Shown here: piece after piece, positions 1 to 64,000 of the stretch | Layout of the letters: every line of letters begins with the position of its first letter | Position numbering within the stretch: the stretch's first letter is position 1 | DNA from: Eutreptiella sp. 'Long Island Sound 2002' | Lineage: Eukaryota > Euglenozoa > Euglenophyceae > Eutreptiales > Eutreptiaceae | Assembly: GCA_964036045.1 (NCBI GenBank) | Contig: OZ038382.1 | Coordinates: 3,821,789-3,885,788 of the forward strand | Length of the DNA stretch: 64,000 bases | Direction of reading: 5' to 3' | Program-made: the position numbers and the translations under genes | The notes under the pieces: model-generated | Database searches by the model: none | What the model was told of the DNA's origin: nothing | Seen by the model: the letters and a program-made list of their open reading frames with translations, nothing else

Positions 1-252
1 TTTGTAAACCCAGTTGGAAAGAAAAAACCATATCTATCGGGCAGCGAAGGCTACGGCCGCTATTAGAACCGGACACTTCTGCCATTGAGTGGCTGTTGGA
101 AAAAAGCAAATCATTCCCCTGATCCCCTGAAAAATATGACGAAGGTTACCGATGTATAATCGACTGTCACAGGTGGCAGCCGTGAAAGGGAATGTAAATA
201 CCGGCGTGCCTGACCTGACCTGCCTGCTTTTTCATTTTCTTCCGTCGTTTGA

Positions 253-272
253 GTGCGCGAGGCCTCGCGCAC
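253..272. repeat. 20-bp perfect palindrome, copy 1
   Basis: GTGCGCGAGGCCTCGCGCAC equals its own reverse complement. The same 20-mer recurs at seven more places around the 653-codon gene in the tandem unit (one of them with a single mismatch). Confidence 0.95.
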
Positions 273-432
273 TGATTGTTTCCGTGGGACAATGTTCTAT
301 GCCTTGTTATATCTGACCAACATGGTGTCTACACACACATACACCCGAAAAATCAAATGTGTTTGTCCGTCTGGTACCGTACCGACAATTGTACGCGTTA
401 TTTCCATTCTGCAAATTCAATACATAACGTGA

Positions 433-462
433 CCTGAGTGCGCGAGGCCTCGCGCACTCAGG
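433..462. repeat. 30-bp perfect palindrome
   Basis: The 20-bp core at 438-457 is extended to 30 bp of perfect dyad symmetry by CCTGA on the left and TCAGG on the right. Confidence 0.95.
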
Positions 463-660
463 GTGCCTAAATTTGTATTTTATTTTCACTTTACAGTATA
501 TGTGTTTCCCCTAACATGGGAAGTCGAACAGTCCTACACTTCCAATGCTCCGTGGGCAACACAGTCCTACTTTTAATACCGTGTACCGAGCTGCGTATTT
601 CCGCAAACGCCAGTCCTTACGGGTGTTTGGGTTTTGTGATAAACTCTACTTTGAACATCT

Positions 661-686
661 TGAGTGCGCGAGGCCTCGCGCACTCA
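661..686. repeat. 26-bp perfect palindrome
   Basis: The same 20-bp core (664-683) is flanked by TGA and TCA, giving 26 bp of perfect symmetry. Confidence 0.95.
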
Positions 687-811
687 GAACGCCAGAGAAA
701 TGTAAAAACTGTCGCATTGAGGAGCGCGGAGTTGCACAACACTAAAAAAGCAATTTATTTCCCTACGTCTAAAATCACGTTCATCAAACATCCAAAAAAA
801 TAGTTTTTTTG

Positions 812-860
812 CCCTGTTGCGAACCGGTCTTTTTCTGCGCGTTCGGCGCGCAAAACAGGG
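812..860. repeat. Nested hairpin
   Basis: CCCTGTT (812-818) pairs with AACAGGG (854-860). Inside lies a second stem, TGCGCG (836-841) with CGCGCA (847-852), closing a TTCGG loop. It is present in both unit copies. The function is unknown. Confidence 0.6.
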
Positions 861-3178
861 TGCAGTTTGCGTGGGCTAAGTTCTATTATGGACACTAGAG
901 TATATTACATAGACTATACTGCAGTAGAAGCTTGCTGGTTACTTTAGTTTTCAGCTATCCTTTGTAAGGGAAAACCCCGCTAACTTGGACTGAACCGCGA
1001 CGCGCAGAGTTTTGAGATTTTCTCGAAATTTTTGGCAAATGAAACGTTGAGACGCTAGGAATGTCTTTTTCAGGTGTCTGTTTACCAGGTGAGCTATCTG
1101 TAATGTCGTCGAGTCGTCGATTTCGCAGTGTAATTTGGTCAAACTTTCAGACACTTAGAGGACCACTTTCTACCCCAACCCCACTAACTTGGACTGAGTT
1201 GTATGTAGACGCATTTGAAAAACTTTGTGCCACTGTTTGCGTTCGAAGTGGTGATTTTTGCATTGGACAGCTTGTAGCTGTCTAGTCATGTCCAAAACGT
1301 GGTTTGAGTTGTCTTTTGGTTGGTCCTGTGTTGTACTTGTTGGGGGTTTGTTCCCTTAAAGTGAAACCTTGGTCATTGGTCATGTACTCTGAGCATGCCA
1401 TGTCCTTGAGACATGATGGGTTGGATCTCGACATGTCTCATGTTTCGAGTTTAGAAGTTCGTTTTTGGGTGTTTGGCCACAGGGTGACGTACGTTTTATG
1501 GGTTTAACTGGCGGTTAGGGCCCCTTTCCATAGGTCACAAGTTCGTTGTTCGGCCGTTGGGGTGTTTGGACCAATTCTGCACATGTTGGTTGGGAGGGAG
1601 ATGTGCAATTGTGAAGATTGTTTGCTTTTGCCACCAAAATGTGGCTTGCATCTGCCTGCAAAAGGTAAGTCATGGTCATTCAACACGTTTCTAAGTGCTT
1701 TTGACGTTTACAACACAAGGCTGGCTTGGGGATGTGTTGTAATTATAGCATTTGTTGGTTGCCTATCATCAAGGGTGGCAAATTGGTGTGGTACAATGTT
1801 GTAGTGACCAACTTTTGCTCCAACGTTTGTTGCAAAACCACTAGAAGCAGAGAGAATACACATTATTTGTTGACATACGTTGCGGGTTGTGGAGTGGTCT
1901 CACAGCACTTGTGGTGCTTTAGTGCTTGGGTGGCACACTATGCGGCGGTGTTGGGGTGCTACAAACCACCTCTAGGGGTGTGCAACCTGCAGGGGAAAAC
2001 CTGCCTTGTTTCTTTTTCAAAACAGACTTTTTTGTGGCCTATGGTGCCGGAAGGGCAGTGCTTTGCACCCCAGTTTTGCTCTGTTTTTTGAAATTGTAAA
2101 TACCGCAGCAGTCCTTCGAGGAACCTCGCAGATGCGCAATGATTGTGTGTTTTGGGCGGGAGACCGCCATGCCTCAAAAAAAAAAAAAACCTCTAGGGGT
2201 GTCACTCCACGACCCCTCATAGAGTACAAGTTAGTGTCAACCTATATTGGTTACCATTGCACTTCAATATCTCTGCATAAAAGCTCACGGGGCTTCAAGC
2301 TCCAAGCTATCCTTTTCTTATGCACCCAAACACTTTTTATGGTAGGATATAGCTAGAGTTGGTACTCTAGGATGCCACTTTTCTACCCCCCCAGTCTTGT
2401 GGCAAGATGTACTCTTGTGGTAAGGTGTGATATGGTGTGTTCTTTTTGTGTTCAAGAGGTCTTTGTAGCACCAAAAGGCACCGGTGACCAAGGAAGGCTC
2501 ACACTAAGGCCCACACAAAAGTCCTTGGAGGTCTTGGAGTGGCACACTTTGGGAACAACAAACCACCTCAAAAAGTGGCCACTCCGAGCTACACCAACGA
2601 CTACAAACGAGTGCCAACCTTACTTGGTCACCATTTTTGTTTGATACCTTTCCTTGTTATGGAAAGGGGCGTCAATATGGAAAACAAGCTTTCCAAAGGT
2701 GCACACTATCCTTACTTTGTGTTGCCAAACACTTGTTGCCACCAAGAAGTAGCCATTCAAAAGAGGGTCACTTTTCTACCCCTCCACCCTTAGGCTAAGG
2801 TCTGACCATCCCTAGGGCCGTGACGGATAGGGTGTGTTCTTTTTTTGTTAAGAAGGTCTTCCGAACTCAAAAACGTTCCAAGGAAAACTCACCTTTGGGG
2901 CAAATTTTTGGCCCAAGCACCTCTTTGGCCCCTCCCTTCACCATTAGGCTCAATGATGGAAATGGGCCAATGATTGTGCACAATGTGACCGAAAGTGGTC
3001 AAGTTTGTAACTCAACCGAGGTGCCCGAGGGGCCCAGGGGCCGTCGACAACCTCGGCGCATGGCTGGGAAAAGCCAGCAGCCGCCGGCTTCGGCCGGTGG
3101 CTTTTTTTTTAAAAAAAATTTCTTCGGAGGGACCAAATCCATAAATAATATTTTCGGATGATGTTGCAGGCGAACCAA

Positions 3179-3259
3179 TGGCCCAATGGGTAAAGCCGGG
3201 TATATTATTCGTAGGAGGGAGCACTGCGGCGGTTCGAGTCCCGCCGTGTCCCCTTTTTT
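3179..3259 (+). ncRNA. tRNA-like Pol III cassette (A box, B box, T6)
   Basis: An A-box-like TGGCCCAATGGG (3179-3190) is followed about 40 nt later by a consensus B box GGTTCGAGTCC (3231-3241), then by TTTTTT at 3254-3259, a Pol III terminator. The T-arm side can fold (CGGCGG with CCGCCG), but I could not form an acceptor stem or a proper anticodon arm. It therefore looks like a tRNA-derived SINE head or tRNA pseudogene rather than a working tRNA. Confidence 0.4.
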
Positions 3260-3270
3260 CCGTTTGGGGG

Positions 3271-3316
3271 GACTGGCGCGCAGTCAGATTTCGGCGCGCA
3301 TCGGCGCGCGCCAGTC
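3271..3316. repeat. GC-rich inverted repeat after the tRNA-like cassette
   Basis: GACTGGCGCGC (3271-3281) and GCGCGCCAGTC (3306-3316) are perfect 11-bp inverted repeats with a 24-nt spacer that itself contains CGGCGCGC. The same structure is at about 9539-9584 in the second copy. Confidence 0.7.
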
Positions 3317-3366
3317 CAACAGGCGGGGTAATCTAAGTCGCGGGGTTTTCCCTTACTCGGTGACCC

Positions 3367-3897
3367 GTTGGTTGCATAAGCAGGTTGTTCCCTAGACCCC
3401 TTGGAAGCCACCCCACCCCCCAACACCCAAATAGTGTGAAAAACGCATAAAGAGGGGCTGAAACATGCTTCGCATGGGATATTTGATCATTTTGGATGGT
3501 CAAAGTATCAAAAAAATCAGTTTCGGAAATTTCCATTTTTGAGGTGCTGAGGCGGGAAAACCGCATAAGCAGGTTGCGCCCTAGACCCCTTGGGAGCCCC
3601 CCCTCCCCCTCCCAACACCCAAATAGGGTGAAAAACACATAAAAGGGGGCTAAAACATGCTTTACATAGGATATTTGATCATTTTGGATGGTCAAAGTAT
3701 CAAAAAAACCAGTTTCGGAAAATTTCCATTTTTGAGGTGCTGAGGCGGGAAAACTGCATAAGCAGGTTGCGCCCTAGACCCCTTGGGACCCCCCCCCCCC
3801 CCACACCCAAATAGGGTGAAAAACACATAAAAGGGGGCTAAAACATGCTTTACATAGCATATTTCATCATTGTAAGTGGTCACAATATAAAAAAAAG
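3367..3897. repeat. ~192-bp tandem repeat, about 2.7 copies
   Basis: The landmarks 'gcataagcaggttg' then 'ccctagaccccttgg' recur at about 3373, 3563 and 3757, giving a period near 192 bp. The third copy is cut at the unit junction (about 3889-3902). In the downstream copy the same repeat continues past the corresponding point, so the duplication breakpoint lies inside it. Related sequence occurs again at about 47,700-48,000. Confidence 0.8.
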
Positions 3898-3964
3898 GTT
3901 TTCGCACATCTGTTCCACAACTATCTGTGTTGTGACTTAAACTAAGGCACTTAGCGAACTACTC

Positions 3965-3986
3965 AGTGCGCGAGGCCTCGCGCACT
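3965..3986. repeat. 22-bp palindrome 3' of the 653-codon gene
   Basis: The 20-bp palindromic core plus one flanking pair, about 70-90 bp beyond the stop codon at 4055. Confidence 0.95.
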
Positions 3987-4021
3987 CACATCGCATTACA
4001 TACCTGTTTTTCGAAACGTTT

Positions 4022-4043
4022 AGTGCGTGAGGCCTCGCGCACT
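4022..4043. repeat. 22-bp palindrome with one mismatch, next to the stop codon
   Basis: The same core with a single C-to-T change in the left arm, ending 12 bp from the stop codon of the minus-strand gene. It could act as a 3' hairpin in the transcript or as a protein-binding site. Confidence 0.9.
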
Positions 4044-4054
4044 GCGGGCGTCTG

Positions 4055-6016
4055 TTACCGCAAGCGTTGCCGCACGTTGCGTGTTGCTGCTTCCTGTCTG
4101 TCGGCATCCATATCTCTTCTCCGCCCCACAACAGCATCCAGTTTCCGTTTCAGTTGGTTGGTGGGATTTGTTTTCTGGTCAATGAGGGCATCCAGTATGC
4201 TGTGACCAAGTAGCTGGTAGTGGTCGTAACCAAGGGGTTGTGTAGGTGAGGGTGGAAATCTCGGTAACCTCCGCGGCCATGAAGTTGCAACGGTGCTGAC
4301 TCTGGCCGACTCCCATTCCACATACGCCATGCAAATTCGGTCTGTCGCCAAAAATCTTGTCAGTCGTTGTCGCATGCTGTGTACCAGGTTCTTGGGAACG
4401 TTTTGCAACCCCACGCGTTTGCCACCAGGACCAACCTTTAGTAACAAGTAATGGTTTTCGACCTCCTCAACAGTAACGGAACCCGTGTTTCTCGCCTTGT
4501 CCCGCACCAACTTGCTCAACATCACTTCTCCAAACTCCTCTGAGTGTGCCTGACCGGGCAGGTCCTGGTGCGACTTGCTGTTGTACAGCAATGTGCACAT
4601 GATTGTGCGTTCGTACTTCAGTACGGTGTCACACGGTCCTCGACGCAGCCTCCTCAACAGACACAAACTCAACTGCAACACCTCCTGGGCTCGTGACCCT
4701 GTACCGTTGTTTTCCCCTGACCAGTTGCATTCCCGTACCACGTGGCCCAAGTACAACAACAACGGGCACCATTCCGACAACAAATGCAAGACTGCGTTTG
4801 CCACTGCTGCCCTGTTGGCATGCGCAGTGTCACGACCACTGATCGCGGTTGCAGCTTGTGCCTGGCGCCGATACGGGCGTAGTATTCGGGGGGTGGCAAG
4901 CATCAGCGCAGCAATAGTTTTTTCCATAACTATCAGTTTGGGGTATGATAGTATGGTGGAACCAGGTCGTAGCAGACCTTTCCGTAGGTAGGTTACAATG
5001 GGCCAGAACACCTGAAAAGTATGAGTAACAACGAACTTGTAGGCATGCCAGACACCGTAAACTACAGGCACGTAACGCAGGTACGCACGCATGTTGCATC
5101 GTTGGTTCTTGGCACTGTACAACAACTTTAGTATCCTGTAGTGTATGTTTTCGTCAACCAACAGCGGTAAAACTCTGTTTGTCTGTTGTGCTACGTCCTT
5201 TGCAAAGTGTAACAAGTTTAACAGACCAACACCACCAGTTACCTTTTCTTTTGACAGGGCAAACGGGCGCCACACCGGTGCCTGCACGGTCGTTGCATCC
5301 CTCCTCACATCCAACGGTGCTCTCACGTTTCCGGTGTCTGGTGTACACCCATCTGCATACCCCATGTCACGCAAACTCTGGGGGATTCTTCGTTCACGTT
5401 GTTGCAGAGCCCTTGCCAGTGTCGTTATCCGCACCGCCAGGTCCTCAACGGCTGGATGTCCTGCCCAATACGTGGGCCTCTGATTCAGTTGAAGTACTGC
5501 CATTGCAGTACAATTTTGTGACCGGTCACTTTCGTCTGGGTGTGTCGTGTATTGTGCCCGGTACCAGTTGTCTATCCACAGCACGCAACACGACGAAAGC
5601 ACCAGTGACCACGTTGCTTTAAGTGCTGCTGCTGCCTGTTCGTCCACTGTATCTGCGGCAGCGTCTGCTTGCCCAAGTCGTACTTTTGTTCGTCTTTCTG
5701 TTTGTGTTAGGTACCCTGTTTTGTTTCCTGGTTTTTTCCTGTTTGGTACTGCCCGTTGACGCATCAACAGGTACAGATTCCAGCCCTCCTGTCGCAAAAT
5801 GCGCACCCAGCGCTTGTCGTCCTGCCTTTTAGCTGCTGGTAAACTGTGGCGCGTTCTTTTGTTGAACCTGAGTCGCTGTGCAAATGTTAACACCAGTTGC
5901 GCCGCCAGGTCGTTTCGTTTGAGTCCTTTCCACAGGTCGTCCGCTGTTTGGTATGCTGGTTCTGCCGCGCATGCCTCTCGTAGTACTGCTGCTCCTTTGC
6001 TTACTTCTGCTATCAT
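4055..6016 (-). CDS. Unrecognised 653-aa protein of the tandem unit, possibly transposase-like
   Basis: Intronless open frame of 653 codons. The start at 6016 is the first Met after an in-frame TGA just upstream. The protein is basic, especially at both ends. The first ~130 residues are Lys/Arg-rich and the C-terminus ends in a run like RRRDMDADRQEAATRNVRQR, so nucleic-acid binding is plausible. Near residues 275-345 is a compact conserved-looking block with LVDENIHYRILKLLYSA, then a segment with GVWHAYK. Acidic and aromatic residues there could be catalytic, but I cannot assign a DDE or recombinase family. It lies inside a repeated unit bracketed by palindromes, which suggests a mobile-element gene. 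I did not recognise the family. A host gene caught in a segmental duplication is the alternative. Confidence 0.75.
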   Translation of the reverse strand: MIAEVSKGAAVLREACAAEPAYQTADDLWKGLKRNDLAAQLVLTFAQRLRFNKRTRHSLPAAKRQDDKRWVRILRQEGWNLYLLMRQRAVPNRKKPGNKTGYLTQTERRTKVRLGQADAAADTVDEQAAAALKATWSLVLSSCCVLWIDNWYRAQYTTHPDESDRSQNCTAMAVLQLNQRPTYWAGHPAVEDLAVRITTLARALQQRERRIPQSLRDMGYADGCTPDTGNVRAPLDVRRDATTVQAPVWRPFALSKEKVTGGVGLLNLLHFAKDVAQQTNRVLPLLVDENIHYRILKLLYSAKNQRCNMRAYLRYVPVVYGVWHAYKFVVTHTFQVFWPIVTYLRKGLLRPGSTILSYPKLIVMEKTIAALMLATPRILRPYRRQAQAATAISGRDTAHANRAAVANAVLHLLSEWCPLLLYLGHVVRECNWSGENNGTGSRAQEVLQLSLCLLRRLRRGPCDTVLKYERTIMCTLLYNSKSHQDLPGQAHSEEFGEVMLSKLVRDKARNTGSVTVEEVENHYLLLKVGPGGKRVGLQNVPKNLVHSMRQRLTRFLATDRICMAYVEWESARVSTVATSWPRRLPRFPPSPTQPLGYDHYQLLGHSILDALIDQKTNPTNQLKRKLDAVVGRRRDMDADRQEAATRNVRQRLR

Positions 6017-6520
6017 CTGATGCGTTACGGATTTTCTGCCTCAAAGTGGCATTTTGCGTCTTTCTCTGTGGAATTAGATTTACGCACATATTTTGGCTAT
6101 CGTTTCGCACAGCGATCTTTAAAAACAATGTGTTTCAAAACATCTGGCCTTTTCCTGTCGTCATTTCTGGTGCGCGTGCTGCCGCAGATTGTATTTGGTG
6201 TCTGCGTGCGCTCCGTTCCCAGTAACCGAAAACCGTTTTCGCAACCACAATTTCCTATTCTGTTTCCTTTTGTAAACCCAGTTGGAAAGAAAAAACCATA
6301 TCTATCGGGCAGCGAAGGCTACGGCCGCTATTAGAACCGGACACTTCTGCCATTGAGTGGCTGTTGGAAAAAAGCAAATCATTCCCCTGATCCCCTGAAA
6401 AATATGACGAAGGTTACCGATGTATAATCGACTGTCACAGGTGGCAGCCGTGAAAGGGAATGTAAATACCGGCGTGCCTGACCTGACCTGCCTGCTTTTT
6501 CATTTTCTTCCGTCGTTTGA

Positions 6521-6540
6521 GTGCGCGAGGCCTCGCGCAC
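6521..6540. repeat. 20-bp palindrome, second unit
   Basis: Exact counterpart of 253-272, about 500 bp upstream of the 653-codon gene's start. Confidence 0.95.
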
Positions 6541-6700
6541 TGATTGTTTCCGTGGGACAATGTTCTATGCCTTGTTATATCTGACCAACATGGTGTCTAC
6601 ACACACATACACCCGAAAAATCAAATGTGTTTGTCCGTCTGGTACCGTACCTAGAATTGTACGCGTTATTTCCATTCTGCAAATTCAATACATAACGTGA

Positions 6701-6730
6701 CCTGAGTGCGCGAGGCCTCGCGCACTCAGG
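6701..6730. repeat. 30-bp palindrome, second unit
   Basis: Exact counterpart of 433-462; fully conserved although nearby bases differ between the copies. Confidence 0.95.
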
Positions 6731-6928
6731 GTGCCTAAATTTGTATTTTATTTTCACTTTACAGTATATGTGTTTCCCCTAACATGGGAAGTCGAACAGT
6801 CCTACACTTCCAATGCTCCGTGGGCAACACAGTCCTACTTTTAATACCGTGTACCGAGCTGCGTATTTCCGCAAACGCCAGTCCTTACGGGTGTTTGGGT
6901 TTTGTGATAAACTCTACTTTGAACATCT

Positions 6929-6954
6929 TGAGTGCGCGAGGCCTCGCGCACTCA
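6929..6954. repeat. 26-bp palindrome, second unit
   Basis: Exact counterpart of 661-686. Confidence 0.95.
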
Positions 6955-9446
6955 GAACGCCAGAGAAATGTAAAAAACGTCGCATTGAGGAGCGCGGAGT
7001 TGCACAACACTAAAGAAGCAATTTATTTCCCTACGTCTAAAATCACGTTCATCAAACATCCAAAAAAATAGTTTTTTTGCCCTGTTGCGAACCGGTCTTT
7101 TTCTGCGCGTTCGGCGCGCAAAACAGGGTGCAGTTTGCGTGGGCTAAGTTCTATTATGGACACTAGAGTATATGACATAGACTATACTGCAGTAGAAGCT
7201 TGCTGGTTACTTTAGTTTTCAGCTATCCTTTGTAAGGGAAAACCCCGCTAACTTGGACTGAACCGCGACGCGCAGAGTTTTGAGATTTTCTCGAAATTTT
7301 TGGCAAATGAAACGTTGAGACGCTAGGAATGTCTTTTTCAGGTGTCTGTTTACCAGGTGAGCTATCTGTAATGTCGTCGAGTCGTCGATTTCGCAGTGTA
7401 ATTTGGTCAAACTTTCAGACACTTAGAGGACCACTTTTTACCCCAACCCCACTAACTTGGACTGAGTTGTATGTAGACGCATTTGAATAACTTTGTGCCA
7501 CTGTTTGCGTTCGAAGTGGTGATTTTTGCATTGGACAGCTTGTAGCTGTCCAGTCATGTCCAAAACGTGGTTTGAGTTGTCTTTTGGTTGGTCCTGTGTT
7601 GTACTTGTTGGGGGTTTGTTCCCTTAAAGTGAAACCTTGGTCATTGGTCATGTACTCTGAGCATGCCATGTCCTTGAGACATGATGGGTTGGATCTCGAC
7701 ATGTCTCATGTTTCGAGTTTAGAAGTTCGTTTTTGGGTGTTTGGCCACAGGGTGACGTACGTTTTATGGGTTTAACTGGCGGTTAGGGCCCCTTTCCATA
7801 GGTCACAAGTTCGTTGTTCGGCCGTTGGGGTGTTTGGACCAATTCTGCACATGTTGGTTGGGAGGGAGATGTGCAATTGTGAAGATTGTTTGCTTTTGCC
7901 ACCAAAATGTGGCTTGCATCTGCCTGCAAAAGGTAAGTCATGGTCATTCAACACGTTTCTAAGTGCTTTTGACGTTTACAACACAAGGCTGGCTTGGGGA
8001 TGTGTTGTAATTATAGCATTTGTTGGTTGCCTATCATCAAGGGTGGCAAATTGGTGTGGTACAATGTTGTAGTGACCAACTTTTGCTCCAACTTTTGTTG
8101 CAAAAGCACTAGAAGCAGAGAGAATACACATTATTTGTTGACATACGTTGTGGGTTGTGGAGTGGTCTCACAGCACTTGTGGTGCTTTAGTGCTTGGGTG
8201 GCACACTATGCGGCGGTGTTGGGGTGCTACAAACCACCTCTAGGGGTGTGCAACCTGCAGGGGAAAACCTGCCTTGTTTTTTTTTTCAAAACAGACTTTT
8301 TTGTGGCCTATGGTGCCGGAAGGGCAGTGCTTTGCACCCCAGTTTTGCTCTGTTTTTTGAAATTGTAAATACCGCAGCAGTCCTTCGAGGAACCTCGCAG
8401 ATGCGCAATGATTGTGTGTTTTGGGCGGGAGACCGCCATGCCTCAAAAAAAAAAAACCACCTCTAGGGGTGTCACTCCACGACCCCTCATAGAGTACAAG
8501 TTAGTGTCAACCTATATTGGTTACCATTGCACTTCAATATCTCTGCATAAAAGCTCACGGGGCTTCAAGCTCCAAGCTATCCTTTTCTTATGCACCCAAA
8601 CACTTTTTATGGTAGGATATAGCTAGAGTTGGTACTCTAGGGTGCCACTTTTCTACCCCCCCAGTCTTGTGGTAAGATGTACTCTTGTGGTAAGGTGTGA
8701 TATGGTGTGTTCTTTTTGTGTTCAAGAGGTCTTTGTAGCACCAAAAGGCACCGGTGACCAAGGAAGGCTCACACTAAGGCCCACACAAAAGTCCTTGGAG
8801 GTCTTGGAGTGGCACACTTTGGGAACAACAAACCACCTCAAAAAGTGGCCACTCCGAGCTACACCAACGACTACAAACGAGTGCCAACCTTACTTGGTCA
8901 CCATTTTTGTTTGATACCTTTCCTTGTTATGGAAAGGGGCGTCAATATGGAAAACAAGCTTTCCAAAGGTGCACACTATCCTTACTTTGTGTTGCCAAAC
9001 ACTTGTTGCCACCAAGAAGTAGCCATTCAAAAGAGGGTCACTTTTCTACCCCTCCACCCTTAGGCTAAGGTCTGACCATCCCTAGGGCCGTGACGGATAG
9101 GGTGTGTTCTTTTTTTGTTAAGAAGGTCTTCCGAACTCAAAAACGTTCCAAGGAAAACTCACCTTTGGGGCAAATTTTTGGCCCAAGCACCTCTTTGGCC
9201 CCTCCCTTCACCATTAGGCTCAATGATGGAAATGGGCCAATGATTGTGCACAATGTGACCGAAAGTGGTCAAGTTTGTAACTCAACCGAGGTGCCCGAGG
9301 GGCCCAGGGGCCGTCGACAACCTCGGCGCATGGCTGGGAAAAGCCAGCAGCCGCCGGCTTCGGCCGGTGGCTTTTTTTTTTAAAAAAATTTCTTCGGAGG
9401 GACCAAATCCATAAATAATATTTTCGGATGATGTTGCAGGCGAACC

Positions 9447-9527
9447 AATGGCCCAATGGGTAAAGCCGGGTATATTATTCGTAGGAGGGAGCACTGCGGC
9501 GGTTCGAGTCCCGCCGTGTCCCCTTTT
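9447..9527 (+). ncRNA. tRNA-like Pol III cassette, second copy
   Basis: Identical A box (9447-9458), B box (9499-9509) and T6 (9522-9527) to the cassette at 3179-3259. Confidence 0.4.
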
Positions 9528-9636
9528 TTCCGTTTGGGAGGACTGGCGCGCAGTCAGATTTCGGCGCGCATCGGCGCGCGCCAGTCCAACAGGCGGGGTA
9601 ATCTAAGTCGCGGGGTTTTTCCTTACTCGGTGACCC

Positions 9637-10200
9637 GTTGGTTGCATAAGCAGGTTGTTCCCTAGACCCCTTGGAAGCCACCCCACCCCCCAACACCCAA
9701 AATAGTGTGAAAAACGCATAAAGAGGGGCTAAAACATGCTTCGCATGGGATATTTGATCATTTTGGATGGTCAAAGTATCAAAAAAATCAGTTTCGGAAA
9801 TTTCCATTTTTGAGGTGCTGAGGCGGGAAAACCGCATAAGCAGGTTGCGCCCTAGACCCCTTGGGAGCCCCCCCTCCCCCTCCCAACACCCAAATAGGGT
9901 GAAAAACACATAAAAGGGGGCTAAAACATGCTTTACATAGGATATTTGATCATTTTGGATGGTCAAAGTATCAAAAAAACCAGTTTCGGAAAATTTCCAT
10001 TTTTGAGGTGCTGAGGCGGGAAAACTGCATAAGCAGGTTGCGCCCTAGACCCCTTGGGACCCCCCCCCCCCCACACCCAAATAGGGTGAAAAACACATAA
10101 AAGGGGGCTAAAACATGCTTTACATAGCATATTTCATCATTGTAAGTGGTCACAATATCAAAAAAATGTTTTGCAAAATTTTTCATTTTTGACTTGTAGA
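9637..10200. repeat. ~192-bp tandem repeat, second copy, uninterrupted right end
   Basis: The same repeat as 3367-3897. Here the last copy continues beyond 10,160 into 'cattttgacttgtagagggtgg...', showing the undisturbed repeat where the upstream copy is cut. Confidence 0.75.
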
Positions 10201-10229
10201 GGGTGGAAAACTGCCGAAGCAGTTTGTGC

Positions 10230-10850
10230 TCACACCAAATGCCATTGAACCACCTACAAACAGCAATTTTGAAGTTTTTGGGGGGCCCATGGCACGGGCT
10301 ACTTAGGCCTAGCGGCCACAACGTGGGTCCCCCTGGGTGCTCAAGTACCCGTATTGTCACTAAATCATCACCCAAACCCATCCCACGGGCAACAAAAGGG
10401 TTTCGGAAAAAGGCGAATTTCGGAAATCTTGCAGGTGTCAATAAACAGCCTACACAACGGCAATTTCGGGGCTTTTGGAGGGGCCATGGCTCGGGCTATA
10501 TGGGCTTGGCAGCCACTATGTGGGTCCCCATGGGTGCTCAAGTACCCGTATTGTCACTAAATCATCACCCAAACCCATCCTAGGGGCGAAAGAAGGGTTT
10601 CGGAAAAAGGCGAATTTTCGGAAATCTTGCAGGTGTCACTAAACAGCCGACACAACGGCAAATTTCGGGGCTTTTAAAGGGGCCATGGCTCGGGCTATAT
10701 GGGCTTGGCAGCCACTACGTGGGTCCCCATGGGTGCTCAAGCACCCGTATTGTCACTAAATCATCACCCAAACCCATCCCAGGGGCGACAGAAGGGTTTC
10801 GGAAAAAGTCGAATTTTTGGAAATCTTGCAGGTGTCACTAAACATCCTTA
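10230..10850. repeat. ~200-bp tandem repeat, three copies
   Basis: The landmarks 'ggccatggc(t/a)cgggct' and 'gtattgtcactaaatcatcaccc' recur at about 10,285, 10,483 and 10,683. The copies are about 85-95% alike. No coding potential is visible. Confidence 0.8.
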
Positions 10851-13800
10851 TCCAACGTGAAAACGGCTAAGTCCTCACTAGCGAGGGCCCATAGGGGGGG
10901 CGCGAACGGGGGTACCTGGAGTTCGGACCCGGGACCCCCGCCATGGGTTAGGGGATCCATGTACAAGAAAAAAGTTGCCCGGGACCTGGGTCCACATCCA
11001 CACACAGCACCCAGAATACGCAAAGAAGTTTTGACCCCCCCCCCGACACCCCCCCCCCCCAAAAGGGGTACCCGGGTACGGGGGGCTCAAGGGGTCAAAA
11101 ACGAAAAATTCATTGGGGGATCATTTTCTCTCCTAAAATGATGATTTTACAAGGGGTTGGACATCCGGTACCATACCTTGGGGTATCGTATGCGAATGAC
11201 CCCCAAAAAGGGGGGTATATGGCGTACGCACCTGCACTTGATCTAACAACCCTCTTCGAGGTGATTTGACCCTTTTTCATTTACGCTTGAAAAAAGGGAT
11301 GCGAGGGGCATCACTGGGATGAACGTCTTGTGGAGCTCCACGGTGTGGCTGGTGGGCGAGTTAACTCAACTCCACGCGGATGCGCAGGGAAATAGCCTCA
11401 AGCACTTGCCCTGCATCGCTGTGGTGCCCACTGTCCCCCAAAACCACCGAAAAAGGGAGGCCTGTCTTCCGGGCATCCCCAACCCTGTGCAACGATCAAC
11501 GAAAGCAGCGATCTGCATCACAAACATTGGGATAGATGTCACGAAAGTCGGTTAATAGATATAAATGGATGGAGCCATACAATACAACTGCGTCCCCAAT
11601 GGCACTCGGATGCCATTCGAATGGTGTCAGTGACTGTGGGGCTGTGGCCTACAGCCCTCAATGGCGTACACACATGAATATACAACAGTCCCTATGAGCT
11701 CTGCTACGCCTGCCTTGTTTCCGCACGGGCTTCCATTGTGCCAAGCTGTGCAGGAACGCTGGGAAACCCAGAGCGGCAGGTGGGGTGCAGCAGAGCTACG
11801 GGCGGGAATAGAGGGGTCGGATACAGGGGCACGTGGGACCGAATAGAGGGTGTACAACAACGCCGTGGGCACTGATATTGAGAGTGCCACGCGGGACGTT
11901 CCTCCGGGGCAGCAGCGCAGCCGTCGTGTGTCAGAACGCGGGGCTAGTGAGCCCATCAGAGTCCACACAATTGCGTAAGAGGGTCAGGTCAGCGGGGGAC
12001 GTGCAAGCCTAGCGCCGCTGCCTCCGACCGTACACCGCGCGGGTTAGAGGGACGACGCACGCTGGAGGCCCTTCCACGCTCACAGGGGGGGGGGGGCTGT
12101 TCCTGCCAGACCACCTGTAGAACTACCATGCGGACCCTTCCGAGGGACCCCGGCGTGGGGGGCCTTGCCCAACCTTCCGCTCACTCCACTCAGTGCGAGC
12201 CTTGGCTGTATTGGGGGGGGGGGTCGGCCCAGGGGAGGTACGGGGTCTGCCGTGACGCGGCCTTGGCCTCGGGCGACTGTGTCCCCGGCCTCTGTGCCAC
12301 TCATACAACACCCGGGGGCACTCCACGATCGAAGCCTCGTCCGACGGGGCCGCGACTGCACCGTCTTGTGTCTGATACCCGGCGTTGCAGTGGCACGCGG
12401 CGTGGGGGGTGCTCGCGTACATGTGGAAGACGGAAACGGGGGTGGGGTCTGACCTGCCGTGCCCTCGTCCCGCGGGGCTCGTGGGGGGCTCGGCTGGTTC
12501 CCAGGAGCCGGTCGACGGGGGGGGGGGGGAGACCCTGAAGTCCGGAAGGGCCGAAGGATCAGCGCGATCCCGATGCCCCGAACTCACCTCAGGCGATGCC
12601 GAAGCGGCGCCATGCGCCCTGGCCTCGGCCCCCGGCGCACACCCCCGGGGGACGTGGGCTGTGGGCCCGCATTGCCTGACCGGGTTAAGGGGTAGGACGG
12701 AGTGCGTCACGACGGTGACTTTGTAGGACAAGCACGACCTTTGCATGGCCCTGCAGTTGCGGTGCCGGCCTCGAGGCCCGTGGGCTGCATCTATCGTGGG
12801 CGGTGTTCATCAGAGCGGCGGTGGGGGGGGGGGGGGGGGGCTGTTGGTGCTGAGATCCACGCAACCCCCCCCCCCCCACACACACCCATAGAACAACACC
12901 AACAACACGTGGACCCTTAGTTTTGCTGACGGAAAACGAAAAGTGAACGACCGGGCCCTCGTGGGACCCTCCACCAGGACCCCCCCCCCCCGGGACCCCA
13001 CCTCCGGTCTGAATGCCTGTGGACACCGCCTGCTACAGATGCGACCTGCGAAGAACTCTGAACATGCCCCTCCCTAAACTCCGATGCAAAACGCAACTTA
13101 TATCACATGCAAAAAGACACAGGACATGGAGAGAGGAGGGGGGGGGGGAGAACGAGGAGGTGGCGGTGGCGGGAGTGGTTAGGGGTGGGTTCGACAATGA
13201 GATGGGATGGGCCCTCCATGCGGGGGTTTGAGCGTGGGCATGCGTGGCTGATGGGCACGTGCACGGGCACAGGCACCTGGTCGTCCAGCGAACGATGAGG
13301 CTGAGGACCACGAAATGCAACCCAGTGCCGGGCGCTCAGCCCCTCGGCCCCGGCGCAGCGGGGGGTCTTACGCGGGCGCAACTTCGATGAAGGGGTCCCG
13401 CCGCCTGCCACGCGGTTGCGCCGCAGGGCCTCTGGAAGGGCCTCAGAAATCGGCCTTCCGACGTGAGCCCTTGAGAGGCCGAGTGGGGCTCATGCGACAT
13501 CTGCCACCCAACGCTAGACGCACGCGTTGCTCTTGCAGCCCTTCGGCCGCTTTCGCCCGGGCGCAGGCGTGTGTGTGTGTGCGCGCGCGCGACCTCGTCC
13601 CCTTTGCTGCTGCTGAGGGGCCCAAAAAATCCCAAGTGCTGGACCAACAGCATCGTTGCTGCATCCACCAGAACCGCCTCTGCAGCGCAGTTGTGTGCGG
13701 CATTGCACACCCGCGTTGCATTGCAAGCGGCTCTGTGCTGCGCTTCAGGGTGCGAACGCTCGGTCAAGAAGAACTACACGGAACTGAGGGAAAAGCCGGC

Positions 13801-14171
13801 GGCATCTGCAGAACGAGGTCATGCGCAGGTCTGATTGATGAAGTATGAGTGATGGTGATTGGAAGGCAGAGGCCCTTCACGATGCAGTCTGCAGGGCTGC
13901 CGTTGACACCACTCGCAGGCTTCTCCCGTGGGGTGTGCCCGTCCGCCTCATCCCTCCAAACCACTCGGGGGCACAGCGCATTCCCGGCGGCCCGACCGCC
14001 GCCGGCTCCCTGGACAGCCCTGCACCCGCCAGTTCCGACCAACGTGCACGTACCCGAAGGGGGCGTCCCGAAGAAGGCGGCCAGCCGATGAGGCACCAAA
14101 TACGGGTCAAGGGTTCGACATTAAGACTGTGAGGGGCTGCACAGGCCTTTGCAGTGAGGGGGGGTGCAGAC
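10851..14171. other. No confident gene; simple-sequence-rich DNA
   Basis: Contains C and G homopolymers up to about 20 nt (around 11,037, 12,090, 12,520, 12,825, 12,866 and 12,980) and a short GT/GC tract near 13,565. The 11,130-11,290 stretch resembles 48,890-49,060 (shared 'tttacaagg', 'cttgatctaaca' and 'cgaggtga' landmarks), so it is a dispersed repeat. Open frames here are short and composition-driven. A minus-strand frame around 13,600-13,760 is Ala/Asn-rich and mildly resembles the repeat exons downstream, but has no donor in the expected phase. Confidence 0.5.
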
Positions 14172-14255
14172 CTGTACACATCATGACCTCTTGAACTGCT
14201 TCATAGCAACCGCGCTGGCTGCGGAGCCCAGACTCGCGAGGCTCCCTGACGAATC
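14172..14255 (-). CDS. Candidate 84-nt exon, phase 1-1
   Basis: Acceptor 'ttcattgccgcag' and donor 'acag|gtctgc' enclose an open 84-nt segment with a helical stretch (GCYEAVQEVMMC). A competing frame across the same bases is also open (SLASLGSAASAVAMKQF), so the frame is uncertain. Confidence 0.35.
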
Positions 14256-14978
14256 CTGCGGCAATGAAGGCAATACGCATGGCCCTGTGGACGTGGACGC
14301 GGACCATTCATGAGAAAAGAGTGCAGCGGTATTGAGTTTGAGTTCGGGTTGGGTCATCGTGAGTGTCTTAATTGCTGATGTGAGGCCCAGAACGTCCATT
14401 TTGGGGCCCAAAACACCGTCAGTGACTCACCATTGCCCCAAGCAAATGGTCAGTCACGGACAGTTCATTTTCGTTGAAATTTGGATCTCTTTTTGCACAC
14501 TGGAGGCCCCCAAAGTGGTCGACTCTCCGTCCCTTTCCTCCTCATGTGGTCTCTGTGGGGTGGGCGCCGAGGTCTGGGTATGGGTGTGCAAACTCCTTGA
14601 TCCAGCTGCTTGTCGTGCCGCACGGGCCACTGAAACCTGGTGCCTCGCCGGACGCACGAGGCCATTGGGACCGCCGGGGCTGCCAACGCAGTGGCGGGGG
14701 GAACGGCATTAAGGGGGAACGCACTACAGTGTCATTTTACAGCGGCTGTCACTGGGGGGAGGGCTCCGACCGCCAGGGTGGTTGACATGAACCAGGCACA
14801 CTGGGCACCAAGGCCTCTGTGCACCCTTGGTTCTGGCCAGGCTCTACCGGAGACCATGATGGGTGGCCCCTGGTTGTGGGTATATATAGGTGGCGGCGGG
14901 GGGGGGGGGGTCTGCAAAGTGTGACACCATGCTGTTTGGTGTAATAATCGGCCAATTGGAAAAAAGAGGGGGACTCAC

Positions 14979-15252
14979 CCGGACACACAAGTAGCAGGGA
15001 AAGTAGCAGTGATGTTTGTCCAATTTGTGGGCATGCCAATGCACCAACGGGCCACAGATTCAGCAACATCATATCCTGGTGACAATTTCCCACGTGCTGT
15101 AACCCTCTGACATGGCGAATCAACCACGGGTGGCTGCTAAGGAGGTGGCCAGACAAGCACAATGTCCTGGTGTCAAAACTGGACCCCACAAAAAAAACAG
15201 TGGGGTTCGGCTTGCCTGCCGTAGTCTGAAATGCCTGCTTTGGCTTAGAAAC
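14979..15252 (-). CDS. Candidate 274-nt exon, phase 0 to 1
   Basis: A minus-strand frame stays open for about 160 codons here. Bounded by acceptor 'cctcatggccag' and the near-consensus donor 'ccgg|gtgagt', it gives 91 codons plus one base. It contains VSKPKQAFQTTAGKP early and a hydrophobic SLLLSLLLVCP end. No family is recognised. It could be a far 3' exon of the large split gene or a separate gene. Confidence 0.35.
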
Positions 15253-15274
15253 CTGGCCATGAGGGGGGGGGAGG

Positions 15275-15721
15275 TTGCATGGTGTGTCACTTTCCGCAGA
15301 AACCTCTACGCGACCCATTGCCACCTTCGTAAAACACGGATCAAGCGCCCATGCCACTGGGTACCACAGCCATCCCCACCGTTGGGCAAAACACACTTTA
15401 GAATGGAGGAGCGTGGGCAGAGAGGGGAAATCTGGACGGGGGGGCTCCTCCTTGGAAACGGCACTTGCATTGTGGGGCAGAGCAGCTACAAGAGAAACAA
15501 ATCACATAGATCAACTGCCACGTCACACAACATGTCATCAATGTCAATCAGACTCTGAAGAGGATTCTGAAGATGACGGAAATGCAGATCAAACGGCGCC
15601 TGATGAGCTTGAGGATGCCACTGATGCCACAACAATCAACAGCAACCACACTACATGCAATATAGGTGCAGACACACAAAGGCCCCGAAGGCAGGGAAAA
15701 TTTGTTTATTTGCAGTGCTAA
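15275..15721 (+). CDS. Open frame with an acidic C-terminal tail
   Basis: 148-codon plus-strand frame. The last ~75 residues look genuinely coding: a Cys pair in TTCHQCQ, an acidic run SDSEEDSEDDGNAD, further Asp/Glu, then a basic QRPRRQGKF end. The N-terminal part lacks a clear start and may be intron or decayed sequence. It could be the end of a transposon or chromatin-type protein; it is not recognised. Confidence 0.35.
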   Translation: MHGVSLSAETSTRPIATFVKHGSSAHATGYHSHPHRWAKHTLEWRSVGREGKSGRGGSSLETALALWGRAATRETNHIDQLPRHTTCHQCQSDSEEDSEDDGNADQTAPDELEDATDATTINSNHTTCNIGADTQRPRRQGKFVYLQC

Positions 15722-17216
15722 AAGCTGCTAGAAAATCCTACTTCCAGGGTCCATTTGAAAGCTGCGAAGTTGCTGGTTGCACTGAAAACAGGGTCAAAAT
15801 TATGATTTTTCTTCGGACCACGTTTTCAACGGCCTCAGGGACCTCAGGGATGTTGTGATGGTATACCCATGGTAGGATGCAAAAAGGGACATATTTTGCA
15901 ACCTCTAGCCCTGCCTAGGGCGGGCCATGGCTTGAGTGAAAGACACAAAATCGCTGTTTGGCCAGTCAGAATGATTAGATCTCACACATCACGTACTACT
16001 ATTGCCAATCAGTAGTGCGCAGGCGTGCATGCGTGTGCGTGCGTCCTCAGACAATAGAATTTTGCAAGGAGGATCCCCCCTCACCGCCTGCCCCTTCCAA
16101 AAGGTGGAAAATCCAACTTCTGGCAGCTTTGGTGGGGTCCTCCTTGCACAATTTTCTAGGCTAGTTTGCCCCTGAGGCATTACCTGAACTGGTTTTGGCG
16201 GGGATTGAGATGGGGGTGGGGCCAGACCCCCCTCCTCCGGTGGGTCACAGCTCGCAAGGCCGCAACATCGCAGCGACCACCGTTGGTGCAACGCCGCCGT
16301 CCATGGTGCGACCTGCAGCATGAAGGGAATGTCAGCGCAAAACCGCTGCACAGCCAACACCACACTTGACGTTCAGAACGCTGATGAATTTGTGGTCACG
16401 ACCACCAAAATTTGTGGTACTGGCTGTGATAAGCGGTGACTCTTACGAAAATGCTGTGTACCTACGGCATGCGTTCCCGTAGGCCTACACCAATGACCAT
16501 CCTCCATTCGCTGGTGGGATGCCTGCATTGAACGGCTTTCGCTGTAGATTGCTAGTGGCGTAGGTCACAAGAAACCTGTTTGCCTGCACAGTACCCAAGG
16601 TCTGGATCACGCATCTGAGGGAGGGGGCGGGTTGGGTTGGGTTGGGTTGGGTCAAGGCCTCGCCTGGTCGCCTACCCACGGTCCGCGCCGCCTTCCCTGC
16701 GGGACCCGACTGGGCGGCCGTACCCGGGTGTCCGGTCACAAGGCCTACCGGACTGTTGACCGCCCCCAGACCCCGCGGTGGCGCTCGCGGGCGGGAGATG
16801 CCGCCGTGCCTGTGTGTATGTGCCCTTGTGTGTCTGAGGGGGGGGGGGGAGGGCTGTGGCACACCTGCTTGCTCCATTGTTGTTCGGCGTTGGCGCGGGG
16901 AAGTGTGTGCCTGGTGCTCCAGGCCCCGGCAGGGAGGCTGGAGAGCCTGACGCTGAGCCCGCCGGGGGAGATGTGGGCCTGGGCTCGCAACCTCCACGTC
17001 ACAAGGACATGCTACCCAACCACTCCACGACTGCCTATTGGCACGGGAAGGCGGTGGTACGTGGCACGACTGGGGTCAGACCCGCACTCCTTGACTGCCT
17101 TAGGCACAGGTGGTGCTGCCTCGCGGGCTGGGTCCGGCTCCCACGGCCGAGGGCGTACCCTGGGCAGATGGAGGGGCACCAGGGCACAGAGTGTGCTTCC
17201 CTGCCCTGGGTGCCAC
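15722..17216. other. No confident gene
   Basis: Contains a GGGTT run near 16,630-16,650, G runs at about 16,841 and several weak minus-strand frames. A possible Pro/Ser linker exon around 16,850-16,950 has an acceptor but no donor in a matching phase. Confidence 0.4.
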
Positions 17217-17294
17217 CAGTGCTGGCTGCACTGGCTGCGGCGCTACAGCCCGCGTAGACGAGGGGGCCCAGAGGGCACCACACCCGAATGGCCT
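17217..17294 (-). CDS. Exon, 78 nt, phase 1-1
   Basis: Acceptor 'cttcctcaacggag', donor 'cactg|gtggca'. Encodes an Ala/Ser-rich helix (LVYAGCSAAASAAS). The acceptor is weak and a longer version is possible. Confidence 0.4.
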
Positions 17295-17436
17295 CTCCGT
17301 TGAGGAAGGGGGGGGGGGGGGGCAGGGGTCGGCTGGTGGCTGTCTGGCCTCCAGGGGTCACCCACAACTGCACTGGAGTGCACGGGGCTGTGCTGGCCTA
17401 GGCGTCTGTGATGAAGTTGGAGGGGCACGTGCACAC

Positions 17437-17562
17437 CTGGAGGTTCCCTGGGCAGGCCGCTCAAGGGATACCCACAGCGGTCAAGCTGTGAGCCCTTCAC
17501 AGCCTCCACTTTTAGGCCCTGAGGGCGCCGACTCCGTGCACCCCTCCCGTCGGGGGCGCAGG
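17437..17562 (-). CDS. Exon, 126 nt, phase 1-1, basic linker
   Basis: A strong acceptor (long C tract then cag) and donor 'ctccag|gtgtgc' enclose 42 codons, rich in Arg/Lys/Gly, with RPQGLKVEAVKGSQ. It has no repeat motif. Confidence 0.5.
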
Positions 17563-17668
17563 CTGGGGGGGGGGGGGGGTAGGGTGGTGGATGGGTCTAC
17601 CTGTTCACTTGTGTGGGAGAGGAGGACCACCTGCTGGGTTACCATGCGGGTCCCAGATCCCAACATAC

Positions 17669-17885
17669 TTGTCGCTCGGAGTCCGCTCCCTGAGGGACCT
17701 CGATCACCATGTGACGGCCTGCAGTGAGGGTGCGAGGGCATGCGGGGGGGGGGGGGGGTGCTGGGCCTGCTTTCGGTCCGGCCCCATTTCTGTTGGGGGG
17801 GGTGGGGGCAGCAAAAGGTCTGCTCCCCTGTTTCCTGGTCCCCAAGAGGAACCAGCCCACGGCCTGCACCCTCGCTTTGTGGTGG
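17669..17885 (-). CDS. Exon, 217 nt, phase 0-1, linker
   Basis: Acceptor 'cccaaatttcag' in phase 0 follows the phase-0 end of the 18016-18167 exon. Donor 'gcgacaa|gtatgt' ends it in phase 1. A Pro-rich centre comes from a 15-nt homopolymer. An internal acceptor at 17,718 would give an alternative frame containing VIEVPQGADSERQ, so splicing here may differ. Confidence 0.4.
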
Positions 17886-18015
17886 CTGAAATTTGGGCCG
17901 ACAGAGGGGAGGGGGCGGGGCGGGGTGTCAAATGCAGGGGCGGGTTTCATGGGTGGTCTCTGCCTCCCTGGGAATGCGTGAACTGGGGAGTGGAGATGTT
18001 GGCAGTGGGGAATAC

Positions 18016-18167
18016 CTTTCTGTTCAAGATACTGTTTTGAAGCCCTGGATGCGCCACAGGGACTGGGCTGGTCGTTTTGACGCTCTTGAGGGTCAAGCCT
18101 CCATTGGACGAGGCGGAAGTGCGTCTCGAAGGTTTACTTGCTGGTACAGGGCCCTTCTTTGGGAACT
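18016..18167 (-). CDS. Exon, 152 nt, phase 1-0, Ser/Lys linker
   Basis: Strong acceptor 'gctttccccacag' and donor 'gaaag|gtattc'. About 50 codons, Ser/Pro/Lys-rich (PASKPSRRTSASSNGG), typical of a disordered linker. Confidence 0.55.
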
Positions 18168-19639
18168 CTGTGGGGAAAGCGGAGTGAAACTGGGCACAGG
18201 CAACGAAGGTCATGGCTTACCATAGCAAGGGTTGGCTTGGGTTGGGTTGGGGTTGGGGGGGCGGGGAGGGTTATGGGAGACTTTTGCATCTCCCAGGGGC
18301 GAGGCCCACTACTCCCAACAGGCATTTCTGCCATCTGCCCCACCAACTGCCATACTGCGAACCATGCATCCATCCGTCCATTCACCCAACCATCTTTCAT
18401 TGTACGTTGGACAGGACAAAAATGTTGCTTGTGCAAGCTTTCAAAACATGTTCTGAAACGAACTGAAAGCTGACAACCGATGCAGGGCGGCCCGGTCTGC
18501 AGGATCTATGCCATACCCCATTCCGTCCACCCACAAAAATCGCGATCCAACTGGGACCCAAACTGCGCGTACCATCCCGTCAAGGGACCGGGGTTCACCA
18601 TCAAGACCAAGGCATTGAGGTTGTGGAGGTCTTGAGCTGGCTGCCCGGGCATCCCACAACCCAACAGCCCAACCAGCCAGATATCCGGTGGACCACCCAA
18701 TCCATGTCCATCCATCCATCTATCCATCCAACCAGCTAGCCAGCCAGCCACAAATGTGCACAAATAAAATGGGTCTGACCAACCCCCCACCCCCTTACAG
18801 GTGCGGTGTAACCATGTGACCCGCTATGCGCGCGACCCTTCTCCCGCACCAATACCAGGCGGCATGGCGCTGGCCGGTCGGTCAAACAGGTGGATCTTCC
18901 TTCCCGGTGCCCGCGCCCACACACCCAGCGACCGTGTCTGCCCCTCGCCAGTGCTCCGGTGGGGTCTGGCGGCTGTTTGTAGTCCGCTCGGCCGTGAATC
19001 CGGACGGTCAGGCTATTCAGCCTCATGGTTGGGCAGAGAAGGACGCCCGGACTCAGGGGAGTGCTCCAGCATGAGGCCCTGTCCCAACCAAACCCAACCC
19101 CCCTTATCAGCGAAGATTTCTAACGTATTGGCGACTGTATCGCTGAGCACTGTTTTTTTTACCCTGCCCAGCGTGCCCACTGAGGCCTAGGGGTGGTTTC
19201 GTAGCCCCTAAAACACATTTTTTCTGGTTCTTATGCATTTAGGAACATTTGCAAACCCATTATATGTTGAAACATTTGGGGGAAAAATCGGACTTCGGTC
19301 TGTAAATGGTATTTTGTGTCAGATACATAGAGATCAGTCGTGGCTCACTGGTCTATGCCCTGCTCTCCAAAATGAAGGGTCCAGGTGCAAATCCCACCAT
19401 GCACACATTTATATGACACAAACCATCCCCCCCCCCCCCCCCGCAAACAATGCTAAACACAACACAAATACCCAATACTATCTGCAGGCAAGCTGCAGAA
19501 GTCATTGAGATTAATTCATTCAAATCTTGTGCATGGGCTCAGTTGTGTGGATTGGTTTCCCATGTCTGTAAAAGTGTGCAAGTGTCCAAATGACCACAAA
19601 TGTCCAACATCAATAGCAACATTTTGTTCAATATGCGGC
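18168..19639. other. Intron or intergenic, no confident gene
   Basis: Includes CCATCCATC-type simple sequence near 18,700. A degenerate tRNA-like stretch lies around 19,345-19,400 (A-box-like TGGCTCACTGGT, and GGTGCAAATCC in place of a B box). A C16 run is near 19,428. Confidence 0.4.
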
Positions 19640-20560
19640 ACTAACCCAGACAGCGGCATACAGTTTGCCGTCGCCCACAGATGCAGCGATGCAGCAGACT
19701 ATCCTGCTGCACAGCCAAGCAATGTGATCCTTTGGGAGGTCCCAGGGGTCTTTTAACTCAAGAATGGTCAGCCAAGAAGCTGTGGCTCCCAATTCTGCCG
19801 GGAGAGAAACAGGCTTGTCCTCACACAACGCCCGCCGTCTGCCCCGCTCCAACTCTGCGAGATCTTTGCTGTATGTCTTGTCCCTCTTTTCAGCAACATA
19901 CTCTTGTTTCCTATTTTTGCCATTAAGCTCCTTAGCTCCTTTTCCGTTTCTTTGTGCCGCTCCGTATTTGTTAACCCGGGATGTTAAGGAAATAGTTTTC
20001 AGCGCACTGGGATCTGTCCCTTACTTCACAGCTTGTGACCAACAAGGCTTCACCACTTTGCTCTGGGCCTCTACTGACACCTAATCCGCCGCTTGCGAAG
20101 GAATGGACGCCGCAACAGAAGACTCCGTAGCAGGCTGAAGCAGAGGCTTCTGACTATGGGCAACGATGCAGCTTGTTATTGATGCAGTCGCTCTGCAAGG
20201 CCCAACACATTCTTTGTGCATTCAGCTGCACCAAAAGCTGCTGCACAGATAGATGCCTCTGCTGCCAATTCTTCTGCTGCAGTGTAATCACTTACAACCG
20301 TGCCCTGTGCCGTGGATTTTTTGGGTACTTCCGGTGCTTCATGAGCTGCTGCACCCACACACACTGATCTGTTGCAGGCAAATCAGCCCAAGGGACCACG
20401 GGGACGCCACCTTGATTGCAGTAAGAGCACTCCATTGTGTCAATCTGGGCGGGGTAAGAAATACTAATAAAACATGGCTCCAGAACCACGCCAGGCCTGA
20501 ATTGAGCCTCTCCTCCCCTCCAGTTTCGGCAGTCACCACCCTGCTTCGGCTTCTGGGGGC
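19640..20560 (-). pseudogene. Decayed transposon-like reading frame
   Basis: Minus-strand reading from 20,560 downwards gives coding-like sequence (MECSYCNQGGVPVVPWADLP), an apparent frameshift at an A6 run near 20,320, an Ala/Glu-rich helix, a stop near 20,176, then after another shift a Lys/Glu-rich part (YVAEKRDKTYSKDLAELERG) with two more in-frame stops, ending VWVSAAY-stop near 19,641. The Cys pair hints at a zinc-binding element. The family is not recognised. Some pieces could instead be exons. Confidence 0.4.
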
Positions 20561-21070
20561 CATATTGGTGAGGGAAGAAGTGTACGTACAGAATCAGCGG
20601 GAAAAGACAAGAACTCCTGCGTGAGTTTAAGTGAGTTTGCACGAGTTGGCCTTTGTTTTGATTCTGTGATAACCAAACTGAATCTCTTCCATGCTCTCTT
20701 GGACTCCCTGGGTGGCAAAGGCGTCCCCCCCCCCCCCTTGCCAGCGGACACAAAACCTCGGTTACCTTGGCACCCGACCCTGCAGATAGGGTCGTTTAAC
20801 CAAGAACAAATGAGTGGAAAAGTTTTGAAGTGACGATATCTACGGCCCCCTGTGTTTTACACAGATCATGTGTTTCAAACAAAAAGTCGGGGAAGGAGTC
20901 GAGAGCAGGAGAGGGAATGAAGGGGGGCACACACTCTATGACAAGATTAGGTCCCCCACAGTGAAGGGGGGGGGGGGGGGCAAGGTGCATGACAACATCC
21001 CCCGGCCCCCCACCCCTACCCCACCAGAAATTTGACCCCATTCTTATGCCTACCCCTGGCAACCAGTTTC

Positions 21071-21225
21071 AGGCTTTTTGTTTCAGCTAACCCGGAAACC
21101 CTTCGTGTCGGCGAAATGTATCAGTGAAAATCAGAGACTGCCCAATTTAAGACTTTTTGCTTCAGCTAACCCGGAAACCCTTCGTATTGGCGAAATGTAT
21201 CGGCGAAAATCAGAAACTGAACGTA
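21071..21225. repeat. ~80-bp tandem duplication
   Basis: 'ttcagctaacccggaaacccttcgt' then 'ggcgaaatgtatc' occurs twice, starting near 21,082 and 21,161, with minor changes. Confidence 0.85.
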
Positions 21226-21539
21226 CCAGCAGACTGCATTGGCAAAGTCAGAAAAAGTCGGTCGCTGATACCAAAGGGGGGGGGTTGTAAGACAGACTTG
21301 GCCACAGGTCACTGCTCAGGGGTGGAAAGAGAGGCCCAGGAGGACCTGGTGTGGGGAGTCGTGCCCACAGATAGTGCACGGCCTTGAAGTTGCTTGGCCC
21401 CATGTACTGCATTGCCTGCCACAATGCCTGCAGCCCAGAACCGCGGAGAAGGGCCAAGGGATCATCGATGTCCTCTGCAGATCAGTGGCACAAATGCAGC
21501 GCAGATGGTGGGATGGGGAACACGATGGCGTGCCCCCTA

Positions 21540-22160
21540 CCAAACCACCAACACGATTACCCTCTACAACACCACCCATGCCACGGCATTCTTTTGGCCA
21601 CAACAACTATACCATCACTACCACGACCATCCCACTGCCCCATACAGCATCACCAAGGACACTACCATCCTTCCTCCCCCTAAACCAGCACCAATGCTAC
21701 TACCATCCCCCGTACCTCAATGCCACCACCCAGACCACTACCATCCCAGCGCTCCCTACAACACCAAGAATACCATTGCTATCCCACTGCCCTTTGAAAC
21801 ACCACCAAAACCATTACCAATACCATCCCTCTGCCCCCGACAAAACAAATATCACCACCGTTCCTGTGACCCCTATAAAACCATGCATACTGCTACCAGC
21901 CCCTTGCCCCCCACAACACTACACATACCACTATTATCCCAACTGCCCTCTATAACACCATCAAACCCACGACCATCCGTCTGCCCCCTACAGCACCACC
22001 CAGACCACTACCATTCCTCTGCCCCATATAACGCCACGAACACTGCGAACATCCTTCTGCCCCGTACAGCAGCACTCATCATACCATCTGCCTTCCCCAT
22101 CCAAGACCACCACAACCACAACTGCCATCACCATCCCTCGGCCTCTAAAACATCCCTGTA
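21540..22160. repeat. Degenerate CCA-rich minisatellite, ~30-bp period
   Basis: Diverged copies built from 'accactaccatcc' and 'ctgcccc(c/a)tacaacacca' fill the interval. Three plus-strand frames are all open for long stretches, as expected of biased repeats. Confidence 0.75.
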
Positions 22161-22291
22161 CCATCATCATCTCCAGTTGAAGTAGTAGGACAATAACACT
22201 CTACAACCAGTAAGCCTTCGTTGCTTGTTTTTTTGTTTTGGCCCCCACATCCCTTCACAACCCTCTGCTATCCTGTCCAACCCCACAAAAC

Positions 22292-22527
22292 CTTGTGAGT
22301 TTGCAGGATGAAGCATCCGTCCTGCACTAGTAGACCCGGTGGAGTGCAATGTTCTCAGCCCTGTCAGGTTCTGCAGCGAGGGCGGCGTACGCGGCTGCAT
22401 CTGCTGCAGGACCATTTTGTGCATGGCCGAGAACATGCCCCGCCCCGTCATCGTGGCCTGCGGTTGCGGGTCTGAGTTGCGCTTGGGGCTCAGCATGGAC
22501 AGGCCGAGGAAGGGGGAAGCAGGTCCG
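22292..22527 (-). CDS. Candidate exon, 236 nt, phase 2-1
   Basis: Acceptor 'ttttctgcacatctcag', donor 'tcacaag|gttttg'. 78 codons: a Pro/Ser linker (LGLSMLSPKRNSDPQPQ), then a Met/Gln-rich helical part ending near SLQNLTGL. An internal acceptor at about 22,465 would give a shorter form. Its phase-2 start does not match the 24285-24365 exon, so an exon would be missing between them. Confidence 0.4.
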
Positions 22528-23596
22528 CTGAGATGTGCAGAAAACCCCAGAGTCGTCAGCCCTGCACATCCGGTGCGAGCACTTGCGCCAGCGACCAGGG
22601 GCCGGCCAGCGAGCGACAAGGGCTGGGGATGGGGCATGGGCAGGAGTTGGGGACGGGATAGGGGCAGTGGCATGGGCAGTGGCAGGGGTAGTGGCAGGAG
22701 AGGACTGTGCTTGAATGGGGGCAGGGGGAGGATTTGGAGCTTGAGTATTGGGTTGGGTGGCCGATGTTAAGGCTGATGGCGTGGCCAGCCATGCATGTGG
22801 ATGCATGGCCAGCCTCGGGAGTGCAACCCCCCCCCACCCCATGCCCTCGATGCCCCCACACGCCCCCCATGGGCTGCTGCGTGGCAGGCTCGAAGGGTGC
22901 GGCCCTTCACTCTTGGCATGGGTTGGTGGGGCGCAGGTATCACCCGGTCTACGGCCGGAACAGGCCTTGCCCGAACACCCCTCGGGGGTCGCCGTTCCCC
23001 TCTGAGGCTCACTGCTTGGTCTGTTTGGCGTGCCCGTGCCACAGCGCTGGCCAAAAACGTTCTCTGAACTTCCCCTAAAACTGATACACTGCGCCAGCCA
23101 CTGTCCGCACCATGAGGCCTCCCGCCCTATCCGCCCGTCCTTCAATGCCCACGGGATGTGGGGTTCACGACCTGAAACCCAACGGCACAACACTACATGG
23201 CGCCAGACCCAGCCATGACCCAGGGGACAAGAAAGCCATGGCACACCAGCGCCTAACTGATGATGGTGCCACCAATAACCTTTAGGCTGTCCCAGATTTT
23301 CAGTGAGTGTTTATCACAGTACCCAAAGATAAGTGTAGCAGAGCACATGACGTTTGCACAAAGCCATTCATACCACAAATTGAAACCCTGAGACACACCG
23401 ATTGGTCGGGTGTGATGTAGGCACAGTGAACTGTGGGTGCATGGTTTCAAGTCCACCTCACCTCCAGCTATCGTGTGGCCATGGCTGAGTGAATTGCCCT
23501 CCCAGCGCTCAAGGGGACCACTGCTAGCCCACTAGCTTGGCTCGCCTGATGGAGGACATTGCCACCTTGTTTCAGGACTCCATGGGACACGTCGCA

Positions 23597-23785
23597 GTCT
23601 CAGTGGCGGGAAAGAGGCCGGAGCTAATTGGATAGGTGCTCCCGTGCGCAATGCTGAGCCCCACGAGCGGAGGTCGACACCAAGGATTGTCCTGCAAGTT
23701 GGGCTCCACCCTTCACTTCATAGCCAAGTTCCGGAATTTGTCGTGGGGCTGGGCATCACTGACCGCTCCTTGTTCCCCGGCCGTC
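23597..23785 (+). repeat. Dispersed repeat; empty-site paralogue of 28870-29360
   Basis: Aligns with the reverse complement of 29,360-28,870 at roughly 85% identity, but lacks the 310-bp element present there: 'ccacccttcacttcatagcc' is continuous here at about 23,708. Confidence 0.7.
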
Positions 23786-24072
23786 CCCTCCAGCCCATGC
23801 GAAATGGGCCTCCACTGGTATACCCTGAGGGTCTTGCGCCAGATGGGTTGCTGGGTGCGTTGGAGGCCTTCTTACCAGCAAACCTGCTTGGGTATAGCGA
23901 CCCTCCTAACCCAGAAGAGGACAGGTTCCGCGATGTGGCCATGGTGCTGGCCAAGAGGAGGACAATTACCTTGGGCTGGCCCTACACTACTCTGCTTTTC
24001 CCTTGCTATGGCAGACACCATACTCGCCAGCTTCACCTGCTGTCAGTCCCTGTTTGGCTCAGCGCCGTCTGA
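23644..24072 (+). pseudogene. Transposon-like open frame, 142 codons
   Basis: The frame begins inside the dispersed repeat and continues into unique sequence with believable protein composition (LGALEAFLPANLLGYSDPP; RFRDVAMVLAKRRTITLGWP). In the paralogue the stretch VPE-x-VVGLG-x-TDRSLFPG is kept with mostly third-position changes, suggesting past coding function. The family is not recognised. Upstream frames carry stops, so I treat it as a relic. Confidence 0.35.
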
Positions 24073-24284
24073 TACCAAGAGTTCCTCCGCTCCTGCATGC
24101 GACTGGTGAACCGGCTCCTCTCTTGCAAGCAGCACAGTTGTGGCAAATAGCACCAAGACCTCCATCTTGGTACCTCGACAAGGAGGCTGCACAAGGTTCA
24201 GTGGGCACTACCCTACATGTCATAATGCCTAGGGCACATAAGTCATGACGCTACGCACAACAAACGTAGCGGTATAACGTATAC

Positions 24285-24365
24285 GGTGATACACGAGACA
24301 TTCAGACAGGGACATTCCGGGCGCCCTGCGGCTGCTGCAAAATGAAAGCAATGCAACGGTCTCTC
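24285..24365 (-). CDS. Exon, 81 nt, phase 1-1, short repeat
   Basis: Acceptor 'cccgtaatccag', donor 'cacc|gtatac'. Encodes VALLSFCSSRRAPGMSLSEC, a shortened version of the helix-loop-helix pattern. Confidence 0.55.
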
Positions 24366-24399
24366 CTGGATTACGGGGGCTCGTGTACCCCACCTGTTC

Positions 24400-24600
24400 C
24401 GCCGCATGCGTGTGCAGCCAACACGGGGCTTCCTTCAAGCCACGGAGGATCGAGAGGACAGGCAGAATGAGTCGAAATGTGTGATACGGTGCAACTTGCT
24501 GCAGTGATCCGGGGTCTTCCGTGCACATCCTTGGCCTCCTAAGGCCAACCACCTGCTCCACATTCCGTAACGTGAGGACGAGACCGCTAGAGGGCCCCAA
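24400..24600 (-). CDS. Open coding-like segment, exon limits unresolved
   Basis: The frame contains DPGSLQQV then FRLILPVLSILRGLKEAPCW, which fits the repeat pattern (acidic residue, L, hydrophobic helix). The available splice sites give a phase-0 exon, at odds with its neighbours, so I do not fix the ends. Confidence 0.3.
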
Positions 24601-24947
24601 CAATGCCCAGCCTCGTCGGCTGGCGGGCCAATGGATTGCTATGCTCAAGATGTTGGGTGTTTGGGACAAAGGTGTGACGGTTGAGGTCGCCAACTGCTGG
24701 GCTAAGAGGACCTGCATGCCACATTCCTGTATCACCCATAGAAAAATGACACATTGTGCCATCTGCCACTTACCTTGGTCATAGAGGGTGCTGTCACTGT
24801 ACTGTCACCGATCTTGAGATCGTGCGTTGGGGGGGGGGCGGACACCAATCAACCAACACTTTGTGCCATGCACCTTGGCAGCACAAAGCATGAAGGGGTA
24901 GTGAGAGCGCACGCTGCCCCTACTGCTACTGCAGCAGGAGCTCCTTC

Positions 24948-25410
24948 CAGGGCTGGGAAGTACCCGGCAAAAATCCTCGTGGTGCACCCGGTGCTACACC
25001 CGGCCCTACCCGGGGAAAAATGGGTGTAGGAAAAACGGGAAAAACGGGAAAATCAGCGTAGGAAAAACGGGAAAATGGGGGATGTCCCACCTTACCCCTC
25101 CACCTATTGGCATTATTTATTGCCGTTGGCACGACAGTGAGACACCCTTACTGTCTCGTGCCACACACCCACTATGTCGTACATCAACTAAATGGAGCCA
25201 AATACCATTGGACGTTCCATTCCCCGTTTTCCCCCCGTTTTTCCCCGTTTTTCCTCCCGTTTTTCCCGTTTTCCCTCCCGTTTTTCCCGTTTTTCCTCCC
25301 GTTTTTCCCGTTTTCCCTCCCGTTTTTCCCGTTTTTCCCCGTTTTTCCCGTTTTTCTGGGGCCTATGATGTACCGGATGCTACACCGGAATCGGGTACTT
25401 CCCAGCCCTG
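24948..25410. mobile_element. MITE-like element, 463 bp, 19-bp TIRs, 6-bp TSD
   Basis: CAGGGCTGGGAAGTACCCG at the left end is perfectly repeated in inverse orientation at 25392-25410. The flanks are TCCTTC at 24942-24947 and TCCTTC at 25411-25416. The interior has no ORF and is largely a CCCGTTTTTCC-type minisatellite. The CAGGG terminus recalls hAT elements, but their target duplication is usually 8 bp, so the superfamily is open. It lies in an intron of the split gene. Confidence 0.8.
25215..25357. repeat. Minisatellite 'cccgtttttcccgttttccct', ~21-bp period
   Basis: Five to seven imperfect units inside the MITE-like element. The mirrored motif 'gggaaaaacggg' appears on its left side (25,020-25,075). 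Confidence 0.85.
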
Positions 25411-25634
25411 TCCTTCTGATGCTGCTGCTGCTCCTGTTGCTACAGCTACTGCCAACGCCGCTGCTGCGGCTGCTGCTGATCCTGCTGCTGCTGCATGTTG
25501 CTTCTGCTACCGTGCCTGCTACTCCTGTCCTTGCCACTGCTGCCGCATACGCCTGCCTGACTGCAGACTGTCTTGCTCCTTTCAGAGAGGATGGGAGACA
25601 GGCACGGAGACGCACAGCCGCACAAGACCGGCAC

Positions 25635-25772
25635 CTGCAGATGGAGGCAAAGGCGCGCCGCTGCTGGTCATGAACACTTTGTGTAGTTCAGGGAAACTAT
25701 TTCGGCTGAAAGTGTTCGGTGACGTGGCCTGTGGGGTCAGTGGGTACGTCGCGGCGGCCAGCATATCCAAAC
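25635..25772 (-). CDS. Exon, 138 nt, phase 1-1
   Basis: Acceptor 'cgcacgtttccag', donor 'tctgcag|gtgccg'. Begins (G)LDMLAAATYPLTPQ, parallel to the (G)LDVLKAFFASASG start of the 27200-27955 exon, then runs through a Ser/Asn-rich part. Confidence 0.6.
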
Positions 25773-26879
25773 CTGGAAACGTGCGCGGGACGACAAAAGG
25801 ACGCGCCTCGGCATGGGCAATTGTTGGGCACAGGCCTCCGACGGGGGGCAGGGGAGGAGGGTCCGGGAGGCCCGAATCTCTGGGCTCATAATGATACGTG
25901 CATCGCGACTCGCAATTTATTGCCATTCCGGGCCGTTTTGGGCCCGAGAATGTTTCTAAGTGCCCAGGCCTATACCCCCAGTCCAGCAATGGGCGCACAT
26001 TTGAACGCGTAGCGGCATGTGCATTCCCCGGGGGCACGCCTGAGTCCATGCCGTGGCCCACGTTCACGACCGTTTCTCAGCCCAGGACCTATTGTCGCCC
26101 ATGCCCATATGCCCACGCCTACTGCCCACTGCCCATGCCGCCGCCCATGCGAAGAGGTGGCGTCGCTGAGCTGTCATGCACCCAACACCCAAACCAGAGG
26201 TGCCCGTTTCGAACCCAGGGGGGCCTGGGGTATGAACACTGGTATGGGTCTGGCTGGGCAGGCGTGCAGCTGGACATCCACAGTTCAAATCCCACAGTTC
26301 CCAGAAAAATACAAATGGTTCGCTGGACCTGGAGCACACCCAAGACCTCACCGCACCGCACCGCACCGCACCTCATCAAGTCGGATGGGCCGGAGCGGGC
26401 CCCCACCACCGGCGCCAGCCAATACGGCGTTCCTCCCGGGGACGGTGCTATCCGGATGAGGCAGAGGTACCACTGCCATACCAAAGTTCCCCGGCTCAAG
26501 CCCCGTCTGGGTCAGGTAGCTTCTCTATCGGCTGGTGCCCTCTCTGGGCCTCTGGGTGTGTTTCGGCCAGACGTCCTGCCGTCGGACGCTTGATAGCGGG
26601 CTGACAGACGGTGGTAGCTGGCAATACCTGACCTGACCTGCACCGCACCTCACCACCCGGCACCTCCGCTGTGGTAGCACCACACTGAATACCCAGGCAT
26701 ATGCCACATGGAATAACGAGGGAGGTGGGGCGTGCCCACGAAGGATGAAACCGTGGGCACAACGGATGGCTTGGAACTGCACAGAACTATTCCCGTGTGC
26801 ATTGTTACCTCTCCCCTGTCTTCTGGCCGGATCCCTTTCCTCCTTCCCTATCCCCAACCAGAACCTCCGGGAGGCACAC

Positions 26880-27107
26880 CAGCGTCTGTGGCAGCAGGAG
26901 TAAGCTCTTCCGACTCATTGCGACGCGGCAGGGCAACATCATCTCTGCTTTCCCTCAGCATTTGCAGACCAGGATAGGCCCAAATGCCTGAGGCGGTGGA
27001 GTTATCGGCCACGCTGTCGAGAGCCCGCAGATTGTAGCACGCTGGGAGTGGGTCCTGGCTGCCTTCGATGCCAGGGCACGGTCTGAGCGTGGCACTGGCG
27101 CCAAATA
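26880..27107 (-). CDS. Exon, 228 nt, phase 1-1, linker
   Basis: Acceptor 'ccatcatttctgcag', donor 'gacgctg|gtgtgc'. 76 codons with GIWAYPGLQMLRESRDDVAL and an acidic end NESEELTPAATDA. It is separated from the exon at 27200-27955 by a 92-nt intron, the shortest seen here. Confidence 0.65.
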
Positions 27108-27199
27108 CTGCAGAAATGATGGTATCGGTGTGTTGTGGGCTGGGGGTGAATGCGGTGTGTGCCAGCGGTGCAGAAGTGGGTGGGCCTTGTGGTGAACAC

Positions 27200-27955
27200 C
27201 GGCGTCAGGCGAGTACATGGGGATGCACATCGACACAGTACCTGGGCTGCCCTCTGGAGTCTCCCACGCCACCGCCTCCTCCGCACCGCTGCTGGCGTCA
27301 TCATCTCCGCCGTCTCCACTGCCGCTGCCACCGCCGCTCCACGGCGGAGGACTGCCCCAGCCCCCAGACAGCGCCCTCACGCCCTTCAGGAGGGCCAAGC
27401 CTTCCGACAGGGGCCCTCCGGTGTTGTCCAGAGCCGCGCGCGCCCGCTCCACCCGCGCCCCGGTGCTGCACAGCTGCAGCAGCGCGGGCAGTGCACCTCC
27501 TTCGCGTTGCGTGGCCACTCCCTCCGCCAACTGCAGCCCAGCCAGCGCGCCGAGACCGGCGGGCGATGGTCGTTGCGGCGCGGCAGCGGCTGCTGGCGGT
27601 TCCGGTGGCTGTCGCCGCAATACAGACTTTACGGGCTGTTGCGGTGTGGGTCGCTTGGTCGTGGGCGGGGGCTGGTACAAGGGCTGCAGCAGCTGCAGGC
27701 CCGGCAGTTGGCAGGTGGTGCTGACGGTCACGGAGTCGTGGCGCAGGGCGGTGACGGCGCTCAGGAGGGGGTACAGCCCGGTGACGTGGGCCGCGCAGAA
27801 CGCGGCGTGCAGATGCGGCAGGACGGGCACCGGCTCGACGGACGGCGCGGGGGCCGGGGCCCCGGTAAGCGCACTCCGCAGCACCCCAATGCCCTCGTAG
27901 TCGGAGTGCGGTACGCCGGACGCAGAGGCGAAGAAGGCCTTCAAGACGTCAAGGC
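27200..27955 (-). CDS. Longest exon, 756 nt, phase 1-1
   Basis: Acceptor 'ttgcgctgttcctcag', donor 'gacgccg|gtgttc'; 252 open codons. In order: a repeat-like start (LDVLKAFFASASGVPHSD, then GIGVL), a second helical segment (LYPLLSAVTALRHDSV, LPGLQLLQPLY), a Pro/Gln/Ala-rich linker, a third helical segment (LPALLQLCSTGARVERAR, LSEGLALLKGV) and a Gly/Ser/Asp-rich acidic tail (GSGDGGDDDASSGAEE). The fusion of several repeats in one exon fits loss of introns. The frame stays open upstream through the minisatellite at 28,075, but the acceptor marks the likelier start. Confidence 0.65.
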
Positions 27956-28074
27956 CTGAGGAACAGCGCAACACCTCCGTGATCACGCACACCCCCAATC
28001 TGCCACGCGGTCGCTGCTGCCCACATTCAGAGGGCACTTTCACTGCCGTGTGTACCGGGAAACCTTTGCAAGAG

Positions 28075-28603
28075 GAAGGGGGAGGGTCTTTTGGGTAAGG
28101 GGGAGGGTCTTTTGGGTGAGGGGGAGGGTCTTTTGGGTAAGGGGGAGGGTCTTTTGGGTAAGGGGGAGGGTCTTTTGGGTAAGGGGGGGGGTCTTTTGGG
28201 TAAGGGGGAGGGTCTTTTGGGTAAGGGGGAGGGTCTTTTGGGTGAGGGGGAGGGTCTTTTGGGTAAGGGGGAGGGTCTTTTGGGTAAGGGGGAGGGTCTT
28301 TTGGGTAAGGGGGAGGGTCTTTTGGGTAAGGGGGAGTGTCTTTTGGGTAAGGGGGAGGGTCTTTTGGGTAAGGGGGAGGGTCTTTTGGGTGAGGGGGAGG
28401 GTCTTTTGGGTAAGGGGGAGGGTCTTTTGGGTAAGGGGGAGGGTCTTTTGGGTAAGGGGGAGGGTCTTTTGGGTGAGGGGGAGGGTCTTTTGGGTAAGGG
28501 GGAGGGTCTTTTGGGTAAGGGGGAGGGTCTTTTGGGTAAGGGGGAGGGTCTTTTGGGTAAGGGGGAGTGTCTTTTGGGTAAGGGGGAGGGTCTTTTGGGT
28601 AAG
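28075..28603. repeat. 21-bp minisatellite, about 25 copies
   Basis: Unit 'gggtaagggggagggtctttt', nearly uniform, with a few units carrying 'ggtgag' or 'gagtgtc'. All six frames are open; the minus strand would read a 7-residue YPKDPPP repeat. It is probably intronic because a good acceptor follows at 27,956. Confidence 0.95.
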
Positions 28604-28940
28604 ACCCGCCCACCCCAAAAACAATTCTTGACGCACTTTGTGGGCGTGGGGAAACCAAATTTCACTCGGCGGCCCCTCGCAGGACCCCCCCCCCCCCCGG
28701 TACTTCGTGTGAGCGATGCCTGACCTGTGCCTCATAGCCCCCGTGGAACTGCCGCACAGCGACTGGGACACTCGAGGGAGGGACGTCAGAGGGCGATGGG
28801 AGAGAAAAGGCCTCGTCAGTGGTCCATGTCCCATAGGCACACAGGACGTGGGTCTGCGCCTCAGGCGCGCCAGGGAACAAGGAACGGTCAGTCATGCCCA
28901 GCCCCACAACAACTTCCGGAACTTGGCCATCAAGTGGAGG

Positions 28941-29250
28941 CAGGGGTTGCCATAATAAAAAAAAAAAAACTCGGAGTGTCCAATACGCCCTATGATGGCG
29001 GCCGGTGGGTAACTGATGGCGGTTGGTGGGTAACCGATGGCGGTTGGTGGGTAACCGATGGCGGTTGGTGTGTAACCGATGGCGGTTGGTGTGTAACCGA
29101 TGGCGGTTGGTGTGTAACCGATGGCGGTTGGTGTGTAACCGATGGCGGTTGGTGGGTAACCGATGGCGGTTGGTGGGTAGCCACCAAACATCAGAGAGTG
29201 GCTGCCTTAGTTAAAAAAAAAAAGGCTGAGCGTCCTTATGGCAACCCCTG
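28941..29250. mobile_element. hAT-type MITE, 310 bp, 15-bp TIRs, 8-bp TSD
   Basis: CAGGGGTTGCCATAA at 28941-28955 is perfectly inverted at 29236-29250. AGTGGAGG flanks it directly on both sides (28933-28940 and 29251-29258). An 8-bp duplication with CAGGG termini is the hAT signature. The interior is A/T runs plus a 21-bp minisatellite with no ORF. The paralogue at 23,597 shows the empty site. Confidence 0.88.
28993..29180. repeat. 21-bp minisatellite inside the MITE, about 9 copies
   Basis: Unit 'gggtaaccgatggcggttggt' with 'gtgtaacc' variants. It fills most of the element's interior. Confidence 0.95.
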
Positions 29251-29968
29251 AGTGGAGGGTGGAGCCTGACCCGCAGGACAACCCTCCGCTTGTGGGCCTC
29301 ACCATTGCGCGCGGGAGCACCCGGCCAATGAGCTCGGGCCTCTGGCCCGCCACTGAGACTGCGCCCATGCGGCGTGACGGGCTCCTCCACCGTCCCCCAA
29401 CGGTCGACGATCGTTCTCGTCTGAAGCGGTGGGCCCTACACCTGCAGTGGAGGAGCTCTGCGCTGTGGGACACGGCACATGCACTGCTTCTGCCACCCCC
29501 CCCTCCCCCCGCCCCTGCCCCCGCTGCTTCACCTGCGGTGCACATTTGCACGTGTGCAGCGGCAGGGGCCGGCGCAGATGTGCACAGTCCCCCGCTGCGG
29601 CACACGTGGGCGGCTCTCTGCCCGGTGCCCCCATCGCTGGGGCCCTATGTCACTCCTTTTCGGGCAATCGTCCCCCGGTCTGTCACGTCTGCCCCGACAC
29701 AGAGGGGATGGGGCGAGGCGGTTGGCAAGGGCTCGCCTCCGCGGCACAATGACATGAGCAGAGGCGGGGGGATCAACACCGCACGGGTCGGCACTGCCGG
29801 TGGGGCCGGTGGTTGACGAATAGTCGACCGGGCGCTGGAGCAACGGCAATCCGCCACCCCATCAGACCTCACTCCAGTGTCTACAACAAATCGCACAGGG
29901 GGGCCCAGGCACGCAAGGCACACCGTCAGGGTCCGCGGCGGCCGCAGGTGCACTAGCGCGGGATCCAC

Positions 29969-30139
29969 CGCCCCCACTCTCGCTCGGAGCATTGGGACTT
30001 GGGGCTACAGCGTGGCCCAGCACGCGGAGAATACACGGGTACTCATCCGCCGACGAGGCTGCGCACTGCAGGAGGCAACTGAGGTGGGGGAAACCCGCCG
30101 GCTCAGCAGTCTCAACGAGGTCTTGGGCGGAAGGAAAGC
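29969..30139 (-). CDS. Exon, 171 nt, phase 1-1
   Basis: Acceptor 'cacgtacgcag' (an in-frame alternative 18 nt further in), donor 'gggcg|gtggat'. Contains HLSCLLQCAASSADEYPC then ILRVLGHAV, a clear repeat unit with a Ser/Pro tail. Confidence 0.55.
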
Positions 30140-30379
30140 CTGCGTACGTGGGATCGTTCGGGGGCACGGGCGGGGGTAGAGCGCGCCGTTCACGGCTTTG
30201 TGGAGCACAGCACGAACCGCATCGTCGATCGCTGCGCCACATGCCACACAGCGACGGCTGGCACACCGGATTGGCATAGTGCCAATGCATCCTTTGAGCC
30301 CCCAGAACAGGGCCGTGGTGCACTGTGAGAGCAGCTGGTTTTCCTTGAAATGCCCCGGTGCACCTACGGCTGAATGCGC

Positions 30380-30670
30380 CCACGGCATCCTCCACAACCG
30401 TCACCAAATCCTTGCAGTTCTCCACAACCCCACGACCTTCCACCACCAATCTCCACAATCCTCCATGACGCTCTACAGCCTTCCACAATCCTCCGCAAAC
30501 CTCCACAACCCTATGGCCCTCGACCATCCCCCACAACCCTCCACCACCCTTCACAGCCCTCAAAACCCTTTACAACCCTCCGCAACCCCATGACCGTCCA
30601 CAACACTCCACAACCCAACACCTTCAGCAATCCCCCAGAACCATCCACAACCCCCAACATTCCTTAACAG
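30380..30670. repeat. Degenerate 'ctccacaaccc' minisatellite
   Basis: About 24 diverged copies of a 12-bp 'ccacaacc(c/t)tc' motif; open frames across it are artefacts. Confidence 0.75.
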
Positions 30671-31618
30671 ACCTAAACCACCCTGAAAAGCCCGCACTGA
30701 CCCGTGTCGTTGAGTGGTGTTGGGAGGGAGGAGGGGTGCGACCTTGAATGAACACCAGGAAACCACTGTAACTTTCACCAACCTACTCTAGATCCCGGAT
30801 TCAACCAATGAATCACCAACAACCTCCACAGCCCCAGCTTCTGCAGTCCCTGCAACCATCTTTATTGCGTGTTTACACCGAGCACTATCCTCACCATGCT
30901 CATCAACGATCATCAGGCACAGGGTTAGAGAGTGTTAGTGAGGATCCATGATGGTTGTTGAGGAGTTAGGCACAAGATCTGAGGCCCATGAATCGAACGG
31001 TTCAAGTAGGGGGCAAGGGGATTCTGGGCCGCAAACCCTGAATCCTCTGCCCCCCAGCTCGCAGGCTGTCCAAGCGGCGAGTACTTGCCGAGGACGTGTG
31101 GCGCTATTGCACCGATCCAACGATCCCAAGCACAACCTAGAGCCCAAGCTGGAGGTTGTGTTTTTCGTTGCCCCCCCCCCCCCCCTGTGTGACATTCCGT
31201 CTGGTTGTTGCCACACAGCCGGCGAATACCACACACCCCTCCTCATCCCGGCAAGCCCGTGCGTCAGAATGGCGCGTGCGTCAGCTGTCATCACACATGA
31301 CCCCAGATCACGACACCACTGTTTTGAGCCGCAGACGGCCCGCCGAGCAACAGCACCAAGCGGTCCTGGCACTAGGAAGCCCTCAATGGCACCACAATTC
31401 GGAAAGACAGCAACCCAAACCGCCACGAAACACCGGATACTCCAGAGGACAGCGCAGGCCCTTGGCAGAGCCCAGGCTACGCAACGGGGGTGCGTCGGCA
31501 AGACCCCCCGATACCCCGCACACGAACGTAGTGCGCAGTGTATCACTGCCCCCGAGCGAAGGCGGGGGCCAGGGGTTTGGGGGCAGGGCCAGCGCATGGG
31601 AGGCGAAGGGGGACAGAC

Positions 31619-31738
31619 CTGGTGACGCCTCGGGACTTGGAGGCCCCATTCCAAGCAGCCGGGCCAGGCTGAACCGCTCAGAGCCATCATCGCAGGCAAT
31701 GCGGTGCACCAGCGCGACACCGATCGGGCTGTCGTCGT
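31619..31738 (-). CDS. Exon, 120 nt, phase 1-1
   Basis: Acceptor 'acctgcggtcctcag', donor 'caccag|gtctgt'. Begins (D)DDSPIGVALVHRIACDDG then SLARLLG, closely parallel to the LRVVHRVAHDNG exons at 56-61 kb. Confidence 0.65.
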
Positions 31739-32459
31739 CTGAGGACCGCAGGTTGAGAGTCAGGGCGGTAGAGTGGTAGAGTGGCCAGGGGGGGGGGGGG
31801 GGCACATAGGCAGCAGACCACAGGCAGCACCACGTACTCAGTTTCAGGGACAGAGTCGGACGTCCCAAAAGCGGTGCAGTGCGGGCGCTTCGGGGTGACC
31901 GACGGGGCCAGTGGGTGACGCTGGGTCCCGTGCTGCCGCCACTACGTTTGCTTTGGGGCCTGCTTTCCCTCACTGTCCGACACTGTGCCTTACCTTCCCT
32001 CCTACCCTCCCCCTCCCTGGCCCTTTCCTCCTCCCGCTGTGGGATGCAGGAGTTGAATGCTTACCTTTACCCTGAAACGCACCGGCTGCAAATTCAGAAC
32101 AAAAAGCTCTTCAGTGACATTACCATAGGCGCCTTTCGTGGAAAAAAATAGACACGCAGAAACCAAGCCCCGCCCCACTCCCTGTCCAAGCAAAAGTAAA
32201 TGGCCGGAAATCAACGGAACCAATCCCCAGTGTTGCTTGAGCAAGGGCCCTGCTCGGACGCGGGGGGGGGGGGGTACTGCACCTGCCTTCCTACTCCCTT
32301 TCCCCTCTGCTTTCCATATTGTGCCCTTTTTTTCTGGCAGGTTCGTCCCCCTTTGCTGCAACACTACACACCACACACCACACGAACGCGGGCAGTCCCA
32401 ATGGAAGTCCCGCTGTCCCGGCCACACAGTTAAGGTCGCCTCACGAAGCCCGTGCACAC

Positions 32460-32561
32460 CTCTACGGGACACGTTGGCAAGCAGCACAAGCCCTGGGAGT
32501 CCTGCACAGTTTGCCGCCATGGCAGCACCTTGCAACACCTCCAAGCCCTCATCGTCCCAAC
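32460..32561 (-). CDS. Exon, 102 nt, phase 1-1, canonical repeat
   Basis: Acceptor 'tgtccctttccag', donor 'gtagag|gtgtgc'. Encodes GLEVLQGAAMAANC then GLPGLVLLANV, one of the clearest examples of the repeat. Confidence 0.7.
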
Positions 32562-34523
32562 CTGGAAAGGGACATGGAAATGCCAATCCAGCCCCACGAC
32601 AGCGGCTTCAGCGCAGACAGTCTTGAGCTTTACTTCTGCCTCTGCTTTTGCCTCTGCCTCTGCCTCTACCTCTGCCTCGGCTTCTGCCACTGCCTCAACG
32701 TCCTGCCTCGAACAGGGGCCATAGAGGCAGAGCTAATGCCGCAGGTGGATGTTGTGACGGAGGGGCAAATGGTGTAAGAGGCTGGCGAAACTGTACACAT
32801 GACGTGCTGACTAGTGACCGTGACAGTTGGAGATGTGGAGAGGTATATGCCAACTCTTCCCCCCCAGCGGGAACATGTTGGGAAATCAGGCCGCAAATTA
32901 GCGACACAAGAAAAGCCTCAACAGTGCCTTTTAGTCTGTCGGTGCAGCAGCAAAGAGATGGCAATGTCCTTCAAAGGCCTGCAGAGAAAACAGTGTCCAT
33001 TGGACACTGCTCTCTCACCTGCTGCAAATGCACCCCCGTGTACCCAGACCTCCAGAACCCCCCCCCCCCGCCCCAGGCCAGCCTAGGGGCCCACGGCTGC
33101 TTGAGGATGCATTTGCACACACTATTCAAGGGAACAGGGTCAGGGATGCCTCGCTGGGGGCCACTGACAATATGACGTCTAAAGCCGGTTGGGTGCCAGA
33201 TTGAAAGAGGGGTGGCCAGGGCGACCCGAGCAAGAGGCCCTTCGGGCAAGGGCTTTGCTTGAGCCGGGGGGGGGGGGGGTCTGAGAGTGGCCTGAAAAAT
33301 GTTCTCTACTCTAAAATTTCATTTCCCCCCACTGCAAAAACTTTTGGAGGGAAGGCGGGGGGGTTGGGATTTTGTATTTGGATTTGGCCGATCTTAAGGC
33401 TCAAAGGACGCCTGGGGGGCTGCTCGATGACATCCCCAACGGCTCTGCATATCGGCCGGCCATGCCAGATGGAATGCAATCCCCAGGCCCTCAACGAGCC
33501 TCCTCCCCACGTGCACCCTCCTGTGACCCCGGGTCAGCAGGCAGCGCAGGGCCACGCCCCGCTCAGCCCACGGTGCGCTCCTGACTCTAGGCTACTGATC
33601 TGACTCGTGCGCCCGGTCAGGGAGCATTGGGCCACCCTCCCAACTACCCACCCCAACCCCTGCCCCACCGGTGTGTGGGGAAGACATAAGGCACTCCACT
33701 ACCGGGTCCATGGTTGTGCCGCGCTGTGTGGCTGTTCCCCTCCGGGGCTGGTGGTTGGTCTGTTTCTTGGGTCTCTGCTTGGCGCTCGCTGGAAAAGGTA
33801 TCAGTAAAACAACTCTCTCACCCTATCCCCGTTTTCTCTCCACAGACCCGGACCCACGCCAGTCTCTCCCCTCCAGGCCTACTGGGCTCTGCCTGGGAGC
33901 GGATCTGGGTGAGGGGACCCCCCCCCCCCCCCTGCCACGATGAAAATTAAGGCTGAGGGCTGCCCTCGGGCCCCTGGCAGCTTGGGGGGGGGGGTAGTTC
34001 TTGAGGTGGTAGGCCATCAATGCTGAGGGAGTATGCTGGTTGGTACTTCCGGGCCTAACGTACTTGTTTGAGTGGGACAGTTGTCCCTCTGCTCACAAGG
34101 GCTGCTCCTGCCCCTTGCCGTCTCTCCCATGCCGGTGCCGGCCATGCTCCACACAAAAAGTTTCCCAAGGCAGCGGGGGTTGGGGGGTGCTCACCACCAC
34201 ATCTGATGTGGGATATGTCCTACAGTGCCAGGGACCAAGTGTTACCCATCAGCGCCGCAGTGTTGCGCAGCATACTTTTGGGGGGGTGGCAGAAGACTGT
34301 AGAGATTAGGCTGCGCGTAGATGTAGTGGTAGTAGTGGCGGAGGTGGTGCTAAGGGTTGGGCTCCACCTCCTTCACTGTTCCTACCTCTGCCACTGCCTC
34401 GGCCCCTATCAGCACCAGTCCCTCTGCCTTCCTCCGTCTCTACCTCCAGCACCCCCCCCCCCCCGCACAATTGACGTCTGCCTCTGACATTACCTCTGCT
34501 CCACAACAGATCACGTGCCACAC

Positions 34524-34634
34524 CTTCTGTGGAGGATTGGGCAGACATCTGAGACCGGGGCGTCACACTCAAGAAAGACAGCAGATGGTCAGGGAACAGA
34601 GCCAGCGGCTCCCGCTGCTCTTGATGGGATGGGC
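34524..34634 (-). CDS. Exon, 111 nt, phase 1-1
   Basis: Acceptor 'tgtcgttgtcgcag', donor 'cagaag|gtgtgg'. Contains LALFPDHLLSFLSVTPRS; it matches the pattern loosely. Confidence 0.55.
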
Positions 34635-34880
34635 CTGCGACAACGACACAGGACTGGCGACACGCCGATGGGCCTGGGCGGGGGTGCCACAGGGCCCTGG
34701 AGATTCGATGCCAATTGAGATTGGGTTGCCCCCAGACGAAGGCACACGTGCCTTGACGATCCATCCATAGACTGTCAGACTCTGAGTGCCGTGAGTGCCA
34801 GGATCAGCACCGTGACGGCGCAGGAGAAAAGGCCAGTTATTGGTGGACTGTCATCGTCAGGTTTCTGTCGGTCTCTCAAC

Positions 34881-34881
<1 letters not shown>

Positions 34882-34966
<85 letters not shown>
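34882..34966. repeat. (AC)n microsatellite, ~42 repeats
   Basis: Uninterrupted dinucleotide run in an intron. Confidence 0.98.
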
Positions 34967-34969
<3 letters not shown>

Positions 34970-35559
34970 GGAGGTTGTGCCAATGTGTCCAAGAAACCCC
35001 GTGGGGACACATGTGGACTTTGGTGTCCGACGTTTAAGACTCGCGGTGCCGGAGTGCCCCCTTCATCTTGCAGACGCATGCCCCTCTTCATAGCAGGATC
35101 CCCTCCTTCCCCTCTGTCGTATGGTGTTGCGGGCAATGATGCCGGAAAAAGGGGGGCAAAGCAACGTTTGCTAGAGGAATAGCAGTTGCAGATTCAGTCG
35201 TTGCATTCAGTGAGTGCATGTGAGTGGGTACTCGGTGTTCTTCAAGTGGTGCCTGACCGTGGGACTTGCGCCCACAAGGGACTCGGCGCTGTTCTCATCC
35301 TGATTCTCCCACATTCCAAATTGATTGCCCCCCCTCCTTACCCCCTTCATCGGCCGTTCTTCCCTTTGTGTCTTGGGGCAACCGAGATATACTGAGACAT
35401 GACGTGGATGTGGCGTGGATGTGACAGAGATGTGACAGGGATGTGCCTTGGACGGGCTGCAGATGCGACGTAGATATCATGTGGATGTGGCGTAGATGCC
35501 ATGCAGATGCGACGTACATAGGATGTAAAGGCCGTACATGGGACATACATGTAACAAAG

Positions 35560-36033
35560 GTCGATGGGTTCGATGCCAAGAAAATCTGACTTGCCAAATT
35601 GGTAGAAAACCGGGGGGGAAACGGGGGCAAACGGGGGAGGGGAGAGACGGGGAAACATGGGGGAAAACACGGGGAAAAACGCACATCAACACCAATCTCC
35701 CCACCATTCTTGGAGGTATCCTTGGTCGTCTTGTGCTTGGCAAGAGCCTGACCTGTGATCCAAGGCTTGGGAGGAGGTTGCTGGGCACTGACAAACGAGA
35801 TTTCGACAGAACAAACATTTTGATGCTGCAAAAAAAATCAGCCGTTGCCTGCACACGGTGACACAGGGTCAAGGAGCAGGCAACAACAAGCAAAAAGGGA
35901 ACGGAACCAAGCCATGAAATTCCCCGTTTTCCCCCGTTTTCCCACGCCAATTACTTGCCTTTTCATGTTTCCTCCGTTTTTCGGTTTTTCGGTTGCCTCA
36001 GCTTTCCAAGGAGTTGGAACCTATCGGCCCCCG
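35560..36033. mobile_element. Possible small inverted-repeat element with CCCGTTTTCC motifs
   Basis: Imperfect ends 'ggtcgatgggttcgatgcca' (35,561) and the inverse of 'ggccgataggttccaactcc' (36,028-36,009) bracket about 470 bp. Inside, G-rich 'ggggaaac' runs face their C-rich complement at the other end, as in the element at 24,948. Flanking DNA on both sides is a 'gatgtgacgtggatgtg' repeat, so a target duplication cannot be judged. Confidence 0.35.
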
Positions 36034-36177
36034 CATGCAATGAAAATATGACGTGGATGTGATGCAGACGTCACATGGGTGAGACCCGAATGTGACATAG
36101 ACGTAGGTGAGCGTCCGGGGGGCTATCGTGTTGTGAGGGCAGGCCCTTCTTAGCAGGGCACGTGCAGGAGGCCGCAC

Positions 36178-36279
36178 CTGATTCTGAGGAATGCCAGAGC
36201 AGAACGAGGCCATCCAGTGTAGAACAGCTGCTGGCATCCGCCGCGCATTGCAATTGACGCAGGTACTGCAGGTCAGGCC
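36178..36279 (-). CDS. Exon, 102 nt, phase 1-1, canonical repeat
   Basis: Acceptor 'cgccccaacag', donor 'aatcag|gtgcgg'. Encodes DLQYLRQLQCAADASSC then LDGLVLLWHSS. Confidence 0.68.
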
Positions 36280-36670
36280 CTGTTGGGGCGGGGTGGCAGA
36301 TGCAGCACCGCAGCTCCTGCAAATCCCTTCAACTCCCAGAGAGCGGCTTGGCAGGCGGCAGTTGGGGGGGAGGGGGGCGGAGAGGGCGTCATCTGTGTGT
36401 AGAGGGGCAGCGAGTGCACTTTATCAGCGATGGAGGGCTGGAGGTACACTGTCGCGGACATATGAGTAGCTGCACCTCGCCACAGTACCGGAGGAGGTCT
36501 CTAGGTTGGAGAGGGGATGGGTTTGCAGTGCGGCCGTTTTACAGTGCGGCCGCCGCTTTGGCGTGCCACCGTTTTGGGCTTCGGGCTTGCGTCAGTCATC
36601 CAAGGCAGCAGTTGTTTGAACTGGACCCGAGAGCCCACGGGAAGGCGGGGCCCAACGATGTACACACGAC

Positions 36671-36880
36671 CCCCCTGGCGCTGATTCCCTGAGGGTTCAG
36701 GGGGGCGGGAACTGTCTGGGGTGGGGGTGGGGGGTCGGTTTGAAGGACTGTTTGGGGATATGGTCTCCAACGGCACGATTGAGACCCTGTGGCGAGGGGC
36801 CTGCAGCGCCCGACCGTGTACCGGCCGCTGCACTGGAAGAGGCGGGTCGGGACGCAACGTCGTGGTACTATCCCGCACAG
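36671..36880 (-). CDS. Exon, 210 nt, phase 1-1, proline-rich linker
   Basis: Acceptor 'gccaggcctacag'. Two donors three bases apart both give phase 1 (left ends 36671 or 36668). About 70 codons, Pro/Ser/Arg-rich (LRPDPPLPVQRPVHGRALQ). Confidence 0.5.
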
Positions 36881-36961
36881 CTGTAGGCCTGGCATGGCGA
36901 CCCTGGTTTTCGGGATTCAGCGCCAGCGCACCGCTGGAGCGGGGGCAGGCGCAGTAGCAGG

Positions 36962-37125
36962 GGCAGGGACCAGGGACCAGGGATGGGGCAGAGGTGGTGC
37001 CTTGAGCTGTTGCTTGTCATTGTTGTTGTTGCTGCTGGTGCTGGTGCTGGTGCTGGTGCTGGTGCTGGCGCTGACGCTGGTGCTGGTACTGGCGCTGGTG
37101 CTGGCGCTGGGTGTCTGCTGTTGTT
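36962..37125. repeat. (GGTGCT)n hexanucleotide repeat
   Basis: About 15 units with GGCGCT variants around 37,033-37,110, preceded by a short GGGCAGG(A/G)A run. Confidence 0.85.
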
Positions 37126-37279
37126 GTTGATGTGGCTTCCTTCTCCTGCCCCACCCGAGGCCTCTCCCTTTTTCTTTCTATCCCGATCAGCTCTTCCGCG
37201 ATCCTACCGTCTGTCTACACAAGCGCAGCTTGACCAGACCTTCTCATTGCTCGGTGCAAACGAGCGAGGGGCGGCAGAC

Positions 37280-37381
37280 CTTCCACCAGCAGTTCTGCCA
37301 GCAGCATAAGCCCTGGAAGGTCACTGCATTGGGCTGTGATGGAGGTGCGCAGCAGTGTGCCGAGGTTTGACAAATCAACAC
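37280..37381 (-). CDS. Exon, 102 nt, phase 1-1, canonical repeat
   Basis: Acceptor 'ttgtatttgtag', donor 'ggaag|gtctgc'. Encodes VDLSNLGTLLRTSITAQC then LPGLMLLAELLVE. Same length as the exons at 32460 and 36178. Confidence 0.7.
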
Positions 37382-38307
37382 CTACAAATACAATGGATGC
37401 AGCGAAGAGTGGGACAAGGCCAGAGCTGCGCCGGGCAAGCCTCGACAGTCCAGAATGGGATTGGGGCTGGGATGGGACAATTTGCAGCATGAGCTTGTTC
37501 AAGCCCCTTTTTGAGCCTCATGTCGGCATTGCACCGTTATTCATCCACATGCACATGGCACTTGCTTGTAAACACAAATGTAAAATAGCCTGCGTTGTTA
37601 GGGGGTTGTTGCTAACGTCCTCAATTGTGGACAACACTGCGTCTTCCACTGGACAGAGCAGGCACCATTGTAGCCACTGTGCAGCTCACACTGCAGCCAC
37701 CGTAGTGTGCCGCCCGGGGGGTTCCACTGAGCCCCCTAGCTGGGACCCCCCGGCCCTCCCACCCAAAACAAATGACGGGACCCCAAAAAGCAACACGGGG
37801 ACTTCAATGATCTCAATAGGGGGGGGGGTCTCAATAAGGGTGGGTATCGGTATGGGTGTCCTTTCGCCAAAAACTTGGCAAGCAGAACTTCATTTGCCTC
37901 CCCAGATACGTGAGGCCAATGGGCTGTCCTTCCGCATCATCGGCACCAGTGCAAATAATGGTCCCTGTCCATTGAGCCCATTTCGTAACCCCCCCTTCCC
38001 AATTTATGGGGCTTTATGTTCCCATTCCCTGAGGTCCAAAATCCGACTTGCCCCTTACATAAAAAAAACCATAATATATTTCCACACTTAGCACAAGCAC
38101 TTCTTCTGCCACGCCGACCATGTGCCTCATGGATCAAAGCAAAACTTGTCCCTGTACACGGTATTGCAGAGAAGCATTGGCTCTTGAGAATATCCATACT
38201 TTGTTGACACTCAACAGATTTGCTCGAGGCTAGTGGCTGTACACAGAGATTGTAGCCACTACACATCTGTGAATGCATGATTTGGTGAGAGAGGTACTGC
38301 ATGGGCG

Positions 38308-38901
38308 ATGTTTGATCAGAAATGGATGCATAAGGAGCCAGAGATGAGGCATTATGATTGTAAAACGGCTACGTTTCCAATAGTACTGCCACGGTCACTT
38401 CAGCCAGTCTTGTTCTTGCTGCTTGGCGTCTTGCCGAGGGCCCCTCTGCTTTGTGCTGCATCTGTCATGTGGAGGAATGGCAATGAGGTGGGGCCTCTGG
38501 TGTTAAAAAAAATGAACACATACCAATTCCTTCGCGGGTGGTGGGACACCGTCGCCCTTGAAGGCTCCCCTACTGGGGCCGCGGTCTACTGCCTTATGTG
38601 GGCCGACTCGGCTCGAGGCAGCGGCTTATGCCGCATTCCGCTCCGTGCCTCCTTCCTCGTGGTACCACAGGTGGAGTTAAAGAAAGGGCACAGGCACAGG
38701 GCCTGCAGCCATCCGATCGCTCCAATCACAAATCCTCTTGTTCAACTTTTTAATGGTTTCCCTTTAACTCAACAAAAAAAGGGCCTCGGAGGCAAAGGCA
38801 TTGCAGCGAACATGCCGCCAGCCTACGAACAATGCAATGAAAATGGGGCAGGGCCACTGCGGGTATCTAGCGACAGGAGGGCTGTTCCGGACGGTGGGTG
38901 A
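38308..38901 (+). CDS. Unrecognised 197-codon open frame
   Basis: Plus-strand frame in a large intron, with plausible composition in the middle (YQFLRGWWDTVALEGSPTG; GLCRIPLRASFLVVPQVELK). No family, promoter or splice context is evident. It may be a transposon remnant or chance. Confidence 0.25.
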   Translation: MFDQKWMHKEPEMRHYDCKTATFPIVLPRSLQPVLFLLLGVLPRAPLLCAASVMWRNGNEVGPLVLKKMNTYQFLRGWWDTVALEGSPTGAAVYCLMWADSARGSGLCRIPLRASFLVVPQVELKKGHRHRACSHPIAPITNPLVQLFNGFPLTQQKKGLGGKGIAANMPPAYEQCNENGAGPLRVSSDRRAVPDGG

Positions 38902-39408
38902 AAGGCGATTGGGGCCTCTCCTTCTAGCGTCCTCGTTCGTCCCATCGACCACTGTTGGCATGACACCCATTTGCCGGTGACTGTGCAGATTCCATGCCCC
39001 AACGCTCGTTGTCAGTGTATTTCAGCTCCCTGGTCCCACCGTTGCTACGCGCAAAACGTGAAGATGTAATTGACGCGCTGCTCTATTTTAGGTTTAAAGA
39101 TAGAATCACCGGTCATAAAAGGCAAAAAGCCTACAACGAGGCACAAAAGGCATATGGCTCGGGACCCTCACTACTACTGCCAGTCGCGCCTCTTGCTCTG
39201 TCAAACTAGCATGACGGACGCATCTTCCAATTCAGGAGGGCACAACAAGAAGGCGCAAGGCGTCTCAAGCCCACCCAAGCCCCAAACACTGCATAACATG
39301 CCATACACTATATCTCCCAAACTGCCAATTGTTTGTTCCCTCCAGTCCCCGTGGTACCGCCAGCCCGTTCACATTTCTTACAAATGCAATCCACTGCTGC
39401 GGTTGGCA

Positions 39409-39452
39409 CACACACACGTGCACACACACGCACACACACACACACACACACA
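39409..39452. repeat. (CA)n microsatellite, interrupted
   Basis: Short CA tract with CG interruptions. Confidence 0.95.
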
Positions 39453-39529
39453 CCTTTAGGGGCATCGCCCGCAGCCTCAGCGCGGTCAACGGCGAGCCAT
39501 GGGACAGACAGCAGAGGAGCGTCTGCAAC

Positions 39530-39649
39530 GTCCGCGGCACGGGACGTATCTGTGGAAATATGCGGGAGAGCTCAAGCCATCTTCTTGAAAGCACAGTCCA
39601 CTGAGCCCGGCGGTCATGGTCCCCTTGAGCCCCAAGAACGACAGAAACT
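39530..39649 (-). CDS. Exon, 120 nt, phase 1-1
   Basis: Acceptor 'gaccgaaccgcag', donor 'gcggac|gttgca'. Starts (E)FLSFLGLKGTMTAGLSGLC. The donor is weak and the left end is uncertain. Confidence 0.45.
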
Positions 39650-40018
39650 CTGCGGTTCGGTCATCAAGTGCAACGTCTCTGGACCTGAGGTGGATCACCT
39701 GCCCGGGCGGTCTATGTGCAGACCGGCCTTCATGTGTGTCCTCTCGTGGGACGTTGGGCGCAAGTGGCATCCATTTACGCCGTGTTGTGGGCATTCGGGA
39801 CGCGGGGATGGCCTCCAATAGTTTGTTTGGTTGGGTATATGTTTGTGGGCTGATGTCCCACCGGCTGTTGCATTTTGTCTGTCGACTGTGGGCTAAAACC
39901 AGCCCGACTAATCTGCTCCGCGGCAGCAGGAACACGGTACAGGGTACCATGGTAGGCGCATGAAGCGACACTGCACCTGCAGCCTTGGATGGCGTCTTTG
40001 AGGCGGTTTGGACGGTAC

Positions 40019-40168
40019 GTAGCCTGCCTTGAAGCGCATCGAGTCCCCAAAAAGGGCCGCTGATGCTGCGTGCCGCATTATCCAACAATTGTAGTGCAAT
40101 CAAAGGGCCTGGAAGGAGGTGTGGATGTAGGGCGCAACCAACGACTGCAAGGCCCAGCCCCGCGTCTA
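40019..40168 (-). CDS. Exon, 150 nt, phase 1-1
   Basis: Acceptor 'cgctccagcgcacag', donor 'ggctac|gtaccg' (alternative 42 nt further, same phase). Encodes LGLAVVGCALHPHLLPG then IALQLLDNAARS. Confidence 0.55.
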
Positions 40169-40883
40169 CTGTGCGCTGGAGCGAGAGGGTGTGGCAAATA
40201 GCAATCGCAATACGTTGCGGGGGAAAGCAAACAAAAACATTTTGCACTGACCACTTAGATGGGGCTCCGAAATACCACGCATACTGTAAATTGGTTGCCA
40301 TAAGTACGGACCACAGCCCAGTAGGGAGCACGACTTTGAGAGGGTTCTTGGGTTTCACGCGTGCAGAGGGGGCAGCGCAATTCCTGAGGGGGCACCACAG
40401 CAGCCGCACCGCCCCACATCGGGCCTGAGATTTTTATTGCCAGGATCATCCGAAATAGGGATTTGCAAGTTGAGCAGGGGGCAGCTGTGGTTTGTAGAAG
40501 TCAGCCCAAAATGGGCGTTGGAAATCCGCTGACCCATACTTACGGCAACGAATTTACAGTACATACAGACTGATACTGAAGAGGGATTTGAAAGAGGGCA
40601 ACACATGAACAACAGATAGCGGTGGGGGGGGGGGGGGCGGGGGGGCGGGGCTGGGAACGGAGGGGCGACCAGTAGCGGTGGGGGTTCGAAGGAGGGGCGG
40701 GGGCAACGCACATGCACTCCATAGCAGTGGTGGGGCGGGGCAACCGCCAGGCGCCAAGGAGCGGTGGTGTTGGGCCTCGTACCCCATGCAGCGTGTGTCT
40801 CGGTGTGTGGGGGTTCTGCGCTGCGCCGCAGCAGTGCAGCGCAGCGCACCAAGGCCCAGGCATACCCGCTGCACAGGGCAAAC

Positions 40884-40982
40884 CCGCGCCCTCAGCCGCC
40901 TTGCGCAGCAGCCCAAGCGCCGGGTCAGTGCCACATCCGGACTCTTGAGCGGCGGTATATAAGATTTGCAGGAAATTGATGC
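40884..40982 (-). CDS. Exon, 99 nt, phase 1-1, canonical repeat
   Basis: Strong acceptor 'cccgttttgttgcag', donor 'gcgcgg|gtttgc'. Encodes INFLQILYTAAQESGC then DPALGLLRKAAEG; a diverged relative of the array exons. Confidence 0.7.
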
Positions 40983-41255
40983 CTGCAACAAAACGGGAAA
41001 GGCCGCAGCGAATGCAAACCTCAGCGGAAGAAATACGGCAAAACGATCCGAAAAGGGCGGCAATGGTAAGGGTCGTGCACACAAACACGCTGCACTTGCC
41101 GGCAGGCACCCAGTCCGGCGACAGGGAGGCCACCACCCCTGACTCTGACTGGGTGACATTCGTGCATGAGGAACGGGGGGACTTAAGTGGTAGCAGGCAA
41201 TCGTCTCTTCATCCGCCGTTGGCAACAAGGGGAGTTCATTAGTGTCCTCAAACAC

Positions 41256-41327
41256 CTCCGTCGGAGAGCAACTGCCAGAGTACCACACAACCTCCGGCAA
41301 ACCGTGGGCCATCGGGTACCAAGGCAT
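41256..41327 (-). CDS. 72-nt module exon, dispersed copy
   Basis: Acceptor 'cctcggtccgcag', donor 'gacggag|gtgttt'. Encodes FAGGCVVLWQLLSDG, the second half of the repeat pattern. Matches the array copies at 49,916-52,564 almost exactly. Confidence 0.6.
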
Positions 41328-41753
41328 CTGCGGACCGAGGGCCACGGGATGCACCTGCCCCTCGACATCAGATGTGGCTAATAGCCTCATGGCATCACTG
41401 CATAGCTACACTAGGCAACATGAGGCTTCCAGCACACACTCTCCCCGCACGTCATGTGTAGACTTTAAATACCTCAAAAACACAAATACTTGCTTAACTT
41501 TAAACGATTCAGCGATACGCCTAATTCCGGCGCAAACCAACGTGAAACCCACTGCCCAACTGAACACCGCTCTTGTCTACGCCACCCCACCATCATCAGT
41601 TGTTGCACTTGATCGCACTCTGGCTCCCCCGCCCCCCCCCCTCCCCCCAGAATCCAGGCAAAACATACAGCCTCGATCACAACCCTGATTTGCTTTAGCG
41701 CGTGCCACGCGCCGACATCGGAGAGGCGGTCAACAGCACAGCGCATCGCACAC

Positions 41754-41867
41754 CTCGTGCAGCAGCAGCACCACCCTCCGCAGCCCCACGCAGCAGCACG
41801 AGCCCTGGGGCAGTGTCACAGCCCGCCTCTTTGGCGGCGCTGTACAACGCTTGCAGGGAGTCGGCAT
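41754..41867 (-). CDS. 114-nt module exon, dispersed copy
   Basis: Acceptor 'ctccctccgtttgcgccag', donor 'cacgag|gtgtgc'. Encodes ADSLQALYSAAKEAGC then APGLVLLRGAAEGG. Confidence 0.65.
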
Positions 41868-42145
41868 CTGGCGCAAACGGAGGGAGGCAATGTGCCTTGG
41901 AAATGGGAATTGCAAGGGTAGACTCGGACCGGGAGCAGCAGGAATGAGGTGAGGATGCGTGTATAGAAAGAGAGAGTGCAGTTGGAACTGTACTTCAGTG
42001 TACTTCTGCACTTTAGTGTACTTTCGGGCACGAGGAACGGGGGGGCTGAGGTGGTAGCAGGCAATCGTCTCTTCATCCGGCGTCGGACAGCCCTTGTTTC
42101 AATCCGCTGTTGGCGACAAGGGGAGTTCACTATGCGCTGAAATAC

Positions 42146-42216
42146 CTTTGTCGGAGAGCTATTTCCAGAGTACTAAGGTCCGGCAAAAAACCATAGGCCA
42201 TCGGGTGCCAAGGCAT
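42146..42216 (-). pseudogene. Decayed 72-nt module exon
   Basis: Recognisable copy with the acceptor kept, but 71 nt long, with an A-run expansion, a deletion and an in-frame TAG. Confidence 0.6.
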
Positions 42217-43000
42217 CTGCGGCCAGAGGCCACGGAATGCACTTCCCCTCACCGGAGGACATCAGAGGTGGCCATGTGCAGAGCTCTGCTTAAGGTGGTG
42301 GGGGGTTTGGCACGACGACTCGTTGTGTTGCTATCTGCAGCTGGGGGTGCCTATTGGCATCTCGCCACTTACTGTGGCCCTTCCCTTGAACCCTTTCCCT
42401 CCATAGGCGGCGGCGCCCATCGGCCTTTCGCCACCTTGTGCCCTCTTGCTCCCTGCCTGGCCTACCCTTACTTCCGTACTCACCCTTCCTTTCCCTTGGT
42501 AGGCTGTGCCAACACGTTTTAGGCAGCCGTGGGAGCGGAAGAAAAACATGGGCAGTCAGTTGAGAGGGATGGGGTTGGTTGGTATGCCACCCCCCTCACA
42601 GCACCCTCCTCCTCCCCCACCATACAGTGCTGAGATGTTAGGCAGAATTCTGGCAAAAAGCCCCATGGCATCACTGCACAGCTACACTAGGCAACATGGG
42701 GCTTCCAGCACACACTCTTCCCGCATTCTTTCCGCACGTCACATGTAGATTCTAAGTACCTCAAAAACGACAAATACTTAGTCAACTTAAACTATTCAAC
42801 CATGCGCCGAATTCCGGCCCATACCCATGCAAAACCCACTGCCCAACTGAACAAGTGCACCTGTCTACGCCACCCCTGTGTGACATTTCGTTCCTCATTG
42901 GCTTCCTTACAGGGCCCTAGATAGTCACCGTTCTTCGCTTCGCAGGTTGCGGCGGGTGATCGTTGCTCACTCAGCTGTGGGGTTGGTGCGCATTGCGTCA

Positions 43001-43002
<2 letters not shown>

Positions 43003-43043
<41 letters not shown>

Positions 43044-43053
43044 GTGTGTGTGC
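43003..43053. repeat. (GT)n microsatellite, interrupted
   Basis: About 25 dinucleotides with GCGT interruptions. Confidence 0.97.
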
Positions 43054-43264
43054 GGGCTCCACTGTTCTGTCTTCTGGGGCTGTGGCCGGTGCTGCGAAAT
43101 TCGTCCTCGACTGGTTTCCTTCTGGGGCCCTGGACAGCCCGCCCCTCAGTCTACACCCATTCATCCAGGCAAAATATACAGCCTCGATCAGAACCGTGAT
43201 TTGCTTTAGCGCGAGCTACGCGCCGACATCGGAGAGGCGGTCAACAGCACAGCGCATCGCACAC

Positions 43265-43378
43265 CTCGTGCAGCAGCACCACCACCCTCCGCAGCCCCGC
43301 GCAGCAGCAAGAGCCCTGGGGCAGTGTCACAGCCCGCCTTTTTGGCGGCGCTGTACAACGCTTGCAGGGAGTCGACAT
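43265..43378 (-). CDS. 114-nt module exon, dispersed copy
   Basis: Same splice sites and phase as the array exons. Encodes VDSLQALYSAAKKAGC then GLLLLRGAAEGG. The frame is intact. Confidence 0.62.
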
Positions 43379-44933
43379 CTGGAGCAAACGGAGGGAGGCA
43401 ATGTGCCTTGGAAATGGAAATCGCAAGGGTAGACTCGGACCAGGAGCAGCAGGAATGAAGTGAGGATGCGTGTATAGAAAGAGAGAGTGCAGTCGGAACT
43501 GCACTTCAGTGTACTTCTGCACTTTAGTGTACTTTCGGGCACGAGGAACGGGGGGGGCTGAAGTGGTAGCAGGCAATTGTCTCTTCATCCGGCGCCGGAC
43601 AGCCCCCCCGGGGGGGGGGGGGGGTGACTACAACCGGTCCTGATGCGACCCACCCCCAGCTATCTGTCAAAACTTGGGGGGGGGGTCGGCTGGAGGGTGG
43701 GGGGGGTATTGGCGGTTCGGCCAGGGGAAGGGGGGGTTCCCAAGGTGGGGGGGCCTGCGCGCGACCCACTGCATGCACATACCACATGCATACCTCCAGG
43801 GGATGTGTGTCTGGGGGTTTGGGGGTATGGAGGTGTGTATGTGATAATAGCGCTTTCTCGTCTTTGCCGGGAAGAAAGTCTTAAGCGTCTTAAGGGTGGC
43901 GCTCAAAGCATGGATGGTTTGATGAAAGGGAAGCATGCACAAAAAAAATTTGGCGCCGTTGGCGCCATGCCCCCCAACCCACTATCTATCAAAACCCGGG
44001 GCGGGGGGGGGGGGGGGCTGGGGGGGGGAGGACAAGGACCGGGGCCGGCCGCCCCCCATGGGAACAGCCCTTATCCCAATCCGCTATTGGTTAGTGGAGT
44101 TCACTATGCCCTCAAACACCTCCTCGGAGAGCTACTGGGGGTGCTGACGTGAGTCACGTCTACCACTGACAGTCATATGGCTCTTGTGTGGCTGTCGGTG
44201 TGCCATATGCTGCTCACGTGTATCTTTTCCTCCATTGGCCCAGGAGAGCCCATCCCTTTGGTACAATAGCATGCCACGGTGAGGCTGAGGACCCTGTGGA
44301 ACTGGATGAGATACACGGAGGAAGGGGGGGGCTGCAACCCCCCCCCCCCAACAATCCCCCTCCCCCACCCTACAGTGCTGAGATATCAGGCGAAATTCTG
44401 GCCGGAAGCCTCATGGGTCACTGCACAGCTACACCAGGCAACATGAGGCTTCCAGCACACACTCTGCCCGCATGTCATGTGTAGACTTTAAATACCTCAA
44501 AAACACAAATACTTGCTTAACTTTAAACGATTCAGTGATGCGCCTAATTCCGGTGCAAACCAACGCGAAACCCACTGCCCAACTGAACACCGCTCTTGTC
44601 TACGCCACCCCACCATCATCAGTTGTAGCACTTGATCGCACTCTGGCTCCCCCGCCCCCTGTGTGACATTCCGTCTGGTTGTTGTTCCTTTACGGGGCCC
44701 TGGACAGTCACCCGTTCTTCCCTTCGCATGTTGCGTCGGGTTGCTGCTTTCTGTCGGCCGCTGCGGCCGGTGCTCTTGCTGGTGTTGTTTCCGCGTTCGT
44801 GGAGCCCAGTAGTTGGTGTGTTGGGGCTGTGCTGAATGTGGCATGGTGTGCCATTTGTGCGTCAGCGGCGCCCAATAGTTGGCGTATTAAGGATTTGCTG
44901 GTTTTTGCTGGGGTTGTTTGACTGTTTTTGCTG

Positions 44934-45820
44934 TCCACGCGCCTCTGTCCACAGGCCGTCTATAGCCTGCCTCGCTGTGTTTCTGTGTGCGTGAGGCCCA
45001 GGTGCCCTGTTCCTCCACGCGTTGTCCCGGCCGTCCACCATATGTCCTTTTCCCCCTCACGGCTGGTCTGCCCCTGATGGGCTCCCGCTCCTGCTGTGCA
45101 AACAGCCCATCTGGGCTGCGTGAGACACCCCCCACCTGATGCCGGTTGAGCAGGGGTTGCCCTGGCACCCGGTAGCGACGGGGCTGGCTGGCCAGGCCAT
45201 CCCCTCCGTTGTCGCTGCCTCCCATGCGCACGCTCTCCCATCCCCTCCATTCTGGTTCCCAGTTCCCGCTGTTCTGGTTGCCTCTCCTGCCTTGCTGTGC
45301 CCCTCCTCCTTGTCTGCTATGCTCGCCCTTGTCCCTCCTGGTGTGGCTCCCGCATTCTGTGTGTCTGTGTTGCTCCTCCCCCTGTCTGTTGGTGCTCCTG
45401 GGTGCCCCTTTCGCGCACCCACCCGCCTGCCCCCCCCGTACGAGGATTTCACATCTCCGCACGACGTGGACTGTCCCGTGCGCGGTTGGCTGGTCATGGC
45501 CCTGTTGCCACCCCCGTGGCGGGCACCTCCTGGCGCGCGGGGCGCAGCCCCGGCCCTTGTGGAGTGCGTGGGCACCTTGTAGGGGGTGCCAGGGCAACCC
45601 CTGCTCAACCGGCATCAGGTGGGGGGTGTCTCACGCAGCCCAGATGGGCTGTTTGCGCAGCAGGAGCGGGAGCCCATCAGGGGCAGACCAGCCGTGAGGG
45701 GGAAAAGGACATATGGCGGACGGCCGGGACAACGCATGGAGGAACAGGGCACCTGGGCCTCACGCACACAGAAACACAGCGAGGCAGGCTATAGACGGCC
45801 TGTGGACAGAGGCACGTGGA
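44934..45820. mobile_element. Inverted-repeat element, 237-bp arms, 413-bp loop
   Basis: 44934-45170 and 45584-45820 are near-perfect inverted repeats (outer ends 'tccacgcgcctctgtccaca' and its complement with one change). I see no target-site duplication. A 242-codon minus-strand frame runs through most of it, but much of that is mirrored by the arms, so I do not call it a gene. It could be a foldback element or an inverted duplication. Confidence 0.75.
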
Positions 45821-45952
45821 ACGCCCCCTCCCCCCGGTCTACACCCATTCATCCAAGCAAAATATACAGCCTCGATCACAACCCTGATTTGCTTTAGCGC
45901 GTGCCACGCGCCGACATCGGAGAGGCGGTCAACAGCACAGCGCATCGCACAC

Positions 45953-46066
45953 CTCGTGCAGCAGCACCACCACCCTCTGCAGCCCCGCGCAGCAGCACGA
46001 GCCCTGGGGCAGTGTCACAGCCCGCCTCTTTGGCGGCGCTGTACAACACTTGCAGGAAGTCGACAT
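45953..46066 (-). CDS. 114-nt module exon, dispersed copy
   Basis: Acceptor 'ccgtttgctccag', donor 'cacgag|gtgtgc'. Encodes VDFLQVLYSAAKEAGC then APGLVLLRGAAEGG. Confidence 0.65.
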
Positions 46067-46345
46067 CTGGAGCAAACGGAGGGAGGCAATGTGCCTTGGA
46101 AATGGGAATCGCAAGGGTAGACTCGGACCAGGAGCAGCAGGAATGAGGTGAGGATGCATGTATAGAAAGAGAGAGTGCAATTGGAACTGTACTTCAGTGT
46201 ACTTCTGCACTTTAGTGTACTTTCGGGCACGAGGAACGGGGGGGGCTGAAGTGGTAGCAGGCAATTGTCTCTTCATCCGGCGCCGGACAGCCCTTGTCCC
46301 AATCCGCTGTTGGCGACAAGGGGCGTTCACTGTGCCTTCAAATAC

Positions 46346-46413
46346 CTCTGTCAGAGAGCTATTTCCAGAGTACTAAGGTCCGGCAAACCATAGGCCATCG
46401 GGTGCCAAGGCAT
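46346..46413 (-). pseudogene. Decayed 72-nt module exon
   Basis: 68 nt instead of 72, with a 4-nt deletion causing a frameshift and stop, although the acceptor and a GTATTT donor survive. Confidence 0.6.
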
Positions 46414-46673
46414 CTGCGGCCAGAGGCCACGGGATGCACTTCCCCTCACCGGAGGACATCAGAGGTGGCCACATACTTAACGTGGGTGAGGAGACACGGA
46501 GGTGCCGGTCTGCGGGGACATGGGCGCTCTGTTAGAACGAACGATACCGTTAACAGCGTCCCATACCCTGTGTGCATCGCGACCACCGATACTGATCGAC
46601 AAGGAGCACTCATTGTGCTCCGGCACCTGACATGCACACCTAAAGCTCGATGGACTGGAGGGAAGGAGACTAC

Positions 46674-46811
46674 CTTCAGCTTCCCCTTCAGGAGCTGCAG
46701 CAGAGGGGAAGGCTCCGCCATCCATGGCTTGACGCAGCAGCACGAGCCCTGGGGCAGTGTCAAAGCCCACGTCTTGAGCAGCGCTGTACAAGACTTGCAG
46801 GAATTCGGCGT
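46674..46811 (-). CDS. Exon, 138 nt, phase 1-1, diverged array relative
   Basis: Acceptor 'cctttgtttgctccag', donor 'gctgaag|gtagtc'. Encodes AEFLQVLYSAAQDVGF then APGLVLLRQAMDGG with an extra acidic tail (APEGEAE). Confidence 0.68.
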
Positions 46812-46879
46812 CTGGAGCAAACAAAGGGAGGCAGGGAGGCAGTGACCCTGTGAGTGGAAGTCTGCGCGCAACAGCTGGA

Positions 46880-49500
46880 TTGAAGGGGGGGGGGGTCAAG
46901 CTTGGTGCGGAGAGAGGACTGGGCCTGAAAGTGGGCTCTTTCGGGACCAACAATCGGTCAAGCCTTGTGTCAAAAACGTTCACAGACCTCTTGGGATGCC
47001 CAAAGAAGTTGATCCCATTTTGAGCCTGTGGAGACCCAAATTTGGCCCCTTCAAATTCCCAAAAAGTCTTTAAAATGGGCCATTTTGGGACAAAAATTGG
47101 GGGGGGCAACAACAAGCAGCAACACTACTTCTTTCTGTTGTGGACCTTAGTCCCTCCCAGCGCTTCAGGCTCTACTCTACGCAAGCCATCTTTTTGCATT
47201 GACATTTGGGCTTTCCAGATCCAGAGTTTGAGCCTCAGACTCACTGTTGGTGGCCTGGGGTATGGGTGCCGGATGGGGAGATGCGCTTTCAAATCTGCAC
47301 AGTTTTGGGCCAAGACAAGCCATTTTTCGCCCAGAATGCCCCCCAAACCCCGTAAACTCATTTTTGAGTCCCCTTGGAGCCTTGTTGGACCTGGTTTGGC
47401 CCCGGCGAGCTGGGGCTCTGTTTGTTGCCCTGGCCCACACACTTTTGGAGGGCCAACACAGGTCACCTTGGGCTCAAAACAGGCTAAAAAAAAGTCGTTT
47501 GGGCATCCCAGATGGTCTGGTTTGGCCTGTTAAGGCAAGAATTCTCGCCTCCTTGGAGCTCGCTCTAACCCATTTTGGCCCACTCATTGACACATCCCAA
47601 CAACAGCCACATATTACAGTGCCCTCCAATGATCTATGAATTTTGGTAAACATGAAAAATGCAGCAAAAAAAAATACATTGTGCTTCGTGCTGTGCACAT
47701 TGCCAGTGATGTGAAAAATGCATAAAGGGGGCCTGAAACATGATTCACGGGGGAGATCATTGTGAGTAGTGGAAAAAACTTGGGATTGGAATTTTTCGAT
47801 TTCGAGCTATAGAGGGTGACTACTTCAGCAATTTGTGCACTAGTCCTTTTGGGGAACCCCCTACCCTCCGCGAAAAAATACACATATGTAGCACTGAGTG
47901 CCTCAATATGGTAAAACACACACACACACACACACACACAAAGAGGGCTGAAAACATGATTTGCATGTGATGTTTGATAATTGCGAGTGGTCAATTGTGA
48001 AAGATCAGATTTAGAATGGTCGAATCTTGAGTTGGAAAAAAATAAAATGCTGTGGTCGAGAAAAATGATATGGTATGGATTGGAATGGTGAATGTGCAAA
48101 CAGAAAAAAATGCATAGAAATGGACGAAACCATGTTGTGGACAAATCAATTCATTGTTGAGTGATCATAAAAGCCAGAAAGAAAAAATTGCGTCTGCAAT
48201 GATTGATGTTGAGGGAGTAGGTTGCGAGTGGACTAAAAAAACACGCAATACGAATGACAACATGGTCAACCCAGGTCATGATCACATACCAATGGAAGTC
48301 AGATTGTGCGAATGTGCTTGAACAAGAGCGTTGAATGACAAGACAAAACAATGGGTAGGCATGGTAAAACATACAAGGAGCTGGACACACAGTTTGACCA
48401 TGCATGGGTTACCATTGTTGTGCATGGTTCAAAAACACGGAGCAATTACAAGCAACATCACACGCATCCTTGTTCTACTCCAGTGCCTCGCATTTTACCA
48501 TGAAATACAAGCGCTATTCCACATGGTTTTGTATTGCACAGGTTACCATCTTCTAACACTTGAGCAAGGGTGCACACAGGATACAAGCAGGCTTTTACAC
48601 ACACTTGTATGTTACCAAATACAGGCAACCTTCGCCCTTTTACACCGGAGTATTGTTAAACTGTCACAACTTCCTCAATCCCGACGCTCAAGTGGGGTTA
48701 TCACTGGGTCACCAAAGCCGCCAAAAACGCTGACAACAAAAATGCCTGAAGATCGCATAAACTGCATGAGCGCCCATCCCAGGCCCAAAAACATTTTTTT
48801 GCTCAAAATGAAAGAAACCAAAAGGATTGCGATTTTTGACCCAGGGGGTCTACGGGGGTTCCAATAACAAAAGCCTTTGGAGATACTATTCTTGGACAAA
48901 ATAATGATGTTACAAGGGTTAAACCAACACTGCAACCCCTTGGGATAGGGTGCGCAATTGGCCCAAAAGGGAGAGGTGGGCATGTGGCGTTTTCCTGTGT
49001 ATATATGTGGGCCTGCGTGGCTTTGATCTAACACCACTGCGAGGTGAGTCATGCTTTCCAAGTTAAAAAAGGGGAAATCATTTTTTCCCGCCCTGCTTCC
49101 TTCCTAGTCATATTTGGGAAATTGGCTGTAACGCTAGTTTTGGGCCCGAAACTTGTAAATCCCCTAGTTTCAACCCTAACCTGATAAAAAAATCCCGCAA
49201 CCCAACAAAACAACAGTGAACAACGTCGCTGGTAATGTGATTTCGCCTAACCTGACCTGACCTGCACTAAGAGCATTGAATGCGTCTTTGGTCGGCTGCA
49301 TGAGCGGAAGAACAATATGCCCAGTCGGTTGAGACGGAGGAGGGGGGTGGGTGGGGCTAGCCCACCCTCCCTGGCTCCTCCAATTGTGTTTAGATGTTAG
49401 GCGAAATTCTGGCTATAAGCCTCAAAGGCGTCACTGCACAGCTGCATCAGGCAACATGAGGCTTCCAGCACGCACTCTGCCCGCAAAAATACTCGTGTGC
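46880..49500. other. Large intron of dispersed repeats, no exon seen
   Basis: 47,700-48,000 resembles the 192-bp repeat of the first 10 kb ('gtgaaaaatgcataaaggggg', 'tttgataatt'). 48,890-49,060 matches 11,130-11,290. A (CA)n run lies at 47,918-47,940. The two ends of the tandem-unit flank thus recur here in the same order, suggesting one older insertion of a related element. Confidence 0.55.
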
Positions 49501-49548
49501 CACGCGCCGACAGCGGAGAGGTGGTCAACAGCACAGCGCATCGCACAC

Positions 49549-49662
49549 CTCGTGCAGCAGCACCACCACCCTCCGCAGCCCCGCGCAGCAGCACGAGCCC
49601 TGGGGCAGTGTCACAGCCCGCCTTTTTGGCAGCGCTGTACAACACTTGCAGGAAGTCGACAT
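49549..49662 (-). CDS. Array exon A5 (114 nt, phase 1-1)
   Basis: Acceptor 'ccgtttgctccag', donor 'cacgag|gtgtgc'. Encodes VDFLQVLYSAAKKAGC then APGLVLLRGAAEGG and a short Ala/Arg tail. Confidence 0.68.
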
Positions 49663-49915
49663 CTGGAGCAAACGGAGGGAGGCAATGTGCCTTGGAAATG
49701 GGAATCGCAAGGGTAGACTCGGACCAGGAGCAGCAGGAATGAGGTGAGGATGCGTGTATAGAAAGAGAGAGTGCAGTCGGAACTGTACTTCAGTGTACTT
49801 CTGCACTTTAGTGTACTTTCGGGCACGAGGAAGGGGGGGGACTTAAGTGGTAGCAGGCAATCGTCTCTTCATCCGCCGTTGGCAACAAGGGGAGTTCATT
49901 AGTGTCCTCAAACAC

Positions 49916-49987
49916 CTCCGTCGGAGAGCAACTGCCAGAGTACCACACAACCTCCGGCAAACCGTGGGCCATCGGGTACCAAGGCAT
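49916..49987 (-). CDS. Array exon B4 (72 nt, phase 1-1)
   Basis: Acceptor 'cctcggtccgcag', donor 'gacggag|gtgttt'. Encodes ALVPDGPRFAGGCVVLWQLL and SDG. Confidence 0.6.
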
Positions 49988-50409
49988 CTGCGGACCGAGG
50001 GCCACGGGATGCACCTGCCCCTCGACATCAGATGTGGCTAATAGCCTCATGGCATCACTGCATAGCTACACTAGGCAACATGAGGCTTCCAGCACACACT
50101 CTCCCCGCACGTCATGTGTAGACTTTAAATACCTCAAAAACACAAATACTTGCTTAACTTTAAACGATTCAGCGATACGCCTAATTCCGGCGCAAACCAA
50201 CGTGAAACCCACTGTCCGACTGAACACCGCTCTTGTCTACGCCACCCCACCATCATCAGTTGTTGCACTTGATCGCACTCTGCCCCCCCCCCCCCCCTCC
50301 CCCCAGAATCCAGGCAAAATATACAGCCTCGATCACAACCCTGATTTGCTTTAGCGCGTGCTATGCGCCGACATCGGAGAGGCGATCAACAGCACAGCGC
50401 ACTGCACAC

Positions 50410-50523
50410 CTCGTGCAGCGGCACCACCACCCTCCGCAGCCCCGCGCAGCAGCACGAGCCCTGGGGCAGTGTCACAGCCCGCCTCTTTGGCGGCGCTGTA
50501 CAACACTTGCAGGAAGTCGACAT
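50410..50523 (-). CDS. Array exon A4 (114 nt, phase 1-1)
   Basis: The same exon as 49549-49662. Splice sites are intact; VDFLQVLYSAAKEAGC. Confidence 0.68.
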
Positions 50524-50775
50524 CTGGAGCAAACGGAGGGAGGCAATGTGCATTGGATTTGGGAATCGCAAGGGTAGACTCGGACCAGGAGCAGCAGGAA
50601 TGAGGTGAAGATGCATGTATAGAAAGAGAGAGTGCAGTCGGAACTGAACTTCAGTGTACTTCTGCACTTTAGTGTACTTTCGGGCACGAGGAACGGGGGG
50701 ACTTAAGTGGTAGCAGGCAATCGTCTCTTCATCCGCCGTTGGCAACAAGGGGAGTTCATTAGTGTCCTCAAACAC

Positions 50776-50847
50776 CTCCGTCGGAGAACAACTGCCAGAG
50801 TACCACACAACCTCCGGCAAACCGTGGGCCATCGGGTACCAAGGCAT
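50776..50847 (-). CDS. Array exon B3 (72 nt, phase 1-1)
   Basis: As 49916-49987, with one Leu-to-Phe change near the end (WQLFSDG). Confidence 0.6.
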
Positions 50848-51266
50848 CTGCGGACCGAGGGCCACGGGATGCACCTGCCCCTCGACATCAGATGTGGCTA
50901 ATAGCCTCATGGCATCACTGCATAGCTACACTAGGCAACATGAGGCTTCCAGCACACACTCTCCCCGCACGTCATGTGTAGACTTTAAATACCTCAAAAA
51001 CACAAATACTTGCTTAACTTTAAACGATTCAGCGATACGCCTAATTCCGGCGCAAACCAACGTGAAACCCACTGCCCAACTGAACACCGCTCTTGTCTAC
51101 GCCACCCCACCATCATCAGTTGTTGCACTTGATCGCACTCTGCCCCCCCCCCCCTCCCCCCAGAATCCAGGCAAAATATACAGCCTCGATCACAACCCTG
51201 ATTTGCTTTAGCGCGTGCTATGCGCCGACATCGGAGAGGCGATCAACAGCACAGCGCACTGCACAC

Positions 51267-51380
51267 CTCGTGCAGCAGCACCACCACCCTCCGCAGCCCC
51301 GCGCAGCAGCACGAGCCCTGGGGCAGTGTCACAGCCCGCCTCTTTGGCGGCGCTGTACAACACTTGCAGGAAGTCGACAT
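51267..51380 (-). CDS. Array exon A3 (114 nt, phase 1-1)
   Basis: Identical reading to A4; frame and splice sites intact. Confidence 0.68.
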
Positions 51381-51632
51381 CTGGAGCAAACGGAGGGAGG
51401 CAATGTGCATTGGATTTGGGAATCGCAAGGGTAGACTCGGACCAGGAGCAGCAGGAATGAGGTGAGGATGCATGTATAGAAAGAGAGAGTGCAGTCGGAA
51501 CTGTACTTCAGTGTACTTCTGCACTTTAGTGTACTTTCGGGCACGAGGAACGGGGGGACTTAAGTGGTAGCAGGCAATCGTCTCTTCATCCGCCGTTGGC
51601 AACAAGGGGAGTTCATTAGTGTCCTCAAACAC

Positions 51633-51704
51633 CTCCGTCGGAGAACAACTGCCAGAGTACCACACAACCTCCGGCAAACCGTGGGCCATCGGGTACCAAG
51701 GCAT
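51633..51704 (-). CDS. Array exon B2 (72 nt, phase 1-1)
   Basis: As 50776-50847; intact. Confidence 0.6.
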
Positions 51705-52125
51705 CTGCGGACCGAGGGCCACGGGATGCACCTGCCCCTCGACATCAGATGTGGCTAATAGCCTCATGGCATCACTGCATAGCTACACTAGGCAACATGA
51801 GGCTTCCAGCACACACTCTCCCCGCACGTCATGTGTAGACTTTAAATACCTCAAAAACACAAATACTTGCTTAACTTTAAACGATTCAGCGATGCGCCTA
51901 ATTCCGGCGCAAACCAACGTGAAACCCACTGTCCGACTGAACACCGCTCTTGTCTACGCCACCCCACCATCATCAGTTGTTGCACTTGATCGCACTCTGC
52001 CCCCCACCTCCCCTCCCCCCAGAATCCAGGCAAAATATACAGCCTCGATCACAACCCTGATTAGCTTTAGCGCGTGCTATGCGCCGACATCGGAGAGGCG
52101 ATCAACAGCACAGCGCATCGCACAC

Positions 52126-52239
52126 CTCGTGCAGCAGCAGCACCACCCTCCGCAGCCCCGCGCTGCAGCACGAGCCCTGGGGCAGTGTCACAGCCCGCCT
52201 TTTTGGCGGCGCTGTACAACACTTGCAGGGAGTCGGCAT
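52126..52239 (-). CDS. Array exon A2 (114 nt, phase 1-1)
   Basis: Intact; begins (x)ADSLQVLYSAAKKAGC with a Gly-to-Ala-rich tail variant. Confidence 0.66.
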
Positions 52240-52492
52240 CTGGAGCAAACGGAGGGAGGCAATGTGCCTTGGAAATGGGAATCGCAAGGGTAGACTTGGA
52301 CCAGGAGCAGCAGGAATGAGGTGAGGATGCGTGTATAGAAAGAGAGAGTGCAGTCGGAACTGTACTTCAGTGTACTTCTGCACTTTAGTGTACTTTCGGG
52401 CACAAGGAACGGGGGGAACTTAAGTGGTAGCAGGCAATCGTCTCTTCATCCGCCGTTGGCAACAAGGGGAGTTCATTAGTGTCCTCAAACAC

Positions 52493-52564
52493 CTCCGTCG
52501 GAGAACAACTGCCAGAGTACCACACAACCTCCGGCAAACCGTGGGCCATCGGGTACCAAGGCAT
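52493..52564 (-). CDS. Array exon B1 (72 nt, phase 1-1)
   Basis: As 50776-50847; intact. Confidence 0.6.
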
Positions 52565-52990
52565 CTGCGGACCGAGGGCCACGGGATGCACCTGCCCCTC
52601 GACATCAGATGTGGCTAATAGCCTCATGGCATCACTGCATAGCTACACCAGGCAACATGAGGCTTCCAGCACACACTCTCCCCGCACGTCATGTGTAGAC
52701 TTTAAATACCTCAAAAACACAAATACTTGCTTAACTTTAAACGATTCAGCAATGCGCCTAATTCCGGCGCAAACCAACGTGAAACCCACTGCCCAACTGA
52801 ACACCGCTCTTGTCTACGCCACCCCACCATCATCAGTTGTTGCACTTGATCGCACTCTGCCCCCCCCCCCCTCCCCTCTCCCCCCAGAATCCAGGCAAAA
52901 CATACAGCCTCAATCACAACCCTGATTAGCTTTAGCGCGTGCTATGCGCCGACATCGGAGAGGCGATCAACAGCACAGCGCATCGCACAC

Positions 52991-53104
52991 CTCGTGCAGC
53001 AGCAGCACCACCCTCCGCAGCCCCACGCAGCAGCACGAGCCCTGGGGCAGTGTCACAGCCCGCCTCTTTGGCGGCGCTGTACAACACTTGCAGGGAGTCG
53101 ACAT
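52991..53104 (-). CDS. Array exon A1 (114 nt, phase 1-1), first in transcription order
   Basis: Acceptor 'ccgtttgcgccag', donor 'cacgag|gtgtgc'; VDSLQVLYSAAKEAGC then APGLVLLRGAAEGG. Confidence 0.68.
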
Positions 53105-53239
53105 CTGGCGCAAACGGAGGGAGGCAATGTGCCTTGGAAATGGCACTGGAGAGCCCTGTCCCAAACCGCTGCTGGCAACAAGGGGAGGTCACTGTGCCCT
53201 CATACACCTCCTTTGGAGAGCTACTTCCTCAGTACTAAC

Positions 53240-55000
53240 GTGCGGCAAACCGTAGGGCATTGGGTAAGGTATCCGTAGGCTGGAGGCCACGGGCGTAGCT
53301 CACCCTCTGGGGGGGTGGGCGGATTGTTCCGGTAGCCCCGCTCCCCCACCCCCAACTCTATGGTGCTGGGTTGCTACGAAGCAGAACTCTGGCTGTTAGT
53401 CCCATGAAATCACTGCACAGCTCCTCTGTGCAACATGCGGCTTTGACTTCCCCTCCGCACGTCGCATGTAGACGCTGAATACCCCCAAACAGTAAACCAT
53501 TGGTCAACTCAAATATTTCAGCGCTGCGCACAGTTCCAGGGGCCGGCAGGGGAGCCGGGCTTGGGGCCCACCTGGCTGCTTACACCCACTGGTCGCCGTC
53601 AGCGACCTGCCTGTATCCTGCAGTGCTGCACCGCGCAGGAGGGCAGAGGGCAAGTCGGCCAGGGGACACAGTCGGTCCCCAGAGGGTGGGGTGGTGGGGA
53701 CAAGAAAGGGTGGAGTAGGTTGGTAGGTTGGCCGGTTGGTACCACGTGGTCTGTTCACTGCGGCACGCAGGGGTCCACCGGATGTGAATGCGGCCTGAGT
53801 CAGGATATTTTTTTTGCATGCCAGCCCCCCCCCCCCCCCCAGGGGTGTATGGGGGGGTTGGGAACCGAAAAGTTTGTGTATCAAAACTGGCCCAAATCAA
53901 TATTTCCTTTTAAATTTCATTTTTTCCCACTTTTAAATTTGGGTAGGGGGGGGGGGTAGCCCCCTTCCATCTAAGGTCGTCAGACGTTCTAATACTTCCC
54001 TGCCCCCCCCCCCCCCCGCCAACTACAGAACAGTGGGTGCACAGGGGGGGGGGGGGGGGCTGCGGGGGAGGGGGGAGTAAGGAGAGGGACCCACACACCC
54101 AGCATGCCACCCATGACCCGGAGGGCAAGGGGGGCCCAGCCTCATCTGACGGCAAAGGATACCCCTGGGGGGGGAGGCGGGGGGCACAGACACAATATTT
54201 GGTTGTGCCGCGGAGGCCACCAGAAGCAGCCAACACTTTGCCGACAGCTACCGGCAACTGTGGTGAGCCCGCTGTAACACACTTTGGCGTGTCTTGTGGA
54301 GGCGTGCCTCGGGGCTGTGTCTGGTTGTGTGTGGGTGGGGGGGGATGTGGGGAGAGGGGGAGGGGGAGAACCATATTTAGGAGGGCACTGGTCCATTAAG
54401 GTCCTGAACCATACTTTGTAGGGGAGCCAGCAGGTCGGCGGAGTCGGGAGCACAGGCTATACTGGGCCTGGCAGCGGGGCTGCCAGCAAGCCTCGGTCCC
54501 TGGATCCGCCCCCTCACCTTTTGTGACAACCTCCCGCGGTGGACGGTCACGTGACCTCCGTCCCTGCGCTCCCATGATGCGCCGTGTCGCCCTCCAGAGC
54601 GGGTGCTCGCCTCCTTGTGAATGGGCGCCCCCGTGTGCCCCAGTCCGGCGGCGTGCTGTGCACCGTCCGCCTCTGAGAGCGTGCCGCCGCGGCGTGTTCC
54701 GCCGCCTCCTCCGACGTGTGCCCCGGCATTGTACAAGGGATGTTGGGAGAGGGGGGAAAGTTGCGCGGGTTACGGGCGGACTTCCGGCCCAACTGTTCAA
54801 ACCGCAGGGCCCTGCCCTCGTGGTTGTCCGCCGTTGGGGGGGGGGGGCTCGCAAAAGCCGAAGGTGCCTGCCACACCAGCAGCACAGCAGCGCACAGAGC
54901 CCCCCATCCGGTGCTGCTGCTTGGGTCAGGCCCTTGCGCCTCAAATGTGCTTTGTGTCGCCGCCGGAAACGAGGGCGTGGGTTGAGGCTTCGGGGCACAC
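53240..55000. other. Intron with homopolymers and uncertain frames
   Basis: C and G runs of 14-17 nt at 53,826, 54,004 and 54,043. Minus-strand frames near 54,380-54,470 (DSADLLAPLQSMVQDLNG) and 54,660-54,730 (SEEAAEHAAAARSQRR) look helical but lack splice sites in phase. Confidence 0.4.
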
Positions 55001-55120
55001 CTGCCGCAGCAGAGGGCAAGGCCCCGCCCTCCGCAGCCCCGCGCAGCAGCACGAGCCCGAGGGCAGTGGCACAGCCCGACTCTTGAGCGGCAGCGAAAAA
55101 GACTTGCAGGAAGTCGACGT
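55001..55120 (-). CDS. Exon, 120 nt, phase 1-1, canonical repeat
   Basis: Acceptor 'catttgtctcag', donor 'gcggcag|gtgtgc'. Encodes VDFLQVFFAAAQESGC then ALGLVLLRGAAEGG. A diverged parent-like relative of the array exons. Confidence 0.72.
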
Positions 55121-55213
55121 CTGAGACAAATGGGGGGGGGAATGGAGGTGCGGTGGACTGCAAAAAAGTGCGGTGCATGCAAAGGGGCATCAGGCAGTGG
55201 CGCAGCAGCACGG

Positions 55214-55760
55214 CCGGAGGAGGAGGAGGAGGAGGAGGGGCAGAGTGAAGTGGAGGTCCCAAAACAAAGTAGCGCTGGGGATAACGCAGGATACCCCTGG
55301 GGCTTTGGGCTCTGGGCTAATCTTCCCGGTCCGGAGATCATGGGCCCACGGATTGCCTCTCCGGGGAAGCCAGGCAAAGGCGCCTCACACACCCAGCTGC
55401 CCAGCGGCAGGCGGGCGGGGCACACGCCTCCTAGCAGAGTCGCAATCGTGGTGTCGGGGTGATGCCCGGGGGATGGGCCCGCCCTGTGCTGGGACGGCGG
55501 CACAGAGGGTGGATCGTAGGGGAGGGGGGCGCTCTTCACGATTGCAGGGCCCGCGCAGCACCCTACCTTCAACAGTTTCCCTCCCTTAAACACGACGGGC
55601 AAAGACGGGCGCGGATTCATTAACAGAAGTGTTCTTGCCGAGGCAGGGTTGTGAGGGTATGTTCCCCAAACGCTGATGCCACCTCCTTCGTTATCACCAG
55701 TGCTCCTTTGTTTTGGGACCTCCACTTCACTCTGCTCCTCCTCCTCCTCCTCCTCCTCAT
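55214..55760. repeat. Inverted pair of GAG-repeat segments
   Basis: 55,214-55,286 ((GAG)n then 'cagagtgaagtggaggtccc') is repeated in inverse orientation at 55,689-55,760 with about 90% identity. Either copy would encode poly-Glu then QSEVEVPKQ; the minus copy ends at a phase-1 donor (gaaggag|gtggca) but has no acceptor in phase. Confidence 0.75.
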
Positions 55761-56042
55761 ACGGGCCACTTTGGGACCAAAACGGGGTCAAAAAAACATC
55801 CAAAGGTGGGCCCAAACCACTGGAGATGCGGAGGCAACCATGTCTCGCCTATTTGGAGGACATTCCAACCCGTTCTGGCCCGTATCCTAAACGAAAGCCA
55901 CATATTGCAGCCTCCTACTGTGACACTGGGGAGAGGCGTGTGGAGTAGAGAGTCTCTTGGGCAATCCACATCCCCCCCACGCACCACCTCCTCCGGATCC
56001 GCATCCCACAGCCCCTGCCCTCGCACAACTTGGGCCGCATAC

Positions 56043-56165
56043 GTTCCATGGGCTGTTCACCAGCTCCCGCACCGGACTCCAGCACTTGGGCAAGGGCGGC
56101 CGTCGGCAGACCGTTGTCATGGGCCACGCGGTGCACGACCCTCAGGCTACCAAACAGGCGGTCTT
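56043..56165 (-). CDS. Exon, 123 nt, phase 1-1, triplicated family
   Basis: Acceptor 'gtgcgctcctcag', donor 'ggaac|gtatgc'. Encodes LFGSLRVVHRVAHDNGLP then ALAQVLESG and a Gly/Glu tail. A nearer donor (tccg|gtgcgg) is also in phase. Confidence 0.65.
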
Positions 56166-57395
56166 CTGAGGAGCGCACATGGGGACGGTGCGGCGGGGCT
56201 TGGGACACATCCCTCGGTACACAACCTGCGTCCGCCCGCACCAGGCCCCTAAAACCCAAACTGCCGCCCAGCCACACCGCTTCTGCCAGGCCCCAGCCCT
56301 GAGGATGTCACCATGAGGTCCCGCTCGTTCCGTCCATCCGTCCATCTCCCATTCCACTCTCTTTTGATGCTGGGTCTTTCATGCGGTCCGCCAGGGCCCA
56401 GGAGGTCTAACGGACTGCGTTTGAATCTGTCCTCCTGCAGTGCACTGTCCCCGTGGCACAGGGACGGGGGCAATTGCTTTGTTCAAAGGGACCGACAATG
56501 GCCCCATGCGATTTCAGAGGGCACAAGTGCAGTCCCCAATGTGCACTGTGCCATTCCTAGGGGTGCCGCAACAGTCCCCAGCGGAGCCCCCCCCCCCCCC
56601 CGCCCCCCCCTCGGTAAACGGCCGCCCAGTCAGAGGTGGCATACTGCCCAACACGTGCTCTGCGCCCGGGAGTCTGTTCTATCTGAACAGCGGCGTCCCC
56701 GATGGACATCTGTCCTGTCGTCATGAAGAGCCCAACATCGCAACTTGCGGGCCTCCCATTGGGCCTTTGTGCGTCCCTCTGCCTCGTCAGTGTGTCCACA
56801 TGCCCACGTTTCCGGGTCCAGATTGCAAATCAGGCCCTCCTGATCGTTACCCATAACACCCGATTCCCGCCGGCCAGACCAGGACGTTCCCTAACTCCAA
56901 AAAAAAAAAATGACATGGGGTGTTACACCCAAAACCCCAAAACGGTTGTTCCCAGCTGGGAGTGGCTACCTCACCCCATGCCTTCTCAGGGGCCTAAAAG
57001 AGGGCGGAAATGCTGCGTAACCCCTGCATTATCGGGGGTCCCCGAACAAGGGTTCAAGAAAGGCCCTCACCGGGCCAGTGGAAAGAAGCCCCTCACGGGG
57101 GTTCAGGGTAACCCTACAACCAACGTTCCTTCAGAGAGGAAAAAAAAAGAGGGTCTTAGAGAACGTCCTGGGCCAAACCAAAGCTGATGTTGCTAGCGTT
57201 TTTGAGTGTCCATCCTCCTGTGATTTCGTCGCGGTTTGTGGGCGCCCGGTATCCCTGTGACCGGTATGACAAGACATTGGCCGTCGTACGCCGGAGTCCC
57301 CCGCCAGAGTCCCAATGGCCGCCCACCACTGTCGCACCACCTCCTCCGGATCCGCATCCCACAGCCCCTGCCCCCGCACAACTTGGGCCGCATAC

Positions 57396-57506
57396 GTTCC
57401 GTGGGCTGTTCACTGGACTCCAGCACTTGGGCAAGGGCGGCCGTCGACAGACCGTTGTCATGGGCCACGCGGTGCACGACCCTCAGGCTACGGAACGGGC
57501 GGTCTT
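57396..57506 (-). CDS. Exon, 111 nt, phase 1-1, triplicated family
   Basis: Same as 56043-56165 with a 12-nt in-frame deletion that removes the nearer donor but keeps gtatgc. Encodes LRVVHRVAHDNGLS. Confidence 0.62.
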
Positions 57507-57865
57507 CTGAGGAGCGCACATGGGGCCGGTGCGGCGGGGCTTGGGACACATCCCTCGGTACACAACCTGCGTCCGCCCGCACCAGGCCGCGACGCTGGGC
57601 CGCATCCTGCACAGCCCCCCACACACACTGTACTGCGCCCGCGCTTGCCCAATCGCTGTCGGGGCTCAGAGCCCCCGGCTTGGTCTGCGGGGCAGTGGTT
57701 GTGTCCAGGGTCCGAAGCCCCTGTTCGACAGGGCGTCCCACAGTACGACGGATGTCTGATGTACATCTGTTCTATCGTCACACGGGGCCAACATGGCAAC
57801 GTCTTCCGCTCAGCAGAAACCACTTTTCAAAGGCACAGTACAGTCTGCCCAGAGTAGGCGGCCAC

Positions 57866-57966
57866 CAAAGCGGTGCACACTCGGCACAGGGGAAATGAAA
57901 TTGTGTTCGTGCACGGAAAGAATGATAGACAGGTCCGGCAGGTAAACCGACAGTCTAGACGGAGCC
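57866..57966 (-). CDS. Exon, 101 nt, phase 2-1
   Basis: Acceptor 'gccctgttgaacag', donor 'gctttg|gtggcc'. 33 codons, hydrophobic (LSVYLPDLSIILSVHEHNF). Its phase-2 start is exactly what the preceding exon (58084-58168) requires. Confidence 0.55.
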
Positions 57967-58083
57967 CTGTTCAACAGGGCCGTCCAGCACGTCACATGCG
58001 CCCCAGTGCATTCTCTTGTGATGTGGACCTTCGCTCGGACCTCAGCCTTCTCGGGGGGGCCTTGCCAGCCTCTCTGGGATTAC

Positions 58084-58168
58084 CATAGGTCTTCAAGGGC
58101 AGTGTTCATGGGGCCGTGCTGCCCTCGAAAAGACTCAGGGAGTGTGTGTACGACCAGACGTCTTGCCT
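58084..58168 (-). CDS. Exon, 85 nt, phase 1-2
   Basis: Acceptor 'cacacccacccag', donor 'ctatg|gtaatc'. Encodes ARRLVVHTLPESFRGQHG then NTALEDL, fitting the LRVVHRVA-type repeat. Confidence 0.55.
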
Positions 58169-58805
58169 CTGGGTGGGTGTGCGGATTGCGGTTGCTGGCA
58201 CGACCTGACCTTAACTGTGTGTGGGGGGGGGGGGGGTTGGATGGGTGGTCCGGGTACACCATTTGACCAGGTAGCTCTCCAGATACGCCCGTATGGCCAC
58301 ACTGGCGTCCTTGGGCTGGGTGGGTGTGTGGGTGGGTATGCGTGTGGGTGTGGGTGTGGGGGTGTGGGGGTGTGTATTGCACTTGTGAGTACCTTCATTG
58401 CCCTGCAGACCTCCAGGACTCAGTACTTGGTGCCATTGAGAAGTTTTGTTTTGTGCCTTGGGCTCCCTCCTGACGACTGCGTGTGTATGTGTGTGTGTGT
58501 GCGCGCGTGCCTGCGTGCGTGTGTGTTTGTGTGAATTGGACTGTGACCGAGGCTGGGGTGGGGGTAGGGGTTTGCTAAAAGAACTACGCCTGAGCGCCCC
58601 ACGTGGGTCAGCACTCCGGGGACTCTGCAATGCCATTGACTCAGCCGAATCCGCGCCGTTTGGGAAAAACAGACGCCGGAGGACGTCGTGTGGACTGTCA
58701 CCGAAAATTTTCGTATATCGGCCCGTTTTGCAAAGCAGGATACTCAACGGCAAAATCCTGCAGATGCAGGTGCTGTCTGATGAGCACCGAACTCAGCATT
58801 TGTAC

Positions 58806-59102
58806 GACAGATGACCACGATTAAGTCCAACCATTGAGTAAGGCTTGGTAGGCAAGAATCGCCATTTTTGGGAAAGCCTATATGGAGTCGCATATATATA
58901 AAATCGGGGCGGATCTCTATTCCATCCAGTTTGTAGTCAAATTGGTCGACCTCCACGTCGACTTCCTTCTCTGCTTTCGCCACTATAATGCACAACGAGG
59001 TTGGCCCTGCCGGGTCGGCGAGATCACATATTTTCCGTACATGTTGTCGACCATCATGTACACAACAAATACCATTATACTCCCACCGGCGCTGTGCGCA
59101 TC
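58806..59102 (-). CDS. Exon, 297 nt, phase 1-1, unique domain
   Basis: Acceptor 'caacacttgtaccag', donor 'atctgtc|gtacaa'. 99 codons without the repeat at first: CAQRRWEYNGICCVHDGRQH, an AKAEKEVDVEVDQFDYKLDG stretch, then a hydrophobic end LPSLTQWLDLIVVIC. Composition is strongly protein-like. No family is recognised. Confidence 0.65.
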
Positions 59103-59313
59103 CTGGTACAAGTGTTGTGAGCATTCTTCAACGGACAGTTTGTGCATACAAACACAGGGGCGGCATACATAGTGGAGTTGTTTACATCGCATACGTACTG
59201 CCAGAGGTGTCGTAGTCATGAGACCATACTACTTACTTTCGTTGCATCCCGGCACCCGAGCCACAAGAGCGCAGGGTGCGAACGAAATGTCATGCAAAGC
59301 ACATGGAGCGTAC

Positions 59314-59457
59314 CGTGCGGGGCCCCATGTGAAGTGGCCGTGGACACGTCGATCGCCTGCACTACCTTCGACAGGTTCTGCAGCGGCATGTCGAAGTCCG
59401 CAGCAGTGCGATACGCGAGCCTCAAGCTGCCATACAAATGGGCCCCCGACAAGAGAT
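59314..59457 (-). CDS. Exon, 144 nt, phase 1-1
   Basis: Acceptor 'gcgtttgtgttgcag', donor 'cgcacg|gtacgc'. Encodes LYGSLRLAYRTAADFDMP then LQNLSKVVQAIDV, a relative of the triplicated exon. Confidence 0.68.
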
Positions 59458-59639
59458 CTGCAACACAAACGCAACCACGCTGCAGTGAGTGCAGTGCAGT
59501 GCAGCTATGCCCACAAATCAGAGTAGGCGCCCTCTCAGATTGCACTTCTGTCAGAAGAACAAAGCAAACAAAGCCACACAAGAACATCACCTGAGCGAAG
59601 TCAGGCCGCTATGTTCAAATCAAGAATGCCACAGCATGC

Positions 59640-59900
59640 CATGTTGTGCATGCAGCAACGGCAGGAGGCAGCAGCAACGGCGGGAGGCAGCAACAGCACA
59701 TATCATGCACTACTCAGCAATGGCAAGAACAGCAGCAGCAGCAGCCAGCGACAAAGGCAGAAAAGGTTGTGCAGCAGCACCACTAGCAGCAGCAGAAGTT
59801 GTAGCAACAGTGACAGCAGAAGCAATGGCAGCAGCGGCAACAACAGCAACCACTCAGCAGCAGCAGCACGATTGGCAACACCAGCAGTACCAAGATCACG
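59640..59900. repeat. CAG/GCA-rich low-complexity tract
   Basis: Interrupted CAG, GCA and CAA triplets; the plus frame would be Gln/Ala/Ser-rich. Confidence 0.75.
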
Positions 59901-61286
59901 AGATCATGACAACTAAAAAAAATGCAGCAGTGAACAGTTTTCATGCGCAGGCCGCAGGTCTTCGCAAGTGGGCTCCCCGGCAGAATGTATTGTCTGATGC
60001 GTCCTGATGCGCACCTGGAGTCTGGCACATGGGATGTCAGAATACATACTGCCGTTCCAAGCGGTAGCTAGTGTGAAGGGCAGGCGGGTGGAGGGCTGGG
60101 GGGGGGCAGCACTTGGGCAGTGCTGCCAACATGTTCGATCGTCAGCAAAGACGATGTGTATGTCTACATTGTACGGACACCAGATTGGCAAGGCACCTCC
60201 AATGGGGAAGGGGGGGCTTGGAGCCAAAACGGAGCAGGCGCAGGATCTCATCAAAAGACAAAAAGGATGTGGGCCCTCTCATCCGGTCGGTGTGGAAACA
60301 TTCGTTCTGCACAAAACATTGGGCCAACGGTGTCCTGGGAATTCGCTGACTTCCTCGTCGTCCCTCGGGCCTCCCCGCCGAGCTTCCAGCGTCGTATCAG
60401 GAGTTGGGCTATGTCAACTTGAGATGGCAGGTTCCGGGGGGGTGGCTGCGAACCGCGGGCGCACCGTGCGGGCACTGTGGATTACAACTACCACAAATGA
60501 TCACTCATCAGTCACTTTGAGTTCCTCAAAATATGGTATACCTGTTGTAGCGCCCGAAGGGACCCCAAATGGTTGCATTTGGTTCCTTCTTTGGGGCTTT
60601 GACTATTGCAACTTGTTGGTGGCTGTCAGTTAATTGTTCAACATCCTTGGCATTTTCAGGACACCTCCTCCTGGCGTGGCTAGTATGTGATCTTGATGAA
60701 ATCTGGCCCCGGCTGTGAGATACCATATGGCAGGCAGAATTTCGCGTACGGCCATGTGTACAAAAGACCGTATGCACAAAATAGCGAGACCAGATTTAAG
60801 TAGGCAGGCCTACAGGTCTGCCGTGGAAGCATGGGTAATGACGCAACACTCACAAGAGGCCAGAATTGCAGATTCAACACACATGCAAGCGATCAACAAA
60901 CGACAAGAGGAACGTCACGGGCACCATTCCCACAAAAGGCCGCCTCTGTTGCAACGCATGTGCATCGCCACCAATACCAACGGCTGAAAATACAGCGGGA
61001 AGATGGGCACAAAAGAAAACAGTGGCTGTGCATGAGGGGACATATCTTGCACCAATGTGACCACTCATGCACAAGCAGCACCCTCTGAACTGGGTGCGTG
61101 GGCTCTTGGTACACCCCCATTATACGCACCTTGCGCGCACCACCCCCAGCCCCCAGGGCACTGGTCGTACGGCGGAGTCCCCCGCCAGACTTCCGGCGGC
61201 CACCCACCACTGCCCCTGGCCCTCGCACCACCTCCTCCGGATCCGCATCCCACAGCCCCTGCCCTCGCACAACTTGGGCCGCATAC
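59901..61286. other. Intron with uncertain coding scraps
   Basis: A 208-codon plus-strand frame (60,007-60,633) and minus-strand scraps overlap. The best minus one (about 60,300-60,450) reads (V)DIAQLLIRRWKLGGEARG after an AG in phase 1 but lacks a donor. None is secure. Confidence 0.35.
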
Positions 61287-61409
61287 GTTCCGTGGGCTGT
61301 TCACCAGCTCCTGCACCGGACTCCAGCACTTGGGCAAGGGCAGCCGTCGGCAGACCGTTGTCATGGGCCATGCGGTGCACAACCCTCAGGCTACGGAACG
61401 GGCGGTCTT
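61287..61409 (-). CDS. Exon, 123 nt, phase 1-1, triplicated family
   Basis: Same splice sites as 56043-56165. Encodes FRSLRVVHRMAHDNGLP then ALAQVLESG. Flanks are duplicated too (61,170-61,470 resembles 55,975-56,230 and 57,290-57,590). Confidence 0.65.
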
Positions 61410-61570
61410 CTGAGGAGCGCACATGGGGCCAGTGCGGCGGGGCTTGGGACACATCCCTCGGTACCCGAACCCCCACCTTCTCACGATGCCCATCTGAAGG
61501 ACTGAGTCGTCGCACGGCTCACCCACCCGCACACCCATGCAACATGGTCACAGTCACACGAAACACATAC

Positions 61571-61684
61571 CCGTGTTGTCTGTGACGCCCGGGATGTCCA
61601 CCGCCGCAGCGCGCATTGCGGGCGGTGGGTCGGTCTCGATCGGTTGGGCCTTTGGGCTGACAGGCAATTCTGGGTCGGGTACAT
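61571..61684 (-). CDS. Exon, 114 nt, phase 1-1, acidic/proline linker
   Basis: Acceptor 'tgcaccgctgtag', donor 'gacaacacgg|gtatgt'. 38 codons, VPDPELPVSPKAQPIETD then AAAVDIPGVTDNT. Confidence 0.58.
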
Positions 61685-61739
61685 CTACAGCGGTGCATGG
61701 GTGATGGCTCGGGACGCGCTGGAATTCCTGTGATCCACC

Positions 61740-62760
61740 TGTCAGCTGTTGGTAAGGCCTGATGAATCACACTATGAAAATGTGCCCTACTGTTCCAAAG
61801 CATCAGTCTTCACCTCGACCCTCTACTGTCACTCAATATTGCCAATCTATGTTGTCACTGAACGGTACGTCTTTGTGGGGTTACTCTATGCTGTCGCTCT
61901 ATGGTGTCACTCTGTACTGTAACTCTATACTGATATTCCACACTGTTGGGCACTCTATCCTGCCACTCTCTGTTTTTATCCCATAACCCACGCATTCAGC
62001 CTAGGTACCATCATTATTGAGGGTTTGTCATATCTCCGTGGTGGTCAAGCTCAACAACTGGGCTTTCTGTGATTCCATGATTTCCGTGATTTTTGGTTAT
62101 TTCTGTGGCACCCAACCATCCTTCCATGTTGCACAATAACCACATCAAAACCTGCAGCAAGCAATGCAAAGCCAAAAAAAAAACGCATTCTAGCCACAAA
62201 ACATCCTTGTTGGCAACCCTACAGGGAGGAAGGGGGGGGAAGTTTTCCAGGGGATAATTTCAGACGAGGGAATCCTGAAGCTTGCTGTTATTTCCTGGTG
62301 GACTCTGGATGGTTCTTGTTATTTCCTGGTAGGCTCCGGATGGTTCCTATTATTTCCTGGTGGAATCTGGATGGTTCCCGTTATTTTGCTGGTGGGCTTT
62401 GGATGGTTGCTGTTATTTCCTGGTGGGCTCCGGATCCACCTGCATTTGAATTCGTGGTGAAATTGTTGGTCACACACCGCGAAAATTTCGCAGGGGGGGG
62501 GATTTCGCCACTTTTCTTAACGCCGCATTTTCCCCCGCAAAGGTCTCCCCTCCCAAAATCTGCTCCCTCTGTAAGAGAAACTCCCCACAACATCTCCATC
62601 GGGAAAAAATTGTTACAAGACATTGGGGCATTTTTTGTCTGATTTTTGGCCGATTTTTCAATCAAACTGCCAAGGGTAAACGACCTCTCAGTGGCAGCAA
62701 CTGTCACAGGCCACCAAAAGTACGGCATGACAGCTGTAGTTCATATGCCTTCATGGTCCT
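61740..62760. other. No confident gene
   Basis: 61,830-61,980 is a degenerate 'tgtcactctatac' repeat (also at 63,330-63,385). 62,160-62,190 has an A run. 62,283-62,440 is a minisatellite. A minus frame near 62,640-62,710 (AATERSFTLGSLIEKS) follows an acceptor but has no good donor. Confidence 0.4.
62283..62440. repeat. ~33-bp minisatellite, about 5 copies
   Basis: Unit 'gttatttcctggtgg(a/g)ctc(t/c)ggatggttc', period 31-34 bp. Confidence 0.85.
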
Positions 62761-62764
62761 TTTA

Positions 62765-63175
62765 AAAGGCTGCCACATCATCCAAAGATTGAACATTGTG
62801 CCTCTCTATTTTACAATACCGAGACCATTCTTCATTGAGCGTATTTGTGTCCTCCTCTTTTTGATGATGTACAAATCGCATTGCTGGTTTCAAGAATACG
62901 AGGAGCAAACAATCTTGGTGCATCTCCCAAAGAGCATTTGCATCTTTGAAGTTCCGTGGATCCCAATGCCGTAGCTTGGCTTCTCAATGAAGAAGGGCGG
63001 TGTTGTCCTTACACCAATCAATCAGTTGTTGGTTCATATCCTTCATGGCTATGCAGAACTTTGAGGTGAGCTGCACACCCGCCCACCACTGGATAGCCAA
63101 TAATGCATTGACAACACGTGGATGGATTGATTCCAGTGTTACAGCCAAGCCGTTGAGCTTTGTACCCAACGACAC
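62765..63175 (-). pseudogene. Transposon-like frame broken by one TGA
   Basis: A single minus-strand frame reads from 63,175 (LNGLAVTLESIHPRVVNALL; MKDMNQQLIDWCKDNTALLH) to a TGA near 62,985, then on in the same frame (AKLRHWDPRNFKDANALWEM; EEDTNTLNEEWSRYCKIERH) to TAA near 62,765. The composition is clearly protein-like. The family is not recognised. Confidence 0.5.
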
Positions 63176-63179
63176 ACCA

Positions 63180-63330
63180 GTACGTACACTCTGAACTTGG
63201 TGCGTGGGCTCTTAGTACACCCCCATTATACGCACCTTGCGCGCAGCGCGCCTGCGACCCCCCCCCCCAGGGAACTGGTCATACGCCGGAATCCCCCACC
63301 AGACTTCCCGCGGCCGCCCACCACTGCCTA
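63180..63330. repeat. ~150-bp dispersed duplicate of 61,085-61,220
   Basis: 'gcgtgggctctt(g/a)gtacacccccattatacgcaccttgcgcgca' and the following 'cgccgga(g/a)tcccc(c/a)gccagacttcc' are shared. Confidence 0.8.
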
Positions 63331-63508
63331 TCTATACTGCCAATCTATCCTTTCACTTTGTACTGTCACTCTGTACTCCACTGAGGCACACATCAGATGT
63401 CCCACTGAATCCCACTGAATCGAGACCACTGCATGGGTCCCCTTCAAGAACACGCGCTGTGAACTTGAGCTGCTGAGGCAGCCACCATTTGCCCCGCGAG
63501 TGCCACAC

Positions 63509-63607
63509 CTTGGCCGACTGCTTCTTTGATCATCTCAAGCCCAGGCCCTGGGCCTTCCTCGAGATATGCGGCTGCGGATTGTAGTTTGTCGAGGTACCCG
63601 AAATCCT
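63509..63607 (-). CDS. Exon, 99 nt, phase 1-1, most upstream repeat exon seen
   Basis: Strong acceptor 'ctcttgtattgtcag', donor 'ggccaag|gtgtgg'. Encodes DFGYLDKLQSAAAYLEEG then PGLEMIKEAVGQ, a full repeat. Confidence 0.7.
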
Positions 63608-64000
63608 CTGACAATACAAGAGCCAGCAGGCAAACAAATGCATTGCGCATCCACCGCGGGCTGGGTGGGTGGGTGGGTGGGGGCGGGGGCAAATGAGTCG
63701 GAATTAAACAAACGCTGAGAGTCACTTTCCTTCAACAAGTGCTTCAACCCTACACCTGAAACAATAAAGGACCTACGGCCCTGCCTTGAAGGCAAAACAG
63801 ACAAATTGAAAGACAAACAGATTCGTACTCCTGTTCAATCTTACATGACATTCACTGTGTCCACACAATATGAAAAGCAGCACAAAAAGAGACGGTGAAA
63901 AATACCAGACCCCGCGTTAGAATAGAAATACATCGGTTGGGGTGGGGGGGGGGGGGTGCAATTGATTTTTGGGAGGAAGAGGAAGGGTACAAGGCAGTGC
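63608..64000. other. Nothing assigned
   Basis: A (GGGT)n tract near 63,658-63,680, an A-rich stretch and a G13 run near 63,944. The 5' part of the split gene, if any, lies beyond the window. Confidence 0.5.

Follow-up and report, generated by a model that had tools for sequence, protein, structure and literature searches.

Brown-algal repeat-exon genes have reportedly been described by Zambounis et al. in 2012 and in work on NB-TPR genes. In the available part of PMC11378527, the brown-algal ROCO (LRR-ROC-COR) and NB-TPR genes are described as having one repeat per symmetric exon, as undergoing exon duplication and as possibly varying in repeat number without a frame shift. The minus strand of the window (the whole 64,000-nucleotide stretch analysed here) shares with these genes, as far as that part of the source describes them, both the single repeat per symmetric exon and the exon duplication. 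The earlier note had called the gene previously unseen-looking, which is thus too strong for its architecture. Unlike the brown-algal exons, which encode LRR (72-bp phase-2 exons) or TPR, the exons described here are in phase 1, mostly 99-138 nt long, and encode another helical hairpin. The brown-algal repeats also adjoin a GTPase or NB-ARC domain, whereas here a partner domain is not known, the repeat exons alone having been scanned. We consider the locus to be, with fair probability, a nuclear gene of what is probably a euglenozoan protist, encoding an alpha-solenoid of 33-38-residue helical hairpins, mostly with one symmetric phase-1 exon each, that would act as a lengthening scaffold binding a protein or RNA partner.

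The exons each encoded about 33-38 residues, were in phase 1-1, had lengths divisible by three and had AG/GT borders. Their consensus was roughly D-x-x-x-L-x-x-L-x-x-A-A-x-x-x-G-C-x-x-x-x-G-L-x-L-L, with L, A and L invariant or nearly so in an alignment of 20 exons in which firm and possible exons were pooled. A profile of six repeats, built from five window exons and one repeat of contig C16, was searched against phase-1 segments with AG..GT borders from a region of 244 kb (1795 on the minus and 1620 on the plus strand; 1398 and 1601 in reversed DNA). Thirteen distinct repeat exons were recovered between 55120 and 32460, all on the minus strand, with 25.8-76.1 bits versus 5.4 bits for the best plus-strand or control row. 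Five of the 13 were training exons and seven were close copies of these; the remaining one is an untrained divergent exon (32460..32561, 102 nt), which scored 25.8 bits and took rank 9 in leave-one-out. Each of the 13 held a single repeat and had the same symmetric phase, the phase being read from DNA in the search's own frame.

The core series starts with an exon of 120 nt (55001..55120), found by regular expression and profile (leave-one-out 30.2 bits). Four exons of 114 nt, recognised by duplication and profile, lay inside an 860-bp tandem unit (52991..53104, 52126..52239, 50410..50523 and 49549..49662). The exon used for structure prediction, also of 114 nt (51267..51380), was found by profile and reached 38.1 bits in leave-one-out. 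Three other exons of 114 nt were recognised by duplication and profile (45953..46066, 43265..43378 and 41754..41867). The profile also detected an exon that would measure 138 nt with donor GTAGTC (46674..46811; leave-one-out 22.6 bits), one of 117 nt (40866..40982; 14.7 bits) and a divergent one of 102 nt (36178..36279; 16.1 bits). Two more exons are probable, each with 6.0 bits, barely over the best control: 37280..37381 (102 nt), which may extend past its donor and took rank 4 in leave-one-out, and 26925..27041 (117 nt, weak donor GTCGCA), with 8.7 bits in leave-one-out against a background of 7.5.

Within the window, a loose regular expression with splice borders, designed after the copies were known, gave 17 minus-strand rows and no plus-strand row, two of the 17 being one segment at 19424. 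Under moderately strict splice filters, phase-1 segments in the interval 17.0-64.3 kb numbered 57 on the minus and 35 on the plus strand (phase 0: 50 and 41; phase 2: 31 and 43), a minus-strand phase-1 excess of about 20. The earlier note had counted more than 40 segments, and this number was not reproduced. Its minus-strand phase 1-1 repeat exons with AG/GT borders, lengths divisible by three and a shared motif were recovered, on a smaller scale of 13 firm and two probable exons.

A wider profile, trained on many of its own places, marked 25 places with at least 15 bits, all on the minus strand at 26.9-63.6 kb, and elsewhere none with 9 bits or more. Of the extent first proposed, 17217..63607, the part between 17.2 and 26.9 kb had no profile match, the only candidate there being the segment at 19424, whose pyrimidine tract is poor. 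No clear repeat was found in the left flank (120 kb) or in the right flank (60 kb), where one weak place occurred at 64157 (10.0 bits, E 0.16). Leave-one-out, run with the wider profile without splice borders on 16 training exons, placed six above all background and did not recover eight. About ten more places resemble the repeat; the eight that were tested all failed leave-one-out. A profile pooling all repeat types had been considered as proof of the array, but it was circular and was dropped after leave-one-out.

Further minus-strand exons are possible. One of 99 nt (63509..63607) has the motif and splice borders, and one of 132 nt (39977..40108) was seen by eye and by the wider profile, which had been trained on it; neither was recovered in leave-one-out. 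Possible exons of a second type (SLRVVHR.AHDNG) were 61317..61409 (93 nt with the first donor; not recovered in leave-one-out), 57396..57506 and 56073..56165, and all three lie in a DNA duplicate that they have in common. Two other possible exons akin to this type, 59314..59457 (144 nt) and 31619..31738 (120 nt), had 7.9 bits (controls at most 6.0) and 10.4 bits with the second-type profile and were not recovered in leave-one-out. Two minus-strand non-repeat segments, at 48603 (8.2 bits) and 78679 (11.1 bits), scored above the former, and the one at 78679 also outscored the latter. Since the segment at 78679, the best untrained match, lies outside the array, the second-type profile was rejected. 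A possible long multi-repeat exon, similar to the final exon of the gene on C16, was found at 27306..27955 (acceptor CAG at 27955), and two repeats within it were not recovered in leave-one-out. Its tblastn match to P0001, the ORF of the C16 gene (27932-27306, 26% identity at E 0.003, with composition adjustment switched off), is weak, as antisense chance matches in the same search went down to E 1e-7.

The two repeat types were spatially separate except for the exons at 63607 and 31738, the second type being found mainly at 61409-56073 and the core at 55120-26925, and some exon gaps measured 2 to 4.7 kb. Both observations would suit several adjacent genes rather than one. This seems to us somewhat unlikely, as every exon is in phase 1-1 and on one strand.

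Splice-like borders support reading the locus as a gene. G was present at donor position +5 in 10 of 14 exons versus a background of 0.295, in a sample partly picked by a filter favouring +5 G and including two duplicates. Acceptor tracts were pyrimidine-rich (C 111 and T 89 of 280), in agreement with the C-rich tract that the available part of PMC11170887 gives for Euglena gracilis. The spacing from exon to exon, 745 to 4697 bases, counts against the preferred reading, being larger than the mean of 512 bases given there for E. gracilis GT-AG introns (PMC11170887). The telomere unit CCCTAA was found at three of five large contigs examined (C2, C4 and C20; not C1 and C3). The SSU rRNA 3′ end, AACAAGGTTGCTGTAGGTGAACCTGCAGCAGGATCATTG, is presumably the Euglenozoa form, and the rRNA suggests Euglenozoa. 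On these two features a green or brown alga was rejected as the source. A dinoflagellate was considered on account of the look of retroelement ORFs and likewise rejected; a spliced-leader pattern had no match in the window and its 14-base core none in 31 loci, which says little; a 17-base Euglena-like pattern was likewise without a match in the window.

The array has grown by duplication of a segment of about 860 bp that comprises an exon and its intron, and a tandem expansion with a unit of 857-865 bp occupies 49494..53143 on the minus strand. This expansion and the architecture support the earlier suggestion that duplicating a symmetric exon leaves the reading frame intact. Among the eight youngest copies, mean dN and dS were both 0.038 (28 pairs). 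Divergence was 3.7% at exon sites, 3.5% in the upstream intron and 24.7% downstream, where some copies are no longer alignable. The region is also rich in other recent tandem duplication (30.7 kb at 99.93%, 6.28 kb, and 1464-bp units). These values would be expected of a partly decayed array, in which an old repeat-exon gene carries young, neutral, satellite-like 860-bp copies, the locus being today either a pseudogene or a mixture of live and dead exons. The dN/dS comparison of the young copies has little power, with 11 of 114 exon sites variable, and the older core pairs argue against decay: dN/dS was 0.33-0.51 in five of six and 0.92 in the sixth. Second-type pairs gave 0.53, 0.35 and 1.53, and the most distant pairs were saturated. 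All 22 exons had an open frame and an acceptor, and in 21 of 22 one or more of the other frames contained a stop; this carries little weight against decay, since open frames and borders were what the exons had been selected by, and eight of them are copies. Because of this circularity we slightly lowered our confidence in the preferred reading. On balance we regard the decayed array as unlikely. A dN/dS near 1 had been named beforehand as a refuting result for related strains; it was observed in the youngest copies, which are copies inside one genome, and not in most older core pairs.

The same architecture, with its brown-algal precedent in the available part of PMC11378527, and the fact that seven of the 11 variable sites in the young copies change an amino acid could also indicate fast diversification under selection. 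The repeats would then form a surface for recognition, encoded by exons that are duplicated and altered, as happens with LRR exons in brown-algal ROCO genes and with TPR exons in NB-TPR genes. We find this very unlikely, as dN/dS in the young copies is about 1 and not above it, and a GTPase or NB-ARC domain is not known among the scanned repeat exons.

The helical repeats anticipated in the earlier note were upheld by prediction: the exon at 51267..51380 was modelled as a two-helix hairpin (pLDDT 85, helices at 3-14 and 20-29). The family could not be recognised then and matched nothing described in the searches made here. A Foldseek search of PDB with the 37-residue hairpin model gave no match, and the best PDB sequence matches (E 0.2 and 0.71) were taken as chance. 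At E up to 1, none of 20 single exons matched any Pfam family, TPR, PPR, ankyrin, HEAT and ARM included. With spliced exons just four Pfam rows appeared; they came from unrelated families and stayed below cut-off, at E 0.0096 to 5.4. From 5.8 billion proteins, 7994 candidates were scored against a typed splice of 681 residues and none matched, which counts against the preferred reading. Among the matches listed from the open-access literature on Euglena, in the parts available, no such gene was named. The repeat family appears to be new.

Ankyrin repeats have 33 residues and a helix pair, the first helix carrying A-A and the second L-L. The window repeat resembles them in all of these respects and differs in being without the T-P-L-H motif; a Pfam search at E up to 10, in which filtering removes most rows above 0.1, gave no ankyrin row. 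One repeat per exon is not known as a defining feature of PPR or OPR proteins. These too consist of helix-pair repeats in tandem, 35 residues long in PPR and 38 in OPR according to the available part of PMC13126933, and the repeats of 33-38 residues found here might form a lineage-specific organelle RNA-binding solenoid of that type. Such an identity is improbable, as none of the 20 exons matched PPR or any other Pfam family at E up to 1. With OPR, the overlap observed is that of repeat length.

P0001, present in ENA without a name, carries the same repeat as the window exons. The window profile scored 22.7 bits on it, versus at most 7.1 for 1000 shuffles. Its repeats also follow one another directly, at a period of about 35 residues, and share a single long exon, unlike those of the window with one exon each. 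Eight to ten repeats were counted by eye, and four profile rows had at least 12 bits. Neither Pfam nor PDB sequence searches with P0001 returned a match, and its multi-repeat model (pLDDT 36) was of too low quality for a structure search and was discarded. A second protein, P0002, resembled P0001 (37% over 43%). It was absent from the top rows listed for the window profile, and its residues 160-731, used as a query, found only themselves and not P0001.

In the preferred reading, of a solenoid gene with mostly one repeat per exon, both helices of a repeat lie inside one exon. Unequal exchange within introns would copy an exon together with its intron, so that a whole repeat is gained or lost in frame. 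We infer that the exons are joined in one transcript and that the hairpins stack, and the protein would most likely be a lengthening scaffold with a protein or RNA partner bound along its groove. A more far-reaching proposal, to which we give little credence, is a private euglenozoan repeat family whose founding gene was split into one-repeat symmetric exons. Exon-plus-intron duplication would then change repeat number and surface within the species, providing a single-celled protist with a rapidly changing protein for recognition or scaffolding, comparable to the exon-shuffled brown-algal receptors. If the preferred reading is true, the genes with one repeat per symmetric exon would extend to a further, unrelated lineage of protists and to a new family of repeats, and the young 860-bp copies would make change in repeat number directly testable between strains.

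The core exons, the main class of repeat exon in the array, were preceded by CAG after a pyrimidine tract and followed by the donor GTGTGC or a similar form. Each carried two codon bases at its start and one at its end, hence phase 1-1 and a length that is a multiple of three. A simple repeat pattern, the starting point for the profile, matched seven times on the minus strand and never on the plus strand. With a profile of six repeats (five exons of the window and one repeat from contig C16), 13 distinct exons among 1795 minus-strand segments scored 25.8-76.1 bits, whereas the best plus-strand or control score was 5.4 bits (1620 plus-strand and 2999 reversed-DNA segments). These firm exons, named by their first minus-strand base, were 55120, 53104, 52239, 51380, 50523, 49662, 46811, 46066, 43378, 41867, 40982, 36279 and 32561; five were in the training set, seven were close copies of those, and 32561 was untrained. 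Next came two probable minus-strand exons, 37381 and 27041, with 6.0 bits each. A second type (SLRVVHR.AHDNG-like) was represented on the minus strand by the possible exons 61409, 57506 and 56165. The likeness of the possible exons 59457 and 31738 to this type was weak, since 78679 and 48603 scored equally or higher. Further possible exons (63607, 40108, 27955, 27704 and 30095) were similar by eye and failed leave-one-out scoring. The count of more than 40 segments in the earlier note was not reproduced; 13 exons are considered firm and 2 probable, with about 10 more possible. In phase 1, 57 segments on the minus strand and 35 on the plus strand had moderately good splice sites.

In 20 aligned exon translations, firm and possible exons mixed, L4, A11 and L22 (alignment numbering) were nearly or fully invariant. 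Structure prediction for a single exon with this alignment gave helices at 3-14 and 20-29 (mean pLDDT 85). This very small model had no Foldseek match in the PDB and none of the 20 exons matched Pfam; the repeat matches nothing in the libraries searched. A 39-residue single-repeat query found at least 12 places in the genome, at least 11 of them in the window locus and one on C16 (E 0.1). The latter was a 541-residue ORF in which the repeat recurs about every 35 residues (LPGLTLLAHLQEASCPSLDTLVHCAIRHDQGAVTP); over 98% it was identical to P0001, a protein in ENA. The window profile scored 22.7 bits against P0001 (best of 1000 shuffles, 7.1). A second ENA entry, P0002, showed 37% identity over 43% and was absent among the top matches listed for the window profile. 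Upstream of the C16 ORF, N-terminal parts of P0002 had three matches (E 0.001, 7e-5 and 3e-7), in a search with composition adjustment off in which some low-complexity chance matches reached similar E values. As these matches are collinear and share a strand, a split structure is probable for the C16 gene too, with its repeats mostly in the last exon. A similar exon with several repeats may lie at window positions 27955-27306 (E 0.003, weak because chance matches of similar E occurred in that search).

Several other features surround the array. Window positions 1-23009 and the 38.4 kb to their left form a tandem segmental duplication: two copies of 30.7 kb, at 99.93% identity, lie at offsets -38392..-7691 and -7695..23009, and the right copy ends within the interval that the earlier note gave to the gene (17217..63607). 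A 653-residue ORF at 4055-6016 (minus strand), within a 6.28-kb tandem unit (~99% identity), had no Pfam match and is perhaps a transposon gene. Just upstream of the array, a tandem unit of ~1464 bp was present in several copies of 98-99% identity (loci L002-L003, offsets ~65738-78485). Arrays of a 21-bp unit lay at 28076-28603 (25 copies) and 28994-29179 (9 copies), with 96-97% matches. Some long ORFs in the left flank (offsets about -119000 through -54000) have parts that by eye resemble aspartic proteases and integrases; they are apparently LTR retroelements. ARAGORN called a tRNA-Ala (anticodon ggc) at 22749-22842 (plus strand), perhaps falsely, since Rfam had no match in the window at gathering score.

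The source contig, C5, measures 159.6 Mb in a genome of 2.28 Gb; contigs inspected ranged from C1 (201 Mb) down to C20 (45 Mb), and C30 is 12 kb. CCCTAA telomere repeats were found at three of five large contigs inspected. A ribosomal unit (L056, C44:1-6000) had a long SSU gene (2226 nt), a 5.8S gene, and LSU matches at either end of this 6-kb stretch, with one match truncated there. The SSU 3′ terminus was AAGGTTGCTGTAGGTGAACCTGCAGCAGGATCATTG, a form typical of Euglenozoa. The source organism, with its very large genome, is probably a euglenozoan.

Five copies in the array were spaced 857-865 bp apart, and this unit, an exon plus an intron, was ~97% identical between copies. Three further young copies were 46066, 43378 and 41867. 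Among the eight, 11 of 114 exon sites varied, seven with an amino-acid replacement; mean dN equalled mean dS (0.038), and the exon was no more conserved than the preceding intron. The young copies look too recent or too free to reveal selection on the protein. They also suit a decayed array, in which an old repeat-exon gene bears neutral young copies and the locus is a pseudogene or a mixture of live and dead parts. Older core pairs gave dN/dS values of 0.33, 0.42, 0.48, 0.48, 0.51 and 0.92, and the older core exons therefore look held by selection as protein; second-type pairs gave 0.53, 0.35 and 1.53, and wider pairs were saturated. The frame was open and the acceptor intact in 22 of 22 exons, which is not independent evidence because the exons were chosen by those traits. 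Since the open-frame argument is circular, decay gains slightly in probability, though still an unlikely explanation, and a helical-repeat protein gene loses slightly, though still the probable one.

Such an exon architecture is already known from brown algae: the LRR motifs of ROCO genes each occupy their own 72-bp phase-2 exon (PMC11378527), whereas the exons described here are phase 1-1 and encode a predicted helical repeat. The locus is probably a gene for a helical-repeat protein, whose repeat number would shift through in-frame exon duplication. The protein may serve as a scaffold or in recognition.
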